Made by a program: the position numbers and the translations under genes. Under the pieces are notes generated by a model. That model did no database searches and was not told the DNA's origin. It worked only from the letters and a program-made list of their open reading frames with translations. Source: Lachnospiraceae bacterium (GTDB lineage: Bacteria; Bacillota; Clostridia; Lachnospirales; Lachnospiraceae). Taken from it: a DNA stretch of 64,000 bases. Numbering within the stretch: the stretch's first letter is position 1; the number at the start of each line of letters is the position of its first letter. The stretch covers positions 62,001 to 126,000 of the forward strand of contig JAFZVZ010000044.1 in assembly GCA_017617545.1 (NCBI GenBank), in the 5' to 3' direction. Below, one piece after another: positions 1 through 64,000 of this stretch.

Positions 1-1
1 C

Positions 2-1714
2 GCCGTGGAGCTGACGATCGCGCTGCATCGGTTCCTCACATTTCCCGAGGACAAGCTGATCTGGGACGTGGGACACCAGTGCTACACGCATAAGATCCTG
101 ACGGGTCGGAGGGAAGCATTTTCCACACTCCGGCGCGAAGGCGGGCTAAGCGGTTTCCCGAAGCGGGAGGAGAGTGAGTGCGACGCGTTTGACACGGGGC
201 ACAGTTCCACCTCGCTCTCGGTGGCAGCCGGCATGGCAATGGCGCGCGACCTGAAGGGCCAGAAGAACCGCGTTGTCGCGGTCATCGGCGACGGATCGCT
301 CTCGGGCGGCATGGCGTACGAGGCGCTCAACAACATCGGGCGGTTCGGCACGAACGTGATCGTCGTCCTCAACGACAATGAGATGTCGATCTCGAAAAAT
401 GTGGGAGGCATCGCGAACTATCTCGGCCATCTGCGCATGTCGCAGGGCTACCTGAACCTGAAAAACAGCGTGGAGCGCAAGCTGAACCGCACCAACATCG
501 GAGGCGCGCTTGCGAAGGGAATAAAGAAGACCAAGGATTCCATCCGGCAGATCGTGATCCCCGGCGATTTCTTCGAGGAGATGGGGCTCACGTATTTCGG
601 ACCGGTGGACGGACATAATGTTGCGGAGATCACAATGGCGCTGCAGGCGGCTGCCAAGGTGCGCGGCGGTGTGCTGATCCACGTGATCACCAAGAAGGGC
701 AAGGGCTACTCCTTCGCCGAGGCGGAACCGTGCAGGTTCCACGGGATCGAGCCGTTCCGGCTTGCGACCGGCAAGGTGCGCGAGGTACCGGAGGCGCCGT
801 CCTACACATCGGTCTTCGGACGCGAGATCTCCCGCCTGGCGATGAAGCGCCCGGATATCGTGTGCATCACGGCTGCGATGGCGAGCGGAACGGGACTGTC
901 CGAGTTTGCGTCGGATAATCCGGGACGATGCTTCGACGTGGGGATCGCGGAGGAGCACGCGGTGACATTTGCCGCGGGAATGGCCGCGAGCGGGCTAAGG
1001 CCCGTCGTGTGTATCTACTCCACGTTTCTGCAGAGAGCCTATGATCAGATCCTGCACGACGTGTGTCTGCCGAAGCTTCCGGTCATCTTCGCGGTTGACC
1101 GGGCGGGCATCGTGCCGCACGACGGCGAGACGCACCAGGGTTTGTTTGATATCAGTTTTCTCACCTCAATCCCCGGCATGACGGTGCTTGCGCCGTCCAA
1201 CGCGTCGGAGCTTCGGAAAATGCTCTGCTACGCGCTGACGATCGACGGTCCGGTGGCGATCCGGTATCCGAAGGGATCGCAGGACAGTGACCTCGAGCCG
1301 TATGACGAGGCGCCGGAGACCGGACATTGTCATGAGATCGTGCGCGGGAAGGATGTTGCCGTAAGCTTTGTCGGACCGATGCGGTCGACCGTCGACGTGG
1401 CAGCGGAGCTGCTCGCGAAGGATGACATTCACCCGACGATCGCGGACGCGAGATTCGTCGCGCCGTTTGACAAAGAGTGGATACGCGGTCTGGCAGGGAC
1501 GCATAAAGTGCTTGTGACCGTGGAGGAAGGTGTGGCCGCGGGAGGCTACGGAACGGCGGTTGCCGCCTGGGTAGAGGAACAGGGACTTCCTCTCCGGGTT
1601 TCGGTGATCTCGGCGCCGGACGGTTTTCTCGCACACGGCTCCCGCGAGGAATTGATCCGCAGATGCGGACTTGACGCGGAGACGATCGCGGACAGGATAC
1701 GGGGGCTTTTGTGA
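2..1714 (+). CDS. dxs: 1-deoxy-D-xylulose-5-phosphate synthase (5' truncated by window edge)
   Basis: Cytosolic thiamine-diphosphate enzyme that condenses pyruvate and glyceraldehyde 3-phosphate in the first step of the MEP isoprenoid pathway. The visible part has DVGHQ near its start, the ThDP motif GDGSLSGG about 95 residues in, and the transketolase core with GIAEEHAV and RYPKG. About 570 residues are visible and full-length enzymes have about 620-630, so roughly 50 N-terminal residues lie upstream; the frame is open to base 2 with no initiation site. The stop overlaps the GTG start of tlyA by four bases. IspH near 52968 catalyses the last step of the same pathway. Identification is secure. 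Confidence 0.97.
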   Translation, partial: AVELTIALHRFLTFPEDKLIWDVGHQCYTHKILTGRREAFSTLRREGGLSGFPKREESECDAFDTGHSSTSLSVAAGMAMARDLKGQKNRVVAVIGDGSLSGGMAYEALNNIGRFGTNVIVVLNDNEMSISKNVGGIANYLGHLRMSQGYLNLKNSVERKLNRTNIGGALAKGIKKTKDSIRQIVIPGDFFEEMGLTYFGPVDGHNVAEITMALQAAAKVRGGVLIHVITKKGKGYSFAEAEPCRFHGIEPFRLATGKVREVPEAPSYTSVFGREISRLAMKRPDIVCITAAMASGTGLSEFASDNPGRCFDVGIAEEHAVTFAAGMAASGLRPVVCIYSTFLQRAYDQILHDVCLPKLPVIFAVDRAGIVPHDGETHQGLFDISFLTSIPGMTVLAPSNASELRKMLCYALTIDGPVAIRYPKGSQDSDLEPYDEAPETGHCHEIVRGKDVAVSFVGPMRSTVDVAAELLAKDDIHPTIADARFVAPFDKEWIRGLAGTHKVLVTVEEGVAAGGYGTAVAAWVEEQGLPLRVSVISAPDGFLAHGSREELIRRCGLDAETIADRIRGLL

Positions 1715-2595
1715 AGATCAGACTTGACGTTTGTATGTTGAACCGCGGGATGACGGCTTCCCGGGAGAAAGCGCGGGAGAAGATCATCTCCGGCAACGTG
1801 TCGGTGAACGGCGCTGTTGTGACCAAGCCGGGCACGATGATCCCGGAGGACGCGGAGATCGTTCTGACCGGCGACGACGGCGATTTCGTCGGGCGCGGCG
1901 GCAGGAAGCTGGAGAAGCTGCTCGCTCTGTACAAGCCGTCCCTGGACGGGCTGCGCTGCATCGATGTCGGTGCCTCCACCGGAGGATTTACCGAGGCGAT
2001 GCTCAGACGGGGCGCGGCGAAGGTGTACGCCGTGGATGTCGGAACCGACCAGCTGGCGGCCTCATTGAGGGCCGATGAGCGCGTCGTTGTGATGGAGCAG
2101 ACGGACATCCGCACGGTAACGGCGGAACAGCTCGGCGGCACGGTGGATTTTGCGGGGATCGATGTATCCTTCATCTCCCTCACGATGATTTTGCCCTGCG
2201 TGGCGAACCTGCTGACGCCGGGCGCGGAGATCGGATGCCTGATCAAACCGCAGTTTGAGGCGGGAAGAAGCCACGTCGGCAAGCGCGGTGTGGTGAAGGA
2301 CCCGAAGGTTCACGCGGAGGTGCTTAAGAGAGTGCTTGAGACGGCGCAGGTTGTCGGATTGCGCGCGCTGCAGCTGACCGATTCGCCGATCCGCGGACAG
2401 AACGGAAATATTGAGTACCTTTTGTACGCCGTATATGAGCCGGAAGAGATGACTTCCGGGGCGGATGCGGCGGCAAATGCGGAGACGCCGGAGGATCCGC
2501 TGACACAGGCGGTTGTACCGGAGCAGCGGAAGAGTTACGTGACGGCAGTCGATGCGGAGAGGACGGTTCATGAAGCGTTTTTGCATCATCGCTAA
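1711..2595 (+). CDS. tlyA: TlyA-family rRNA (cytidine-2'-O)-methyltransferase
   Basis: Predicted SAM-dependent 2'-O-methyltransferase of rRNA (16S and/or 23S cytidine; homologues are also called hemolysin A). An S4 RNA-binding domain occupies about residues 1-60, followed by an FtsJ/RrmJ-like Rossmann domain with the SAM motif DVGASTGGF near residue 86, DVSFISL, and LIKPQFE holding a catalytic lysine. At 294 residues it is slightly longer than typical because of an acidic, low-complexity C-terminal tail. The GTG start lies inside the dxs stop (GTGA), indicating translational coupling. dxs-tlyA-nadK-argR-recN is a standard clostridial order. The substrate is inferred from the family. Confidence 0.94.
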   Translation: MKIRLDVCMLNRGMTASREKAREKIISGNVSVNGAVVTKPGTMIPEDAEIVLTGDDGDFVGRGGRKLEKLLALYKPSLDGLRCIDVGASTGGFTEAMLRRGAAKVYAVDVGTDQLAASLRADERVVVMEQTDIRTVTAEQLGGTVDFAGIDVSFISLTMILPCVANLLTPGAEIGCLIKPQFEAGRSHVGKRGVVKDPKVHAEVLKRVLETAQVVGLRALQLTDSPIRGQNGNIEYLLYAVYEPEEMTSGADAAANAETPEDPLTQAVVPEQRKSYVTAVDAERTVHEAFLHHR

Positions 2596-3406
2596 CAAAG
2601 AGAAGGATCCGGACGGAAAGTACGTCGCGGAACTGACAAAGTTCCTCACGGATCGGGGATGCAGCGTATGGCATTGCGATCCTATGGTCCCGGGGGAGGA
2701 GACGGCGTCAAGGTTTGCGAACATGCCGGAGGATGTGGAGTGCACGGTCGTCCTCGGAGGCGACGGCACGTTCCTTCACGCGTCGAAAGCACTGCTGGCG
2801 AAGAATTCCGCCGTTCTCGGGATCAATCTCGGAAACCTCGGCTTTCTGACGACCGCGGAATACCACGACGCGGAGGAGGCGCTGGAGAGAGTCGTTCGGG
2901 ATGACTTCCGGGAGCTGTACGCGAGCCCGCTGGACCTCGACTGGGATGGGAAGCGTATCGAATCCGTCGCAATGAACGAGATCGTCGTGTCGCGCAACGG
3001 ATTTTCCCGGTTGATCCATCTGCAGGTGCTTGTCAACGGGGAGATCGTGTCCGATTACCAGAGCGACGGTGTCATTATTTCCACACCGATCGGGTCGACC
3101 GGATACAGCCTGAGCGCGGGGGGACCGATCGTGCAGCCGCACGCGGAGATCCTTCTGATCACGCCGATCTGTCCGCACACGATGAAGGCGAGACCGCTTG
3201 CCGTGTCGAACAACGACATCATCACGGTGCGGGTGCTTCGCGGATCCCGCTCGATCCCGGGCGAGGCCGTCGTGTCCGCGGACGGAGATGAGATCGGACT
3301 TCTGGATGTGGGGCAGGAGATCACGATCCGCAAGGGAAAGGACGTGGCGCGGATCATCAGCGTCGGAAAGGTTACCTTCTGGGACCGGGTTAAGAGTAAG
3401 TTATAA
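2570..3406 (+). CDS. nadK: NAD kinase
   Basis: ATP-dependent phosphorylation of NAD to NADP in the cytosol. The signature GGDGTFLHA is at residues 63-71, followed by the NAD-binding MNEIVVSR stretch and the glycine-rich SPIGSTGYSLSAGG-like segment. The ATG at 2570 gives 278 residues starting MKRFCIIANKEKD and has GGAGAGGA just upstream; an in-frame ATG at 2552 would add six unlikely residues. The gene overlaps the end of tlyA by 26 bases, so the two are probably co-translated. Confidence 0.96.
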   Translation: MKRFCIIANKEKDPDGKYVAELTKFLTDRGCSVWHCDPMVPGEETASRFANMPEDVECTVVLGGDGTFLHASKALLAKNSAVLGINLGNLGFLTTAEYHDAEEALERVVRDDFRELYASPLDLDWDGKRIESVAMNEIVVSRNGFSRLIHLQVLVNGEIVSDYQSDGVIISTPIGSTGYSLSAGGPIVQPHAEILLITPICPHTMKARPLAVSNNDIITVRVLRGSRSIPGEAVVSADGDEIGLLDVGQEITIRKGKDVARIISVGKVTFWDRVKSKL

Positions 3407-3485
3407 AAGGTTTACAAAAAGCAGGAAAATGGTGTAGCAAAGAGTGGTTCGGTAACGCGCCGCGGGCGCAGAAAGGACGGATCTG

Positions 3486-3980
3486 ATGAAATCCAATCGT
3501 CAGGACAAGATTTTGGAGCTGGTTGCCACGCACGACATCGAGACGCAGGAGGAGCTGGCAACGCTTCTGAAGGAGAACGGAGTTAAGGTTACACAGGCAA
3601 CAATTTCCCGTGATATCCGTGAGCTGAATCTCACCAAGATCACGGCGGAGAACGGACGGCAGAAGTACATCGTGCTCGGAAGAGGCGATTCGGAGGGCGG
3701 CAGAACGCAGCGCTACGCGCGCATGCTCAAGGAGGCCGTGATCACTGCCGATACCGCGAAAAATCTTCTGGTGATCCGCACGAATCCCGGTATGGCTTCG
3801 GTTGTCGGAGCAGCGATCGACGCGCTCGGACTGGTGGCGCTTGTCGGCTGCCTCGCCGGTGACGACACGGTGTTCTGCGCGTTCAAGGAAGAGGAGGACG
3901 CGACCTTCGCGCTCGAGGAGCTGCAGGAAAAGATGAACTCCGCGGCGGAGGAGAAATCCACGCGCAAGAGCCGCAGATAA
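3486..3980 (+). CDS. argR: Arginine repressor ArgR/AhrC
   Basis: Arginine-responsive hexameric transcription factor. The N-terminal winged helix-turn-helix includes TQATISRDIREL at residues 37-48, where the SR pair contacts ARG-box DNA. The C-terminal domain has the GDD segment (LAGDDTVF) that binds arginine. At 164 residues it is slightly longer than the usual 150, with a basic Lys/Arg-rich tail. It follows nadK by 79 bases and precedes yebC and recN. No arginine genes are in the window, so its targets lie elsewhere. Confidence 0.96.
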   Translation: MKSNRQDKILELVATHDIETQEELATLLKENGVKVTQATISRDIRELNLTKITAENGRQKYIVLGRGDSEGGRTQRYARMLKEAVITADTAKNLLVIRTNPGMASVVGAAIDALGLVALVGCLAGDDTVFCAFKEEEDATFALEELQEKMNSAAEEKSTRKSRR

Positions 3981-4035
3981 GTTAACCATGTGAAATACGG
4001 CGGAGGGAAGTGGCATTCATTTTCCGAAGCCGTTA

Positions 4036-4049
4036 GGACATATATGTCC
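4036..4049. promoter_or_regulatory. 14-bp perfect palindrome in the argR-yebC spacer
   Basis: GGACATATATGTCC is a perfect inverted repeat 33 bases before the yebC start. It could be a protein-binding site or a small hairpin; I do not recognise a regulator for it, and it does not resemble an ARG box. Confidence 0.35.
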
Positions 4050-4081
4050 GAAATACAAATCAAAAAAGACAGGAGCAAGTT

Positions 4082-4813
4082 ATGTCAGGACATTCCAAAT
4101 TTGCCAACATCAAGCACAAGAAAGAGAAAAACGATGCCGCGAAGGGCAAGATCTTCACGCGCCTCGGCCGTGAGATCGCGGTCGCAGTCAAGGAAGGCGG
4201 CCCGGATGTGAACAACAACTCGAAGCTCAAGGATATCGTTGCGAAGGCGAAGGCCAACAACATGCCCAACGATACGATCGAGCGAAGCATCAAGAAGGCT
4301 GCGGGCGACGCGAACGCCGTAAACTACGAGTTCGTTTCGTACGAGGGTTACGGCCCGAAGGGAACGGCGATCATCGTCGATGCCCTCACGGACAACAAGA
4401 ACCGTACGGCAGCCAACGTGCGCGCGGCATTCACAAAGGGACAGGGCAGCGTCGGTCCGATGGGCTGCGTGTCGTACATGTTCGATGAGAAGGGTCAGAT
4501 CATCATCGACAAGGAAGATTTTGACATGGATCCGGACGAGCTGATGATGCTCGCGCTCGACGCGGGTGCGGAGGATTTTTCGGACGAGGAGGACTCGTAC
4601 GAGGTCATCACCGCTCCGGAGGATTTCTCGGCGGTTCGCGAAGCGCTTGAGGCGGCAGGCGTGCCGATGCTTGAGGCGGAGGTTACGAAGATCCCTCAGA
4701 CGTATGTCGACCTTACGGATGAGACCGATATCAAGCTGATCACGCGTATCATCGACCTTCTCGAGGAGGACGATGACGTGCAGGAAGTATATACCAACTG
4801 GTCTGATCAATAG
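4082..4813 (+). CDS. yebC: YebC/PmpR family protein
   Basis: Member of the YebC/TACO1 family. These were long annotated as transcriptional regulators and are now linked to translation of polyproline or otherwise stalled messages. The family start [15 protein letters not shown] is followed by the [19 protein letters not shown] region and the YEGYGPKG motif. Its 243 residues match the family length. It sits between argR and recN, which are usually adjacent. AGGAG lies at suitable spacing upstream of the ATG. The stop codon falls within the left arm of a 15-bp hairpin. The family is certain; the molecular role comes from literature on homologues. Confidence 0.94.
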
Positions 4814-4918
4814 CGAACAAAATGTTCGCTATTGATCCGATTATCGCAGGCTCGCGCAGCGGTAATTTGCTTGCTTTGCAAGCGCGCGATCCGCGTCGCA
4901 GAACGCGAGCGTTCTGCG
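4805..4918. repeat. Cluster of three hairpins in the yebC-recN spacer
   Basis: First, 4805-4819 and 4823-4837 form a perfect 15-bp stem with an AAA loop, starting inside the last codons of yebC. Second, GCTTGC (4869-4874) pairs with GCAAGC (4878-4883). Third, CGCAGAAC (4897-4904) pairs with GTTCTGCG (4911-4918). None is followed by a T-tract, so these are not canonical terminators. They fill most of the 153-base spacer. Confidence 0.6.
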
Positions 4919-4966
4919 ATCATATGATTAGCATGCTTTATCCCCCGGAGAAAGGGAAAGGATTAT

Positions 4967-6646
4967 ATGCTGTCTGAACTACATGTTAAGAATTTTGCGA
5001 TCCTCGACGAGGTTTCGGTCGAGTTCGGCAAGGGCCTGAACGTCCTTACGGGCGAGACCGGAGCCGGCAAATCGCTGCTGCTCGGGTCGGTCAACGCCGC
5101 TCTCGGAGGCAAGGTCTCGAAGGACCTGTTAGGGTCCAACGGGGACTACGCGCTCGCGGAGCTTCTGTTCGACAATGACGAGTGCGTGCGCGACCTTCTG
5201 GAGAAGTACGAGCTTCCCGAATCGGACATGCTCGTGATCTCCAGGCGCATCACCGACACGGGGCGGAGCGTGAGCCGCATAAACGGCGAGACGGTCAATG
5301 CATCGATCGTGAAGGAGATCGCTTCCCGGCTTTTCGACGTCCACGGTCAGCACGACCATCAGACGCTCTTGTATCCGGCGAAGCAGCTGGCTTTGTTGGA
5401 CCGCTACGCGGGTGCCGAGGCACTGGCTGCGGCAGCGGAGGTACGGTCTCTCGCAAGAGAGTACAAGGCTGCGGTACGGGAACTCGCGGAAGCGCAGGAG
5501 CGCGGCGCGGCGAGAGCGAGAGAGCTCTCGATGGCGCAGTACGAGTACGACGAGATCATCGCGGCGAGACTGGTCGCGGGCGAGGACGATCTGCTGGAGG
5601 AGCGGTTCCGTGTTCTCTCGAACCGGGAGAAGCTGACGGAGGCGTGCGCGGAAGCGGATTCGGTGCTCTCCTCGGACAGCGCGTCGGTCACGACGGGCAT
5701 CGAGAGAGCTCTTCGGAAGCTTGCGAAGGCATCTTCCCTGGATCCGAAGCTCGAGGCGATCTACGAGGACCTGCGGCTTGCGGAGGAACAGGTGGGCGAC
5801 ATCGCGGCACGGCTTTCGGATTACCTCTCGGAGATCACCGGGACGGAGGCGGAGCTTGCCGAGGTCGGCGAGCGGCTCGATGTCATCAACCGCCTGAAGT
5901 CCAAGTACGGACGCACCATTGATGCAATCCTCGCGTATGCCGAGGAGGCGGAGCGGACGATCGCAAAATTGTCGGATTTCGACGGCTATGTCACATCTCT
6001 CACCGAGAAGGTGAAGCGGTCGGAGCAGGCGCTCCGCACGGAGGCGGCGAAGCTTACGAAGCTCCGTAAAAAAGCCGCGGACGAGCTGTCCGCGAAGGTA
6101 CGGGATTCCCTTTCGGAGCTCAATTTCCTAAGCTCCGAGTTCACGGTCGAATTCCGCGAGCTGGAGGAGCCGGGCGAGACCGGCGCCGAGGACGCGGAGT
6201 TCATGATCTCCGCCAACCCCGGAGAACCGCTTCGTCCGCTTGCGAAGATCGCGAGCGGCGGCGAGCTGTCCCGGGTGATGCTCGCGTTAAAGACGGCGAG
6301 CGCCGGCAAGGACGAGATCGAGACCTTATTTTTCGACGAGATCGACGCCGGGATCAGCGGTCGTACCGCGCAGAAGGTGGCCGAGAAGCTGGCGGACGTC
6401 GCACAGACCAAGCAGGTGATCTGCATCACGCATCTGCCGCAGATCGCGGCGATGGCGGATTGCCATTTTGAGATTTCGAAATCCGCGGAAGGCGGAAAGA
6501 CGAGGACGATGCTTCGCAAGCTTGCGGAGGATGAGGTCCCGAGAGAACTGGCACGCATGCTCGGCGGCGCGGAGATCACCGACTCGGTGATGGCCAACGC
6601 GCGGGAAATGCGAGAGCTGGCAATGCAGAAGAAAAACGTTACATAG
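4967..6646 (+). CDS. recN: DNA repair protein RecN
   Basis: SMC-like ATPase acting early in double-strand break repair. The Walker A motif GETGAGKS is at residues 29-36. A long Glu/Ala-rich coiled coil runs through the middle, and the C-terminal ABC half has ASGGELSRVMLAL (signature) and LFFDEIDAGISG (Walker B). Its 559 residues are typical. The start has GGAGAAAGGGAAAGG upstream. It lies downstream of argR-yebC across a hairpin-rich spacer. Confidence 0.96.
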   Translation: MLSELHVKNFAILDEVSVEFGKGLNVLTGETGAGKSLLLGSVNAALGGKVSKDLLGSNGDYALAELLFDNDECVRDLLEKYELPESDMLVISRRITDTGRSVSRINGETVNASIVKEIASRLFDVHGQHDHQTLLYPAKQLALLDRYAGAEALAAAAEVRSLAREYKAAVRELAEAQERGAARARELSMAQYEYDEIIAARLVAGEDDLLEERFRVLSNREKLTEACAEADSVLSSDSASVTTGIERALRKLAKASSLDPKLEAIYEDLRLAEEQVGDIAARLSDYLSEITGTEAELAEVGERLDVINRLKSKYGRTIDAILAYAEEAERTIAKLSDFDGYVTSLTEKVKRSEQALRTEAAKLTKLRKKAADELSAKVRDSLSELNFLSSEFTVEFRELEEPGETGAEDAEFMISANPGEPLRPLAKIASGGELSRVMLALKTASAGKDEIETLFFDEIDAGISGRTAQKVAEKLADVAQTKQVICITHLPQIAAMADCHFEISKSAEGGKTRTMLRKLAEDEVPRELARMLGGAEITDSVMANAREMRELAMQKKNVT

Positions 6647-6696
6647 ACGGCGGAGGCGCCGGATTTTTCAGAGATTTTGCTTAAAGCGAGGTTACC

Positions 6697-8133
6697 ATGA
6701 AAAAGATTTTGTTTGCGGCTTCAGAGTGTGTTCCTTTTATCAAAACGGGTGGTCTGGCGGATGTCGTCGGCTCGCTGCCGAAGTACATCAACAAGGATGA
6801 GTTTGACGTGCGCGTCATTCTGCCGAAGTACATGGCCATCCAGCAGAAGTACAAGGATCAGATGCAGTTCATCACGAACTTTACCGTGAATCTGTCGTGG
6901 CGCAGCCAGTATGTGGGCCTGTTCCAGCTGGTCTACGAGGGCGTCACGTTCTACTTCGTGGACAACGAGTTTTATTTTTCGGGAAATCATCCTTACGGAT
7001 ACATTCACGAGGATATCGAGAAGTTTGCATTTTTCTCGAAGGCCGTGCTTTCCGTATTGCCTACGCTTGATTTCCGGCCGGACATCATCCACTGCCATGA
7101 CTGGCAGACCGGACTGATCCCCGTAATGCTCCATGACGCGTTCCAGGACAACGAGTTCTACCGCGGCATCAAGACCGTCATGACGATCCACAACCTCAAG
7201 TTCCAGGGCATCTGGGACAAGAAGGCGGTGATGGATATCACGGGTCTGTCGGAGTATTATTTTGCGCCGGATAAGCTTGAGGCATACGGTGATGCGAACT
7301 ACTTAAAGGGCGGCCTCGTGTATGCCGACCGCATCACGACGGTGAGCAATTCCTACGCAAACGAGATCAAGACGCAGTTCTACGGCGAGGGGCTGGACGG
7401 CCTTCTCAACGCGCGCAGCAACGTCCTCACGGGTATTGTCAACGGTATCGATTACAATGAGTACGATCCCGCAACCGACAAGATGATCTACAACAACTAC
7501 GATGCCATTACATTCCGCAAGGAGAAGAGCAAGAACAAGCGAGGGCTGCAGCAGGAGCTCGGCCTCGATATCAATGAGAAGATCTTCATGCTCGGTGTCG
7601 TGTCGCGTCTGACCGATCAGAAGGGCTTTGACCTGATCGATTATGTCATTGAGGAGATCTGCGCGGAGGATACTCAGTTTGTGGTCCTCGGCACGGGTGA
7701 TCCGAAGTATGAAAACCTCTTCCGTCACTACGAGTGGAAGTACAAGAACCGGGTTTCGGCGAGCATCTACTATAACAACGAGCGCTCTCACCGCATTTAC
7801 GCTGCTTGTGATGCGTTCCTGATGCCTTCGCTGTTTGAGCCCTGCGGTCTGTCACAGCTGATGTCGCTTCGGTACGGCACGGTGCCGATCGTCCGTGAGA
7901 CCGGCGGTCTCAGAGACACAGTGGAGCCGTACAACCAGTACGAGAACAGCGGTACGGGCTTCGGCTTCTGCAATTACAACGCGCACGAGATGCTCGGTAC
8001 GATCCGGTACGCGAAGAGCGTTTATTACGATCACCGCCGCGAGTGGAACAAGATCGTCGACCGCGGCATGGCGAAGGATTTTTCGTGGACGAACTCCGCG
8101 AAGCAGTACGAAGAGCTTTACAGATATATGTAA
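6697..8133 (+). CDS. glgA: Glycogen (starch) synthase, GT5 family
   Basis: Transfers glucose from ADP-glucose to the non-reducing end of an alpha-1,4-glucan. The nucleotide-sugar-binding motif KTGGLADV is at residues 16-23, and the C-terminal GT-B half carries MPSLFEPCGLSQ and the ETGGLRDTV motif. At 478 residues it is full length. No other glycogen genes (glgC, glgD, glgB, glgP) are visible, so it is isolated from its pathway. It uses somewhat more A/T-ending codons than its neighbours (for example AAG TAT GAA), which may reflect expression level. The family is certain; donor specificity is inferred. Confidence 0.94.
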   Translation: MKKILFAASECVPFIKTGGLADVVGSLPKYINKDEFDVRVILPKYMAIQQKYKDQMQFITNFTVNLSWRSQYVGLFQLVYEGVTFYFVDNEFYFSGNHPYGYIHEDIEKFAFFSKAVLSVLPTLDFRPDIIHCHDWQTGLIPVMLHDAFQDNEFYRGIKTVMTIHNLKFQGIWDKKAVMDITGLSEYYFAPDKLEAYGDANYLKGGLVYADRITTVSNSYANEIKTQFYGEGLDGLLNARSNVLTGIVNGIDYNEYDPATDKMIYNNYDAITFRKEKSKNKRGLQQELGLDINEKIFMLGVVSRLTDQKGFDLIDYVIEEICAEDTQFVVLGTGDPKYENLFRHYEWKYKNRVSASIYYNNERSHRIYAACDAFLMPSLFEPCGLSQLMSLRYGTVPIVRETGGLRDTVEPYNQYENSGTGFGFCNYNAHEMLGTIRYAKSVYYDHRREWNKIVDRGMAKDFSWTNSAKQYEELYRYM

Positions 8134-8141
8134 TCAGAGCT

Positions 8142-8223
8142 AATGCCCGGAACTCTTTGCGAATGCGGGAGTTTCGGGCATTCAGAAGTAAAATGCATCC
8201 CACAGCACCGGGTGTTGTGGGAT
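8142..8223. repeat. Two tandem hairpins in the glgA-murE spacer
   Basis: AATGCCCGGAACTC (8142-8155) pairs with 8169-8182, 14 bp with one G-U pair and a 13-base loop. ATCCCACAGCA (8197-8207) pairs with 8213-8223, 11 bp with one G-U pair and a 5-base loop. Neither is followed by a run of T, so they may be weak or Rho-dependent termination or RNA-processing structures. Confidence 0.55.
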
Positions 8224-8261
8224 TTGCCAATTATAAGACAACGTGAACGACGGAGGCGGAT

Positions 8262-9737
8262 ATGGGCATGACGAAAAATCTGAGGGATCTCCTTGCGGAT
8301 ATTCCGCACACGATCCTGCAGGGAAGTGATGATATCGCGGTGAGCGGAGTCGCGTTTGACACGCGGAAAATAACCGGCGGCGAGGTGTTTGTGTGCATCG
8401 CGGGCACCAAGGTCGACGGACACACGTTCATCCCTCAGGCGGCTGAGAAAGGCGCGGCCGCGGTGTTGGTGACGCGCGAAGCGAGCGCACCGGAGGGCGT
8501 TACCGTCGTTAAGGTGGAGGACGACCGCAAGGCGCTGGCGCTGCTCGGAGCGGCGTGGTACGGACATCCGTCGAAGGCGCTCACGACCATCGGCATCACC
8601 GGGACCAAGGGCAAGACAACAACGTCATACATGATCCACAGCATGCTCAACGACGCGGGCATTCCGTGCGGTCTGATCGGTACGGTCGAGATCCTCACGG
8701 GCAAGGAACGGATCTCCGCGACCCACTCGACACCCGAGTCGCTTCTGATCCAGAAATACATGGCGGACATGGTCGAGGCGGGGATGAAGGCGGTTGTGAT
8801 GGAGGTGTCCTCACAGGGCCTCAAGATGGACCGTGTCTACGGCATCGACTATGATTTCGGTCTGTTCACGAACCTCGAGCCGGATCATATCGGAGGCGAT
8901 GAGCATCCGACGTTCGAGGATTACCGCGACTGCAAGAAGAAGTTATTTTCCATGTGCAAGAAGGGCATCTTCAACGCGGACGATCAGCATTTTCCGGAGA
9001 TGAAGGACGGATGCACCTGCGAGGTTGTGACGTTCGGCGCGTCGGATGGGTGTGATTACCGCATGGCGGACACGCGCCTTCTGAACGAGCCCGGCCGCAA
9101 GGGTGTTGCGTACCGCGTGGAGGGACGCGCGGAGCTTGCGGTGGAGACGGAGATCCCGGGGCGGTTTACGATGTTCAACTCGCTGGCGGCGATCGCGCTC
9201 GGCTGCGAGATGAAACTGCCTGTAGAAGCAATGCTGAAGGCGCTCAAGGAGGTCCGCGTTCGCGGGCGCGTGGAGAGCGTACCGGTGTCGGATAAGTTTA
9301 TCGTGCTTTTGGATTACGCGCACAACGGCATGTCCCTTCGCAGCCTTCTCACAACGCTTCGCGAGTATCAGCCGAAGCGGCTTGTGTGCATGTTCGGCTG
9401 CGGCGGAAACCGCGCGAAGGACCGCCGTTACGATATGGGTGAGTGGTCGTCGAGGCTTGCGGATCTCACGATCGTGACCTCGGACAACCCGAGATTTGAG
9501 GAGCCGGGGGACATCATCGCGGATATCCTTGTCGGTGTGAAGAAGGCCGACGGCGCCTATGTCACGGTGCCCGACCGCCGCGAGGCGATCTCGTACGCGC
9601 TCGCGCATGCCGAGGAGGGCGACTGCATCGTCATCGCCGGCAAGGGGCATGAGGATTACCAGGAGATCCGCGGCGTCAAATACCCGATGGACGACCGGCA
9701 GATGATCCTTGAGGAAGCGGCGAAACTCGGGCTTTGA
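8262..9737 (+). CDS. murE: UDP-MurNAc-L-Ala-D-Glu: meso-DAP ligase
   Basis: Cytoplasmic ATP-dependent ligase adding the third residue of the peptidoglycan stem peptide. The ATP-binding motif GTKGKTTT is at residues 114-121, with the STPESL and FTNLEPDH Mur-ligase blocks following. The specificity motif DNPR near residue 408 is characteristic of enzymes that add meso-diaminopimelate (lysine enzymes have other residues), so the wall is predicted to be DAP type. Length 491. The ATG at 8262 has GGAGG nine bases upstream; a second ATG two codons later is also possible. murF follows after 92 bases. Confidence 0.95.
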   Translation: MGMTKNLRDLLADIPHTILQGSDDIAVSGVAFDTRKITGGEVFVCIAGTKVDGHTFIPQAAEKGAAAVLVTREASAPEGVTVVKVEDDRKALALLGAAWYGHPSKALTTIGITGTKGKTTTSYMIHSMLNDAGIPCGLIGTVEILTGKERISATHSTPESLLIQKYMADMVEAGMKAVVMEVSSQGLKMDRVYGIDYDFGLFTNLEPDHIGGDEHPTFEDYRDCKKKLFSMCKKGIFNADDQHFPEMKDGCTCEVVTFGASDGCDYRMADTRLLNEPGRKGVAYRVEGRAELAVETEIPGRFTMFNSLAAIALGCEMKLPVEAMLKALKEVRVRGRVESVPVSDKFIVLLDYAHNGMSLRSLLTTLREYQPKRLVCMFGCGGNRAKDRRYDMGEWSSRLADLTIVTSDNPRFEEPGDIIADILVGVKKADGAYVTVPDRREAISYALAHAEEGDCIVIAGKGHEDYQEIRGVKYPMDDRQMILEEAAKLGL

Positions 9738-9829
9738 GAGCGCGGCGGACTGCAGGGTTCAACGGAAAATGAGTTCCGCAGACCCGCGAAACGCAAATTA
9801 TGAAGTAACAGCGAAGGACGGCATTTCGG

Positions 9830-11281
9830 ATGACATACACGGTGAGTGAAATTGCAAAGGGCATGGGCGCGACGATCCTGTGCGGAGACCCGGATCGCGC
9901 GGTGAGCGCGTGGTCATTTTCCTCGAGGGAGGGAGATGCGGACACGATGTTTGTTCCGATGAAGGGAGAGCGCGTGGACGCGCACGACTTTATCGCGGAC
10001 GCGTACGCGCACGGTATGAGAGTGACGACGACGGAGCGCGGCGAGATCGTTCCGGGAACGGACGGTATGACGTACCTGGCGGTCAGCGATGCGAGAGAGG
10101 CATGGCAGCGGCTCGGCGCGTACTGGCGCGCAAAGCACGCCTCGGTGCCGATGATCGCCGTGACCGGAAGCGTCGGAAAGACGACGACCAAGGAGCTGAC
10201 GGCGCTTGCCCTTTCGCCGCTCGGAACGGTGCTTCGGACGAGCGGTAACCGCAACGGTCAGCTCGGAGTTCCGCAGATGATGGCGGAGCTTTCGGATGAC
10301 ACGGATTGCGCGGTCATCGAGATGGGCATGAGCCTGCCCGGAGAGATGGGACGAATCGCCGCTGTAGCGATGCCGGATCACGCGGCGATCACGAACATCG
10401 GTCTGTCGCACATCGGAAACCTCGGCTCGCAGGAGGGGATCCGCAGGGAGAAGCTCGCGATCGTCAACCGCCTCGCGGAGGGCGGCATGCTGTTCGTCAA
10501 CGGAGACGATCCGTTGCTGAGGGTACTCTGCCCGGATTGCCCGGAGTACGCGGGGACGGACGGGATATTGATGTACCCGGAGACGAGAGAGAGGTTCCGT
10601 ACACTCACGGTTGTCGCGTACGGCGCGGAGAATTGGTGCCGCTACCGCTATATGGATGAGGTCCTGACGGAGCAGACGGCGTCCTTCGTCTACGAGAGCG
10701 CGAACGGGACGATCCCGGTCACGCTGCCGGCGCCCGGACACCACAACGTGTCCAACGCGACGCTCGCGATCGCGGTCGCGGAGACGTTCGGCGTCAGTGC
10801 CGCGGAAGCCGCGGAGGCGCTTGCCGCGTACAAGCCGATGTCGATGCGCGGCGGACGGGAACAGCTCGACGGAGGCATCGTACTCATCGATGATACGTAC
10901 AATGCCAGCCCGGATTCGATGCGCAGCGGCTTAGATGTACTGTGCTCCGTGAGCGCGAAGCGCCACATCGCGATGCTGGCGGACATGTTTGAACTGGGGG
11001 AGCACGCGGAGGCAGGACACCGCAGGGTCGGAAGAGACGTTGCGGAGCGGCCGGTGGACGTGCTGATCACGGTCGGAGAGCTCTCGGAAGCGCTTGCCGA
11101 CGAGGCTTTGAAGAGGGCGGAGGAGATCGGACGGAAAATGGACATTTTCCGCGTAAAGACCCGCGAGGAGGGACGCGATCTGCTGCTCCCGATGCTGCGG
11201 GAGGGCGACGCCGTGCTTCTCAAGGGATCCCGCGGGATGAAACTCGACGAGGTCGCGGAGGCGCTCCGAAAGAAAAGGTAG
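9830..11281 (+). CDS. murF: UDP-MurNAc-tripeptide: D-Ala-D-Ala ligase
   Basis: Adds D-alanyl-D-alanine to complete the cytoplasmic peptidoglycan precursor. It carries the Mur-ligase ATP motif GSVGKTTTKE around residues 112-121, EMGMSLPGEMG, NIGLSHIGNLGS, and the substrate segment DDTYNASPDSM. Length 483, ending in the family-typical KGSRGMKLDEV. It lies downstream of murE and six bases upstream of priA. The reading frame contains an inverted pair of the 9-mer CGGAAAATG at 11132-11151, encoded with the uncommon codons AAA and ATT. Confidence 0.96.
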   Translation: MTYTVSEIAKGMGATILCGDPDRAVSAWSFSSREGDADTMFVPMKGERVDAHDFIADAYAHGMRVTTTERGEIVPGTDGMTYLAVSDAREAWQRLGAYWRAKHASVPMIAVTGSVGKTTTKELTALALSPLGTVLRTSGNRNGQLGVPQMMAELSDDTDCAVIEMGMSLPGEMGRIAAVAMPDHAAITNIGLSHIGNLGSQEGIRREKLAIVNRLAEGGMLFVNGDDPLLRVLCPDCPEYAGTDGILMYPETRERFRTLTVVAYGAENWCRYRYMDEVLTEQTASFVYESANGTIPVTLPAPGHHNVSNATLAIAVAETFGVSAAEAAEALAAYKPMSMRGGREQLDGGIVLIDDTYNASPDSMRSGLDVLCSVSAKRHIAMLADMFELGEHAEAGHRRVGRDVAERPVDVLITVGELSEALADEALKRAEEIGRKMDIFRVKTREEGRDLLLPMLREGDAVLLKGSRGMKLDEVAEALRKKR

Positions 11282-11287
11282 GTTGTT

Positions 11288-13486
11288 ATGGCTGCATATG
11301 CGGACATTATCATAGATATTTCGGCGCCGACGCTGGACCGTTCGTTTCAGTATGAGGTGCCAAAGGAGCTTCAGGACAGGGCGGAGATCGGTGCCCCGGT
11401 CCTGGTTCCGTTCGCCAACGCGAAGGCGCCCCGGAGGGGGTATATCGTCGGGTTGTCGGACGAGCTGAAGGTCGCTCCGGAGAAGCTGAAGCCGATCGCG
11501 GACATCCCCGAAAAGGACATCACCATCGAGGACTCGATGGTCGCGCTCGCTTACCGGATCAAGCGAAGATACGGCGGTTCGTTGTACGACGCGCTGCGCA
11601 CGGTCATTCCGTCGCGGCAGAAGATCGCGTCCGTTCCGAAGCGGAAAATCCGCCGCGTCATGACGGCGGATGCGCTCACGGAGCTGCTGACGGAGACGCC
11701 CCGCAGCCAGACCGCGAAGGCGCGGCTGTACAGCGCGCTGATCGAGACGGAGGAGATTCCGTATGAGCTTGTGACGGGGAAGCTGAAGATCACGAAGGCC
11801 GCGCTGGACCGCGCGGAGGAGGCGGGGATCCTCGCCGTGATCGAGCAGGATGAGGCGGACAATGAGCCCGGAGAGGGCCTTACCGTGACGCTCAACGATG
11901 AGCAGGTGCATGCCGCGGACACGATCTCGGCAGGCTTCGGAACAAGCGGAGTGTACGTGCTGCACGGGATCACCGGAAGCGGCAAGACAGAGGTGTACTT
12001 AAGCGTCATCGAGAAGACGCTCGCGACAGGAAAACAGGTCATCGTGCTGATCCCCGAGATCGCGCTCACATACCAGACCGTGCTTCGGTTCTACCGCTGC
12101 TTCGGAGACCGCGTCGCGTTTGTTCATTCGAAAATGCCCGCGGGTGAGCGGTACCGCATTCGCGAACGCGCGAAGGAGGGGAAGATCTCCATCATGATCG
12201 GACCGCGGTCCGCGCTGTTCACGCCGTTCCCGAACCTCGGGATGATCATCGTGGACGAGGAGCATGAGAACTCGTACCGGAGCGAGCTGACGCCGCGGTA
12301 CCACGCGGTGGACGTTGCCGTGGAGCGCGCACGCATGTGCGGCGCGACGGTTGTCCTCGGTTCCGCGACGCCGTCCCTGGAGACCTTCTACCACTGCGAG
12401 CAGGGCGATTACACGCTGTTGACATTGTCGAAGCGCGCGAAGGACGGGGCGATGCTCCCGAGATCGGAGATCGTTGATCTTCGGGAGGAACTCAAGGCGA
12501 AAAATTTCTCCGTGATCAGCCGCCGCTTGCGGACAGCGATCGAGGAGCGCCTGGAGAAGCACGAGCAGGTGATGCTGTTTCTGAACCGTCGCGGTTACGC
12601 GGGCTTTGTATCCTGCAGAAGCTGCGGGTACATCGCGCAGTGTCCGCACTGCGACATTTCACTCACGTATCACAACGACGGGACGCTTCGGTGCCACTAC
12701 TGCGGACACAAGGTGCCGTATCAGAAGAAATGCCCCGAGTGCGGGTCACAGTATTTTCTGCCGTTCGGAAAGAGCGGCACGCAGAAGATCGAGGAGCTTG
12801 TCGAGAAGGAGTTTCCGAAGGCGCGCGTGCTGCGCATGGACGCCGACACGACGAAGGCCGCGGACGACTACGAGGCGATCCTCTCGGAGTTTGCGGAGGG
12901 CAAGGGAGACATCCTGATCGGCACGCAGATGATCGTCAAGGGACATGATTTTCCGAATGTCACGCTCGTCGGAGCGCTTGCCGCGGATCTGTCGCTCGGC
13001 GTCGCGGATTACGCGTGTGCGGAGCGGACGTTCGACCTGCTGGCGCAGGCCGCGGGACGGGCAGGGCGCGATAAGATCCCCGGTGAGGTGATCATCCAGA
13101 CGTACCGCCCGGATCACTACGCGATCACGGCGGCTGCAGCCTCGGATTACCGCTCATTTTACGATACCGAGATCCGCTACCGGCGTTCGTTCGGATACCC
13201 GCCGGTGCGGCACATGCTGACGATCGTCGGCGGACACCGACGTGAGAACACGCTCGAGAAGGCGATGGACGAGCTCGCCGTGAAGGCGCGGGAGATCGCG
13301 GAACAGGGCGGCGCAACGGTGATCGGACCGGCGACGCCGCAGCTGCAGAAGAAAAATGATATGTACTTCCGCGTGATCTACGTGAAATGCAACGACATCG
13401 AATCGCTGATCGCGGTGAAGGACGCCGCGGAGGCGTGGATGCATGCGGCGCGCGGAGGCGTCGGACTGACCTTTGATATGGATTGA
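11288..13486 (+). CDS. priA: Primosomal replication-restart helicase PriA
   Basis: DEAH-type 3'-5' helicase that reloads the replisome at abandoned forks. A 3'BD-like N-terminal domain is followed by Walker A GITGSGKTEVY (about 228-238) and Walker B DEEH (about 322). A zinc-binding region with CRSCGYIAQCPHC, CHYCG and CPECG pairs spans about residues 442-487. Downstream are the helicase motif V region GTQMIVKGHDFP and AAGRAGR. Length 732. Six bases separate it from murF, and def follows. Confidence 0.96.
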   Translation: MAAYADIIIDISAPTLDRSFQYEVPKELQDRAEIGAPVLVPFANAKAPRRGYIVGLSDELKVAPEKLKPIADIPEKDITIEDSMVALAYRIKRRYGGSLYDALRTVIPSRQKIASVPKRKIRRVMTADALTELLTETPRSQTAKARLYSALIETEEIPYELVTGKLKITKAALDRAEEAGILAVIEQDEADNEPGEGLTVTLNDEQVHAADTISAGFGTSGVYVLHGITGSGKTEVYLSVIEKTLATGKQVIVLIPEIALTYQTVLRFYRCFGDRVAFVHSKMPAGERYRIRERAKEGKISIMIGPRSALFTPFPNLGMIIVDEEHENSYRSELTPRYHAVDVAVERARMCGATVVLGSATPSLETFYHCEQGDYTLLTLSKRAKDGAMLPRSEIVDLREELKAKNFSVISRRLRTAIEERLEKHEQVMLFLNRRGYAGFVSCRSCGYIAQCPHCDISLTYHNDGTLRCHYCGHKVPYQKKCPECGSQYFLPFGKSGTQKIEELVEKEFPKARVLRMDADTTKAADDYEAILSEFAEGKGDILIGTQMIVKGHDFPNVTLVGALAADLSLGVADYACAERTFDLLAQAAGRAGRDKIPGEVIIQTYRPDHYAITAAAASDYRSFYDTEIRYRRSFGYPPVRHMLTIVGGHRRENTLEKAMDELAVKAREIAEQGGATVIGPATPQLQKKNDMYFRVIYVKCNDIESLIAVKDAAEAWMHAARGGVGLTFDMD

Positions 13487-13487
13487 C

Positions 13488-13510
13488 CGTGAGCAGGGAA
13501 ACCGCTCACG
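13488..13510. repeat. Hairpin in the priA-def spacer
   Basis: CGTGAGC (13488-13494) pairs perfectly with GCTCACG (13504-13510) over a nine-base loop. No T-tract follows, and the RBS of def lies immediately downstream. Confidence 0.45.
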
Positions 13511-13539
13511 ATATATAAGACTTCGGAAGGAGAGAGAAC

Positions 13540-14085
13540 ATGGCATTACGAAACATTCGCAAACAGGGGGAGGAGATCCTCTCGAAGCGGGCCAAGGAGA
13601 TCCACGAGATCACGCCCAGGATTCAGGAGCTTGCGGCGGATATGCTTGAGACGATGTACGACGCGGAGGGCGTCGGGCTCGCGGGACCGCAGGTCGGCAT
13701 CCTGAAGCGCATCGTCGTGATCGATATCTCGGAGGAGCGTGACGATCCGATCGTCATGATCAACCCCGTCATCACCGCGAGCGACGGAAGCCAGACCGGC
13801 TGGGAGGGCTGCCTGAGTGTTCCCGGAAAGAGCGGCCAGGTGACGCGTCCCGAGCGTGTGACCGCGACATTTATCGACCTCGAGGGCAACGAGTGCGAGA
13901 TCGAGGCGGAGGGCTTCTTAGCCCGCGCGGTCTGCCATGAGCTGGACCATCTCGACGGACACCTTTACGTGGAAAAGGTGGAGGGGCGGCTGTACGACAA
14001 TTCGGAGCTGCAGCAGCAGTCCGAGGAGGACGAGGAGGCAGCGGACGATGAGAACGGCGCTTCCGACGAGGGCATCAAGAAGTAA
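13540..14085 (+). CDS. def: Peptide deformylase
   Basis: Metalloenzyme removing the formyl group from nascent chains. All three family motifs are present: GVGLAGPQVG, EGCLSVPG (metal-ligand Cys) and HELDH (two His ligands plus catalytic Glu). The last roughly 30 residues form a Glu/Asp-rich tail beyond the catalytic core, bringing the length to 181. GGAAGGAGAG lies upstream of the ATG. It is followed by fmt, the enzyme that adds the formyl group, so both halves of the formyl-methionine cycle are adjacent. Confidence 0.96.
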   Translation: MALRNIRKQGEEILSKRAKEIHEITPRIQELAADMLETMYDAEGVGLAGPQVGILKRIVVIDISEERDDPIVMINPVITASDGSQTGWEGCLSVPGKSGQVTRPERVTATFIDLEGNECEIEAEGFLARAVCHELDHLDGHLYVEKVEGRLYDNSELQQQSEEDEEAADDENGASDEGIKK

Positions 14086-14122
14086 TAGGCCGCGGAGAGA
14101 TCGCGCGGCAGGAGGGTCATAT

Positions 14123-15052
14123 ATGAGAATTGTTTACATGGGCACGCCGGAGATCGCGGCGACCATTCTGGAGAGGCTTTTGGAGGAACCGTACGAGGTC
14201 GTCCTCGTCGTGACGCAGCCGGACCGTCCGAAGGGACGCGGCAACACGCTCACCTGCTCACCGGTCAAGGAGCTTGCCGTGCGCCGCGGTATCCCGGTGT
14301 TTACGCCGGAGAAGCTTCGCCTTCCGGAAAATGTGGAGGTCGTACGGGAGGCAAACCCCGATATGATCGTTGTCGCGGCGTTCGGGCAGATCCTTCCGAA
14401 GAGCGTGCTGGACATTCCCCGCTACGGCTGCATCAATGTGCACGCATCGCTCCTGCCGAAGTACCGCGGGGCGGCGCCGATCCAGTGGAGCATCCTCGAC
14501 GGGGAGAGCGAGACCGGCGTCACGATCATGTACATGAACGAGGGCCTCGACACGGGCGATATCATCACGCAGACCGTCGTTCCGATCGACGCGGATGAGA
14601 CCGGCGGGTCCCTCCATGACAAGCTCGCGGCAGCAGGCGCGGAGGCGCTTGTCGCGGCAATCCCCGGCATCATCGACGGGACGCTTGTCCCGGTCCCGCA
14701 GGGAGAGATGACGACGCCGTACGCGAAGCAGCTGACCAAGGAGATGGGCAGGATCGATTTTTCGTGGGACGCGGCGAAGATCGCGCGCTATGTTCGCGGC
14801 TTGAACCCCTGGCCCGGAACATACACGTTCCGCGACGGGCAGATGCTCAAGATCTGGAGCGCCGAGGCGTGTGACGGATGTTACGAGGCAGAGCCGGGAA
14901 CCGTTGTCGCGGTGGAGAAGGAAAACTTCCTGGTACAGACGGGCGACGGTGCCCTCCGGGTGACGGAGATCCAGCCGCAGGGCAAGCGCCGCATGAGCGC
15001 GGAGGAGTATCTCCGCGGATACCGCCTTGCCGAGGGCACGGTTTTGGAGTGA
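14123..15052 (+). CDS. fmt: Methionyl-tRNA formyltransferase
   Basis: Formylates initiator Met-tRNA using 10-formyl-THF. The product begins MRIVYMGTPEIAA; the frame is open upstream, but the ATG at 14123 with GGAGGG just before it matches the family start and gives 309 residues. SLLPKYRGAAPI, the active-site region GLDTGDI and the C-terminal tRNA-binding domain are visible. It lies between def and rsmB, with four bases between its stop and the rsmB start. Confidence 0.96.
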   Translation: MRIVYMGTPEIAATILERLLEEPYEVVLVVTQPDRPKGRGNTLTCSPVKELAVRRGIPVFTPEKLRLPENVEVVREANPDMIVVAAFGQILPKSVLDIPRYGCINVHASLLPKYRGAAPIQWSILDGESETGVTIMYMNEGLDTGDIITQTVVPIDADETGGSLHDKLAAAGAEALVAAIPGIIDGTLVPVPQGEMTTPYAKQLTKEMGRIDFSWDAAKIARYVRGLNPWPGTYTFRDGQMLKIWSAEACDGCYEAEPGTVVAVEKENFLVQTGDGALRVTEIQPQGKRRMSAEEYLRGYRLAEGTVLE

Positions 15053-15056
15053 GAAA

Positions 15057-16466
15057 ATGAATGCACGGGAATTGGTTTGGGATATGCTCACCGAGGTCAA
15101 CGAGCGAGGCGCTCTGAGCCATGAGGCTTTCGCCGAGGCGATGGCAAAGCACAGGCCGGAGGGAGCCGAGCGGGCGCTTGCCGCGCAACTGTTCAACGGC
15201 ACGCTGGAGCGCCAGCTGACGATCGACACGGTGCTTGAGCGGCAGACCGGACGGAGGATTACCGCGATCAAACCGAAGATCCGGAACCTCCTGCGCATGT
15301 CCGTCTACCAGATGCTGTTTTTGCAGCGCGTGCCTGCTGCGGTCGCGTGCAACGAGGCCGTGACGCTTGCGAAGAAGCGCGGACTTGCGGGGCTTTCGGG
15401 GTTCGTGAACGGCACGCTGCGAGGCCTGGACCGCGCGATCACCGCTGAGGGCGGGCAGCAGGAGTTCCTGCGCGCGGTAGCGGGAACGATGAAAGAGAAT
15501 GAGCGGACCGGCTTTCTGTACTCCGTGCCGGGGTGGATCACGGAGCTGTGGAGGAAGGATTTTCCGAAGGCCGATATCGAGGCGATACTTGAGGCAACCC
15601 TTACGGAAAATGCGGTCAACATTCGCCTGAACAAAAGCCGCGGTTCGATGGAGGAGCTTGTCGCGTCGCTTGAGAAGGACGGTGCGCAGCCGGAGCAGGG
15701 CGTTCTTGAAAACTGCCTGAGTCTACGGGGCGTCGGCAACCCTGCGGCGCTTGCCGCGTACCGGGACGGGCGGTTCAGCATACAGGATACAAGCGCGGTT
15801 TTAGCAGGCAATCTGCTTCCGCTGGCACCCGGCATGAAGGTGCTCGATCTGTGCGCCGCGCCGGGAGGAAAGACCGTACATGCCGCGGATGAGCTTGCGG
15901 CGCTCGCGGCAACGGAAGCCACGGGAGCGGAGTATGAGGTTATATCGCGCGACGTGAGCGAGGGAAAGCTTCACCTGATCCGCGAGCAGGTTTCTCGAGT
16001 AAACCTCTCGGGAGTGCAATGTGCGGCGGCGGACGCTTCCGTGTATGATCCCGCGCTGGAGGCGTGGGCGGATGTCGTGATCGCCGATGTGCCGTGCAGC
16101 GGCCTTGGCGTGATCGGTCGAAAGCCGGACATTAAGTATAAGACGAAGCCGGAGGACATCGCCGCGCTTTCGAAGATCCAGCGGAGCATCGTGGAGCAGG
16201 CCGTGCGGTACGTAAAGCCCGGCGGCTACCTTTCGTATTCCACATGCACGGTCGCACACGCGGAAAATGAGGACCTCGCCGCGTACATCGCGAGCCTCGG
16301 GTTGACGCCGGTGAACCTCGCGGAGCATTTGCCGAAGAGCATGCGGGAAGCGTGCGAGCGGCAGGGCGGCATCGGGGAGTGCGGTGTGCAGATATTTCCC
16401 GAGCAGGGCAAATGGGACGGATTTTACATCGCGGGTTTCCGCAAGGCGGAGAACCCGGAAGGATAG
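15057..16466 (+). CDS. rsmB: 16S rRNA (cytosine(967)-C5)-methyltransferase RsmB
   Basis: SAM-dependent m5C methyltransferase. An N-terminal NusB-like RNA-binding domain (about residues 1-140) precedes the Rossmann domain with LDLCAAPGGKT near residue 263. The DVPCSGLGVIGRKPD motif (PC pair) and YSTCTV carry the two cysteines used in m5C chemistry. The ATG at 15057, four bases after the fmt stop, fits the family; a longer upstream frame is spurious. 469 residues. Confidence 0.95.
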   Translation: MNARELVWDMLTEVNERGALSHEAFAEAMAKHRPEGAERALAAQLFNGTLERQLTIDTVLERQTGRRITAIKPKIRNLLRMSVYQMLFLQRVPAAVACNEAVTLAKKRGLAGLSGFVNGTLRGLDRAITAEGGQQEFLRAVAGTMKENERTGFLYSVPGWITELWRKDFPKADIEAILEATLTENAVNIRLNKSRGSMEELVASLEKDGAQPEQGVLENCLSLRGVGNPAALAAYRDGRFSIQDTSAVLAGNLLPLAPGMKVLDLCAAPGGKTVHAADELAALAATEATGAEYEVISRDVSEGKLHLIREQVSRVNLSGVQCAAADASVYDPALEAWADVVIADVPCSGLGVIGRKPDIKYKTKPEDIAALSKIQRSIVEQAVRYVKPGGYLSYSTCTVAHAENEDLAAYIASLGLTPVNLAEHLPKSMREACERQGGIGECGVQIFPEQGKWDGFYIAGFRKAENPEG

Positions 16467-16481
16467 GATGCGGGAGAGCGT

Positions 16482-17531
16482 ATGGATATCATGAGCATGT
16501 CAATCGAACAGCTCGCGGAGCGGCTTGCGGAGATGGGACAGCCGAAGTACCGGGCGAAGCAGCTGTACGCGTGGATGCACGTGCGTCTGGCGGCCTCGTA
16601 CGCGGAGATGACCGACCAGCCGAAGGCTCTTCGGGAGAGACTGGAGGCGGAGCTGCCGCTCACGGTGCCGCAGAAGGTCGTCATGCTCGAATCCAAGACG
16701 GACGGAACGAGAAAGTACCTGTTCCGGCTCGCGGACGGCAACGTGATCGAGAGCGTGTGGATGAAGTACCACCACGGGAACTCGGTGTGCATCTCCTCGC
16801 AGGTGGGGTGCCGGATGGGCTGCTCCTTCTGCGCGTCGACCATCGGCGGGCTTGTGCGGAGCCTCGAACCGTCCGAGATGCTCGGGCAGATCTACGCCAT
16901 CACGAGGGACACGGGAGAGCGCGTGGACAACGTCGTCGTGATGGGGACGGGCGAGCCGATGGACAACTACGACAATGTGCTCATTTTCCTGAGGCTGCTC
17001 ACCGATGAGAACGGTCTGCATATCAGCCAGCGCAACGTCACGATCTCGACCTGCGGGCTTGTGCCGAACCTGCGGAGACTGGCCGACGAGAAGCTCGCGA
17101 TCACCGCGGCGATCTCGCTGCACGCGCCCAATGACGAGCTTCGGAGGAAGCTGATGCCGGTCGCCAACGCCTATTCCATCCGGGAGCTGATGGAGGCAGC
17201 AGACTACTACGTCGAGACGACGGGAAGGCGGATCACGTTCGAGTACAGCCTGATCGACGGGGTCAACGATTCGGCGTCCTGCGCGCGGGAATTGGCGGCT
17301 TTGCTCAAGGGTCGGAACTGCCATGTGAATCTCATTCCGGTGAACCCCGTGAGGGAGCGAAACTACCGTCGTTCACTTGTTACAAATGTATTACAATTCC
17401 AAAAAATGCTTGAAAATGAAGGAATAAATGTTACTATTAGAAGGGAGCTCGGCTCGGATATTGACGCTGCCTGCGGGCAGTTGCGCCGCCATTATGAGAC
17501 TGGGATCGGAGCGGAAAGCGGAGAAGGATGA
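16482..17531 (+). CDS. rlmN: Dual-specificity RNA methyltransferase RlmN
   Basis: Radical SAM enzyme forming 2-methyladenosine in 23S rRNA A2503 and in tRNA A37. The iron-sulfur motif C-x3-C-x2-C (CRMGCSFC) is near residues 109-116, with GTGEPMDN downstream and the mechanistic C-terminal cysteine in AACGQL. 349 residues. Its stop overlaps the ATG of the phosphatase gene by four bases. Base composition dips near 17380-17440 (ttacaaatg, gaaggaataaatg) relative to the rest of the gene. Confidence 0.95.
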   Translation: MDIMSMSIEQLAERLAEMGQPKYRAKQLYAWMHVRLAASYAEMTDQPKALRERLEAELPLTVPQKVVMLESKTDGTRKYLFRLADGNVIESVWMKYHHGNSVCISSQVGCRMGCSFCASTIGGLVRSLEPSEMLGQIYAITRDTGERVDNVVVMGTGEPMDNYDNVLIFLRLLTDENGLHISQRNVTISTCGLVPNLRRLADEKLAITAAISLHAPNDELRRKLMPVANAYSIRELMEAADYYVETTGRRITFEYSLIDGVNDSASCARELAALLKGRNCHVNLIPVNPVRERNYRRSLVTNVLQFQKMLENEGINVTIRRELGSDIDAACGQLRRHYETGIGAESGEG

Positions 17532-18250
17532 GATCGATCGGGAAGACGGACAAAGGTAAAAAACGATCCATGAACCAGGACATGTTTTTCATCAGCGACA
17601 GTCCGGTCGGCATACTGCCGAACCTGTATATTGTTGCGGATGGCATGGGTGGTCAGAATGCCGGCGATGTGGCGGCAAGATTTTGCGTGGACCGGTTTAC
17701 GGAACTCGTGAGGGTCAGCCGTGAGCGCACGCCGATCCAGGTGATCGAGAAGGCGATCCGGCAGACGAACGAGGATCTGATTGAGAAGGCTTCGAGCCAG
17801 AAGGAGCTCGAGGGAATGGGAACGACGTTCGTGATGGCGTCGCTGCTCGCGAACGACAATCTGCTCGTCGCCAACATCGGTGACAGCCGGATGTATCTGA
17901 TCAACGAGACGATCACGCAGATATCGCAGGATCACTCGCTGGTCGCGGAGATGGTCCGCAGCGGTGAGATCCGCAAGGAGGAGGCGCGGTTCCATCCGAA
18001 CAAGAACGTCGTGTTGCGCGCGCTGAGCACGCAGAGCGTCGTGAGCCCCGACTATTACCAGATCGGGGTGCGTCAGGGAGATTATGTGCTTCTGTGCAGT
18101 GACGGACTTTCGGATATGGTGGAGGAGGCCGAGCTGCTCAAGACGGTGAGCGAATACGAGGATGTAGGGGATATTGCAGACAAACTGGTGACGATGGCCA
18201 ATGAGAACGGGGGCAGGGACAACATCACACTGGTTCTGATTAAGATTTGA
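17528..18250 (+). CDS. prpC: PP2C-family Ser/Thr phosphatase (PrpC/Stp type)
   Basis: Metal-dependent protein phosphatase expected to reverse phosphorylation by the adjacent kinase. PP2C motifs in order: RSMNQD, VADGMGG (metal-binding Asp), GMGTTFV, NIGDSRMYL, and LLCSDGLSD. 240 residues, soluble. It starts within the rlmN stop (ATGA) and is followed closely by the PASTA kinase, the standard phosphatase-kinase pair of Firmicutes. Confidence 0.95.
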   Translation: MRSIGKTDKGKKRSMNQDMFFISDSPVGILPNLYIVADGMGGQNAGDVAARFCVDRFTELVRVSRERTPIQVIEKAIRQTNEDLIEKASSQKELEGMGTTFVMASLLANDNLLVANIGDSRMYLINETITQISQDHSLVAEMVRSGEIRKEEARFHPNKNVVLRALSTQSVVSPDYYQIGVRQGDYVLLCSDGLSDMVEEAELLKTVSEYEDVGDIADKLVTMANENGGRDNITLVLIKI

Positions 18251-18294
18251 CACAGGAAGGCGCCTTCACGGGCGTCGGAAAGGTTGGGAACAGC

Positions 18295-20352
18295 ATGGGT
18301 ATGATCAAACCCGGAACATTTATCGGGGATCGCTATGAGATCTTGGACAAGATCGGTTCCGGCGGTATGGCGGACGTGTACAAGGCCAAATGCCACCGTT
18401 TGAACCGTTTTGTTGCGATCAAGATACTGAAACCTGAATTTTCCGCCGACGAGTCGTTCGTCTCGAAATTCCGAGGCGAGGCGCAGTCGTGCGCAGGGTT
18501 GACGCATCCGAATATCGTCAGTGTGTTCGATGTCGGCGACGACGGCGATCTTCACTACATCGTGATGGAGCTTGTCGAGGGCATCACGCTCAAGCGGTTT
18601 ATCGAGCGCAAGGGCCGCCTCGATGTCAAGGAGGCAGTCGGCATCGCGATCCAGATCGCGATGGGTCTCGACACGGCGCATCAGCATCATGTGGTGCACC
18701 GAGACATCAAGCCGCAGAACATCATCATTTCCAAGGAAGGCAAGGTCAAGGTTGCGGACTTCGGTATCGCACGCGCGGTATCCCAGACGACGACCATCGA
18801 CAATTATTCGCAAAATATCGGCTCCGTGCATTATCTTTCGCCGGAGCAGGCACGCGGCGGCTTCAGCGATGAGCGCAGCGATATCTATTCGCTCGGCGTG
18901 ACGCTGTATGAGATGCTGGCCGGACATGTGCCGTTCACCGGCGACAACGCGGTTTCCGTCGCGCTTCTGCATGTTCACGGCGAGGCACAGCCTCTGTCGG
19001 AGGTCAATCCGACCGTGCCGTCGAGCATTGAGAAGATCGTCGAAAAATGTATGCAGAAGAAGCCCGAGCGCCGCTATATGACGACGAACGAGCTGATCAC
19101 CGATCTGAAGAAGGCGATCGTAGATCCCGAGGGTGATTTCGTCAAGATCGCCACCGTGATGGACGGCGCGAAGACGCGTCCGATCACACCGGGCGAGATG
19201 AGCGAGATCAAGGCGGAGGTTGCCGTACAGAGCGATTCGTTCGACGATGACGATGAGTTCGAGGACGAGGAAGCAAACCGTCAGAAGGCAGCGGCAACGC
19301 TTGCATCCAAGCGCCGTCGCCGTGACGAGGATGACGACGATGACGATGATGAAGACCTGGATACCATGGGCGGAAACACCGAGAAGTTCGTCATCGCGCT
19401 GAGTGTGCTTCTTGTGATCGCTGTCGCGGTCGGTGCCATCTACCTGATCACGAAGATCGTCAGCGGCGGCATCAAGCTGCCTGAGCCGAAGGGACTGATC
19501 CTGACGCCGACGAGCACGCCGACGCCGAAGCCGTCCACGACGCCGACGCCGAAGGTGTTCTACATGCCCAGCTACAAGGGTCTTGACTACAATGTCGCCA
19601 TTGAGAAACTGGAAGCGCTCGACATGAAGCTGTCGATCACGTATGAGGCGGCAACCCAGTACTATGAAGATTTCCCTGTTTCCGGACAGGTTGTAGGACA
19701 GATACCGGGCGTCGGTGAGGGCCTCAAGGAAGGCGACAGCGTACGCCTCATCTACAGTATCGGCAAGGAACAGATCGATATTCCGGATTTCCGCGGCATG
19801 ACGGAGCAGCAGGTGCGCTCCACGCTCGGCAACAAACTGTCAGTCCGTATCGACTGGGTTGAGAGCGACAGCGTCGAGGAGAACCGTGTAGTAGATACTC
19901 AGCCGAGAGCCGGGGAGAAGCTTCCTCTTGGCTCCACGCTGATCGTAATATTGAGCCAGGGCAACTCGAGAGTTACCGATGTGCCGGATGTTGTCGGCAT
20001 GAAGGAAGTTGATGCGAAGGTACAGCTGGTCGCAGCGAAGCTCAACTACCAGTCGGAGGTCGTGTTCAGTGATACCATTGAAGCGGGCGTGGTAATCTCG
20101 CAGTCGCCTACTGCATCCGCAGGTAAGGTGGAGAGAGGTTCCATCGTCAAGCTGGTAGTCAGCGGAGGCGTTGCGCCGACCGCAACACCGACACCGGAAC
20201 CGCTGCCGACGGATACGCCGACACCGACACCGGAGCCGGCTCCGGCAACCGCGACACCGACACCGGAACCGCCGCCGGCAACCGCAACTCCGACACCGGA
20301 GCCGCCGCCGGCAACCGCAACTCCGACGCCGGAACCGCCGCCGGAGACCTGA
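18295..20352 (+). CDS. prkC: PASTA-domain Ser/Thr protein kinase PrkC/Stk
   Basis: Membrane kinase sensing wall fragments. The P-loop GSGGMADVYK is at residues 21-30, HRDIKPQN near 138, and DFG follows. A juxtamembrane linker holds a DEDDDDDDDED run, a single TM helix spans about 361-387, and three extracellular PASTA repeats follow (opening near MPSYKG, IPDFRG and VPDVVG). The protein ends in a Pro/Thr/Glu-rich tail with three tandem 11-residue ATATPTPEPPP units, a possible wall-spanning spacer placed unusually after the PASTA domains. I chose the ATG at 18295 (685 residues), although a TTG at 18247 overlapping the phosphatase stop is possible. Confidence 0.93.
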   Translation: MGMIKPGTFIGDRYEILDKIGSGGMADVYKAKCHRLNRFVAIKILKPEFSADESFVSKFRGEAQSCAGLTHPNIVSVFDVGDDGDLHYIVMELVEGITLKRFIERKGRLDVKEAVGIAIQIAMGLDTAHQHHVVHRDIKPQNIIISKEGKVKVADFGIARAVSQTTTIDNYSQNIGSVHYLSPEQARGGFSDERSDIYSLGVTLYEMLAGHVPFTGDNAVSVALLHVHGEAQPLSEVNPTVPSSIEKIVEKCMQKKPERRYMTTNELITDLKKAIVDPEGDFVKIATVMDGAKTRPITPGEMSEIKAEVAVQSDSFDDDDEFEDEEANRQKAAATLASKRRRRDEDDDDDDDEDLDTMGGNTEKFVIALSVLLVIAVAVGAIYLITKIVSGGIKLPEPKGLILTPTSTPTPKPSTTPTPKVFYMPSYKGLDYNVAIEKLEALDMKLSITYEAATQYYEDFPVSGQVVGQIPGVGEGLKEGDSVRLIYSIGKEQIDIPDFRGMTEQQVRSTLGNKLSVRIDWVESDSVEENRVVDTQPRAGEKLPLGSTLIVILSQGNSRVTDVPDVVGMKEVDAKVQLVAAKLNYQSEVVFSDTIEAGVVISQSPTASAGKVERGSIVKLVVSGGVAPTATPTPEPLPTDTPTPTPEPAPATATPTPEPPPATATPTPEPPPATATPTPEPPPET
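20245..20343 (+). repeat. 33-bp tandem repeat, three copies, encoding ATATPTPEPPP
   Basis: Three in-frame 33-base units at the 3' end of the kinase gene, differing only at a few wobble positions. They encode the Pro/Thr-rich tail and could vary in copy number between strains by slippage or unequal recombination. Confidence 0.8.
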
Positions 20353-20364
20353 GGCACGTAGCAT

Positions 20365-21297
20365 ATGGAGCAATACCAAGGAAAGATAACTAAGGGCGTC
20401 GGCGGGAACTATGAGGTCCATGTCGAAGGGATCGGAACAGTTCTCTGCCGCGCCAAGGGCATATTGCGATACCGCAGGATGCAGCCGCTGATCGGCGACA
20501 ATGTCACGATCACGGTGGACGACACGGGAGCCGGCAACATCGCCGAGATCCTCCCACGCGAGAACGAGCTCGTGCGTCCTGCGATCGCCAATGTCGATCA
20601 GGCGCTTTTGGTGTGCGCCATTCGGGAACCGGAGTTCCATCCGAATCTTCTCGATCGTTTTCTGATCCTGATGAGTCGGCAGAACATGCCGGTTCTTGTG
20701 TGTTTTAACAAGACGGACCTCGCGGAGACCGGGGAGGCGGAGCAGTTGTGCCGCATCTACGGAAACTGCGGCGCGCGCGTGTTTATCACGCAGGCGAGCA
20801 ACCCCGAGACGCTTAAGGAACTTCGGGATGCTCTTCGCGGGAAGACGACCGTACTTGCCGGCCCCTCGGGCGTCGGCAAATCAACGATCATGAACGCGAT
20901 GCAGCCGGAGGCCGCGATGGAGATCGGCGAGCTCAGCGAGAAGATCAAGCGGGGCAAGCAGACGACACGCCACACGCAGCTGTTCTGCATCGAACACAAC
21001 ACGTATCTCTGCGATACGCCGGGGTTCAGCTCCCTGTATCTGGCGGATATCCTGCCGGAGGAGCTCGGGGAGTATTTTCCGGAGTTTACCGAGTATGCGG
21101 GGCAGTGCCGCTACCCGGATTGCCGTCACCTGCAGGAGCCGGACTGCGCCGTTCGCAGCGCGGTGGAGAGCGGGGCAATCTCGAAGGAGCGGTACGCGAG
21201 TTATCAGCTGTTGTTCGAGGAGCTTTCGGGAAGACGGATCATCTATTCCCGCAAGCCCAAGCATGAGGACAGTCCGGGCGCCAAGGACGGAAAGTAA
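20365..21297 (+). CDS. rsgA: Ribosome small-subunit GTPase RsgA
   Basis: Circularly permuted GTPase assisting late 30S maturation. An N-terminal OB fold (about 1-70) is followed by the permuted G motifs: FNKTDL (G4), GPSGVGKST (G1, about 166-174) and DTPGFSS (G3). The C-terminal zinc-binding region has CRYPDCRHLQEPDC. 310 residues. It starts 12 bases after the kinase stop. rpe follows, as in many Firmicutes. Confidence 0.96.
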   Translation: MEQYQGKITKGVGGNYEVHVEGIGTVLCRAKGILRYRRMQPLIGDNVTITVDDTGAGNIAEILPRENELVRPAIANVDQALLVCAIREPEFHPNLLDRFLILMSRQNMPVLVCFNKTDLAETGEAEQLCRIYGNCGARVFITQASNPETLKELRDALRGKTTVLAGPSGVGKSTIMNAMQPEAAMEIGELSEKIKRGKQTTRHTQLFCIEHNTYLCDTPGFSSLYLADILPEELGEYFPEFTEYAGQCRYPDCRHLQEPDCAVRSAVESGAISKERYASYQLLFEELSGRRIIYSRKPKHEDSPGAKDGK

Positions 21298-21382
21298 AAC
21301 CGCCGTGCGCTGTGACGAACGTTGCGCGAAAGAGGAAATACAGACAGGTCATTTTTCGAAAGATATTCGGAGGTATACGTAC

Positions 21383-22060
21383 ATGAATTGGCTGTCACCG
21401 TCGATCCTGGCGGCGGATTTCAACCGCCTGGGAGAACAGATCCGGTGTGTTCGTGACTGCGGCGCGCAGGCGCTGCATTTTGATGTGATGGACGGTATGT
21501 TCGTGCCGAGCATCAGCTTCGGAATGCCGGTGCTCGCGTCCATACGCAAGGAGACCGACCTGTTTCTGGACGTGCACCTGATGGTCCGCGAGCCGAGCCG
21601 CTACATCAAGGAGTTTGTCGAGAGCGGGGCAGACCTGATCACGGTGCATTATGAGGCCTGCAGCGATGTGATGCACACCGTCACGGCAGTCCGCGCGGCC
21701 GGTGTGAAGGTCGGATTGTCCATCCGCCCGGAGACGCCGGTTTCCGTGTTACGACCGTTTCTCGACAAGGTCGATCTGATCCTGATCATGTCGGTCAACC
21801 CCGGCTTCGGCGGGCAGACCTTCATGGAGGGAACGTACGACAAGCTGCGTGAGCTCCGCGCGCTGATCAAAGAGACGCTCGGCGCTTCCGCGGGAGAGGG
21901 CGTTCCCCGCGTTGAGGTGGACGGCGGGATCAATCTTAACAATGTCGCGTCTGTGTTAGAGGCGGGCGCAGATACCATAGTGACCGGAAGCGCGGTGTTC
22001 CACGGGGACATCGCGGACAATACAAACCGTTTTCTTGAGATCTTGCGAGCTCACGACTGA
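21383..22060 (+). CDS. rpe: Ribulose-phosphate 3-epimerase
   Basis: Interconverts ribulose 5-phosphate and xylulose 5-phosphate in the pentose phosphate pathway. It is a TIM barrel with SILAADF at the start, HFDVMDG (metal-binding His/Asp), DVHLMV, MSVNPGFGGQ and the phosphate-binding EVDGGI and TGSAVF segments. The ATG at 21383 with GGAGG 12-16 bases upstream gives the family length of 225; the frame is open further upstream but without similarity. Confidence 0.96.
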   Translation: MNWLSPSILAADFNRLGEQIRCVRDCGAQALHFDVMDGMFVPSISFGMPVLASIRKETDLFLDVHLMVREPSRYIKEFVESGADLITVHYEACSDVMHTVTAVRAAGVKVGLSIRPETPVSVLRPFLDKVDLILIMSVNPGFGGQTFMEGTYDKLRELRALIKETLGASAGEGVPRVEVDGGINLNNVASVLEAGADTIVTGSAVFHGDIADNTNRFLEILRAHD

Positions 22061-22081
22061 CTTGGGAGATCGTGTGAAACC

Positions 22082-24061
22082 ATGATGAACCGTGATCCCG
22101 GGAGGGAGGCACGGACGAGAGATGCGCTTATGAGGAAAATGCAGGGACAATCGAGAATATGGATCGCGGTATGCCTTGTGTTGTGCATGCTGTTTCTGAC
22201 TGCGTGCGGCGCGGGGTCGGAGGTCGACACCAGACCGGCTAAGTCGGAGGAGGATGCCGCTCTGACGCAGGCCGCGAAGCTGACGGAAGCCGCGTCCAAA
22301 GTGACGAACACGCCGAGTGTCACGCCGACACCGGAGGTTGACCTCGGGGAGGCCGCTTTGTTGGAACTGATCGAAGTTCTGAAGGAGGCGGAGTACACGG
22401 TAGACGAATCGTATCGCCAGATCAACGACGATGAGGAAGAGACGTACTCAAAGATCGTCGCTGCCGCGGCCGTCATGAAGGAAGCTTCGGCACAGCTGCG
22501 GGAGATGAAGGCGAGAGCCGACAAGATCCCGAATCTGGACGCGAACATCCGGGACGCGGCCAATGAGTATTTTGAGATGGTGATCTTTTCGCGGGAGTCG
22601 CTGCAGGAGGTGTACCATTTCTTCGAGCAGCAGCTTCAGGTATATTTGGAGCTGATCCCCGACGCCGACAAATACAACTTCAGAGACTACTGTGAAGCTC
22701 TGGACGTATGGTATGAGGGACAGAAGGAGATCATCGACGCGATCAAGGAGGTTCCCTCCTGCGTGCAGTCGGAGTGGAACAACTTCAAGCGCACTTACGA
22801 GCTCAACGAGACGATCATCACGAAGGCGAACAAGGCCGTGTCTTTGAACGACTGGCTGCGGTATTATTCCTGCCAGTGTCTCATGAAGAGATTTGCCACG
22901 GCGGAGGAGAAGGATTTCGACGCGCTGATCGCGAGCCTCGGCAGCGAGGTGGATTTTGCGAAGAATCAGGCGAACGTTGCCTGCGACCTTGCGTGGGAGA
23001 TCTATAACTGCGCCGGGATCGGACGCGATGCGCGCGTGGCGCACGTGTTTGAGAACAACCGCCACGGCAAGATCAGGGTCGATTACGATGCGATCGAGAC
23101 CATATATCCGGCACTGTATAACACGTACAACGCGTTTGTGATCATCAAGACGGGCTGCCTCAGCGGCACGCGCAGGATCACCGTGGAAGCGGAGATCCCG
23201 GGCTACACGCAGAAGTACCGCCAGACGTTCACGCTGGACGCGTCCTACCGCACGATACCGATCAAGCCTCCGGTGCTCACCGGGAACGTTGATTTTTCTG
23301 CCGCGAAAAATGCGCAGATCGTCGTTTCTGTCTACGAGCAGGACGGGTACACGCTGATCGATTCGCAGAGTTTCCCCGTGACGCTCAAGAGCCGCAACGA
23401 TTTCGAGTGGTCGAGTGACGAGTACGGTATCTCCACGCAGGACAACATTTTGTGCTACCTGACTCCGGAGTCGACCGCGATCACGCAGCTCAAGCGGACG
23501 GCGATCGACGAGATCTCGGCGATGACCGACGGACGGATGGAATCCTTCGCAGGGTACCAAGGAAGCCAGTGGGATCACCGTGTGATCACGTACCTTGAGG
23601 CGGCGGGCATCATGCGTGCGCTCAATGTGCTGGGCGTGCGGTACAACATGGATCCGTTCTCGCTGAGCAACAGCAATCAGCACATTCTGTTCCCGAGCGA
23701 GGTTCTTGAAACCCGGAGCGGCCTGTGCATCGAGACATCGCTTGTTGTCGCGAGCGCGCTGCAGAGCGCGGGAATGCATGCGTTCCTCATATTCCCCGAG
23801 GGACACGCGCAGGTCGCGGTGGAGACGTGGACGGGCTCGGGCGAGTACCTCCTGATCGAGACGACAGCGCTGACGGGCGGAAACAATTCGCGGCAGATCT
23901 TCATCGACGGCGCGAATAACCTGATCAACAACAAATACCCGAAAGGTCCGATCGAATACCTCACGGATTCGGAGTGGCACGATTACCTCCTGAACGAGGT
24001 GGAGTACATCGTCGACTGCGACGACTCGACTGTTTTGGGCCTCACCGCATTTTCCAACTGA
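22082..24061 (+). CDS. Lipoprotein with C-terminal transglutaminase-like domain
   Basis: Predicted exported lipoprotein: a hydrophobic segment ends in the lipobox LTAC with the lipidated Cys at residue 42 from this start, or 26 if the ATG at 22130 is used. A helical, Glu-rich region with TPSVTPTPE follows, then a beta-rich middle. The C-terminal part looks like a transglutaminase/papain-type core: SGLCIETSLV (Cys near 549), GHAQVAVETW (His near 575) and an acidic residue in LLIETTAL. It may be a protease or amidase at the cell surface, or an inactive binding module. It lies between rpe and ychF with no functional link visible. Substrate unknown. Confidence 0.7.
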   Translation: MMNRDPGREARTRDALMRKMQGQSRIWIAVCLVLCMLFLTACGAGSEVDTRPAKSEEDAALTQAAKLTEAASKVTNTPSVTPTPEVDLGEAALLELIEVLKEAEYTVDESYRQINDDEEETYSKIVAAAAVMKEASAQLREMKARADKIPNLDANIRDAANEYFEMVIFSRESLQEVYHFFEQQLQVYLELIPDADKYNFRDYCEALDVWYEGQKEIIDAIKEVPSCVQSEWNNFKRTYELNETIITKANKAVSLNDWLRYYSCQCLMKRFATAEEKDFDALIASLGSEVDFAKNQANVACDLAWEIYNCAGIGRDARVAHVFENNRHGKIRVDYDAIETIYPALYNTYNAFVIIKTGCLSGTRRITVEAEIPGYTQKYRQTFTLDASYRTIPIKPPVLTGNVDFSAAKNAQIVVSVYEQDGYTLIDSQSFPVTLKSRNDFEWSSDEYGISTQDNILCYLTPESTAITQLKRTAIDEISAMTDGRMESFAGYQGSQWDHRVITYLEAAGIMRALNVLGVRYNMDPFSLSNSNQHILFPSEVLETRSGLCIETSLVVASALQSAGMHAFLIFPEGHAQVAVETWTGSGEYLLIETTALTGGNNSRQIFIDGANNLINNKYPKGPIEYLTDSEWHDYLLNEVEYIVDCDDSTVLGLTAFSN

Positions 24062-24086
24062 TGTGTGTGAATGAGCAAGCATACAA

Positions 24087-24108
24087 CGGAAAATGGACTC
24101 ATTTTCCG
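24087..24108. repeat. Inverted pair of the 9-mer CGGAAAATG
   Basis: CGGAAAATG (24087-24095), four bases GACT, then CATTTTCCG (24100-24108). It is a perfect 9-bp hairpin 26 bases after the lipoprotein stop and 27 bases before ychF. No T-tract follows. It is one of two inverted pairs of the dispersed 9-mer in the window. Confidence 0.7.
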
Positions 24109-24134
24109 ACAGATATACAAAGGAGTTTTTAACC

Positions 24135-25232
24135 ATGAAGTTAGGCATTGTAGGTCTTCCCAATGTCGGGAAGAGCACGCTGTTCAATTCACTGACGAAA
24201 GCAGGCGCGGAGTCGGCCAACTATCCGTTCTGCACGATCGACCCCAACGTGGGTGTCGTGACCGTGCCGGACGCTCGGCTCGGCGTTCTGACGGAGATGT
24301 ATCAGTCCAAACGGACCATTCCCGCGGTCGTGGAGTTCGTCGACATCGCAGGTCTTGTGAAGGGCGCGTCCCAGGGTGAGGGCCTCGGAAACCAGTTCCT
24401 GTCGCACATCCGTGAGACGGACGCGATCGTGCATGTGGTACGCTGCTTTGACGACGCCAACATCATCCATGTCGACGGTTCGGTGGACCCGATCCGCGAT
24501 ATCGAGACGATCAACCTTGAGCTGATCTTCGCCGATATGGAGACGGTCGAGCGCCGCATCGCCAAGGTCGGCAGAGCCGCGAGCTTTGACAAGGCGCAGG
24601 CGAAGGAGTGCGAGATGCTCAAGAAGATCAAGGAGCTTCTCGAAAACGGTAAGAAGGCGTGCGAGTTTGAGACCGACGACGAGGATGAGATCGGCTGGCT
24701 TCGCGGATACTCGCTGTTAACCAGAAAGCCTGTCATCTACGCGGCCAACGTGTCTGACGACGACATCGCGGACGACGGAGCGAACAATGAGTACGTTGCG
24801 AAGGTTCGCGAGTTCGCGAAGGAGGAGGGCTCCGAAGTCTTTGTCATCAGCGCGAGACTCGAGGAGGAGATCTCCGAGCTCGAGGAGGATGAGCGCAAGG
24901 AATTCCTCACCGAGATGGGCCTTGAGGAAGCCGGACTGGAGAAGCTGATCCGCGCGAGCTACCATCTGCTCGGCCTCATCAGTTTCCTGACGACGGGACC
25001 GGACGAGACGAGAGCCTGGACGATCACGAGAGGCATGAAGGCGCCTCAGGCGGCAGGCAAGATCCACACCGATTTCGAGCGCGGCTTCATCCGTGCCGAG
25101 GTTGTGGCGTACGACGATCTGGTCAGCTGCGGCGGCATGCTGCAGGCGAAGGAGAAAGGACTTGTCCGCTCCGAGGGCAAGGAGTACGTCGTGAAGGACG
25201 GCGACGTGATCCTGTTCCGCTTTAACGTATAA
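24135..25232 (+). CDS. ychF: Redox-regulated ATPase/GTPase YchF (EngD)
   Basis: OBG-family P-loop protein with ATP preference that associates with ribosomes. The product starts [15 protein letters not shown], with the Walker A motif at residues 7-15, [10 protein letters not shown] (G3) and a C-terminal TGS-like domain ending [11 protein letters not shown]. The ATG at 24135 behind AAAGGAG gives 365 residues, the family length. Confidence 0.96.
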
Positions 25233-25255
25233 CTATTATTATAGGAGTGAATTCC

Positions 25256-26212
25256 ATGAATCACTTGCTCACCATTCTGGAACAGACGGATATCCGCTTC
25301 CCGGGTCTGAAGATCGTGCTTCGCAGTATCGGGGATGGTTTTCACGTGTTTGGGTTCCGCATTGCCTATTACGGCGTGTGCATCGGTCTCGCCATGGTCC
25401 TCGGCTATCTGCTTGCGGATCAGGTGGCGAAGAGGACGGGACAGAACCGGGATCTGTATCTGGATTTTACGATCATTGCCGTTATCCTTTCGGTGGCGGG
25501 AGCGCGGTTGTACTACGTGATCTTCAACTGGAAGCAGTTTGCCGATAACCCGCTCAGTGTGTTCAATCTCCGGACGGGCGGCCTTGCCATATACGGCGGC
25601 GTCATTGTCGGCGTGCTGACGGCGATCATATTTGCCAAAGTGAAGAAGCTCAATATCGGACAGTTCCTCGACACCGCAGTGCTCGGCCTTCTGACCGGTC
25701 AGATCATCGGCCGCTGGGGAAACTTCTTCAACCGCGAGTGCTTCGGTACATACACAAAGAGCCTTTTCGCGATGCAGGTCGATGTCCGCGACGTGAGCGG
25801 CTGGTTCAATCCGAACACGCCGGTCGCGGCCGTGTACAACGAATTCGGCAACCGCACGACGGCGCTTGAGCGTGTGCTGAAGATCCGCGAGAACGCGGAG
25901 ACGATCGAAGGGGCGACGTACATCAGCGTACATCCGACGTTCCTGTATGAATCCGTATGGAACCTCCTTTTGTTGATCATTCTTCTGATCCTCACGAAGC
26001 GTAAGCGCTTCGACGGTGAGATCCTTCTTCTCTATCTGTTCGGGTACGGTCTCGGCCGTCTCTGGATCGAGGGACTTCGCACGGATCAGCTGTTCCTGTT
26101 CGGAACGTCCATCGCCGTGTCGCAGCTGTTCAGCGGACTTCTGGTGATCGGATCTGCTGCGATCTTTGTACGATTCTGGAGAAAGAATCATAAGAAGAAA
26201 GCAACGGCATGA
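25256..26212 (+). CDS. lgt: Phosphatidylglycerol-prolipoprotein diacylglyceryl transferase
   Basis: Integral membrane enzyme that attaches diacylglycerol to the lipobox cysteine of prolipoproteins. It has several TM helices, the signature GRWGNFFNRECFG, and the C-terminal GLGRLWIEGLRTD segment with catalytic arginine. The upstream GTG at 25247 lies within the ribosome-binding site TAGGAG, so the ATG at 25256 is preferred (318 residues). It follows ychF by 23 bases. It would modify both lipoproteins in this window (22082 and 62093). Confidence 0.95.
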   Translation: MNHLLTILEQTDIRFPGLKIVLRSIGDGFHVFGFRIAYYGVCIGLAMVLGYLLADQVAKRTGQNRDLYLDFTIIAVILSVAGARLYYVIFNWKQFADNPLSVFNLRTGGLAIYGGVIVGVLTAIIFAKVKKLNIGQFLDTAVLGLLTGQIIGRWGNFFNRECFGTYTKSLFAMQVDVRDVSGWFNPNTPVAAVYNEFGNRTTALERVLKIRENAETIEGATYISVHPTFLYESVWNLLLLIILLILTKRKRFDGEILLLYLFGYGLGRLWIEGLRTDQLFLFGTSIAVSQLFSGLLVIGSAAIFVRFWRKNHKKKATA

Positions 26213-26248
26213 CCGTTTGCGGTCTGACGAAGGAGAAGTGATACTCGC

Positions 26249-28615
26249 ATGACTTTGAAAGATCTGAAAATCGGTGAGAGAGCGGAGATAACCGCAGTCG
26301 GCGGCGAGGGCGCCCTGAGACAGCATATGCTGGACATGGGGCTGATCCCCGGCGCCGTTGTCACGCTTAAGCAGTTCGCGCCGATGGGCGACCCGATGGA
26401 GGTGACCATCCACGGCTATGAGCTCACGCTTCGGCTTTCGGATGCCGCCAACATTGAGGTGATACGCGTTCCGGAGCCTCTCCGGGACGAGCCGGCCAAC
26501 CTTTTGGAGGAGCGTGAACCCGTCTCCGTGACGGTTCCCGACCATCCCGGCTTCGGTGAGGAGGGCAAGAACTATCACGTCAAGGCGGACGAGAACCCGC
26601 TCCCGAAGGGAACGATACTCACATTTGCCCTGGCGGGCAACCAGAACTGCGGTAAGACGACGCTGTTCAACCAGCTGACCGGCGCCAACCGTCATGTCGG
26701 GAATTTTCCGGGCGTGACTGTCGACCGCGTGAGCGGGGCGGTGCGCGGGTACCCGGAGACGGAGGTGACGGATCTTCCCGGCATTTACTCCCTGTCGCCG
26801 TACAGTGCGGAGGAGATCGTCTCCCGCGAGTTTATTCTGAAGGAAAAGCCGACAGGCATCATCAATATCGTCGACGCGACGAACATCGAGCGCAACCTGT
26901 ATCTGACGCTGCAGCTGATGGAGCTCAACGTGCCGATCGTCCTCGCCCTCAACATGATGGACGAGGTGCGCGGCAACGGCGGGACCATCCGTATCAACCG
27001 TATGGAGAGCATTTTAGGCATCCCCGTGGTTCCGATCTCGGCAGCGAAAAATGAGGGTGTCGACGAGTTGATCCGGCACTGTGTTCACGTTGCCAAGTAC
27101 CAGGAGCGTCCCGGGCGGACGGACTTCTGTGACCGTGACGCGAACGGCGGCGCGGTACACCGCTGTCTGCACGGCATCATGCATTTTATCGAGGATCACG
27201 CGGAGGCGGCGGGCATTCCGCTGCGGTTTGCAGCGAGCAAGATCGTTGAGGGCGACACGCTTGTCATGGATGCCCTCAAGCTTACGCAAAATGAAAAAGA
27301 AACGATCGAGCACATGATCGTCAACATGGAGGAGGAGCGCGGTTTGGATCGCGCGGCGGCGATCGCGGACATGCGGTACACCTTCATCCACTCCGTGTGC
27401 GAGCGCACGGTCGTCAAGCCGAAGGAGAGCAAGGAGCACAGAAGAAGCCGACAGATCGACCGCGTGCTCACCGGCCGGTTTACGGCAATCCCCGTGTTCA
27501 TCGCCATCATGGCACTCACATTTTTCCTTTCCTTCAATGTCATCGGCGCGTTCTTCCAGGGGCTGCTGGAGACCGGGATCGAGAAACTGCAGGCAGTTGC
27601 CGAGAAAGGCATGGAGGCGGGCAACGTCAGCCCGATCCTGCGATCGCTCGTGTCAGACGGGATATTCCAGGGCGTCGGAACCGTGATCAGCTTCGTGCCG
27701 ATCATCGTCGTTCTGTTCTTCTTCCTCTCGGTACTGGAGGACAGCGGGTACATGGCGCGCGTCGCGTTCGTCATGGACAAGCTTCTCCGAAAGATCGGTC
27801 TTTCCGGCCGCAGTATCGTTCCGATGCTGATCGGCTTCGGCTGTACCGTGCCGGGTGTCATGGCATCCCGCACGCTTCCGAGCGCGCGAGACCGCAAGAT
27901 GACGATCCTGCTCACGCCGTTTATGAGCTGCACCGCGAAGCTTCCGATCTACGGATTTATCGCGCACGCATTTTTCCCTCGCTACAGCGGCCTTGTGATG
28001 ATCGCCCTGTACCTGGGAGGAATTCTCATGGCGATCGTCGTGGCGCTTGTTGCGAAGAGTTTCTTCTTCCGCGGCGAGGCGGTGCCGTTCGTTATGGAGC
28101 TTCCGAACTACCGCATGCCCGGAATGAAGAGCGTTGCGATGCTTCTGTGGGATAAGGCCAAGGATTTCCTGCAGCGTGCATTCACGGTAATCTTCCTCGC
28201 GAGCCTTGTCGTGTGGTTCCTGCAGACCTTTGATCTCGGCTTCAACATGGTTGAGAATTCGAAGGACAGCATTCTGGCGTCCCTCGCGGGCATAATCGCT
28301 CCGATATTCAAGCCGCACGGCTTCGGCGAGTGGAGAGTGGTGACGGCGCTGATCACCGGTTTCATCGCGAAGGAGAGCGTGGTGTCGACGCTGACGATCC
28401 TGTTCGGCGGCGCGGCGAGCATCACCGCGGTGTTGTCGGGCGCTACGGCAGCGGCACTCCTTGTGTTCTGCCTTCTGTACACGCCCTGCGTTGCGGCTGT
28501 GGCATCCATCCGCCGTGAGCTCGGCGCCAAATGGGCAGCGCTGATCGTTTTCGAGCAGTGCGCCGTCGCGTGGGTGGTTTCCCTGATCGTTGCGGGGGTA
28601 GGAGCGCTCCTGTGA
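26249..28615 (+). CDS. feoB: Ferrous iron transporter, FeoA-FeoB fusion
   Basis: Fe(II) uptake protein. An N-terminal SH3-like FeoA domain (about residues 1-75, with LDMGLIPG) is fused to the FeoB G domain: GNQNCGKTT near residue 130, DLPGIYSLSPYS and NMMDE. The C-terminal permease has two Gate regions, including GFGCTVPGVMASRTL and the conserved Cys in FMSCTAKLPIY. Total 788 residues. A 36-base spacer separates it from lgt, and a strong terminator follows. No Fur box was recognised. Confidence 0.95.
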   Translation: MTLKDLKIGERAEITAVGGEGALRQHMLDMGLIPGAVVTLKQFAPMGDPMEVTIHGYELTLRLSDAANIEVIRVPEPLRDEPANLLEEREPVSVTVPDHPGFGEEGKNYHVKADENPLPKGTILTFALAGNQNCGKTTLFNQLTGANRHVGNFPGVTVDRVSGAVRGYPETEVTDLPGIYSLSPYSAEEIVSREFILKEKPTGIINIVDATNIERNLYLTLQLMELNVPIVLALNMMDEVRGNGGTIRINRMESILGIPVVPISAAKNEGVDELIRHCVHVAKYQERPGRTDFCDRDANGGAVHRCLHGIMHFIEDHAEAAGIPLRFAASKIVEGDTLVMDALKLTQNEKETIEHMIVNMEEERGLDRAAAIADMRYTFIHSVCERTVVKPKESKEHRRSRQIDRVLTGRFTAIPVFIAIMALTFFLSFNVIGAFFQGLLETGIEKLQAVAEKGMEAGNVSPILRSLVSDGIFQGVGTVISFVPIIVVLFFFLSVLEDSGYMARVAFVMDKLLRKIGLSGRSIVPMLIGFGCTVPGVMASRTLPSARDRKMTILLTPFMSCTAKLPIYGFIAHAFFPRYSGLVMIALYLGGILMAIVVALVAKSFFFRGEAVPFVMELPNYRMPGMKSVAMLLWDKAKDFLQRAFTVIFLASLVVWFLQTFDLGFNMVENSKDSILASLAGIIAPIFKPHGFGEWRVVTALITGFIAKESVVSTLTILFGGAASITAVLSGATAAALLVFCLLYTPCVAAVASIRRELGAKWAALIVFEQCAVAWVVSLIVAGVGALL

Positions 28616-28659
28616 GAAATCAGCTCCAATAAAAACTGAATAACAGATCGTACTGACGG

Positions 28660-28734
28660 AAGACGACATTTTTGCATAAACAAACATGTGTTCGCAAACA
28701 TATGTTTGGAAAATGCGAAAAATGTCGTCTTTTT
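28660..28734 (+). terminator. Terminator after feoB
   Basis: A long stem: 28660-28677 pairs with 28713-28731 (18 bp with one bulged base), followed by TTT and more T-rich sequence. The loop contains the perfect 14-bp palindrome CAAACATATGTTTG (28695-28708), so the loop can fold as well. It separates the lgt-feoB unit from the division cluster. Confidence 0.8.
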
Positions 28735-28762
28735 GTGCACTCAGGGAAAAATGTATGCAAAA

Positions 28763-28785
28763 AAATTCCGAAAAGTCCGGAATTT
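28763..28785. repeat. Small hairpin upstream of the mraZ promoter
   Basis: AAATTCCG (28763-28770) pairs with CGGAATTT (28778-28785) across seven bases, ending five bases before the -35 box. It could be an operator or incidental. Confidence 0.35.
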
Positions 28786-28789
28786 GGTG

Positions 28790-28818
28790 TTGATTTTTGA
28801 AAAATACTGTCTTATACT
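28790..28818 (+). promoter_or_regulatory. Sigma-A-type promoter of the mraZ division cluster
   Basis: The -35 TTGATT (28790-28795), an exact 17-base spacer, and the -10 TATACT (28813-28818). Transcription would start near 28825, after the feoB terminator and about 60 bases before mraZ. It is the only good promoter match in the spacer. Confidence 0.7.
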
Positions 28819-28835
28819 ACAGGTGTGGTGCAAAA

Positions 28836-28850
28836 TCCCACATTTTCCCA
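28836..28850 (-). promoter_or_regulatory. MraZ operator: two TGGGA boxes
   Basis: On the - strand the sequence reads TGGGA, five bases, TGGGA (plus-strand TCCCA at 28836-28840 and 28846-28850). This matches the TGGGN direct repeats with 5-base spacing bound by MraZ in E. coli. It lies just downstream of the predicted transcription start, consistent with autorepression of the cluster. Confidence 0.6.
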
Positions 28851-28887
28851 TGTAATTGTTGCCAAGTGGTTTGAAAGGGAGACTGTC

Positions 28888-29316
28888 ATGGCATATTTTC
28901 CCGGAAAACAGATCCATAGCATCGACGCTAAGGGCAGAATCATCGTCCCCGTGAAGTACCGTAAGGAGCTCGGGGAGAGTTTTGTTGTTGCGTGGATGGG
29001 CGAGTGCCTGAATCTGTACCCGGTGAAGGAATGGGAAAACCTCATGTACAAATTGGACGAACAGCTTCCGGCTGACGAGAGCGGGATCATCGAATATTTT
29101 TCGTACTATTCCGAACAGGTGGATATGGACTCTCAGGGAAGAGCGATGCTTCCGCAGGATCTTCGGATGAAGGCCGGAATTGAAAAGGATATTATCTCCG
29201 TGGGTGATGTCGGCAAGATCCATGTGTACGCCAAGGATGCCTGGGAGAAGAAGTTCGGCGACAGAACGATGCAGGAGACCAGAGCAGGCGCTGCAAGCCG
29301 CGGCGTTCGTGTATAA
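28888..29316 (+). CDS. mraZ: Transcriptional regulator MraZ
   Basis: SpoVT/AbrB-fold, ring-forming DNA-binding protein that controls the division and cell-wall cluster. Two tandem domains are visible, with [15 protein letters not shown] and [15 protein letters not shown] as the two DNA-binding DxxGR signatures. The ATG at 28888 behind AAAGGGAG gives 142 residues. Expected target boxes lie directly upstream. First gene of the mraZ-rsmH-ftsL-PBP-ftsW-divIB-ftsZ series. Confidence 0.96.
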
Positions 29317-29333
29317 CGGATACGGAGAGACGT

Positions 29334-30290
29334 ATGGAAGAGTTCGTACATGTTTCCGTGCTGCTGGATGAGACGATCAAAGGCCTTCGGATCCGTCCGG
29401 AAGGGATCTACGTGGACGGCACGCTCGGAGGCGGAGGACATTCCTCGGAGATCGTGAAGCGGCTCACCTCCGGAAGACTGATCGGGATCGATCAGGACGC
29501 GGATGCGATCCGGGCGGCAGGAGACAGGCTGGCGGAATATAAGGACAGAGTGACCGTTGTCCGAAGCAATTATGAATCCATGAACGACATTCTTGACACC
29601 CTGCAGATCGGGCGGGTGGATGGCATCTTGCTCGATCTGGGGGTTTCCTCCTTTCAGCTCGACACGGCCGAGAGAGGATTTTCGTACATGGAGGACGCTC
29701 CCCTCGATATGAGAATGGACGACCGCATGGACCGCACGGCGGCGGACATCGTGAACGGTTACGCGGAGGAGCAGTTATACCGGGTAATACGCGACTACGG
29801 CGAGGACGCATTCGCGAAAAATATTGCAAAGCACATCGTGCGGGCGCGCGAAGAGAAGCCCATCCGCACGACACTCGAGCTGGCGGAGATCATCAAGAAG
29901 GCGATACCGGCGAGAGTGAGGAGGACGGGAGGACATCCCGCGAAGCAGACGTTTCAGGCGATCCGCATCGAACTGAACCGCGAGCTGGAAGTGCTTTCAA
30001 ACTCAATCGACGGTATGATCCGGCGGCTGACGCCGGGAGGAAGGATCTGCATCATCACCTTCCATTCGCTGGAAGACAGGATCGTCAAGCAGAGCTTCCG
30101 CAAAAACGAATCACCTTGCATCTGCCCGCCGGAGTTTCCCGTGTGCATGTGCAACCGAAGATCACTCGGCACGATGATCACAAAGAAACCGATCCTTCCC
30201 TCCGAGGAGGAGACGGAGAGAAACAGAAGAGCAAAAAGCGCGAAATTACGGATCTTCGAGAGAAACGAAGAGCCGGTCGGAGATTGGTGA
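29334..30290 (+). CDS. rsmH: 16S rRNA (cytosine(1402)-N4)-methyltransferase RsmH
   Basis: SAM-dependent methyltransferase acting on the 30S P-site nucleotide C1402; homologues are called MraW. It opens with [10 protein letters not shown] and the SAM motif [38 protein letters not shown] and [10 protein letters not shown] are family blocks. 318 residues. A 17-base spacer follows mraZ, and ftsL-like follows after 37 bases. Confidence 0.97.
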
Positions 30291-30327
30291 GGCCTCCGGT
30301 TCGTCGGACGGGACGACAGGGGAGCCG

Positions 30328-30909
30328 ATGAGCCGAAACAGTAAGGTTTGGGGTATGATTATGAAGACGACAGGAAACAATGCAATCGAGAAAGAGATCC
30401 GAAGAGGACAGACCATGATCACGGATAATCTGGCGCGCCGGGCCGCAGAGCCTGCGTACCGTCCGCAGCGTGAGCCGGACCGCCGTCGTGTGAGACGCCA
30501 GGCGGAGCAGGCAGCGCCGCTTGTAGGTATCCGCAAGGGCATGGACTTTTTTGCGTGCTTCGTTATGCTTGCAGGACTTGTCGTAATCGCATGTGCTGTG
30601 ATACAATACACGAGGGTCCGCGCGAAGAGCATGGAGCTCGATCGCGAACTGACGACGCTCAACAACGAATATGTCAACCTCGTCCGTATGAATGACGAGG
30701 CGGAGCAGGCGATCGCACGAAGTGTTGACCTGAACCGCGTGTACGAGGTTGCGGTCGGACAGTACGGAATGGTCTTCCCCAAGGATAACGAAGTCATCAC
30801 GATCACCTTTGCGAACCAGGGGTACGTGAGACAGTACGGGGACATTGCGGCGGCTGAGAAACCGGAGCAGACGGTGTTCGAGAGCCTGATGGAAAAACTG
30901 ATGAGATAA
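30328..30909 (+). CDS. ftsL: FtsL-like cell division protein
   Basis: Bitopic septum protein, identified mainly by position and shape. It has a basic cytoplasmic N-terminus of about 70 residues with several Arg runs, one TM helix (about 73-95, FFACFVMLAGLVVIACAVI), and an extracellular heptad-rich stretch (about 96-130), ending in a 60-residue tail. It sits between rsmH and a class B PBP, where FtsL is expected. FtsL sequences diverge greatly, so the family call is probable rather than certain. 193 residues; the long N-terminus is more extended than usual. Confidence 0.75.
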   Translation: MSRNSKVWGMIMKTTGNNAIEKEIRRGQTMITDNLARRAAEPAYRPQREPDRRRVRRQAEQAAPLVGIRKGMDFFACFVMLAGLVVIACAVIQYTRVRAKSMELDRELTTLNNEYVNLVRMNDEAEQAIARSVDLNRVYEVAVGQYGMVFPKDNEVITITFANQGYVRQYGDIAAAEKPEQTVFESLMEKLMR

Positions 30910-30918
30910 TATGAATTG

Positions 30919-30959
30919 CGCGGAGGAGCAACACTTTACGGTATTGCTCCTTTACCGCG
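30919..30959. repeat. Two-part hairpin in the ftsL-PBP spacer
   Basis: Inner stem GGAGCAA (30925-30931) pairs with TTGCTCC (30944-30950); outer arms CGCGG (30919-30923) pair with CCGCG (30955-30959). The structure occupies most of the 74-base spacer and leaves the PBP start region free downstream. A few T residues lie inside but there is no terminal T-run. Confidence 0.5.
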
Positions 30960-30983
30960 TATTTTTGGGAATGGTAAGGTCTT

Positions 30984-32930
30984 ATGAGCAGGAAAATAGG
31001 TGTTCGGTTCATCAACAGTAACGAGAACAACCAGAGGCGCATTTTACTGGTGTTCGCCGTGATGGCGGGCATAATGGTGATTCTGGTGGGAAGAATTGCA
31101 TACTGGCAGATCGCGAAGGGAACCGAGTACCAGAACGCGATCCAGGATCAGGGCTACAACTCGACAGTCGGATCGAAGATCCCGTTCCAACGCGGAACCA
31201 TAACCGACCGCAACGGAGTTCAGCTCGCGTACAGCAGCAAGACATACAACGTCATCCTGGACCCGAAGGTCATCAAGCAGAGCGCCACCTACATGAAATA
31301 CACGTTCAAGGCGCTTGAGGAGGCGTTCGGAACGACGCAGGAAGAGTTTGACGCCGCGATGGAGCAGAAGAACAGTAACTACTACATCCTCTATCGCAAG
31401 CAGCCTTACGAGAAGATCGCCGCGTTCAAGGAGCTGCAGACCAGCACCAAGACCGAGGATCACAAGTTTATCAAGGGCGTATGGTTTGAAACCGAATACG
31501 AGCGCGTGTATCCCTACGCGACTGCGGCATCCCATGTCATCGGATTCACAAACGCCGGCAACGTCGGCTGCTGGGGAATTGAACAGCAGTACAACAGCTA
31601 CCTCAACGGTACTGACGGACGTGTGTCCGGATATTACGACTCCGATCTCAACCTGATCACAAACACCTGGGACGCGGTGGCGGGAGACACGATCGTCTCG
31701 ACGATCGACCTCTACGCGCAGCAGGCCGTGGAGAAGCAGGTCAACACATTCTTAGACACATACAAGGTTAACAATATCGGTGTCGTTGTTATGGATGCCA
31801 CCAACGGTGAGATCGTATCGATGGTATCCAACCGCTCCTACGACCTCAACAATCCGCGCGATATCATACTGATGGACGGAACGAGTGCGGATGACGCTGA
31901 CATGGACGATGACGATCGTCTGAAGGCGCTCAACAAGATGTGGCGAAACTTCTGCGTCTGCGATACGTACGAGCCCGGTTCCACGTTCAAGTGCTTTACC
32001 GTGGCGGCAGCGCTGGAGGAGAAGATCGTCTCCAAAGATTCCCACTACAAATGCACGGGAATGACGGAGGTCGGTGGTGCGAAGATCCGCTGCTCCCACA
32101 GCGGTGAGGTCAACCTGAAGGAAGCCATCTCCAGATCCTGCAACTCTGCACTGATCGCCATCGCGGAGAAGGAGGGGGCGAAGCTGTTCTACCAGTACCA
32201 GATGCATTTCGGGTTCGGTGAGAAGACAGGTATCGATCTTCCCGGTGAAGCAGCCGGCGTCATGATGAAGCATACCAATTACTCCGACCTGGAGCTTGCG
32301 ACACAGAGCTTCGGTCAGGGTTTCAACGTTACTATGGTACAGGTCGCAGCGGCGTACGCGTCGCTTGTGAACGGAGGGTACTACTACCAGCCGCACGTCG
32401 TGCGTCAGATCCAGAACGCCGACGGAGCCATAGTGTACGATGCGAACAACCTGCTGGTCCGCAAGACCGTGAGCGCCGACACGTCGGCATTCCTGCAGGA
32501 GGCAACCCTTCTGACGGTCGAGAGCGGTACCGCCCGTCCGGCGCAGACGGAAGGATACAAGGTCGGCGGCAAGACCGGTACGGCCAAGAAAGGTATCCGT
32601 GACCTGAACCAGTTCGTCGTTTCGTTCGTCGGCAGCGTTCCGTACAACAACCCGAAGTACATCATCTACGTGGTCATCGACCAGATCGACGATGAGAAGC
32701 TGTACAACAGCAGCCGCCCCGCGACGGAGCTCACGAGCAAGATCCTGTCCGACATCCTGCCGTACCTCGGCGTCTATCCGGACGGCGATATCCACTACGG
32801 CGTGGAGTACACCGGAATTCCGGACGCGGACGAGGTCAATACGGCCGATCTCCAGGATCTTCCGGAGGACGGCGATAATGATAACGGCGACGGGGACGAC
32901 AAGGACCCCAACAGCAGTGACGGAGACTGA
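30984..32930 (+). CDS. ftsI: Class B penicillin-binding protein (division transpeptidase, FtsI/PbpB type)
   Basis: D,D-transpeptidase that cross-links septal peptidoglycan. A short cytoplasmic tail and one TM helix (about 20-43) are followed by the pedestal domain and the penicillin-binding domain: STFK (active Ser near 333), SCN (in SRSCNSAL), and KTGTA near residue 529. The C-terminus is a 30-residue Asp-rich tail, and no PASTA repeats are present, which argues against a SpoVD-type protein. 648 residues. Between ftsL-like and ftsW, the expected partner glycosyltransferase. Confidence 0.92.
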   Translation: MSRKIGVRFINSNENNQRRILLVFAVMAGIMVILVGRIAYWQIAKGTEYQNAIQDQGYNSTVGSKIPFQRGTITDRNGVQLAYSSKTYNVILDPKVIKQSATYMKYTFKALEEAFGTTQEEFDAAMEQKNSNYYILYRKQPYEKIAAFKELQTSTKTEDHKFIKGVWFETEYERVYPYATAASHVIGFTNAGNVGCWGIEQQYNSYLNGTDGRVSGYYDSDLNLITNTWDAVAGDTIVSTIDLYAQQAVEKQVNTFLDTYKVNNIGVVVMDATNGEIVSMVSNRSYDLNNPRDIILMDGTSADDADMDDDDRLKALNKMWRNFCVCDTYEPGSTFKCFTVAAALEEKIVSKDSHYKCTGMTEVGGAKIRCSHSGEVNLKEAISRSCNSALIAIAEKEGAKLFYQYQMHFGFGEKTGIDLPGEAAGVMMKHTNYSDLELATQSFGQGFNVTMVQVAAAYASLVNGGYYYQPHVVRQIQNADGAIVYDANNLLVRKTVSADTSAFLQEATLLTVESGTARPAQTEGYKVGGKTGTAKKGIRDLNQFVVSFVGSVPYNNPKYIIYVVIDQIDDEKLYNSSRPATELTSKILSDILPYLGVYPDGDIHYGVEYTGIPDADEVNTADLQDLPEDGDNDNGDGDDKDPNSSDGD

Positions 32931-32941
32931 TCTGCGCTGCG

Positions 32942-32996
32942 TGCCCGGAGATTGACACCGGGCAATGCCAAACAGGCATAAACGCGCATATGCGCG
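32942..32996. repeat. Three consecutive hairpins in the PBP-ftsW spacer
   Basis: TGCCCGG (32942-32948) with CCGGGCA (32958-32964); ATGCC (32965-32969) with GGCAT (32975-32979); and the perfect palindrome CGCGCATATGCGCG (32983-32996). The three are almost contiguous. A short T-run (33012-33016) follows 15 bases later, too far for a standard terminator. Confidence 0.6.
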
Positions 32997-33029
32997 ATAA
33001 CGATTATTAGGTTTTTGAGAGGCAAGAGC

Positions 33030-34646
33030 ATGGATCCGTCGGAAAATCGGAGAAATCCCGAAAAACAGAAGAAATACTACGACTACACCATGCTCTTTAT
33101 GGTGATCGCGCTGATCGCCATCGGCGTGATCATGATCAGCAGTATCAGCGCCTACAATGCGGCAAAATACGAGGGCAGTTCCACATTTTACACCGACAGA
33201 CAGATCCTTTACGCGGTGATCGGAATCGTGATGATGCTTGTGATCTCCATGGTCGACTACCGGTGGTACGCGCTTGAGACGCCTCACCGCAAATGGCCGC
33301 TGCTGATCATCGGCGCATACGTGTTGGTTGCTGCGGCGCAGGCCGCGGTTATCGTGCTCGGCCGGACCGATTCGGACGCGAACGGTGCCGTGAACGGAGC
33401 TTCGCGATGGATCGCCGTCGGACGGTTCAAGATCCAGCCGGGTGAGTTCGCCAAGCTGTTCGTCATCATCATCGCGGCGTACTGGCTTTGCCGTGTTGTG
33501 ACGAGCCGACACAAAGTGCGAGACACCATATTGTTTATCGGGGGGATCACCCTGATCGCGGGACTGGCGCTCGTGGAGAGTCTTACCACCGCGATCGTTA
33601 TCGTGGGTATCACGGGCGGATTGTTGTTTGTCTGCTCGAAGAAGAAGCTTTTATTTGTCATCATCATAGTCATCGGCGCGGTCTTGGGATTTCTTCTCAT
33701 TCAGTACGTGAAGGCGCAGGATACGTCCTCCGGAAACTTCCGTATGAGGCGTGTCTACGAGTGGATCCACCTCAAGGACGCGGACAATGACGGACAGGTC
33801 AAGCAGGGCCTGTACGCCCTTGCGTCGGGCGGTCTGTTCGGCAAGGGCCTCGGTCAGAGCGCGCAGAAGCTCGGACATATCCCCGAGGTTCACACGGATA
33901 TGATCTTCTCGGTCATCGTCGAGGAGATGGGACTGGTCGGCGGCGCGGCGCTGTTGATCCTGTTCGGAATTCTTCTGTGGCGGATCGCCATCATCGCGAT
34001 CAACGCGCAGGAGCTGTACGGAACGCTGTTGTGCTACGGCGTGATGCTGCACATCGGACTGCAGGTGTGCATCAATATTGCGGTTGTTACGGGAACGATG
34101 CCCTCGACGGGTGTCACCCTTCCCTTTATCAGTTACGGCGGTTCTTCCCTTTTGGTGTTGTGTGCGGAGTGCGGCGTTGTGCTCAATGTGTCACGCAATA
34201 TCGGCGAGCGCAAGAACGTGCCGATCCTGGAGTACATCGATCCGACGGGAGCGAACCGTCGGAATCAGAATACCGACGAACATGCGGACGGCGGACTGTA
34301 TCCTGTGAAAAATGAGCCCACCGGACGAAAGAAACCGAAGCGCTGGCCTCTCGGACTGTTCAGCGGAAGCGGACAGGGCGGGAACAGCCGCAAAACCGGA
34401 AAAAAGACTGCTTCCGGTCGCTCGGAGGCGGGAGGAAGCCGCGGCAGGAGCGCGCGCGGCCTCGAGGCGGAGAGGAAACTCCGCAATGCAGGAAAGAATA
34501 AGGCAACGGACAGAACGAGACAGGCAGATACAGCCGGACGGACGGGCGGAACGAACGCCGCGGTACGTGAGGCACCAAACCCGCAGGGAAGATACAGCAT
34601 CGACGTGGAGCTGGGCAAGCCCGCGAGAAGGGATTCCGACGAGTAA
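33030..34646 (+). CDS. ftsW: Septal peptidoglycan glycosyltransferase FtsW (SEDS family)
   Basis: Polytopic SEDS polymerase working with the adjacent class B PBP. About ten TM helices, the catalytic-region segment PEVHTDMIFSVIVEEMG, and the signature PSTGVTLPFISYGGSS are present. The ATG at 33030 (behind GAGAGGCAAGAGC) gives 538 residues. The last 130 or so residues form a cytoplasmic tail very rich in Arg, Lys, Gly and Ser, absent from typical 400-residue FtsW proteins. Called FtsW rather than RodA from its position beside the PBP, divIB and ftsZ. Confidence 0.9.
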   Translation: MDPSENRRNPEKQKKYYDYTMLFMVIALIAIGVIMISSISAYNAAKYEGSSTFYTDRQILYAVIGIVMMLVISMVDYRWYALETPHRKWPLLIIGAYVLVAAAQAAVIVLGRTDSDANGAVNGASRWIAVGRFKIQPGEFAKLFVIIIAAYWLCRVVTSRHKVRDTILFIGGITLIAGLALVESLTTAIVIVGITGGLLFVCSKKKLLFVIIIVIGAVLGFLLIQYVKAQDTSSGNFRMRRVYEWIHLKDADNDGQVKQGLYALASGGLFGKGLGQSAQKLGHIPEVHTDMIFSVIVEEMGLVGGAALLILFGILLWRIAIIAINAQELYGTLLCYGVMLHIGLQVCINIAVVTGTMPSTGVTLPFISYGGSSLLVLCAECGVVLNVSRNIGERKNVPILEYIDPTGANRRNQNTDEHADGGLYPVKNEPTGRKKPKRWPLGLFSGSGQGGNSRKTGKKTASGRSEAGGSRGRSARGLEAERKLRNAGKNKATDRTRQADTAGRTGGTNAAVREAPNPQGRYSIDVELGKPARRDSDE

Positions 34647-34684
34647 GCCTGCGCCGGTAAGCCGTTGCACGGAAGAGGACGGCA

Positions 34685-35512
34685 ATGGCGATAATCCACA
34701 TTGAAAAACGAAGCGCCCGGTTTCTGCGGCGCATGACCATCCTGTTCCTTATCGTTTCATTTTTCGTGATCGCCGCGTTTCAGCTGCACACGAAGTACCT
34801 GATCGACCCGGAGCAGGACGTCAGCGTGACGATCGTCGGATTTGGCGAGAGATACACTCCGCAGGAAATCCGCGACCATGTGATCCGCGACCGGTTCCGC
34901 GACCGGTACTCGCTGCTGATCAAGTGGTATTACAAGTACTACGAGGCGGAGACGCTGCCGTTCATTGAGAAGATCACCGTCGAGGTTGGTGACGACAACA
35001 AGATCCATATCACGGCGTACGAGAAACCGCCGATCGCGTGCATTTACGACACGGGATTTTACCTGTACTTCAACCGCGACGGCGAGATCATTTCCTCGAG
35101 GACCTCGAACACGGAAAACCTTCCCGTGGTCACCGGTCTGAAGTACAACAACCTTGCGATGTACCAGGTGTTTGAGACGCAGGACAACGGTCTGTTCCAG
35201 GTGATCCTGAGCATCGTGTTTCAGATGCAGGACAAGGAGTTCCACATCGACGAGATCGCGTTCGACAACAACAAGGCGGTGACGATCTCCGTAGGGGAGA
35301 ACCGGTATTTCCTGGGCGCCCGGAAGGTATATGACGTGCAGGTCGCGATGATCCCGGAGGTCGAGAGAAAGCTTGCGGAACGCAACGCCGAGAAGTCAAA
35401 AACATGCGCCTACGACATCAACATGGAGGGCGTATTCCGCAGTGACGATGACTTCTACGCGAGGGAGCGGGAGACGAATACGGAACCGGAAAATGAACCG
35501 GATGACGAGTAG
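34685..35512 (+). CDS. divIB: Cell division protein DivIB/FtsQ
   Basis: Bitopic divisome protein that bridges FtsL and the septal synthase. A short basic N-terminus, one TM helix (about 17-36), and a POTRA-like domain starting near VTIVGFGERYTPQEI are visible. The beta domain follows, then a charged C-terminal tail of about 40 residues rich in Glu and Asp. 275 residues. It lies between ftsW and ftsZ, in keeping with the dcw order. Confidence 0.88.
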   Translation: MAIIHIEKRSARFLRRMTILFLIVSFFVIAAFQLHTKYLIDPEQDVSVTIVGFGERYTPQEIRDHVIRDRFRDRYSLLIKWYYKYYEAETLPFIEKITVEVGDDNKIHITAYEKPPIACIYDTGFYLYFNRDGEIISSRTSNTENLPVVTGLKYNNLAMYQVFETQDNGLFQVILSIVFQMQDKEFHIDEIAFDNNKAVTISVGENRYFLGARKVYDVQVAMIPEVERKLAERNAEKSKTCAYDINMEGVFRSDDDFYARERETNTEPENEPDDE

Positions 35513-35611
35513 GAATCCGGACAGGAAAACGGGAATGACGCCGACTGAGAAAAAGGCGGCGGAAAATGCATAAAAAACGGCCTTGTTTTCCGCTGAAAAA
35601 GGAAAAAATGC

Positions 35612-35640
35612 TTGCTATTTTGGGCATTTGATTATATCAT
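35612..35640 (+). promoter_or_regulatory. Candidate promoter for ftsZ
   Basis: The -35 TTGCTA (35612-35617), a 17-base spacer, and the -10 TATCAT (35635-35640). A start near 35647 would give a leader of about 40 bases ahead of the ftsZ initiation site. It suggests that ftsZ can be transcribed apart from the upstream cluster. Confidence 0.55.
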
Positions 35641-35684
35641 AGAGAATGGCTAATAGGAATATTATGCAAAAGGAGGACACAACG

Positions 35685-36953
35685 TTGGTTGAAATCAAGG
35701 GAGAAGAGAACGAAGCTGCTGCAAAGATACTGGTTATCGGTGTCGGCGGCGCCGGCAACAACGCGGTAAATCGCATGATCGAAGAGGGCATTGTGGGTGT
35801 CGAGTTTATCTGTGTCAACACCGACAAGCAGCACCTCAAGAATTGCAGGGCTCCTCAGTGCATTCAGATAGGTGAGAAATTGACGAAAGGCCTCGGCGCA
35901 GGTTCCCAGCCGGATGTCGGCGAGAAGGCTGCGGAGGAGAGCAAGGAAGAACTGACCCAGATCATCAAGGGCGCGGACATGGTCTTCGTAACCTGCGGTA
36001 TGGGCGGCGGTACCGGTACCGGTGCGGCTCCCGTGGTAGCGCAGATCGCGAAGGAGATGGGCGTGCTGACGGTCGGTATCGTTACCAAGCCGTTCCGTTT
36101 CGAGGCGAAGCAGCGCATGGCGAACGCTCTCTCCGGTATTGAGCGTCTTCGTCAGTCCGTTGATACATTGATCGTTATTCCGAACGACAGACTCCTGGAG
36201 ATCGTTGACCGTCGTACGACGATGCCGGAAGCACTCCGCAAGGCAGACGAGGTTCTGCAGCAGGGTGTTCAGGGTATCACCGACCTCATCAACGCTCCGG
36301 CTTTGATCAACCTTGACTTTGCCGATGTCGAGACCGTTATGAAGGATAAGGGCGTTGCCCATATCGGTATCGGTTACGGCTCCGGCGATGACAAGTGCAT
36401 GGAGGCCGTTAAGCAGGCGACGACATCCCCGCTTCTCGAGACGAACATCGAGGGCGCAAGCCATGTCATCCTTCACATCGCAGGTGCGGTCAGCCTCATC
36501 GAGGTGAACGAGGCAGCTACCTACGTGCAGGAGCTTGCGGGAGAGGAAGCAAACATCATCTTCGGTGCGATCTACGACGAGTCCTCGCCGGATCAGTGCC
36601 GCATCACGGTTATCGCAACGGGTCTCGAGGAGCATCCGAGCTCGATGTCGCAGAGCTCCGCGAACCGTCAGAATTATGCTCCGAAGAAGCCGTCCCAGTC
36701 CGGTGTTTACACCGGCCTCGGCTACACGAACCGCAGCACCACGGCAGCTCCTACGGCAGCTCCGGTTTCCCAGGCAGCGCCCGCTGTACAGCCCGCTACG
36801 CAGGTGAGACCGAACTACACGGCTCCGGCACCGGCACCGGTGGTTACCGAGCAGCCGACGTACGCCGCACCGACCTACAACAAGCCCGCTTCGTCGGAAA
36901 ATGCCGCAGGCGGCATCAAGATCCCGGATTTCCTGCAGAAGAACCGCAAGTGA
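35685..36953 (+). CDS. ftsZ: Cell division GTPase FtsZ (TTG start)
   Basis: Tubulin homologue forming the Z ring. The G-box [10 protein letters not shown], the N-terminal [14 protein letters not shown] and the T7 loop region NLDFADV are present. A variable Ala/Pro/Thr-rich linker is followed by the C-terminal interaction peptide [11 protein letters not shown]. The strong SD AAAGGAGG (35669-35676) points to the TTG at 35685, giving [14 protein letters not shown] and 422 residues; the ATG at 35646 has no SD. Codons are shifted toward GTT, CGT and GCT compared with neighbours, as expected for an abundant protein. No ftsA is present upstream. Confidence 0.95.
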
Positions 36954-37006
36954 TCCAGGTACGGATCGAAGGCACGACAGGGTGGCGTGCCGGGCGTAAA
37001 ACCGTG

Positions 37007-37101
37007 TTATGCAGTGCATAATATGTGAATTATGCTGAGAAAACCCCTTCATTTGTATCAAATGTGCACAAAAAGCAAAGCATTTATTGTGCATTTTGAT
37101 A
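37007..37101. repeat. Inverted repeats in the ftsZ-surface protein spacer
   Basis: TTATGCA (37007-37013) and TGCATAA (37015-37021) form a one-base-loop palindrome. Further on, 37056-37071 is an imperfect inverted repeat of 37087-37101 (TATCAAA and TGCACAA blocks on each side). The spacer is clearly more AT-rich than the window average. No T-run follows the first repeat, so a terminator for ftsZ is not evident. Confidence 0.5.
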
Positions 37102-37110
37102 ATAGTAAAA

Positions 37111-37152
37111 TTGTAACAACTTTGTTACAATACCTGTAGTTGTGAATTCACA
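37111..37152 (+). promoter_or_regulatory. Palindromic promoter/operator region of the surface-protein gene
   Basis: TTGTAACAA (37111-37119) and TTGTTACAA (37122-37130) form a perfect 9-bp inverted repeat that covers an extended -10 element, TG-T-TACAAT ending at 37131. Immediately downstream is a second perfect palindrome, TGTGAATTCACA (37141-37152), near the expected transcription start. Both look like operators; the regulator is unknown. Confidence 0.45.
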
Positions 37153-37170
37153 TTAAGGAGGTAACTTTTC

Positions 37171-37716
37171 ATGAAAAAGTTATTGGCAACTGTACTTGCT
37201 GTTGTTCTTGCCATGACCATGATCCTCGGCACCGCACTTGCGGCCGATCAGGAGATTGCAACCAGCAATGCTACCATTACGGATGCTATCAACGGCGCAG
37301 CTGAGGGTTCCACCCTTGTTGTTACCGTTAAGTACACCGCTGAGGGTGGCACGGCCGGCGCTGGCTGGGGCATCGGCGGTATCTGCATCGATGGTACCTG
37401 GACTGTTGACGGATCTTTCGAGTCCAAGACGACCGAGGAGCCTAACGAAGGCGACGTTCTTACGTTCGAGTTCAACGTTGATGATATCAAGAAGGCAGCT
37501 TCCGGTGACATCAACCTGAACTACTACAACGGTTTCGCTGTTCAGTCTGCTGTTCTTAAGAGCCCCGCTGCTGGCGGAGACGATGGCGGCAAGGACGATG
37601 GCGGCAAGGGCGGCGATGCTCCGAAGACTGCTGATACCATGACCGTAGTTATGTTCGCTGGTATCGCAATCCTTGCACTTGGTGCAGTGGTTGTTACCAA
37701 GAAGGCTCGCGCTTAA
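37171..37716 (+). CDS. Small secreted surface protein with C-terminal anchor
   Basis: 181 residues. A Sec signal peptide (about 1-24, cleavage after TALA) is followed by a roughly 100-residue beta-rich domain with Trp, Gly and Thr, and a Gly/Asp/Lys linker (GGDDGGKDDGGKGG). The C-terminal sorting-like signal is PKTADT, a hydrophobic helix, then KKARA. PKTAD resembles the PKTGD-type sortase motif of Lachnospiraceae with Ala for Gly; without sortase processing it would remain a membrane-anchored protein. Codons favour GCT and GTT far more than neighbours, and it has AAGGAGG, its own promoter region and its own terminator, all suggesting high expression. I do not recognise the domain. Confidence 0.75.
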   Translation: MKKLLATVLAVVLAMTMILGTALAADQEIATSNATITDAINGAAEGSTLVVTVKYTAEGGTAGAGWGIGGICIDGTWTVDGSFESKTTEEPNEGDVLTFEFNVDDIKKAASGDINLNYYNGFAVQSAVLKSPAAGGDDGGKDDGGKGGDAPKTADTMTVVMFAGIAILALGAVVVTKKARA

Positions 37717-37751
37717 TAGCATAGCTTTCTGAGCAAAACGACGAATAAGAG

Positions 37752-37786
37752 GAACGCTTCCGGGTGACCGGGAGCGTTCTTTTTTC
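37752..37786 (+). terminator. Rho-independent terminator after the surface-protein gene
   Basis: GAACGCTTCCGG (37752-37763), loop GTGA, CCGGGAGCGTTC (37768-37779), with one G-U pair, followed directly by TTTTTT. This is the best intrinsic terminator in the window and makes the surface-protein gene a single transcription unit. Confidence 0.93.
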
Positions 37787-37815
37787 TTGCCATTTTACGA
37801 GGCGCGTGGTATTAT
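37787..37815 (+). promoter_or_regulatory. Promoter of the Mrp-like antiporter operon
   Basis: The -35 TTGCCA (37787-37792), a 17-base spacer, and the -10 TATTAT (37810-37815). It abuts the preceding terminator and lies 33 bases before the first gene, making a compact, well-isolated promoter. Confidence 0.7.
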
Positions 37816-37848
37816 TACTCTGAATTGGTATGTCGTCAGGAGGCAAAA

Positions 37849-38346
37849 ATGTTCCTGCTGTTCTTGATCATCTGGATCGTTTTTAACGGCCGTCTCTCGT
37901 GGGAAGTCCTCGGGATCGGTCTTGCTTTGTGTGTGCCTCTTGCGTTTTTCTTCAGCAGGTTTATGGACTATACGATCCGGAACGAACTGCGGCTTCTTTC
38001 CCGGATCACTTGGGCGATCCGATATGTCGTGATCCTTCTTCGCGAGATCATCAAGGCCAATTTCGATGTGCTCCGTCTGATCCTTTCATCCAAATACGAG
38101 CCGGAGCCTGTGTTACTGTCGTTCCGGACGGACATTGACAGCGATGCTTCGCGCGTTATTCTCGCCAATTCCATCACCCTCACACCCGGCACGATCACCG
38201 TGGGGCTCACCAAGGACGGTCAGTTTATCGTCCATGCGCTCGACCGTGATATCGCGGAGGGTATTGAGGACAGTGTGTTCATCCAAATGATCCTCGAGCA
38301 GCAGAACCTCGAGAAATCTCCGGAGAAGACGGGAGGTGCGGTATGA
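37849..38346 (+). CDS. mrpE: Mrp/Mnh antiporter subunit E
   Basis: Small membrane subunit of the multisubunit cation/proton antiporter family (MrpE, MbhA in archaeal complexes). N-terminal TM helices (LFLIIWIVFNGRLSW) are followed by a cytoplasmic domain with the family segment LANSITLTPGTITVGL. The ATG at 37849 behind CAGGAGG gives 165 residues. Its stop overlaps the next start (ATGA), opening a tightly coupled operon. Confidence 0.92.
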   Translation: MFLLFLIIWIVFNGRLSWEVLGIGLALCVPLAFFFSRFMDYTIRNELRLLSRITWAIRYVVILLREIIKANFDVLRLILSSKYEPEPVLLSFRTDIDSDASRVILANSITLTPGTITVGLTKDGQFIVHALDRDIAEGIEDSVFIQMILEQQNLEKSPEKTGGAV

Positions 38347-38771
38347 CGATTCCCGTTGTTTCCGAATACTTCTTCGGAAGTGTCATCATTGTTATTGTTC
38401 TCATCATGTTCGCGTGCCTTCTGCGCGCGATCCGCGGTCCGGAGATCGCCGACCGTATCGTCGCGGTCAACATGCTGGGAACGCTGACCATCATGGTCAT
38501 CTGTATCCTTTCCCTGTGGCAGAATGAGAGTTATCTTCTCGATGTGGCGCTGATCTATGCGATGATCAGCTTTCTTGCCGTGGTCGTGCTGACGCGCGTA
38601 TATCTCGGCGTTCACAGGGAACATCTGATGAACAAAAAGAACAGAGAGCTCTATGTGGATTTCGCGGACGGAGAATCGGCTGATGCCGCTGCTTCGGACG
38701 CGGTATCCGGCGCCCTGAGCGCGGAAGAATTTTCCGCGGAAGCGCCGACCGGGAAGGGAGGCGACATCTGA
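38343..38771 (+). CDS. mrpF: Mrp/Mnh antiporter subunit F
   Basis: Three-helix membrane subunit (MrpF/MbhB) with the family core RAIRGPEIADRIVAVNMLGT and a following helix LLDVALIYAMISFLAVVVL. The C-terminus carries about 45 extra residues rich in Ala, Ser, Asp and Glu, which typical 90-residue MrpF proteins lack. 142 residues; its stop shares one base with the start of the G subunit. Confidence 0.92.
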   Translation: MTIPVVSEYFFGSVIIVIVLIMFACLLRAIRGPEIADRIVAVNMLGTLTIMVICILSLWQNESYLLDVALIYAMISFLAVVVLTRVYLGVHREHLMNKKNRELYVDFADGESADAAASDAVSGALSAEEFSAEAPTGKGGDI

Positions 38772-39112
38772 TGGAATGGGTGCGTCTTATCATCGGCAGC
38801 ATCTGTATCGTCTGCGGCCTTCTCATTGCCCTGATCGCGGCGTTCGGGCTCTTCAAGTTCAAGTTTGCCCTCAATCGCATGCACGCGGCGGCGATGACGG
38901 ACACGCTCGGAATACTCATGGTTTTGCTCGGGTTGATCGTCATGCGCGGGTTCTGCTTCGATTCGCTGAAGCTTGCGCTGATCATCCTGTTTTTCTGGTT
39001 TGCGAGCCCCGTTTCCAGCCACCTTCTGGCCGGAATGGAGGTGGAGATCAGCGACCGCCTGAAGGACAACTGCGAAGTCGAGGAGACGGAGCGGAAAGGC
39101 GGCCGGCAATGA
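38771..39112 (+). CDS. mrpG: Mrp/Mnh antiporter subunit G
   Basis: Small subunit G (MrpG/PhaG/MbhC): three TM helices with FGLFKFKFALNRMHAAAMTDTLG, the family-typical RxHAA segment, then a soluble acidic tail. 113 residues. It overlaps both the F subunit and the downstream gene, so F, G and the MbhD-like gene are probably translated as a coupled unit. Confidence 0.92.
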   Translation: MEWVRLIIGSICIVCGLLIALIAAFGLFKFKFALNRMHAAAMTDTLGILMVLLGLIVMRGFCFDSLKLALIILFFWFASPVSSHLLAGMEVEISDRLKDNCEVEETERKGGRQ

Positions 39113-39381
39113 CGAAACTTATATTACTGTTACTTGTTGGATTTTTGGTTGCGTGCGCCATCGGTGTGAGCTTTGCGAAGAGTCTGCTGGTGTCCGTCGT
39201 AATCTTTATGTCGTATAGCTTGGTGATGTCGATCGTGTGGATTTTCCTGGAGTCGCCGGATCTGGCGATCACGGAGGCCGCGGTCGGCGCGGGTGTGACG
39301 AGCGTGCTGTTCTTCGTCACGCTTCGGAAAATTCATGCCGTCGAGGAGGATGACGATGAGCCGGATCCGGAAGAATTATGA
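39109..39381 (+). CDS. MbhD-like subunit (MrpA C-terminal piece, DUF4040 type)
   Basis: A 90-residue membrane protein with three predicted helices and the conserved SPDLAITEAAVGAGVTSVLFF segment that marks MbhD and the C-terminal part of MrpA. The ATG at 39109 overlaps the G subunit stop by four bases. The free-standing form of this piece is the Mbh arrangement rather than the MrpA-fused arrangement. Confidence 0.85.
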   Translation: MTKLILLLLVGFLVACAIGVSFAKSLLVSVVIFMSYSLVMSIVWIFLESPDLAITEAAVGAGVTSVLFFVTLRKIHAVEEDDDEPDPEEL

Positions 39382-40444
39382 GAACTCGTTCGCGCACCGG
39401 TTTCTCGTCTTTGTCAAGGGTGACAAGCCGCTTCCCGAGGAGGACCACGTAGAAGAGTGGCGGCACCGGGTGGCGGAGGTCAAGGAGACCGAGCGCGCGG
39501 AAAATGCAAGCTACATCGAGCTTGCGGAGACCGACCCGTATGAGGACGCAAAGCGTTATGCGCGGATGTCCGATATGCGGGTGCTGCGCAGAATTTACTA
39601 TGTTCTCGCGATGCTGATGTGCCTGATGATCATCGGCATGCTGATCATGAATGTCGCGTATATGCCGATCTTCGGCAGTGAGGATACCCCGACGAACAAC
39701 GAGGTTGCGGAGAGGTATCTCGAGAAAGGAAGCGAGGAGACCGGCGTTGTCAACACGGTCACGGGAATGATCCTGCAGTACCGCGCGTTTGATACGTTCG
39801 GTGAGACCAACGTGCTGTTCGTAGCTGCCTGTTCGGTCATGATCCTTTTGTTCTACAAGACGGAGCCGGAGGGCGACAGGGCAGGGAAGCGCAAGAAGAA
39901 AGCGGCTTCGCGGCGTCGAAAGGAAGCTGCCGTGGCAGTCGAGGAAGTTTCGGAGACGCCGGATGGCGGAACTGAGGCTCCGTCCTGCGTCTGGCCGCAG
40001 GCGATGCAGGAGAAGGAGACGGAACCGGAGCCGGATGTCATACTGCAAAACGTTGCCCGTGTTGTCGTTCCGATGATCTTTCTCTTCGGACTGTACATCC
40101 TTCTGAACGGACATCTTTCCCCGGGAGGCGGGTTCTCCGGAGGAGCCGTCATCGGAGCGGGACTGATCCTGTACAATGCGGCGTTTGGGTTCCGCGCGAC
40201 AAGACGGTTCTTCGATGAGAAGGTGTACGATATCATCAAGGTCGGGTCGCTGTGCCTGTACGCGATGATCATCGCGTATTACCTCTTTACGGGCGCGAAC
40301 GGCATCGCATCGATCGTGCCGCTCGGCAAGCTCGGCAACATCATCAGCTCCGGCCTGATCCTGCCGATCAACCTGCTGGTAGGACTTGAGGTCGCGTGCA
40401 CGATGTACGCATTTTACGCATTGTTCCGAAGAGGAACGTTTTAG
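39356..40444 (+). CDS. MbhE-MrpB fusion antiporter subunit
   Basis: 362 residues in two parts. The first has a soluble charged N-terminus of about 70 residues, a TM helix, and the MbhE/MrpA-C-terminal motif VTGMILQYRAFDTFGE with a second helix. A 70-residue Lys/Arg then Glu-rich linker follows. The second part is an MrpB domain with the glycine-rich LNGHLSPGGGFSGGAVIGAG and four helices. In Mbh complexes these are two separate proteins (MbhE, MbhF). The ATG at 39356 lies behind GAGGAGG and within the end of the previous gene. Confidence 0.82.
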   Translation: MSRIRKNYENSFAHRFLVFVKGDKPLPEEDHVEEWRHRVAEVKETERAENASYIELAETDPYEDAKRYARMSDMRVLRRIYYVLAMLMCLMIIGMLIMNVAYMPIFGSEDTPTNNEVAERYLEKGSEETGVVNTVTGMILQYRAFDTFGETNVLFVAACSVMILLFYKTEPEGDRAGKRKKKAASRRRKEAAVAVEEVSETPDGGTEAPSCVWPQAMQEKETEPEPDVILQNVARVVVPMIFLFGLYILLNGHLSPGGGFSGGAVIGAGLILYNAAFGFRATRRFFDEKVYDIIKVGSLCLYAMIIAYYLFTGANGIASIVPLGKLGNIISSGLILPINLLVGLEVACTMYAFYALFRRGTF

Positions 40445-40473
40445 GATCCGGATACGAGTTAGGAGATTACAGA

Positions 40474-40848
40474 TTGGATACGTTGTTTGAAAATTACATC
40501 TCCGTGGTTTCCATGGTGCTGTTCGGCATCGGGTTCGGCAACCTGCTGTTGCAGAAGAATCTGATCAAGAAGATCATCGGTCTGAACATCATGGATACGG
40601 CTGTCTACCTGTTTCTCGCCTCGATGGGCTACATCTCGGGGCGGCTGGCGCCGATCATCACGGACGGGGATACGACCGCGTCGCGGTACGTCAATCCGAT
40701 CCCGAGCGGTCTGGTGCTCACCGGCATCGTCGTTTCCGTCAGTGTGACTGCGCTGATGCTTGCGCTGACGATCCGGCTGTACCGCAGATACCGCACGCTC
40801 GATATCGACGAGATCACGCTGTTGGTGCGCAGGGAGCACAGCGAGTAG
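40474..40848 (+). CDS. mrpC: Mrp/Mnh antiporter subunit C (NuoK-like), TTG start
   Basis: Three-helix subunit homologous to NuoK (MrpC/MbhG). It has the family segments FGNLLLQKNLIKKIIGLNIMDTAVYLFL and, near the third helix, NPIPSGLVLTGIVVSVSVTAL. The frame stays open upstream, but the TTG at 40474 preceded by AGGAG gives MDTLFENY and 124 residues, close to the family length. A GC-rich triple-hairpin spacer separates it from the next gene. Confidence 0.88.
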   Translation: MDTLFENYISVVSMVLFGIGFGNLLLQKNLIKKIIGLNIMDTAVYLFLASMGYISGRLAPIITDGDTTASRYVNPIPSGLVLTGIVVSVSVTALMLALTIRLYRRYRTLDIDEITLLVRREHSE

Positions 40849-40858
40849 GGCTATTACG

Positions 40859-40959
40859 GTGCCGTTTCGGCACGGACACATAGATATGCAGTGTGACCGC
40901 AAGGCACGCTGTCTGCGGCACAAGCCGCGGGATTACGCAGTTTGGCGGCGTGAGCCGCC
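40859..40959. repeat. Three hairpins in the mrpC-D1 spacer
   Basis: GTGCCG (40859-40864) with CGGCAC (40868-40873); GCGGC (40915-40919) with GCCGC (40924-40928); GGCGGC (40944-40949) with GCCGCC (40954-40959). All stems are perfect, with loops of 3-4 bases. The last ends just before the GGGAG ribosome-binding site of the D1 subunit. No T-tracts. Confidence 0.6.
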
Positions 40960-40976
40960 GGGCAAGGGAGCACGGT

Positions 40977-42473
40977 ATGGATTTTGTACGCAATTTTCCG
41001 TTTTTCAGCATACTGCTGCCGATGATCTCCGGGCCGATCTCCTCCGTATTGTCGGGGAAGAGGGCGAAGAGGTTGAATTTCGCAGTGGTGACGGTGTCGG
41101 GACTGTTGTCAGTCGCGGCGTTCGTTTACGTGCTGTCCACGGGAGAGGCGTTTAATTACCGGATGGGCGCGTTCCCGGCGCCGTTCGGAAACGAGATTCG
41201 CGTTGGTCTTCTCGAGACGATGATGGCATCGTTCTTCTGTTTTGTCATGCTGCTGTCGATCGTCGGGGGATACCGGTTCACGAAGGTGGATATCCCGGAG
41301 GAAAAGCAGAACCTCTTTTATATCATGATGAACCTGCTGCTCAGCTCGCTGCTGGCGCTCATCTACACGAACGACATGTTCACGGGCTACGTGTTCATCG
41401 AGATCAACACGATCGCGGCGTGCGGCCTGATCATGATCCGCGGATGGGGACGAAACCTGCTCGCGGCGACGAAGTACATGATCATGTCGCTGCTCGGTTC
41501 CGGTCTTGTTCTGATCTCGCTCTCCATCCTGTACGGGATCACCGGACACCTGTTGATGGAGCCGATGCATGAGGCCATCGTGAAGATCATTGAACAGAGG
41601 ACGTACAACGAGCCGCTGACGGTAGCGGTGGGACTGTTCTGCGTCGGTATCGCCATCAAATCGGCGCTGTTCCCGTTCCATTCGTGGCTGCCCGACGCTT
41701 ACGGCTATTCGACGTGCGCGTCGAGCGCGATCCTGTCGAGCCTCGTCTCGAAGGGATACATTTTCCTTCTGATCAAGTTTTTCTACCGCGTCATCGGCAC
41801 GGACATCATCCATCAGATCCAGGTGGACGACGTGTTGTTCGTGTTCGGTATCGCGGGCATGGTGTTCGGCTCGATCAGCGCGATCCAGCAGACCGACGTG
41901 AGCCGCATGATCGCATTTTCCTCGGTCGCGCAGATCGGGTACATATACATGGGCTTCGGACTGAACACCGAGGCCGGAATGATCGCATCGATCTTCCATA
42001 TTCTCGCTCACGCGGCCGGAAAATCCATGCTGTTCATCTCGCTGAACAGTCTCTCGGACGGCACATGGGAGTACGCGAACTACCGGAAGCTGCGTGGGGC
42101 GGCGTACCGGCATAAGATCGCGAGCTTAGGCTTTGCCGTCGGTTCGCTGTCCATGGTCGGCATTCCGCTGCTGGCGGGCTTCACGTCGAAGGTATATTAC
42201 GCCAAGGCGGCGTTCGGCGTCGGGTCCACTCCGAAAATGCTGATCGCGCTTGTGGCGCTGGCGATCAGTACCGTCTTAAACGCGATGTACTTCATCGGAC
42301 AGATGATCAATATTTACACTCCGGTCGGTACGGAGCCGGAGCCGGGAACGGTAAAGCATTCGAATGTAACGCGCGTGGCGGTGTTTATGTTCATAGCCGT
42401 CAATTTCGTGCTTGGTATGGGGTCGGAGCCGGTGTTCCGCTGGATACAGACGGGACTGGCGCAGTTTATGTAG
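40977..42473 (+). CDS. Mrp D-type proton-conducting membrane subunit, copy 1
   Basis: 498-residue polytopic protein of the MrpD/NuoL-M-N antiporter family, about 14 TM helices. It has the conserved helix-5 glutamate (in YVFIEINT), the helix-7 lysine in AIKSALFPFHSWLP, the broken-helix HILAHAAGKSMLF with His and Lys, and QQTDVSRMIAFSSVAQIGY. The ATG at 40977 follows GGGAG. It is closest in look to NuoN/MbhH-type subunits. First of four such genes in a row. Confidence 0.9.
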   Translation: MDFVRNFPFFSILLPMISGPISSVLSGKRAKRLNFAVVTVSGLLSVAAFVYVLSTGEAFNYRMGAFPAPFGNEIRVGLLETMMASFFCFVMLLSIVGGYRFTKVDIPEEKQNLFYIMMNLLLSSLLALIYTNDMFTGYVFIEINTIAACGLIMIRGWGRNLLAATKYMIMSLLGSGLVLISLSILYGITGHLLMEPMHEAIVKIIEQRTYNEPLTVAVGLFCVGIAIKSALFPFHSWLPDAYGYSTCASSAILSSLVSKGYIFLLIKFFYRVIGTDIIHQIQVDDVLFVFGIAGMVFGSISAIQQTDVSRMIAFSSVAQIGYIYMGFGLNTEAGMIASIFHILAHAAGKSMLFISLNSLSDGTWEYANYRKLRGAAYRHKIASLGFAVGSLSMVGIPLLAGFTSKVYYAKAAFGVGSTPKMLIALVALAISTVLNAMYFIGQMINIYTPVGTEPEPGTVKHSNVTRVAVFMFIAVNFVLGMGSEPVFRWIQTGLAQFM

Positions 42474-42485
42474 GAGGAGGCACAT

Positions 42486-44132
42486 ATGATTGGAGCATGG
42501 TTGATACCGGTAACTGTTTTGGTGCCGCTGCTGGGAGCGATCCTTTTGATGACTCCCTTGTACCGCAAGAGTACTCTCTCCGTGAGGGTCGTAACCGGGG
42601 CGTTCGTGACGGCGACCTGTCTTCTGGTCGTTGCGGTCGCGATGCTCGGCGAGAAGGAAATCGAGCTCTTTGAACTGCTTCCGGACATCCCCGTGTTCTT
42701 CCGGTCGGACAAGACGGCGGTCTGGTTCGCCGTGCTTACGGTCGCAATGTGGATGACGTCCACGTTATTTTCCTTCGAGTATATGAACCATGAGAGGCGG
42801 GAGACGAGATACTGCGTCTTCTCCCTGCTCGCGCTTGCGGCGTTGATGGGCGTGTGCTTTTCCGGAAACCTTGTCACGACCTACCTGTTCTATGAGATGA
42901 TGACACTCGCGACGTTCCCGCTCGTCATGCATGAGCAGACGAAGGAATCGATCTCCGCGGGCATCACATACCTGTATTACTCGCTCGCGGGAGCATTCCT
43001 CGGTCTGATCGGCGTGTTCTTCCTCTACAGCTTCGCGGAGGAGCGCTCGGTTGCCGGCGGCGTGATCTCGTACGCGGCAGGCGGCTTTATCCGCGGTGAT
43101 CTGAGCAACAACGAGCGCACGGCGCTCACGATCGCGGTGTTCTTCATGCTGATCGGTCTCGGCTCGAAGGTCGGTATGTACCCGCTCCACGGATGGCTTC
43201 CGAAGGCGCATCCGGTTGCCCCCGCGCCCGCCTCGGCGCTTCTGTCGGGCAACATCACGAAAATGGGTATCCTCTTCGTGATCCGCGTTGTGTTCTTCTC
43301 TGTGGGACCGGAGTTTTTGCAGGGGACATGGGCACAGTACGCGCTGCTCGGATTGGCGCTGCTGACGGTATTCCTCGGTTCGATGCTTGCCTTCCGAGAG
43401 AAGGTTTTCAAGAAGAGACTCGCATATTCGACGGTCAGTCAGACATCGTATGTTCTGGTTGGACTGTACCTCCTGGCGCCGGTGGCGGCGATGGGAGCGT
43501 TCCTTCATATCATTTTCCACTCGATCACCAAGAACCTGCTGTTCCTCGTAGCCGGCGCGATCATCTACAAGACCGGCCGCACGAAGGTTGCGCAGATGAA
43601 GGGCATCGGTCTGATCATGCCGGTAACGATGATCTGCTTCACGCTCGGCGGCCTTGCCCTTGTCGGTATCCCTCCGTTCTCGGGCTTCGTCAGCAAATGG
43701 TACCTCGCAGCGGGTGCACTCAAGACGGAGACCGGTCCGATGCGGTTCCTTGTTCCGGTGATCCTGATCATCAGCGCGCTGCTCACGGCAGGCTATCTGA
43801 TCACGATGGCCTCGGACGCGTTCTTCGTTGTGGAGGAGCATGAGGGACACGGCGCTCACGGCGGTGCGAAGAAGGAAGAGACCGCCTCGGAGAAGCCCGC
43901 GGATGCTGACGCCGAAGCTGTTTTTTCGGAAAATGCAGCGGCTTCCCCGGCAGAGAACGACGAGGAAGATGAGTTTGACGTGATCACGGCGGACAGCGCG
44001 CAGAAGGGCAGGGAAGCAAGCCCGTTCATGCTGATCCCGCTTGTGGTGCTTGCCGCGGGAACGCTGTTCTTCGGATTGTTCCCGAGCCTTCTTACGGACT
44101 GGGTTGCACAGATCCTGAATTCCGTATTTTAG
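42486..44132 (+). CDS. Mrp D-type proton-conducting membrane subunit, copy 2
   Basis: 548-residue antiporter-type subunit. The key polar residues are in place: FYEMMTL (helix-5 Glu), GSKVGMYPLHGWLPKAHP (helix-7 Lys), HIIFHSITKNLLF and KKRLAYSTVSQTSY. A soluble, Glu/Ala-rich loop of about 75 residues (after VVEEHEGHGAHGG) is inserted before the last TM helix and is absent in ordinary MrpD/NuoM. Follows copy 1 by 12 bases with GGAGGAGG. Confidence 0.92.
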   Translation: MIGAWLIPVTVLVPLLGAILLMTPLYRKSTLSVRVVTGAFVTATCLLVVAVAMLGEKEIELFELLPDIPVFFRSDKTAVWFAVLTVAMWMTSTLFSFEYMNHERRETRYCVFSLLALAALMGVCFSGNLVTTYLFYEMMTLATFPLVMHEQTKESISAGITYLYYSLAGAFLGLIGVFFLYSFAEERSVAGGVISYAAGGFIRGDLSNNERTALTIAVFFMLIGLGSKVGMYPLHGWLPKAHPVAPAPASALLSGNITKMGILFVIRVVFFSVGPEFLQGTWAQYALLGLALLTVFLGSMLAFREKVFKKRLAYSTVSQTSYVLVGLYLLAPVAAMGAFLHIIFHSITKNLLFLVAGAIIYKTGRTKVAQMKGIGLIMPVTMICFTLGGLALVGIPPFSGFVSKWYLAAGALKTETGPMRFLVPVILIISALLTAGYLITMASDAFFVVEEHEGHGAHGGAKKEETASEKPADADAEAVFSENAAASPAENDEEDEFDVITADSAQKGREASPFMLIPLVVLAAGTLFFGLFPSLLTDWVAQILNSVF

Positions 44133-44178
44133 AAACTTACAGTAACGGGTTTCCTCGGGAACCCGGCAGGAGAGATGC

Positions 44179-45654
44179 ATGAGCGCATACTGGCTTCTGG
44201 TTCCGTTGCTACTGCCGATCTTCGGCGGGGCGGCGATCGGGATCATAAAACCGCATTCCCGCAGGGTGATGGAGATCATGGTGATGACCGTGACACTCCT
44301 TACTTCTGCGTGTGTCGCGCTGCTCCTTGCCGTTCATCCCAATGATGAAGCCATGATCCTGCAGCTCGCGGAGCGGTTGTCCGTCAAGTTCTTCCTCGAC
44401 GGCTCGTCGTGCGTGTTCGCGGGGCTGGTCGCTCTGTTGTGGCCGATCGCGTCGCTGTATGCGATCGAGTACATGGAGACGGAGGACCATCAGAATACAT
44501 TTTTCGCATATTACACCGTGACCTACGGGATCACGCTCGGCATCGCATTCTCGGCGAACCTGATGACGATGTACATGTTCTATGAGATGCTGACGCTTGT
44601 GACGATCCCGCTGATGATGCACGGGCTGAAGTACAAGTCGGTCGTGGCGACCAGAAAATACGTGCGTTACTCGATCGGCGGAGCGGCATTTGCCTTCATC
44701 GGGTTCATCGCCATCGTCGTGTTCGGCGAGACGATCGATTTCCGTCTCGGCGGCGTGCTTGCCGATATCGCAGGAAAGCGGACGATGCTCCGCGTCGTCT
44801 ACGTGATGGCCGTGCTCGGCTTCGGCGTGAAAGCCGCGGTGTTCCCGTTCCACGGCTGGCTTCCGAGCGCATCCGTCGCGCCCACGCCGGTCACGGCTCT
44901 GCTGCACGCGGTAGCTGTCGTAAAGGCGGGTGCGTTCGCGATCATCCGGATCACGTACTACAGCTTCGGAGTGACGTTTTTGCGCGGATCGTGGGCGCAG
45001 TACACGGTGATGGGCTTTGCCATGTTCACGATGCTGTACGGTGCCGTGAAGGCGGTGAAAGAGCAGCATTGCAAGAGGCGTCTGGCGTATTCGACGGTCA
45101 GCAACCTCTCGTACATCCTGTTTGCGGCAACGCTGATGACGGAGGCCGGCATGACGGCGGCGTACGCGCACATGCTCGGTCACGGTCTTATGAAAATAAC
45201 GCTGTTCTACTGTATCGGCGCCGTGAATGTCAAGGCGAAGAGATACTATGTTTGGGAGATGGACGGCATGGGACGGCGCATGAAGCTCGTCTTTGCCGTG
45301 TACACCCTGGCGGGGCTCTCCCTGATCGGAATACCGCCGCTGATCGGATTTGTCAGCAAATGGTACATCGGCAACGCCGCGGTGAAGCAGGGTACGCCGT
45401 TCGCGTACGCGGGACTTGGCGTGCTGATCCTCTCGGCGCTGTTGTCCGCCGCGTATATCCTCGAGGTCGTGGTGCGCGCGTGGATGCCGAGGGAGGCCGC
45501 GGTCGCGGAGCAGCCGGAGGATGTGCAGGTTCGCAGAACGGGCTGGCGCATGCGCCTGCCGCTTGTCCTTCTCGCGTCGATCGTCGCGGTGATGGGCATA
45601 TGCTCCAAACCGTTGCTGCAGTTTCTCGCGGATGTGGCCGCGGGGATCCGATGA
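44179..45654 (+). CDS. Mrp D-type proton-conducting membrane subunit, copy 3
   Basis: 491-residue antiporter-type subunit with FYEMLTL (helix-5 Glu), GVKAAVFPFHGWLPSASVAPTP (helix-7 Lys), HMLGHGLMKITLF and RRLAYSTVSNLSY. The WLPSAS segment replaces the usual WLPKAH, so the lysine or histidine after WLP is lost, which may affect ion transfer near that helix. Follows copy 2 by 46 bases, a spacer holding a 6-bp hairpin (CGGGTT/AACCCG). Confidence 0.92.
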   Translation: MSAYWLLVPLLLPIFGGAAIGIIKPHSRRVMEIMVMTVTLLTSACVALLLAVHPNDEAMILQLAERLSVKFFLDGSSCVFAGLVALLWPIASLYAIEYMETEDHQNTFFAYYTVTYGITLGIAFSANLMTMYMFYEMLTLVTIPLMMHGLKYKSVVATRKYVRYSIGGAAFAFIGFIAIVVFGETIDFRLGGVLADIAGKRTMLRVVYVMAVLGFGVKAAVFPFHGWLPSASVAPTPVTALLHAVAVVKAGAFAIIRITYYSFGVTFLRGSWAQYTVMGFAMFTMLYGAVKAVKEQHCKRRLAYSTVSNLSYILFAATLMTEAGMTAAYAHMLGHGLMKITLFYCIGAVNVKAKRYYVWEMDGMGRRMKLVFAVYTLAGLSLIGIPPLIGFVSKWYIGNAAVKQGTPFAYAGLGVLILSALLSAAYILEVVVRAWMPREAAVAEQPEDVQVRRTGWRMRLPLVLLASIVAVMGICSKPLLQFLADVAAGIR

Positions 45655-45688
45655 CGGAAGAGTACAAGGATTTTCGTACAATAAACCT

Positions 45689-45719
45689 CGCCCCTGCGGC
45701 ATAGTGCCGCGCCGGGGCG
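45689..45719. repeat. GC-rich hairpin between antiporter copies 3 and 4
   Basis: Outer arms CGCCCC (45689-45694) and GGGGCG (45714-45719), inner arms GCGGCA (45696-45701) and TGCCGC (45705-45710), loop TAG. It is very stable and not followed by T, within the 90-base spacer before copy 4. Confidence 0.65.
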
Positions 45720-45744
45720 GTGATAACCAAGAAAGGATGCAACG

Positions 45745-47916
45745 ATGAGCGGAAACCTGATCTTATTGTGGCTCATACTGCTTCCCCTGATGGGGGGGTA
45801 TGTTTCGTGTGCTCTCGGTGCATTCCTTAAAAAGCGTGAATCGAAGGCGGCGGATGTGATCGAGCAATGCGGTATCGCGGCGACGGTCACGACGGTGTTC
45901 GTGCTCACGGTGGTCATCGCGATCGGGACGGTGAACGGGAAGGCGTATCTCCTGGAGATCCCGAAGCTATGCGGAATGGGAATATATCTCGTCGTGGACG
46001 GTTTCCGCGCGGTTTACTGCGCGGTGGCGGCGTTCGCGTGGCTGACCTCGACGCTGTTCTTCTTCTGGTACGGAAAGGGAGAGAACCACGGCACCCGCTA
46101 TTACGTGTTTACGATGATCACGCTCGCGTGCACGCTCGGCGTGTTCCTTGCGTATGATTTCTTCACGCTGTTCGTATTTTTTGAGGGAATGTCCTTAGCG
46201 TCCTACGTATGGGTAGCACAGGAGCAGACGGCCAAAGCGATCAGCGCATCCAAGACGTATCTGGCGGTTTCCGTCATCGGCGGACTTGCGCTTCTGACGG
46301 GTATCCTGCTTCTCTGGGATACCACGGGAACCGTGCGGATCTCGGGACTGTGGTGGTATTGCGTGGCGGCTAAATCCCGCGCGGAGTTGTACGCTGCGGG
46401 CGGCTGCATGCTGTTCGGCTTCGGCGCCAAGGCCGGCTGCTGGCCGCTTCACATCTGGCTGCCGAAGGCGCATCCGGAGGCTCCGGCTTCCGCGTCGGCG
46501 CTTCTGTCCGGTATCCTTACGAAGACCGGCGTGTTCGGTGTGCTGATCCTGTGCGGACGTGTCTTCATGTCGGACGTGACCTGGGGCCGGCTGATCACGC
46601 TTCTGGGCGTCGTGACGATGCTTGTCGGCGCGGTGCGAGCGCTGTTCTCGATCGATATCAAGCATATGCTGGCATGTTCCTCCGTCTCGCAGATCGGCTT
46701 CATCCTGACGGGAGCGGGCACAGTCTGCGCCATGACGGGAGGCGGCTATGCCTATGCCGTCGGCGGAAGCCTGCTGCACATGCTGAACCATTCGCTGTTT
46801 AAACTGATCCTGTTCCTGGCGGCGGGAATCGTCGTCAAGAACGTGCATTCCCGCGACCTGAACAAGGTGCGCGGATACGGGCGCAACAAGCCGTGGCTGA
46901 TGTGCCTCGTGCTGGTGGCGTCGCTCGGCATCGCCGGCATCCCGGGATTCTCCGGGTACGTGTCAAAGACGCTTCTCCATGAAGCCATCGTGCATTGCCA
47001 TGAGTCGGGCGGAGGCATCGGCTTCGCGGTCGCGGAGTATCTGTTTCTGATCGCCGGAGGCTGCACGCTCGCGTACATGACGAAGTTCTTCGTCGTGCTG
47101 TTCCTGCGCAAGCCTTCGCAGGAGGTGCTGGAAGCGGATATCCGAAGCGGAAAGAAGTACGCGCCTGTGATCCCGATGATCCTCATGAGCATTGCGGCTC
47201 TGCTGATCTTCATGGGCGGAGCGCTTCCCGAAGTGCTGATGCGCCCGGTTGCGACGTTCATGGCTCCGGTCACGGATTATCCGCCGCTTCGCGCTCTGCC
47301 GGAGCTGTTCGGCTGGGAGTGCCTCGAGGGCGGCCTGATCTCGGTCACCATCGGCGTTTTGCTGTTCTTCTTCGCGGTGCGTCCTGCGGTGATGAAGCGC
47401 CGTGTGCCGCTTAAGGAGACGCCGGAGTATGTCGACCGCGCCGAGAGAGTACCGGGACTTGAGCAGATGGTCTACCGGCCGATGCTTCTGTCGGTGCTTC
47501 CGTCCGTGTGCGGTACGCTGATGCGCGGGCTGGAGCTCGGAACGGAGGGCTTCGGACTCGGTGTGTTCAAGATCTGCAAGAGCATACTGACGCTGATCGA
47601 CAAGACGATCGACGGAGCGATGCTTCTGCTGCGCCGCACTGTGCTCAGACCTGTTTGCGAACAGCGCACCAACACGCTCGGCGAGGCCATCTGCAATCCG
47701 ATCGGCCACATCGGCAACGGGTTTGTGCGCCTGTGGAACGCGACGTTCGGGCGGAAGAATCCGATCCGTACGGACTGTGTCGCGGCCGTCAACAGCGCCA
47801 GAAAGAACGCTGCGGATAATGTCAAGCTCGTCTCGAGAAGCCTTTCCTACGGTCTGATGGCATTCTGTATCGGTCTGATCATACTGCTTGTGTACATCCT
47901 GTTAAATCTTGGATGA
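45745..47916 (+). CDS. Mrp/NuoL-like proton-conducting membrane subunit, copy 4
   Basis: 723-residue antiporter-type subunit, the largest of the four. Conserved elements: FFEGMSLASY (helix-5 Glu), GAKAGCWPLHIWLPKAHPEAP (helix-7 Lys), HMLNHSLFKLILF and ACSSVSQIGF. After the usual 14 helices come about 200 residues with a long, partly amphipathic stretch and a final TM helix (FCIGLIILLVYILL). This resembles the lateral helix and terminal anchor of NuoL. Last gene of the antiporter operon. Confidence 0.9.
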   Translation: MSGNLILLWLILLPLMGGYVSCALGAFLKKRESKAADVIEQCGIAATVTTVFVLTVVIAIGTVNGKAYLLEIPKLCGMGIYLVVDGFRAVYCAVAAFAWLTSTLFFFWYGKGENHGTRYYVFTMITLACTLGVFLAYDFFTLFVFFEGMSLASYVWVAQEQTAKAISASKTYLAVSVIGGLALLTGILLLWDTTGTVRISGLWWYCVAAKSRAELYAAGGCMLFGFGAKAGCWPLHIWLPKAHPEAPASASALLSGILTKTGVFGVLILCGRVFMSDVTWGRLITLLGVVTMLVGAVRALFSIDIKHMLACSSVSQIGFILTGAGTVCAMTGGGYAYAVGGSLLHMLNHSLFKLILFLAAGIVVKNVHSRDLNKVRGYGRNKPWLMCLVLVASLGIAGIPGFSGYVSKTLLHEAIVHCHESGGGIGFAVAEYLFLIAGGCTLAYMTKFFVVLFLRKPSQEVLEADIRSGKKYAPVIPMILMSIAALLIFMGGALPEVLMRPVATFMAPVTDYPPLRALPELFGWECLEGGLISVTIGVLLFFFAVRPAVMKRRVPLKETPEYVDRAERVPGLEQMVYRPMLLSVLPSVCGTLMRGLELGTEGFGLGVFKICKSILTLIDKTIDGAMLLLRRTVLRPVCEQRTNTLGEAICNPIGHIGNGFVRLWNATFGRKNPIRTDCVAAVNSARKNAADNVKLVSRSLSYGLMAFCIGLIILLVYILLNLG

Positions 47917-47929
47917 CCTACGGTTTTTC

Positions 47930-47958
47930 TTGTGTTGAACGGAAGTTTAAGGTATAAT
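47930..47958 (+). promoter_or_regulatory. Promoter of the folD-rimO-pgsA unit
   Basis: The -35 TTGTGT (47930-47935), exact 17-base spacer, and consensus -10 TATAAT (47953-47958). It lies 72 bases upstream of folD in a spacer that has no clear terminator for the antiporter operon. A short stem (GCCCG/CGGGC) lies in the leader. Confidence 0.8.
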
Positions 47959-48030
47959 GTCAGCTGTTTGTGACAGAGAATAAAAGGCCCGGAACAAGGA
48001 AACGGGCACGAATATACGGAGGTATCAAAA

Positions 48031-48879
48031 ATGGCAATCCGGATTGACGGAAAAGCGATTTCCACGGAGATCAAGGATGAACTCAAGGAGCGCGTCGCGG
48101 CGTACAAGGAGGCGGGAACGGACATCTGCCTCGCCGTGATCCAGGTCGGCAACGACAAGGCTTCCACGGTTTATGTTTCGAATAAAAAGAAGGCATGCGA
48201 GTACATCGGGATCAAGTCTCTCGCGTACGAGCTTCCGGAGGAGACGACGACGGAGGAGCTGCTGGCGATCATCGAGGAGCTCAACGCACGCGCGGACGTG
48301 AACGGTATTCTCGTGCAGCTTCCGGTTCCGAAACACATCGACGAGGAGAAGATCCTTCTCGCGATCTCTCCGGACAAGGATGTGGACGGCTTCCATCCCG
48401 TGAGCGTGGGACGCCTCAACATCGGTCAGAAGGGCTTCAAGTCCTGCACACCCGCCGGCGTGATCCAGCTTCTGAAGCGCACGGGCATCTCCATCGAGGG
48501 CAAGGAGTGTGTGGTCGTCGGACGCAGCAATATCGTCGGCAAGCCGATGGCGGCAATGCTTCTTGCGGAGAACGGCACGGTCACGATCTGCCATTCGCGC
48601 ACGAAGGATCTTGCGAGCGTCACGAAGCGCGCGGATATCCTTGTGGTGGCGATCGGCAAGCCGAAGTTCATCACGGCGGAGTACGTGAAGGAGGGCGCAA
48701 CGGTCATCGACGTCGGCATCCATCGCATGGATGACGGCAAGCTGTGCGGCGATGTGGATTTTGCGGATGTTGAGCCTGTCGCGGGCGCGATCACCCCGGT
48801 TCCGGGCGGTGTCGGTCCGATGACGATCGCCATGCTGATGAACAACTGCGTGGAGTCCGTGGAGCTGCAGAAACAGTAA
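48031..48879 (+). CDS. folD: Bifunctional methylene-THF dehydrogenase/cyclohydrolase FolD
   Basis: NADP-dependent interconversion of 5,10-methylene-THF and 10-formyl-THF, supplying the formyl donor used by Fmt. VQLPVPKHID, VVGRSNIVGKPMA and the C-terminal PVPGGVGPMTIAML signatures are present, together with the catalytic lysine in YVSNKKKACEYIG. 282 residues. TACGGAGG precedes the ATG. A strong promoter lies upstream; rimO follows after 17 bases. Confidence 0.97.
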   Translation: MAIRIDGKAISTEIKDELKERVAAYKEAGTDICLAVIQVGNDKASTVYVSNKKKACEYIGIKSLAYELPEETTTEELLAIIEELNARADVNGILVQLPVPKHIDEEKILLAISPDKDVDGFHPVSVGRLNIGQKGFKSCTPAGVIQLLKRTGISIEGKECVVVGRSNIVGKPMAAMLLAENGTVTICHSRTKDLASVTKRADILVVAIGKPKFITAEYVKEGATVIDVGIHRMDDGKLCGDVDFADVEPVAGAITPVPGGVGPMTIAMLMNNCVESVELQKQ

Positions 48880-48896
48880 ACGATCGGGAATTATTT

Positions 48897-50216
48897 ATGA
48901 GAGTATATCTGATATCGCTCGGATGCGATAAGAACCTTGTGGACAGCGAGGTTATGCTCGGCCTTCTGCAGGAGGCCGGACACACGGTTGCCGAGGACCT
49001 CGAGGAGGCTGACGCGGCGATCGTGAACACCTGCTGCTTCATCGGCGACGCGAAGGAGGAGAGTATCAACACGATCCTCGAGCTCGCGGACCTGAGGGCG
49101 GAGGGAACACTGAAGCGACTTGTTATTGCGGGTTGTCTCGCGGAGAGATACGCGGAGGAGATCCGAAAGGAGATCCCCGAGGTTGACGCGGTCGTAGGAA
49201 CATCGTCCTACGAGGACATTGTCGCGGCGCTGACAAGCGAGGGCGCGTACGAATCGCGCAGACCGCTTTCGTATTTGCCGCAGCCGGAGACGCCGCGCGC
49301 GGTAACGGCAGGCAATTACGTATCGTACTTAAAGATCGCGGAAGGCTGCGACAAATGCTGCACCTACTGCATCATTCCGAAGATCCGCGGACCGTACCGC
49401 TCGTTCCCGATGGAACGGCTCGTCGCCGAGGCGGAGCGCTTGGCGGAGGCCGGTACGAGGGAGCTGATCCTCGTGGCGCAGGAGACGACGATCTACGGGA
49501 CAGATCTCTACGGAGAGAAGAAACTGGCGGAGTTGTTGCATCGTCTGTGCCGCATCGAGGACCTTCAGAGGATCCGCGTGATGTACGCGTACCCCGAGGA
49601 GATCGATGAGACGCTGATCGAGGCGATCGCCTCCGAACCGAAGGTGTGCCGGTATCTCGACATGCCCATACAGCACGCGTCGGATGAGATCTTAAAGCGC
49701 ATGGGAAGAAGAACGAACCGTGCGGATATCGAGGCGACGGTCGCGAAGCTTCGCAGACGCATCCCCGGCATCGTGCTTCGGACGACGCTGATCACGGGCT
49801 TCCCCGGCGAGACCGAGGAGGAGTTCGAGGAGCTCGTCGCATTTGTCGAAAAAATGCGCTTTGAACGGCTCGGCTGCTTCCCGTACTCGAAGGAGGAGGG
49901 AACGGACGCCGCGAAGATGAAAGGACAGGTTCCGAAGCGTGTCCGTGAGCGCAGAAAGAACGTCATTATGAAGCTGCAGCGCGAGATCTGCAGCGGGTAC
50001 AGCGAAAGTCTTGTCGGGCAGACGCTTCCGGTACTTGTGGACGGGTATCTTCCGGAGGAGGATATCTTCACGGGTCGGACGGAGGGGGACGCGCCCACGA
50101 TCGACGGGGCTGTATTTTTCGAAGGACCGCAATCGCTGATGTCCGGGGATATCGTTCCCGTGCGGATCACATCGGCTTGTGAATATGATCTTACCGGTGA
50201 GGTGGTAAACGAATGA
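48897..50216 (+). CDS. rimO: Ribosomal protein S12 methylthiotransferase RimO
   Basis: Radical SAM enzyme that methylthiolates an aspartate of ribosomal protein S12. The N-terminal UPF0004 domain starts with LISLGCDKNLVDSE and has three cysteines for its own 4Fe-4S cluster. The radical SAM motif CDKCCTYC is at about residues 150-157, and a TRAM domain ends the protein. LGCDKN distinguishes RimO from MiaB (which usually has LGCQMN). 439 residues; ATGA overlap with pgsA. Confidence 0.95.
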   Translation: MRVYLISLGCDKNLVDSEVMLGLLQEAGHTVAEDLEEADAAIVNTCCFIGDAKEESINTILELADLRAEGTLKRLVIAGCLAERYAEEIRKEIPEVDAVVGTSSYEDIVAALTSEGAYESRRPLSYLPQPETPRAVTAGNYVSYLKIAEGCDKCCTYCIIPKIRGPYRSFPMERLVAEAERLAEAGTRELILVAQETTIYGTDLYGEKKLAELLHRLCRIEDLQRIRVMYAYPEEIDETLIEAIASEPKVCRYLDMPIQHASDEILKRMGRRTNRADIEATVAKLRRRIPGIVLRTTLITGFPGETEEEFEELVAFVEKMRFERLGCFPYSKEEGTDAAKMKGQVPKRVRERRKNVIMKLQREICSGYSESLVGQTLPVLVDGYLPEEDIFTGRTEGDAPTIDGAVFFEGPQSLMSGDIVPVRITSACEYDLTGEVVNE

Positions 50217-50806
50217 TTAAGATGAATCTTCCGAACAGGATCACGCTGGTCCGGGTCTTCATGATCCCGGTTTTCGTCGTGCTCCTGATGCTGAAGGATA
50301 TCCTTCCGTACTACAATTTCATTGCCCTCGCGGTGTTCGCGACGGCAAGCTTTACGGATTTTCTGGACGGCCACATTGCGCGCAAGTACAACCTTGTGAC
50401 GACGTTCGGCAAATTCATGGATCCCCTCGCGGACAAGATCCTCGTCAGCACGGCGCTGATCCTGCTGATCGAGTTTGATAAGATTCCCGCTGTTGTCGTC
50501 GCCGTCATCCTGGCGCGCGAGTTCATCATCAGCGGCTTCCGTCTGATCGCCTGCGACAAGGGCGTGGTGCTGGCGGCCGGGTATCTCGGAAAGATCAAGA
50601 CATTTTCCCAGATGCTCATGTGCTGCTTCATGCTCTTCACGGCGGATCCGGCGTACAACAAGTATCTGTTCTTCCGCATCGTGGACGTTCTCGGCTTCGT
50701 GTTCATGGTGTTCGCCCTGATCATGACTGTGGTGTCCCTGGTGGATTACCTTTGGAAGAACATCGATGTCCTCAAGGACGATAAGGAGAAAAAGAGCGAG
50801 CAATGA
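50213..50806 (+). CDS. pgsA: CDP-diacylglycerol-glycerol-3-phosphate 3-phosphatidyltransferase
   Basis: Membrane enzyme committing CDP-diacylglycerol to phosphatidylglycerol. The CDP-alcohol phosphotransferase motif is complete: DFLDGHIARKYNLVTTFGKF followed by MDPLADK. About five TM helices, 197 residues. It overlaps rimO and the downstream flavoprotein gene by four bases on each side. Phosphatidylglycerol is also the donor used by Lgt (25256). Confidence 0.95.
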   Translation: MIKMNLPNRITLVRVFMIPVFVVLLMLKDILPYYNFIALAVFATASFTDFLDGHIARKYNLVTTFGKFMDPLADKILVSTALILLIEFDKIPAVVVAVILAREFIISGFRLIACDKGVVLAAGYLGKIKTFSQMLMCCFMLFTADPAYNKYLFFRIVDVLGFVFMVFALIMTVVSLVDYLWKNIDVLKDDKEKKSEQ

Positions 50807-52164
50807 AGCATGTGATCGTGATCGGCGGCGGTGCGGCCGGCATGATGGCTGCGATCGGCGCTGCGGGAGAGGGCGCGAGAGTCACTCTTCTTGAGAAAAA
50901 TGAAAAGCTCGGCAAGAAGATCTACATCACGGGCAAGGGCCGGTGCAACCTGACCAACGCCTGCGACGTGTCGGAGTTTGCGGAGCATGTCGTATCGAAC
51001 CCGCGCTTCTTTCTGAGCGCGCTGAACGGACTCACCAACGCGGAGACGATCGAGCTGTTCGAGAGCTTCGGGCTGCCGACCAAGACGGAACGCGGGAAGC
51101 GCGTGTTTCCCGTGTCCGACAAGTCCTCGGATGTGATCCGTGTTTTGGAAAATGAGTGCAGACGGCTCGGTGTCTCAGTGCACCTGCGCGCGGAGGTGAA
51201 GGCGCTTCTCACGGAGGAGATCACACCTGCCGCGGATGAGACAGCGGAGACTTCGTCGGATGAGATCGTTGCGAGCGCAGGCGGAGAGGGCATCTTTGGC
51301 CGCAATGACAAAAAAGGCAAGTCCAAGAAGTCGAAAAATGAATATACAACCCGTGTGACGGGCGTTATCCTCCCGGACGGAACGAAGCTTGCGGCGGATG
51401 CCGTGATCGTGGCGACGGGAGGATTGTCCTATCCGAGCACCGGTTCGACCGGGGACGGCTACCGCATGGCGAAGGCGTGCGGGCATACGGTGACAAAGCT
51501 GTACCCTTCGCTGGTGTCGCTCACGGCGGAGGACGGGTGCTGCGCGGAGCTGTCGGGCCTGTCGCTTCGGAACGTGGGAGTGAAGTTCCTCGGGGCGGAC
51601 GGTAAGCTTTTGACGGAGGATTTCGGGGAGTTACTGTTCACGCACAAAGGCATCAGCGGACCGACGGTGCTCACGGCGACAGCCGTGGCGGGCGACGCGC
51701 TCGCGGGAGGTACGGCGGTCATCGACCTCAAGAAAGGCCTCTCGGATGAGCAGCTGGACGCGCGTTTAGTTCGGGAGCTGGAGGCGGGACACGCGAAGCA
51801 GATGGGGAATCTGATCGGCGTGCTTGTGCCGGCGGCACTCGGGCTTGAGATCCTGCGGAGAGCGGAGATCCCCGCGGAGTGCAAGGCGGGAAGTGTCACA
51901 AAGGAGCAGCGGCAGCGGCTCGCGAAGGCACTGCGCGCGTTTACGCTTACGATCACGGGTCTTGGCGGATACAATGAGGCTGTTGTGACCAAGGGCGGGA
52001 TCCTGACGAAGGAAGTGAACCCCTCGACGATGGAATCGCGGCTTGCGAAGGGGTTGTTCTTCGCGGGCGAGGTGCTCGACCTCGACGCTACGACGGGCGG
52101 GTTTAACCTTCAGATCGCCTGGTCGACGGGAATGCTTGCGGGGCGGAAGGCCGCGCGGGAGTGA
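50803..52164 (+). CDS. HI0933/YhiN-family FAD-binding flavoprotein
   Basis: Flavoprotein of the HI0933-like family, often annotated as aminoacetone oxidase-like. The FAD-binding GGGAAGMMAA at the N-terminus, GKGRCNLTN, ATGGLSYPSTGSTGDGY and C-terminal TGGFNLQIAWSTG are family hallmarks. An insert of about 45 residues rich in Glu, Ala and Lys (about residues 140-185) lies in the middle domain. The family is firmly recognised, but its reaction is not established. 453 residues; overlaps pgsA by four bases. Next to cmk-ispH as in other clostridia. Confidence 0.88.
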   Translation: MKHVIVIGGGAAGMMAAIGAAGEGARVTLLEKNEKLGKKIYITGKGRCNLTNACDVSEFAEHVVSNPRFFLSALNGLTNAETIELFESFGLPTKTERGKRVFPVSDKSSDVIRVLENECRRLGVSVHLRAEVKALLTEEITPAADETAETSSDEIVASAGGEGIFGRNDKKGKSKKSKNEYTTRVTGVILPDGTKLAADAVIVATGGLSYPSTGSTGDGYRMAKACGHTVTKLYPSLVSLTAEDGCCAELSGLSLRNVGVKFLGADGKLLTEDFGELLFTHKGISGPTVLTATAVAGDALAGGTAVIDLKKGLSDEQLDARLVRELEAGHAKQMGNLIGVLVPAALGLEILRRAEIPAECKAGSVTKEQRQRLAKALRAFTLTITGLGGYNEAVVTKGGILTKEVNPSTMESRLAKGLFFAGEVLDLDATTGGFNLQIAWSTGMLAGRKAARE

Positions 52165-52263
52165 GGCATTTTCCGAATACTGAGAAACGGATGCCGCGGG
52201 AGAGATCAACTTCGGCGGATATACACAAAATCATAGAAACTGACGGGAAAGAGAGAGACAACC

Positions 52264-52971
52264 ATGGGAAGACAGATTGCCATTGACGGACCTGCGGGAG
52301 CGGGGAAAAGCACGATCGCGAGGAGCCTTGCGAAGAGACTCGGATACATCTACGTCGACACCGGCGCGATGTACCGCGCGATGGCGTTGTTTCTGATCCG
52401 CAAGGGGATCCGCGCGGACGAGACGGAGAAGATCGAGGCGGCCTGCGGCGAGGCGGACATCACGATCGCGTTCGAGGACGGCGAGCAGCAGGTTCTTCTG
52501 AACGGGGAGCATGTCAACGGTCTGATCCGCACGGAGGAGGTCGGCAACATGGCAAGCGCTTCGTCGGTCAATCCGAAGGTGCGCGAGAAGATGACGGAGC
52601 TGCAGCGGAAACTGGGACAGGAGGCGGATGTCGTGATGGACGGTCGCGATATCGGCACGTTCGTTCTGCCCGGCGCCGATGTGAAGATCTATCTCACGGC
52701 ATCCATCGAGGAGCGCGCGAGACGCCGCGCACTCGAGTACGAGAAGAAGGGAATGCCGGCGGACATCGAGCAGATTGCGAAGGACATCGCAGAGCGAGAT
52801 TACCGCGATATGCACCGTGAGCACGCGCCGCTTCGACAGGCGGAGGACGCTACATTGGTCGACACGTCGGACATGAGCATACCCGAGGTGGAGGCGAGAC
52901 TTCTCGAACTTTGCGGCGTAAGTGAGAACGCAGAAGCGGAGAACGGCGGCAAGAGCGATTTTTTCGCGTGA
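52264..52971 (+). CDS. cmk: Cytidylate kinase
   Basis: Phosphorylates CMP and dCMP with ATP. P-loop GPAGAGKST (residues 9-17), DTGAMYRAMAL, the CMP-binding DGRDIGTFVLP and the LID region RARRRALEY. 235 residues. The stop overlaps the GTG start of the ispH-rpsA gene by four bases. In clostridia cmk commonly precedes this fusion gene. The 99-base spacer before it holds one CATTTTCCG copy (52167-52175). Confidence 0.95.
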   Translation: MGRQIAIDGPAGAGKSTIARSLAKRLGYIYVDTGAMYRAMALFLIRKGIRADETEKIEAACGEADITIAFEDGEQQVLLNGEHVNGLIRTEEVGNMASASSVNPKVREKMTELQRKLGQEADVVMDGRDIGTFVLPGADVKIYLTASIEERARRRALEYEKKGMPADIEQIAKDIAERDYRDMHREHAPLRQAEDATLVDTSDMSIPEVEARLLELCGVSENAEAENGGKSDFFA

Positions 52972-55046
52972 GTGCTCCGGGCGGGGCACAGAAGAAACGG
53001 ACGGTGATCGTGGCGAAGACCGCGGGCTTCTGCTTCGGCGTACAGCGCGCGGTGGACACGGTGTACCGCCTCAGCGAGGGTGAGCACGCGCCGGTGTACA
53101 CGTACGGTCCGATCATCCACAACGAGGATGTTGTCGCTTCCCTTGCGAAGCGCGGCGTGCGCGTGATCGAGACGATCGACGAGATCGAGCGGATCACGGA
53201 GGGCACGATCGTCATCCGCTCGCACGGGATCCCGAAGGAACTTGACGACAAGCTTCGCGCGGCGGCAGAGGCATCGGGCGGAAAGCTGCGGATCGAGGAC
53301 GCGACGTGCCCGTTTGTGAAGAAGATCCACCGCATCGTTTCGGAGCACAGCGCTGGCGGAGAATCGATTATCATCTGCGGCGATGCGAACCACCCCGAAG
53401 TGCAGGGAATCATGGGCTGGTGCGGGAACAAAGCGACCGTGATCGCGACGGCCGAAGAGGCGCGCGCAGCGGCTGAGGAAGCGGCCCGCGAGGGACGGAA
53501 GATATGCATTGTGGCGCAGACCACGTTTAACTATATAAAATTCAAAGATTTTGTTGATATTTTCCGAAAAATGGGTTACAATGCAGAAGATAGCGCTATC
53601 AGCACTATCTGCAATGCCACAGAGGAGAGACAGACGGAGGCGCGGTTGCTTGCGCGGCAGTGTGATGCCATGCTTGTGATCGGAAGCGCCAACAGTTCCA
53701 ACACCCGAAAGCTGTACGAGATCGCGGCGCAGGAATGCAAGAACACGAGGTATATACAGTCTGCGGCGGATTTGGAGAAGGAACCCTTACCATCTTTTCG
53801 TTACGTAGGTATTACTGCAGGGGCGTCCACCCCGAGAAACATTATCGAGGAGGTTCATGAGATCATGGACAATGAGAATTTTGAACAGCTGTTGGAGGAA
53901 TCCTTCAAAACAATACGAAACGGAGAGGTAGTCGAGGGCACTGTCATTGGCGTGAAGGAAGACGAGATCGCGCTGAACATCGGTTACAAGGCAGACGGCA
54001 TCATCACGAAGAACGAGTATTCTTCGCAGCCCGTTGCGGATCTCCGCACCGTTGTCAAGGAAGGCGATGTTCTTACCGCTAAGGTAGTTAAAGTGAACGA
54101 CGGCGAGGGCCAGGTGCTTCTCAGCCGCAGAAAGCTCAACAGCGAGCGCGCAAGCGCAGTTTTGCAGGAAGCATTTGAGCAGGGAACCATTCTCACCGCG
54201 AAGGTTACGCAGGTCGTTACCGGCGGTCTGAATGTTACGGTAGATGACTGCCGTGTGTTCATTCCTGCCAGCCTGGTATCCGATGTTTATGAGAAGGATC
54301 TTACCAAGTTCCAGGATCAGGAGATTGAGTTCCGTGTAACGGAGTACAATCCCAAGAAGAGACGCATCATCGGCAACCGCAAGGATCTTTTGGTTGAGCG
54401 CAAGAAGGAGAGAACCGAGGCGCTCCTTGCACAGATCCAGCCCGGTGACGTGCTCGAGGGTACGGTTCGCAACGTTACGGAGTTCGGCGCATTTGTCGAC
54501 ATCGGCGGTGTTGACGGACTGCTTCATGTATCCGAGATTTCCTGGGGTCGCAACGACAATCCCAAGAAGCTCTTCAAGACGGGCGACAGCATTACCGTGT
54601 TCGTCAAGGCGATCAACGGCGAGAAGATCTCCCTCAGCATGAAGTTCGCGGATCAGAACCCCTGGAAGGACGCTGAAGAGCGTTTCGCTCCCGGAACGAT
54701 CGTGACCGGCCGCGTGGCTCGCATGACCGCGTTCGGTGCTTTCGTTGAGATCGCACCCGGTGTGGATGCGCTGCTGCATGTATCTCAGATCTCCCGCAAG
54801 CGTGTTGAGAAGCCCGCGGATGTCCTTACGGTAGGACAGGAGATCGAGGCGAAGATCGTTGACTTCCGTCCGGAGGACAAGAAGATCAGCCTGAGCATGA
54901 AGGCAATCGAGGCGGATGAGCCCGATTTCGAGGAGGCAGCACCCGTTGAGGAGCCTGCCGCTGTGGAAGCTCCGGTTGAGGAGGCTGCAGAAGAGGCTGT
55001 TGCCGAGACCGCAGCTGAGGAGCCGAAGGCGGATACGGAAGCATAA
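52968..55046 (+). CDS. ispH: Bifunctional IspH (HMBPP reductase) - ribosomal protein S1
   Basis: 692 residues in two parts. IspH (about 1-290) reduces HMBPP to IPP and DMAPP with a 4Fe-4S cluster bound by Cys22, about Cys114 and about Cys215; the motifs TAGFCFGVQRA and STICNATEERQ are clear. Residues about 300-650 contain four S1 RNA-binding repeats, then an Ala/Glu-rich acidic tail. Such fusions are known in clostridia. The GTG start is coupled to the cmk stop. From about 53865 on, codons shift to GTT, GCT and CGT, unlike the IspH half. An in-frame ATG at 53865 preceded by GAGGAGG (53847-53853) could allow separate production of S1. Confidence 0.94.
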   Translation: MSAPGGAQKKRTVIVAKTAGFCFGVQRAVDTVYRLSEGEHAPVYTYGPIIHNEDVVASLAKRGVRVIETIDEIERITEGTIVIRSHGIPKELDDKLRAAAEASGGKLRIEDATCPFVKKIHRIVSEHSAGGESIIICGDANHPEVQGIMGWCGNKATVIATAEEARAAAEEAAREGRKICIVAQTTFNYIKFKDFVDIFRKMGYNAEDSAISTICNATEERQTEARLLARQCDAMLVIGSANSSNTRKLYEIAAQECKNTRYIQSAADLEKEPLPSFRYVGITAGASTPRNIIEEVHEIMDNENFEQLLEESFKTIRNGEVVEGTVIGVKEDEIALNIGYKADGIITKNEYSSQPVADLRTVVKEGDVLTAKVVKVNDGEGQVLLSRRKLNSERASAVLQEAFEQGTILTAKVTQVVTGGLNVTVDDCRVFIPASLVSDVYEKDLTKFQDQEIEFRVTEYNPKKRRIIGNRKDLLVERKKERTEALLAQIQPGDVLEGTVRNVTEFGAFVDIGGVDGLLHVSEISWGRNDNPKKLFKTGDSITVFVKAINGEKISLSMKFADQNPWKDAEERFAPGTIVTGRVARMTAFGAFVEIAPGVDALLHVSQISRKRVEKPADVLTVGQEIEAKIVDFRPEDKKISLSMKAIEADEPDFEEAAPVEEPAAVEAPVEEAAEEAVAETAAEEPKADTEA
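53847..53867 (+). promoter_or_regulatory. Candidate internal translation start for the S1 half
   Basis: GAGGAGG (53847-53853), 11 bases, then the in-frame ATG (53865-53867), located exactly at the junction between the IspH and S1 domains. The codon bias changes here. The spacing is slightly longer than optimal. Confidence 0.35.
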
Positions 55047-55088
55047 TCCAGAACCGATACAGTTAACCAATCAGACATGTGGGAACAG

Positions 55089-55121
55089 GAGCACATTGGG
55101 GTATCCCCATTGTGCTCTTTT
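55089..55121 (+). terminator. Terminator after ispH-rpsA
   Basis: GAGCACATTGGGG (55089-55101), loop TAT, CCCCATTGTGCTC (55105-55117), one mismatch, then TTTT. It ends the cmk-ispH unit before plsX. Confidence 0.85.
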
Positions 55122-55193
55122 CACTTGAGGGGGGCGGCTTCATTTTCCGACGAATGCCGCATAAAAACGAAACTGCCGCAAGGAGGAACAGAT

Positions 55194-56207
55194 ATGGAGA
55201 ACACAGTGCGTGTGGCGCTGGACGCGATGGGCGGGGACAACGCGCCTGCAGAGATCATCAAGGGAGCGACGGAGGCGGTCAACGCTCATCCGGAACTCGT
55301 CGTGACGCTCGTGGGACGCGAGGAGGTCATCCGCGCGGAGCTTGCGAAGTACACTTATCCCGAGGCGCAGATCGCGATCGTGAACGCGACCGAGGAGATT
55401 TCCTGCGATGAGCCTCCGGTGGAAGCGGTGCGCAAGAAGAGGGATTCCTCCATCACCGTGGCGCTGAACCTTGTCCGCCACGGCGATTGCGATGCGTTTG
55501 TCTCGGCGGGAAGCACCGGAGCCGTGCTGGCCGGCGGTGTGATCGTGATCGGCCGGATCCGCGGCGTTGAGCGCACGCCGTTAGCTCCGCTGATCCCTAC
55601 GGAGCAGGGAGTGTCGCTTCTGATCGACTGCGGCGCCAATGTCGACGCGCGCCCGTCACAGCTTGTACAGTTTGCCGTCATGGGCTCCATCTACATGAAG
55701 CATGTGGTCGGCATTGAAAATCCCCGCGTCGGTATCGTCAACATCGGCACGGAGGAGGAGAAGGGGAACATGCTCGTCAAGGAGACGTACCCGCTTCTCA
55801 AGGAGAGAACAGACATCAATTTCATCGGCAGCGTCGAGGCGCGGGAGATCCCGGCGGGCGTTGCGGATGTGATCGTGTGCGAAGCATTTGTCGGCAACGT
55901 CATCCTCAAGCTGTACGAGGGACTTGCGAAGACACTTCTTCGGAAAATAAAGGCCGGACTCACGTCGACGACCCGCTCCAAGATCGGCGCGGCGCTCGCG
56001 AAGCCGGCACTCAAAAATACGCTGAAGGCGTTCGACGCGTCGGAATACGGCGGAGCACCGATGCTCGGTCTGAACGGACTTGTCGTCAAGACGCACGGAA
56101 ATTCGACGTCAGGAGATATCCGGAACGCGCTTGCGCAGTGCATCGCGTTCATGAAGGAGGACATCAACGGCAAGATCCGGGACAACCTCGGAACCGCCGC
56201 GAAATGA
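55194..56207 (+). CDS. plsX: Phosphate acyltransferase PlsX
   Basis: Converts acyl-ACP to acyl-phosphate, the acyl donor for phospholipid synthesis. The family start VALDAMGGDNAP follows the ATG at 55194, which has AAGGAGG upstream; the frame is open 117 bases further upstream but shows no family match there. SAGSTGAVLAGG and DCGANVD are further family blocks. 337 residues. acpP, whose product carries the acyl chain, is 26 bases downstream. Confidence 0.96.
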   Translation: MENTVRVALDAMGGDNAPAEIIKGATEAVNAHPELVVTLVGREEVIRAELAKYTYPEAQIAIVNATEEISCDEPPVEAVRKKRDSSITVALNLVRHGDCDAFVSAGSTGAVLAGGVIVIGRIRGVERTPLAPLIPTEQGVSLLIDCGANVDARPSQLVQFAVMGSIYMKHVVGIENPRVGIVNIGTEEEKGNMLVKETYPLLKERTDINFIGSVEAREIPAGVADVIVCEAFVGNVILKLYEGLAKTLLRKIKAGLTSTTRSKIGAALAKPALKNTLKAFDASEYGGAPMLGLNGLVVKTHGNSTSGDIRNALAQCIAFMKEDINGKIRDNLGTAAK

Positions 56208-56233
56208 CCTTGTAAAGATACGGGAGATGGCTT

Positions 56234-56473
56234 ATGTTTGATCAGGTTGCCGGCGTGATCGCGGATGTGATGCATGTGAGCCGGGATACGATAACAAAGG
56301 AGACAATGCTGGTCGAGGACCTCGGTGTGGATTCGTTGGAGATGTACCGGATCCTGCTTGCGCTGGAGGATGTTTTTGACGCGCAGCTGGAGCCGGCCAC
56401 GGAGGACTGGAAGAAGGTGCGCACGGTGGGAGAGCTGTGCGACCGCCTGAAGAAGGCGCTTGCGGCAATGTGA
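56234..56473 (+). CDS. acpP: Acyl carrier protein
   Basis: 79-residue acidic helical carrier of fatty acyl chains. The phosphopantetheine attachment serine is S34 in the conserved LGVDSLEMYRIL. It starts 26 bases after plsX and 36 bases before rnc, as in many Firmicutes. Confidence 0.96.
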   Translation: MFDQVAGVIADVMHVSRDTITKETMLVEDLGVDSLEMYRILLALEDVFDAQLEPATEDWKKVRTVGELCDRLKKALAAM

Positions 56474-56509
56474 CCGCGGCGCGGATACGACCGGATATGA
56501 AGGAGCAAT

Positions 56510-57205
56510 ATGAGTGAAACTGTAAGGGAACGGCTGCAGCAGACCATCGGTTACCGGTTTCAGAACCCGGAGTTACTGACGCTCGCGCTGACGCACAGTT
56601 CCTATGCCAATGAAAACAGCCACGGACCGAGAACGGTCGAGTGCAACGAGCGCCTGGAGTTTCTGGGCGACGCCGTGCTCGAGCTCGTGACGAGCGAGTA
56701 TCTCTATGAGACACGGCGCGACATGCACGAAGGAAGCATGTCCAAGCTGCGCGCGAGCATCGTGTGCGAGCCGTCTCTCGGAATTTGCGCGAGGGACATC
56801 AACCTCGGGGAGTGCCTGCGCTTGGGGCACGGCGAGGACATGACCGGCGGCCGGGAGAGGGATTCCATCCTCTCCGACGCGTTTGAGTCGGTCATCGGCG
56901 CGATCTACCTCGACGGAGGTCCGGATCCCGCGCGTGAGTTCGTGCACCGCTTTGTGCTCGGCAACCTCACGGAGAGCCAGCTGTTCAAGGACACAAAGAC
57001 GAGGCTGCAGGAGATCGCGCAGCAGATGTTCCACTGCGAGCCGACCTACGCGCTCGTGAAGGAGGACGGCCCTGCGCACTGCAAGGAGTTTACGATGTCG
57101 TGCACGCTGGACCGCTTCTGCGAGGTCGCAACGGGACACTCGAAGAAACAGGCCGAGCAGGAGTGCGCGGCGCAGATGCTTAAGAAGCTGAAGGAGCTGC
57201 AGTGA
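56510..57205 (+). CDS. rnc: Ribonuclease III
   Basis: Double-strand-specific endoribonuclease processing rRNA precursors and structured mRNAs. The signature NERLEFLGDAVLEL (about residues 46-59) holds the metal-binding acidic residues, and the second catalytic block DAFESVIGAIYLDGG follows. A dsRNA-binding domain occupies about 155-231. 231 residues. It lies upstream of smc. The many perfect hairpins in this window are potential substrates. Confidence 0.96.
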   Translation: MSETVRERLQQTIGYRFQNPELLTLALTHSSYANENSHGPRTVECNERLEFLGDAVLELVTSEYLYETRRDMHEGSMSKLRASIVCEPSLGICARDINLGECLRLGHGEDMTGGRERDSILSDAFESVIGAIYLDGGPDPAREFVHRFVLGNLTESQLFKDTKTRLQEIAQQMFHCEPTYALVKEDGPAHCKEFTMSCTLDRFCEVATGHSKKQAEQECAAQMLKKLKELQ

Positions 57206-57244
57206 CAGCGATCGTACCCACATCACCCTCGAAGGAGAGAGAAC

Positions 57245-60200
57245 ATGTATCTGAAAAGCATAGAAGTGCATGGGTTTAAGGCATTTGCCAACAAGATCCG
57301 TTTCGAGTTTGACGGCGGGATCACCGGAATCGTAGGACCGAACGGAAGCGGCAAGAGCAATGTCGCCGATGCGGTGCGCTGGGTGCTCGGAGAACAGAGC
57401 GCGAAGCAGCTGCGAGGAAGCAGCATGCAGGACGTCATATTTTCCGGCACGGAGACGCGCAAGCCGATGAGCTTCGCGTATGTCTCGCTCACGCTCGACA
57501 ACAGCGACCACCAGCTGCCGATCTCTTACGAGGAAGTGACGGTAGCCCGCCGTGTGTACCGCTCCGGCGAGAGCGAGTACCTCATCAACGGTTCCGAGTG
57601 TCGTCTGCGCGACGTGCAGGAGCTGTTCTTCGACACCGGTATCGGCAAGGAGGGCTACTCCATCATCGGACAGGGACAGATCGACAAGGTGCTGAGCGGT
57701 AAGCCCGAGGAGCGCCGAGAGATCTTCGATGAAGCAGCCGGCATCACCCGTGTCAAGAAGAGAAAACAGCAGACTGAGAAGAATCTCGCGGAGGAGAGGC
57801 AGAACCTCGCCCGCGTCAACGATATCATTGCGGAGATCGAGGGGCGTCTGGAGCCTCTTGCAAAGCAGGATGAGAAGGCAAGAGAATACCTGAAGCTGCG
57901 GGAGGAGCTGCGGGACCGCGAGGTCAACCAGTTCCTCATGGAGTATGAGAAAAATATCGTCCTGAAGAAGGAAAATGACGAGCACCTCGCCAGCGTGACG
58001 GAGGATCTCGCCCGGGCGACAGCGGATTTCGAGAAGGCAAAGGACGAGTATGACCGCCTTCTGAATGAGCTGGAGCAGCACCGGGAGGCTCTCTCCGAGG
58101 CGAAGGAGAAAAACGTTGCCCGCAAGCTTGAGGCGGAGAAAGGCAGCGGCGAGCACAAGCTGCTCACGGAGCAGACGGCCGCGCTCGTGCGGCAGACGGA
58201 GCAGACGGAGGAGAGGATCCTCACGCTGCGCGGTCAGATCGAGGAGCGCAACGAGGAGCTCGCGCGCTATAGCAAGAAGCAGGAAGAATACGCGAAGCAG
58301 CTCTCCGAGCTTGCCGGCGCGAAGGAAGCGGCCGAGGCGAAGCTCGGTGAGATGAAGTCGGAGATCGACGCCAGGCTCACGCGCGAGCAGGAGCTGCGAG
58401 CATCGCAGTTCGCTCTGCTGCAGAGCAACACGGAGCTGAAGACGGAGCTGGAGCGCAACAACACGCTTCTGGAGCAGTATGCCATCAGCAAGGCGGAGAC
58501 CAACGCGAAACTGTTACAGTTTAAGACTGAGGCGGACGAGGCCAACCGGAAGATCGAGGAGGCGACGAAGCTCCTCGCCGATATCCACGCGGAAGTACGA
58601 AAAATGCGCGAGGAGTCGGACAAGCGTGACGATCGCATCCGCAGCCTCACGGAATCCATCGCGGACGCAACCGCGAGACTGGAGGAGGTCCGCAAGAAGG
58701 CGACGCTCGCCGAGACGAAGTTTGTGACGCTCAGAAATCTCGCGGAGCGCTACGAGGGCTATGCCGCAACCGTTCGCCAGGTCATGGAGGAGAAGAAGAC
58801 CAGGAAGGGAATCCGCGGTGTCGTCGCGGATATCATTCAGACCGAGGAGCGCTACGAGACTGCGATCGAGACAGCGCTCGGCGGAAATATCCAGAATATT
58901 GTCGTCGACAATACCGACACGGCCAAGGCTCTGATCGAGCATCTCAAGAAGAACCGTCTCGGCCGTGCGACATTTCTTCCGCTGCGTGAGATCCGCGCGA
59001 AGAAGGATGAGTTTGACAAGGACGTGTTCAAGGAGAAGGGCGTTCTCGGGATCGCTTCCGAGCTTGTGAGCACGGAGGAGGAATACCGTGAAGCGGCAGC
59101 GTATCTGCTCGGACGGTTCCTCGTTGTCGACACGATCGACAACGCGATCGCGTTGGAGAAGAAATATCGTCAGAAGCTGCGTGTCGTGACGCTGGAGGGC
59201 GAGCTGTTCGCACCCGGCGGCGCGGTGTCCGGCGGCGCGTTCAAGAATACCGGAAACCTGCTCGGACGACGCAGGGAAGCAGAGGAATCGGAGAAAGAAT
59301 TTTCCGAGAGAAAGAAGGAAGCGGAGGCGTGCGAGCGTACCGTGGCACGGTACCGCAAGGAGCGCGAAACGCTTCGGAACGAGCAGGAACTCGCGCGCAG
59401 CGCGATCCAGGAGAAAATGCTTGCCTGCAACACCGCGGAGATGAACCTGCAGCACGTGAAGGAGCAGAACGGCGGACTTCTCGACACGCGTGACGCGCTC
59501 AAGAAGGAAGTCGTGCAGGCGGAGGCCGAGATCGAGAAGATCCGCGGCAACAACCGTTCGCTGCAGGAGCAGATCGACGAGAACGAGCAGAAGAGCGAGA
59601 AGGATCGTGAGACCGCGGAGCGTCTCCACGCGGAGATGGAGGAGATCCGCAGCCGTCAGGACGAGGCGAGCGCGGAGGCGGTGCGCACGCTGACGGAGTA
59701 CAACGGACTTCTTCAGAGCGTGGAGTACCAGCGCGATACGGGCGAGCGCATCGAGCGTGAGCGCGCGCAGTATGAGAAGGAACTGAAGGACGCCGAGCGC
59801 AGCAACGCAGAGGCGAAGAAGATCATCAAGGAGCGTGAGGCGGCGATCCGCGAGCTTGAGGAGCGCCAGTGCGAGCTCCAGCGCGACATCCAGAACACGG
59901 ATACGCAGATCGCGGAGCTGACAACGCTCGCTGAGGATATCACAAAGCAGAACAGGGATTTCTTCGAGCGCAGGGAGAGCCTTTCGCGCACGATGTCGTC
60001 CCTCGACAAGGAGCAGTACCGTCTGCAGAGCCAGAAGGAACGCATGGAGGATCAGCTCGAAGCCAACACCAGGTACATCTGGGAGGAGTACGGGATGACC
60101 TACACCGAGGCCTGCGAGCACAGAAGCCCCGAGTATGACAACGCGACACTGAACCGCAAGGCGGTTTACGAACTGAAGAACAAGATCCGCGGCCTCGGCA

Positions 60201-60805
60201 ACGTCAATGTTGACGCCATCGAGGAATACCGCGAAGCCAAGGAACGGTACGAGTTCCTGACGGGCCAGCGCAAGGATATCATGGACGCGGAAACCACGCT
60301 GTCCGGTATTATCGCGGCTCTCGACGAGGAGATGCGCAAGCAGTTTACCGAGACGTTCGAGCAGCTGAAGACGCGCTTCGACCGCGTGTTCCGCGAGCTG
60401 TTCGGAGGCGGCAAGACAACGCTTGCCCTCAGCGAGGGGGAGGATGTCCTGGAGGCAGGCATCCTGATCAACGTCCAGCCGCCGGGCAAGAAACTGCAGA
60501 ACATGCTGCAGCTCTCGGGTGGCGAGAAGGCGCTCACGGCGATCGCTTTGCTGTTCGCGATCCTTGATCTGAAGCCGTCGCCGTTCTGTCTGCTCGACGA
60601 GATCGAAGCTGCGCTCGACGATTCGAACGTCGGCCGTTTCGCGCAGTATCTGCGGAAGCTGTCCGACCAGACGCAGTTCATCGTGATCACGCACCGCCGA
60701 GGCACGATGGCGGCAGCGGAAGCCCTGTACGGCATCACCATGCAGGAGAAGGGCATTTCGACGCTCGTCTCGGTCAACCTGATCGAGAGCGAACTGGATC
60801 AGTAA
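57245..60805 (+). CDS. smc: Chromosome partition protein SMC
   Basis: 1186-residue condensin ATPase. N-terminal Walker A GPNGSGKSN (about 32-40), long Glu/Lys-rich coiled coils (about 170-500 and 670-1020), a hinge domain around residues 510-660 (RKGIRGVVADII to GGAVSGGAFKN), and the C-terminal head with LSGGEKALTAIALLFA and the Walker B segment FCLLDEIEAALDD. GGAGAGAG precedes the start. ftsY follows after 49 bases, a conserved pairing. Confidence 0.97.
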   Translation: MYLKSIEVHGFKAFANKIRFEFDGGITGIVGPNGSGKSNVADAVRWVLGEQSAKQLRGSSMQDVIFSGTETRKPMSFAYVSLTLDNSDHQLPISYEEVTVARRVYRSGESEYLINGSECRLRDVQELFFDTGIGKEGYSIIGQGQIDKVLSGKPEERREIFDEAAGITRVKKRKQQTEKNLAEERQNLARVNDIIAEIEGRLEPLAKQDEKAREYLKLREELRDREVNQFLMEYEKNIVLKKENDEHLASVTEDLARATADFEKAKDEYDRLLNELEQHREALSEAKEKNVARKLEAEKGSGEHKLLTEQTAALVRQTEQTEERILTLRGQIEERNEELARYSKKQEEYAKQLSELAGAKEAAEAKLGEMKSEIDARLTREQELRASQFALLQSNTELKTELERNNTLLEQYAISKAETNAKLLQFKTEADEANRKIEEATKLLADIHAEVRKMREESDKRDDRIRSLTESIADATARLEEVRKKATLAETKFVTLRNLAERYEGYAATVRQVMEEKKTRKGIRGVVADIIQTEERYETAIETALGGNIQNIVVDNTDTAKALIEHLKKNRLGRATFLPLREIRAKKDEFDKDVFKEKGVLGIASELVSTEEEYREAAAYLLGRFLVVDTIDNAIALEKKYRQKLRVVTLEGELFAPGGAVSGGAFKNTGNLLGRRREAEESEKEFSERKKEAEACERTVARYRKERETLRNEQELARSAIQEKMLACNTAEMNLQHVKEQNGGLLDTRDALKKEVVQAEAEIEKIRGNNRSLQEQIDENEQKSEKDRETAERLHAEMEEIRSRQDEASAEAVRTLTEYNGLLQSVEYQRDTGERIERERAQYEKELKDAERSNAEAKKIIKEREAAIRELEERQCELQRDIQNTDTQIAELTTLAEDITKQNRDFFERRESLSRTMSSLDKEQYRLQSQKERMEDQLEANTRYIWEEYGMTYTEACEHRSPEYDNATLNRKAVYELKNKIRGLGNVNVDAIEEYREAKERYEFLTGQRKDIMDAETTLSGIIAALDEEMRKQFTETFEQLKTRFDRVFRELFGGGKTTLALSEGEDVLEAGILINVQPPGKKLQNMLQLSGGEKALTAIALLFAILDLKPSPFCLLDEIEAALDDSNVGRFAQYLRKLSDQTQFIVITHRRGTMAAAEALYGITMQEKGISTLVSVNLIESELDQ

Positions 60806-60854
60806 ATACGGACGGACTGTCCGAAAGATCAATACACAGGTATGGAGGAGTACG

Positions 60855-62051
60855 ATGTTTTTCTGGAAGAAGAAAAAGAAGGAAGAGGATGAACTGCCGG
60901 AGGAGCAGGCAGCCGGAGAAGCCCTTGAGGGGGACGGGACGGAATATCCGGATGATTTGGATAATGAGGAGACTGCCGGTGAGGCGTTCGGCGCGATCCT
61001 TGAGGAGACGACGGAAGGCTTTGACGATGTGATCGATTACGAGGCGGAGTCGGACGCGGACGAGGCGTCGGAGGAAACTGCTTCCGAGGACGAGCCTGCG
61101 GAGGAGGAGCCGGTCAAGAAGAAGGGCTTCTTCAAGCGGTTGTTCGCGGGCATGAGCAAGACGAGAAACAGTCTTGCGGACGGACTGCGCTCGCTGTTCG
61201 GCGGCAGCAAGATCGACGACGAGTTCTATGAGGAACTCGAGGAGATCCTGATCATGGCGGACCTCGGCGTGACCACGACGGAGGATATCCTGGAGGGCCT
61301 TCGCGCGAAGGTGAAGGAGCAGCATATCAAGGAGCCTGCCGAGTGCAGACAGCTGCTGATGGATACCATCCGCGAGCAGATGGCGGTTCCCGAGGACGCG
61401 TACGAGTTTGAAAACAGACCGTCCGTCATATTGATGGTCGGTGTGAACGGCGTCGGCAAGACGACGACCGCAGGCAAGATCGCCGGTTCGCTGAAGGCGG
61501 ACGGCAAGAGAGTGCTCCTGGCGGCAGCGGATACCTTCCGCGCGGCGGCGACGGAGCAGCTGATCGAGTGGTCTCACCGCGCGGGCTGCGAGATCATCTC
61601 GGCAAAGGAGGGCGCCGATCCGGCGGCAGTCGTGTTCGATGCCGTGACGGCGGCCAAGGCGCGCAAGGCGGACGTGCTGATCGTGGATACGGCAGGACGC
61701 CTTCACAACAAGAAGAACCTGATGGATGAGCTCGGCAAGATCAACCGCGTCATCGATCGCGAGTATCCGGACGCGCACAGGGAAACCTTCGTCGTGCTCG
61801 ACGGAACGACCGGTCAGAACGCGCTTGTGCAGGCCCGCGAATTCAACGAGGTGACCGACATCTCGGGCATCGTCATCACGAAGCTCGACGGAACGGCCAA
61901 GGGAGGTATCGCGATCGCGATCCAGAAGGAACTCGGAATTCCGGTCAAGTACATTGGTGTCGGCGAGAAGATCGATGACATGCAGAAGTTCAATCCGGAT
62001 GAGTTCACGGAAGCTTTGTTCGAACCGGTAGGGGAGGACGCGGAACAGTAA
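60855..62051 (+). CDS. ftsY: Signal recognition particle receptor FtsY
   Basis: GTPase that docks SRP-ribosome complexes at the membrane. An acidic A domain (about 1-95, opening with a Lys run after MFFW) precedes the NG domain: GVNGVGKTTT (195-204), DTAGRLHN, TKLDGTAKGG and the G5-like GVGEKIDDM. 398 residues. The start has TGGAGGA upstream. Last gene of the plsX-acpP-rnc-smc-ftsY series. Confidence 0.97.
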   Translation: MFFWKKKKKEEDELPEEQAAGEALEGDGTEYPDDLDNEETAGEAFGAILEETTEGFDDVIDYEAESDADEASEETASEDEPAEEEPVKKKGFFKRLFAGMSKTRNSLADGLRSLFGGSKIDDEFYEELEEILIMADLGVTTTEDILEGLRAKVKEQHIKEPAECRQLLMDTIREQMAVPEDAYEFENRPSVILMVGVNGVGKTTTAGKIAGSLKADGKRVLLAAADTFRAAATEQLIEWSHRAGCEIISAKEGADPAAVVFDAVTAAKARKADVLIVDTAGRLHNKKNLMDELGKINRVIDREYPDAHRETFVVLDGTTGQNALVQAREFNEVTDISGIVITKLDGTAKGGIAIAIQKELGIPVKYIGVGEKIDDMQKFNPDEFTEALFEPVGEDAEQ

Positions 62052-62092
62052 GTGTGAGGTGCGGAAACGATTTTCCGCAGAGGGGGGAAACA

Positions 62093-64000
62093 ATGAAAAA
62101 AGTCTTTTTGCTGCTTGTGGCAGTATGTCTTGTGCTACTGCCGGTCGGTTGCTCGAAAAAGCCTGACAATTCCGGGGACAACAAGACGGAGGACGTGACC
62201 GTGACACCCACGGAGGCTCCTACGAACGTGCCGGAGAAAACGCCGACTCCGACGGAGACGGGACCGGACAACCGGATCACGTTGACGCTGTCTCAGATTC
62301 TCGACAAGAGCAACGGCGGGAATGTGATCATGTATGTGCTGGAAGGAACGCCGGAGGAGACGACGCAGGTAGCTTCCGTTCTCGCGTTTAAGGACGGCAA
62401 GGTCACCGTGTACAACAGCGATACGGTGACGGAGGCACTCCCTGCGAATCTGCTTGCGGGCGCGGAGACATTTTCCGATGAGGAGCTTTTGAGCCGGCTG
62501 GACGAGGCATACCAAAAGCGTGTGAGTTTTGCGATCGGGGAGATCGTAAAGAAGAACGAGGAAGCGGCGGCACTGTACGCCCTGTCGCTGACCGGAAGCG
62601 AAGCGGGTGAGTGGACAGGACGCGATTATTTTTCGACATGTAAGGACTGGTATGTATGCGTGGACGCGCCGGCCGCGTACGAATATTACACGTTTGTGTA
62701 CACGGATGCGTCGGGCAAGAATCTTCTCCAGGAGAAGCTGATCGTGCCTCAGGTCTGGGGGACGGACGAGCTGATCACGAGAAACGGGGAGATCATGGCA
62801 GGGCAGTCGATCGTGTTTGACTACAAAAAGGCAGAGGCGCCCGCGATCCCCGGATATGATTCCGATACATTGGCGGCGGCTGACGCCGAGATGTGGCTCA
62901 ACGAGTATAAAAATGTGATCGTCAGCATCCGCGAGGACGAAAGCGCTTCGGCGCAGGGCAACGTGCAGGTTGCTCTCAGGGATGCCCTGACGATCGACGC
63001 GAAAAAGCCTCTGTACGGAAAGATCGCCAACCGGGATTACATCGGGTATGCGACGGAGAACGGCGGTTCGGTGATCCTTCTTTGCGAGCCGGACACGGCT
63101 TCCGCAGCAGACACCGCGGAGACGATACAGGGGAAGGCTTCCTATATTGTGAACCCGGATTACACGAAGGAGGCGCAGCTCCGCTATGACATCAACCGGA
63201 GCCTTCTTTCTTCCGCGGAGCCGTTCTGGGAGAAGGAGAGCGTCAAGACGTATCTGAAGGATTATGTCACCAAGGAGCTGGCATATCGGTTTATTGAGAA
63301 CAAGCGCACGGATCTCGGATGCTATGTGCTTGAGTGCCTCGGCTTTGCCGATGAGGCGGAGCAGGTACGCGCAGAGAAGGACAACGAGCCGGAGGAGAGA
63401 GATCTGGGCGGTATGACGCTTGTCCTCGGCAACTGGTGGGATGACGGATCCATCGAGCCGTTCTCGGAATCGGACAAGATCATATACGACTATCAGCAAG
63501 AGGTAATGAGGAAGAATAACTTCTCCGTCGTCAAGAAATGCGACTACACCTGGGGTGACCAGGCGGAATCCTGTATTCTGTCCATTGTCTCGGACGAGCC
63601 GCTGGCCGATATCCTGATGTTCGACTACCGGTTCATTGGATCGTTCATGAATGCCGAAAAACCGATGTTTGCCGACCTCTCAAAACTCACGGAGTTTGAT
63701 TTTTCGGACGAAAAATGGAACAAGCAGGTCACGGAGTGCATGACGATCGGCAACAGCATCTACGGTTTTTCCCTTACGAAGGATCCGACGACGGGCGTGT
63801 ACTGGAACAAGGATCTTGTGGAGATGCTGCTCGGACCCGGCAAGGGAGATTGTCTGTACGACTGGCAGGCGAGCGGAGAATGGACGTGGGATAAGTTCAA
63901 GGAGTTCGCAAAGGAGTGTACGGTTGACCGGGACTTCGACGGTATGACGGATATCTACGGACTTACCGCATTTCAGGCGTACTTCTTTGAGATGGCGATC
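62093..64000 (+). CDS. Solute-binding-like lipoprotein (3' truncated by window edge)
   Basis: The frame is open from the ATG at 62093 (behind GGGGGGAAAC) to the window end, 636 codons so far. A signal peptide ends in the lipobox PVGC with Cys20, followed by a Thr/Pro linker (TPTEAPTNVPEKTPTPTE). About 400 residues of unrecognised N-terminal domain come next. From about residue 440 (LGNWWDDGS, then YDYQQEVMRKNNFSV) the sequence resembles the first lobe of family 1 extracellular solute-binding proteins of ABC transporters, with DILMFDYRFIG and GFSLTKDP. The transporter genes would lie beyond the window. Substrate unknown. Confidence 0.75.
   Translation, partial: MKKVFLLLVAVCLVLLPVGCSKKPDNSGDNKTEDVTVTPTEAPTNVPEKTPTPTETGPDNRITLTLSQILDKSNGGNVIMYVLEGTPEETTQVASVLAFKDGKVTVYNSDTVTEALPANLLAGAETFSDEELLSRLDEAYQKRVSFAIGEIVKKNEEAAALYALSLTGSEAGEWTGRDYFSTCKDWYVCVDAPAAYEYYTFVYTDASGKNLLQEKLIVPQVWGTDELITRNGEIMAGQSIVFDYKKAEAPAIPGYDSDTLAAADAEMWLNEYKNVIVSIREDESASAQGNVQVALRDALTIDAKKPLYGKIANRDYIGYATENGGSVILLCEPDTASAADTAETIQGKASYIVNPDYTKEAQLRYDINRSLLSSAEPFWEKESVKTYLKDYVTKELAYRFIENKRTDLGCYVLECLGFADEAEQVRAEKDNEPEERDLGGMTLVLGNWWDDGSIEPFSESDKIIYDYQQEVMRKNNFSVVKKCDYTWGDQAESCILSIVSDEPLADILMFDYRFIGSFMNAEKPMFADLSKLTEFDFSDEKWNKQVTECMTIGNSIYGFSLTKDPTTGVYWNKDLVEMLLGPGKGDCLYDWQASGEWTWDKFKEFAKECTVDRDFDGMTDIYGLTAFQAYFFEMAI

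What the first reader, a model, noticed from the sequence alone, without database searches (positions are those of the whole stretch)
1214..62477. Dispersed over-represented 9-mer CGGAAAATG/CATTTTCCG
Reading both strands, I find 19 exact copies, starting at 1214, 4018, 8988, 9763, 11132, 11143, 14325, 15604, 16261, 24087, 24100, 35487, 35560, 36895, 39498, 43927, 52167, 55141 and 62469. At high-50s percent GC, base composition predicts fewer than one copy in 64 kb. The 7-mer core GGAAAAT/ATTTTCC appears about 55 times against roughly 4-5 expected. Seven of the 19 lie between genes, although spacers are only a few percent of the window. Within genes they fall in different reading frames and use codons otherwise avoided here (AAA, AAT, TTT, ATT), so a favoured amino-acid pair does not explain them. 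This resembles the behaviour of DNA uptake sequences, Chi-like sites or other genome-wide signal words; I know of none with this sequence in clostridia.
Basis: partly seen in the sequence, partly recalled or inferred. Interest (0 to 1): 0.78.

Follow-up and report, generated by a model that had tools for sequence, protein, structure and literature searches.

The report
Genome-wide uptake-signal-like DNA word
A nine-letter DNA word is repeated about a thousand times across the genome of a bacterium of the Lachnospiraceae and behaves like the 'uptake signal' words that two other bacterial families use to recognise and import DNA of their own kind.

Summary
All 19 copies are where stated. The own genome holds 1005 copies against 7 of the reversed control. 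In an 840-kb sample (31%) genes hold 168 copies against 13 after synonymous-codon shuffling, spacers 108 against 4. The word is a genus trait: 22 genomes hold 63-1060 copies, with variants by clade. Outside the genus the highest counts seen are 401 and 337.

It has most of the published profile of DNA uptake sequences (DUS, USS): five times denser between genes, no leading-strand bias (141 of 280), 11% in close inverted pairs, relaxed outer positions, sites in poorly conserved stretches yet kept 2.5 times more often than matched words, few in low-GC genes. E. coli Chi, run through the same scripts, looks different. The genome encodes a retractable type IV pilus, ComEA, ComEC and DprA, but so do word-poor relatives, so machinery does not prove the function.

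Best reading: a third, independently evolved uptake-signal system, outside the two families known to have one. Uptake itself and the receptor are not shown.

The parts
1214..1222 (+). word copy, inside DXP synthase gene 5-1714
   Evidence: exact match; gene; Pfam
4018..4026 (-). word copy, intergenic (between 3486-3980 and 4082-4813)
8988..8996 (-). word copy, inside Mur ligase gene 8262-9737
9763..9771 (+). word copy, intergenic
11132..11140 (+). word copy, left arm of an inverted pair inside Mur ligase-like gene 9830-11281
11143..11151 (-). word copy, right arm of the same inverted pair
14325..14333 (+). word copy, inside formyltransferase gene 14123-15052
15604..15612 (+). word copy, inside RsmB-type 16S rRNA methyltransferase gene 15057-16466
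16261..16269 (+). word copy, second one in the same gene
24087..24095 (+). word copy, left arm of an intergenic inverted pair upstream of a YchF-type GTPase gene (24135-25232); no T-run follows directly
24100..24108 (-). word copy, right arm of the intergenic inverted pair
35487..35495 (+). word copy, near the 3' end of gene 34733-35512 (no Pfam match)
35560..35568 (+). word copy, intergenic, upstream of ftsZ
36895..36903 (+). word copy, near the C-terminal end of ftsZ (35664-36953), beyond the FtsZ_C domain
39498..39506 (+). word copy, inside MnhB-domain gene 39356-40444
43927..43935 (+). word copy, inside gene 42549-44132 (not annotated here)
52167..52175 (-). word copy, intergenic, just after gene 50803-52164
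55141..55149 (-). word copy, intergenic
62469..62477 (-). word copy, inside gene 62093-64000 (runs off the window; not annotated here)

Best explanation
CGGAAAATG (fixed G2 and inner A-A-T, tolerated outer positions, T-rich 5' side) is a DNA uptake signal of a naturally transformable Lachnospiraceae genus. A surface DNA receptor, most likely a minor pilin of the retractable type IV pilus, binds the word in extracellular double-stranded DNA. PilT-driven retraction brings it to ComEA and ComEC, one strand enters, and DprA/RecA recombine it. Because word-bearing kin DNA is taken up preferentially, copies that arise by mutation are copied into homologous sites and pile up wherever sequence constraint is weak; when receptor specificity drifts, dialects appear, and when preference is lost the word decays. 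Shown here: the genome-wide and genus-wide excess beyond codon and composition effects, its placement, lack of leading-strand polarity, conservation, clade-wise variants, and presence of pilus, ComEA, ComEC and DprA genes. Inferred: that uptake happens, that it is word-dependent, that a pilin is the receptor (RecA was not looked for).
For: Count: 1005 copies against 7; 22 of 22 genus genomes 63-1060 copies, controls 1-34. Relaxed variants are in excess too: substitutes at positions 1, 3 and 9 have 42-94 copies each against 8-20 expected, while positions 2, 6 and 8 stay near or below expectation. Net about 2 motif sites per kb by weight matrix against simulated background. Genic 168 vs 13, spacer 108 vs 3.7; density 1.14 vs 0.23 per kb. 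Leading strand 141 of 280. Inverted pairs within 60 bp 16 vs 2.4 expected, direct 1 vs 2.5, i.e. 32 of 289 copies. Sites lie in weakly conserved stretches (flank identity 0.72 vs 0.80), yet 31 of 80 site-by-relative comparisons keep the word against 12.2 expected for flank-matched 9-mers. Lowest-GC tenth of genes: 3 copies in 69 kb against 109 in the 395 kb of the upper half. Clades carry variants (GGMAAATGCGA type in G120, G124, G126, G129, G139). Machinery of the own genome: PilB, PilT, PilC, prepilin peptidase, PilM, several pilins, ComEC, ComEA, DprA. The same distribution features are listed for uptake sequences in PMC1939737 (passages) and PMC3630211 (passages).
Against: No transformation or uptake data exist here. 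Machinery does not track the word: ComEC, ComEA, DprA and pilus ATPases are also in word-poor G132 and G138 and in wordless genera, while DprA was not found in word-rich G130 (95% complete) and ComEC not in word-rich G135 (82% complete). None of the six pilins checked in the own operon is strongly basic (best pI 7.9, net +1), unlike ComP. Inverted pairs lack the terminator T-runs seen in Neisseria and Haemophilus. There is some orientation signal: 75 of 123 on the leading strand in relatives, and in spacers between co-directional genes 54 of 83 own copies point against the genes. In genus g74 (G073) the GG.CAATG variant was found in genes only (73 genic, 0 in 9.4 kb of spacer), which a pure uptake model does not predict. 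The low-GC tenth still shows excess over codon shuffling, so it is depleted, not free of the word.
Confidence: 0.63

Rival explanations
1. Binding sites of an abundant intracellular DNA-binding protein (nucleoid-associated or chromosome-organising), which coevolves with its site.
For: Weight-matrix-like degeneracy with an AAAAT core and T-rich side, intergenic enrichment, close inverted pairs in both configurations and few direct pairs, as a dimer might prefer; a lean against gene direction in spacers (54 of 83); conservation of sites.
Against: About 6000 sites (extrapolated) at near-random spacing over genes and spacers; sites sit where neighbours are least conserved, as expected for passive accumulation; far above control in only a few of the 198 genomes of other genera in the family tested with GGNAAATG; I know of no nucleoid protein with so specific and so numerous sites (recalled).
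Confidence: 0.18
2. Chi-like site recognised by AddAB/RecBCD.
For: Short over-represented word with species variants; commoner in composition-typical genes; mild leading-strand lean in relatives (75 of 123).
Against: No leading-strand bias in the own genome (141 of 280), 118 of 289 copies intergenic; E. coli Chi in the same pipeline 31 of 45 leading, 0 of 45 intergenic. Known Chi words are G-rich (recalled).
Confidence: 0.06
3. HIP1-like word maintained with a DNA methyltransferase (self-marking).
For: A genome-wide short word; HIP1 is named as the third class beside Chi and uptake words (PMC4390886, passages).
Against: Not palindromic, tolerant at positions 1, 3 and 9, whereas methylation sites are usually exact (recalled); no methylation data and no search for methyltransferases was made.
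Confidence: 0.06
4. Codon, amino-acid or composition artefact, or a dispersed mobile repeat.
For: One codon offset is favoured in genes (107 of 168).
Against: Survives synonymous shuffling about 13-fold and is 29-fold in excess in spacers; flanks beyond about 8-10 bp show little shared sequence.
Confidence: 0.02

Closest known systems
Neisseriaceae DNA uptake sequence (DUS), receptor minor pilin ComP
   Same: 9-12 nt word in about a thousand copies or more, tolerant flanks around a fixed core, enriched between genes and in permissive coding stretches, inverted pairs, clade-wise dialects, type IV pilus plus ComEC/DprA present
   Different: Unrelated sequence; host family of another phylum (Gram-positive, recalled); inverted pairs are not terminators; no receptor or uptake shown; no strongly basic pilin among six checked in the own genome
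Pasteurellaceae uptake signal sequence (USS), predicted receptor ComN
   Same: 9-nt core with an AT-rich side, no leading-strand polarity, about 10% in inverted pairs, coding and non-coding copies
   Different: Core AAGTGCGGT versus CGGAAAATG; the T-rich side is directly 5' rather than spaced 3'; another phylum
Chi sites of RecBCD/AddAB
   Same: Short over-represented word, species-specific
   Different: Chi leans to the leading strand and is genic in the E. coli control (31 of 45; 45 of 45); this word does neither in the own genome
HIP1 (GCGATCGC) of cyanobacteria
   Same: Genome-wide short word of high density
   Different: HIP1 is a palindrome tied to orphan methyltransferases; this word is asymmetric and degenerate

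Membership tests
DNA uptake sequences (DUS/USS) | hundreds to thousands of copies of a 9-12 nt word per genome, far above expectation | tested here: met
   1005 vs 7 control; genic 168 vs 13, spacer 108 vs 3.7
DNA uptake sequences (DUS/USS) | copies in genes and, more densely, between genes | tested here: met
   168 genic, 118 intergenic, 3 at gene edges of 289; 0.23 vs 1.14 per kb
[quoted passage not shown]
   141 of 280 on the leading strand by GC skew. Less clean: relatives 75 of 123; spacers between co-directional genes 54 of 83 against gene direction
DNA uptake sequences (DUS/USS) | about 10% as close inverted pairs | tested here: met
   16 inverted pairs within 60 bp = 32 of 289 copies, 2.4 pairs expected
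DNA uptake sequences (DUS/USS) | inverted pairs double as Rho-independent terminators | tested here: not met
   0 of 7 hairpin-type pairs under 35 bp has a T-run next to it (by eye); a secondary trait of the known families, not required for uptake
DNA uptake sequences (DUS/USS) | clade-wise dialects around a shared core | tested here: met
   Motif variants by clade, variants surviving codon shuffles; eight carriers share GGAAAATG in spacers, so part of the variation in genes may be codon-driven
DNA uptake sequences (DUS/USS) | type IV pilus and DNA import genes | tested here: met
   own genome; but not specific to word carriers
DNA uptake sequences (DUS/USS) | word-dependent binding and uptake of DNA by competent cells, with a dedicated receptor | not testable with these tools
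   no experiment; receptor not identified
Chi sites | over-representation on the leading strand, mostly genic | tested here: not met
   (own genome; relatives lean mildly)
Chi sites | recognised by AddAB/RecBCD | not testable with these tools
   biochemistry needed
HIP1-type words | palindromic word | tested here: not met
   the word is asymmetric
HIP1-type words | linked to a DNA methyltransferase | not tested
   no methylation data; methyltransferases were not searched
Dispersed repeat or mobile element (REP-like) | shared sequence beyond the word, mainly extragenic | tested here: not met
   little information beyond about -8/+10; 168 of 289 copies genic

The most novel reading that the evidence does not exclude
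Sequence-selective natural transformation has evolved a third time, in Gram-positive Lachnospiraceae, mostly of the ruminant gut. It uses an unrelated word with its own dialects and presumably a pilin receptor different from ComP, and it forms DNA-exchange groups and barriers among gut commensals.
Probability: 0.6. Interest if true: 0.92.

Novelty: new variant of a known kind. Interest (0 to 1): 0.82.

Why it matters
[quoted passage not shown] A third, phylogenetically remote case would show that self-DNA recognition evolves repeatedly, give an independent test of the molecular-drive model and of whether minor pilins are always the receptors, and imply that ruminant-gut Lachnospiraceae exchange DNA by transformation within dialect groups. 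It also gives a practical hint: the word in donor DNA may help to transform such bacteria in the laboratory.

Tried and rejected
Dialect for G131: of the copies of GTGGTACTA behind its top score, most form a 53-bp tandem repeat at one place; dropped. G099's TGGNCCNTG was not followed up; I take it for a local repeat (inference). Poly-A words in G120, G122 and G123 were ignored as low complexity.

Receptor hunt: pilin content and charge do not separate word-rich from word-poor genomes (charge looked at in 5 genomes). The minor pilin at L141:15911-16420, which by eye resembles GspH/FimT (recalled), matches only the pilin N-terminus in Pfam and, weakly, other pilins plus two unrelated proteins in PDB sequences (10 hits with E up to 1). 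ComEC (28 of 30 genomes), ComEA (30 of 30, 29 over the cut-off), DprA (28 of 30, 27 over the cut-off) and T2SSE ATPases (30 of 30) do not separate them either. Full-length PilB-type matches were not listed for G120, G128, G135 and G136 (drafts 79-86% complete) nor for G114 and G023 of other genera.

An apparent clash between the ychF and PilB trees over G126 looked like a link of dialect to pilus genes; 33 of 35 G126 comparisons put it with the PilB clade and both exceptions are ychF itself, counted twice, so no such link is claimed.

Terminator role for inverted pairs: rejected, no adjacent T-runs. Even spacing: rejected, 149 gaps fit an exponential (KS p 0.38).

Structure prediction was not used: without a receptor candidate it would not discriminate. 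Pfam scans covered 10 window genes and 10 pilus genes; the rest of the window was not annotated. Gene calls are from a simple ORF caller of mine, not a trained gene finder; in a few loci it called antisense frames (e.g. G132, G137).

Literature: 10 of 10 searches used. Judged by titles and abstract starts, no listed paper describes this word or an uptake sequence in Lachnospiraceae or Clostridia; only openly licensed PMC papers are held. Of PMC12616744 I read the introduction and passages; of PMC3630211, PMC1939737, PMC5397411, PMC1852404, PMC3694846, PMC8897410, PMC4390886 and PMC5031613 passages only.

Full report
OBSERVATION. The 19 copies are exact and at the stated places. The window is part of contig C20 of a 2.73-Mb draft genome (97.6% complete), which has 1005 copies, 492 and 513 by strand, against 7 of the same letters read backwards. 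In a 450-kb sample an order-3 Markov model expects 12 where 162 are seen. The stronger control is coding-aware: in 840 kb (the window plus 40 fetched stretches) the 708 called genes hold 168 copies while 30 synonymous-codon shuffles give 13.3 on average and 23 at most; spacers between called genes hold 108 against 3.7 from an order-2 model.

ANATOMY. Substitution counts show positions 2, 6 and 8 near or below expectation when changed, positions 4, 5 and 7 with weak excess of some substitutes (C and T at 4, C at 5, G at 7; 2- to 3-fold), and positions 1, 3 and 9 tolerant, each substitute 4 to 9 times over expectation. The 5' side is T-rich (T 0.46 at -1, 0.48 at -5), most clearly in spacers; beyond about -8 and +10 there is little. 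A weight matrix gives about 2.2 net sites per kb with a simulated background share of a quarter, i.e. about 6000 in the genome (extrapolated).

PLACEMENT. Density is 1.14 per kb between genes and 0.23 in genes. The word has no leading-strand preference in the own genome (141 of 280); relatives lean mildly to it (75 of 123), and in spacers between co-directional genes 54 of 83 own copies point against the genes. Spacing is random overall (149 gaps), except for an excess of inverted pairs closer than 60 bp (16, expected 2.4) without an excess of direct pairs (1, expected 2.5). The seven hairpin-type pairs under 35 bp have no adjacent T-run. As a contrast, Chi in 200 kb of E. coli K-12 run through the same scripts is on the leading strand in 31 of 45 cases and intergenic in 0 of 45.

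EVOLUTION. Own sites aligned to seven relatives (76-87% identity) lie in poorly conserved neighbourhoods (0.72 against 0.80), yet the word is kept in 31 of 80 comparisons where flank-matched control words predict 12.2 (the 80 comparisons reuse some sites). Low-GC genes, the likeliest recent arrivals, are poor in it: 3 copies in 69 kb against 109 in the 395 kb of the GC-richer half. This is what drive by biased uptake predicts, but any protein-binding site tolerated in free space could look similar.

DISTRIBUTION. Of 22 genus genomes, counts run from 63 to 1060, controls 1 to 34. Outside, one genome from each of 119 other genera of the family has 4 to 401 copies, the two highest being G073 (401) and G089 (337); a further draw of 245 others of the order has at most 184. 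With GGNAAATG, among 200 family genomes the two own-genus ones, G073 and G089 stand far out (7- to 14-fold over control), with G170, G160 and G043 next at about fourfold. Matching counts identify ten genus mates as MAG records, six of them titled from ruminant forestomachs: UBA1175 = G121, RGIG10172 = G130, RGIG8155 = G128, RGIG7903 = G127, RGIG2905 = G125, RGIG2751 = G124, RGIG8119 = G129, RUG13295 = G134, RUG14085 = G135, and a horse-faeces MAG = G131 (identity by count is an inference). Trees of YchF and PilB give a word-poor group (G123, G132, G138, near G122), a clade with the variant GG(A/C)AAATGCGA (G124, G126, G129, G139, and G120 by YchF only; G131 word-poor within it) and the word-rich clade of the own genome. 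Variant words survive codon shuffling, e.g. GG.AAAT.C in G134 63 against 10, and GG.CAATG in G073 73 against 8. In spacers GGAAAATG itself is in excess in eight carriers with at least 5 copies (G000 162 against 3.4; G089, G121, G125, G126, G127, G130, G140 with 5-12 against 0.2-0.4), but the word-poor G132 also has 5 against 0.6, and elsewhere counts are 0-4. So part of the 'dialect' signal in genes may be a shared core bending to codons. EM on word-poor genomes also returns something at 0.25-0.45 net per kb, and 0.7 in G061, so such low values should not be read as signal.

MACHINERY. The own genome has a type IV pilus operon with PilB, PilT, PilC, prepilin peptidase, PilM and several pilins, plus ComEC, ComEA and DprA. 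Of the 30 genomes examined, a T2SSE ATPase was found in 30, ComEC in 28, ComEA in 30 and DprA in 28. Word-poor G132 and G138 have all four; word-rich G130 lacks a DprA match and word-rich G135 a ComEC match, both in drafts. These genes therefore permit but do not prove the function. That the hosts are Gram-positive is recalled, not tested.

COMPARISON. Bakkali 2007 (PMC1939737, passages) lists for uptake sequences: a large share within reading frames, about 10% in inverted repeats, excess in non-coding DNA, no orientation bias, over-represented mismatched forms, and location in unconstrained coding regions. Each was tested here and met in the own genome, with the orientation leans above as the blemish. 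Frye 2013 (PMC3630211, passages) adds clade-wise dialects around a fixed core. [quoted passage not shown] A Veillonella study screened for such words without settling on one (PMC5397411, passages). My ten searches listed no report for Lachnospiraceae or Clostridia.

VERDICT. The word is a real, genus-wide genomic signal. It works, on present evidence, most like a DNA uptake sequence; formal membership needs an uptake experiment. Probability of that function about 0.63; the main rival is an intracellular DNA-binding protein.

Noticed in passing
G126 ychF (L215, L286): ychF of G126 is slightly closer to the own genome's clade (91.5% vs 89.6%), while the other 33 of 35 comparisons favour the other clade (both exceptions are ychF, counted in two overlapping loci): a possible transferred or recombined core gene.
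   Followed up: partly
L193:15-290 (G131): A 53-bp tandem repeat containing GTGGTACTAAA at a contig end; it mimicked a dialect word in the first k-mer scan.
   Followed up: yes
L323 (G122:C175): G122 has a second, divergent PilB/PilC-type locus (PilB 43% identical to the own one) besides the genus operon.
   Followed up: no
G123:C63:24535-25331 and G129:C57:53707-54488: ComEC matches are split in two in these drafts, with stops inside in G129; assembly error or decay cannot be told apart.
   Followed up: no
L197-L200 (G073): The variant GG.CAATG is found 73 times in genes and not once in 9.4 kb of spacer, unlike GGAAAATG in the same genome (16 genic, 3 in spacers). Unexplained.
   Followed up: partly
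window 1-64000: GATC-containing words (CGCGATC 81, CGTGATC 68, GACGATC 64 copies) are among the commonest 7-mers of the window; codon usage is a likely cause but was not tested.
   Followed up: no
G000:C6:9709-27805 (L137, L138): An 18-kb stretch without the word, of ordinary composition and, from the protein starts printed, no obvious mobile genes.
   Followed up: partly
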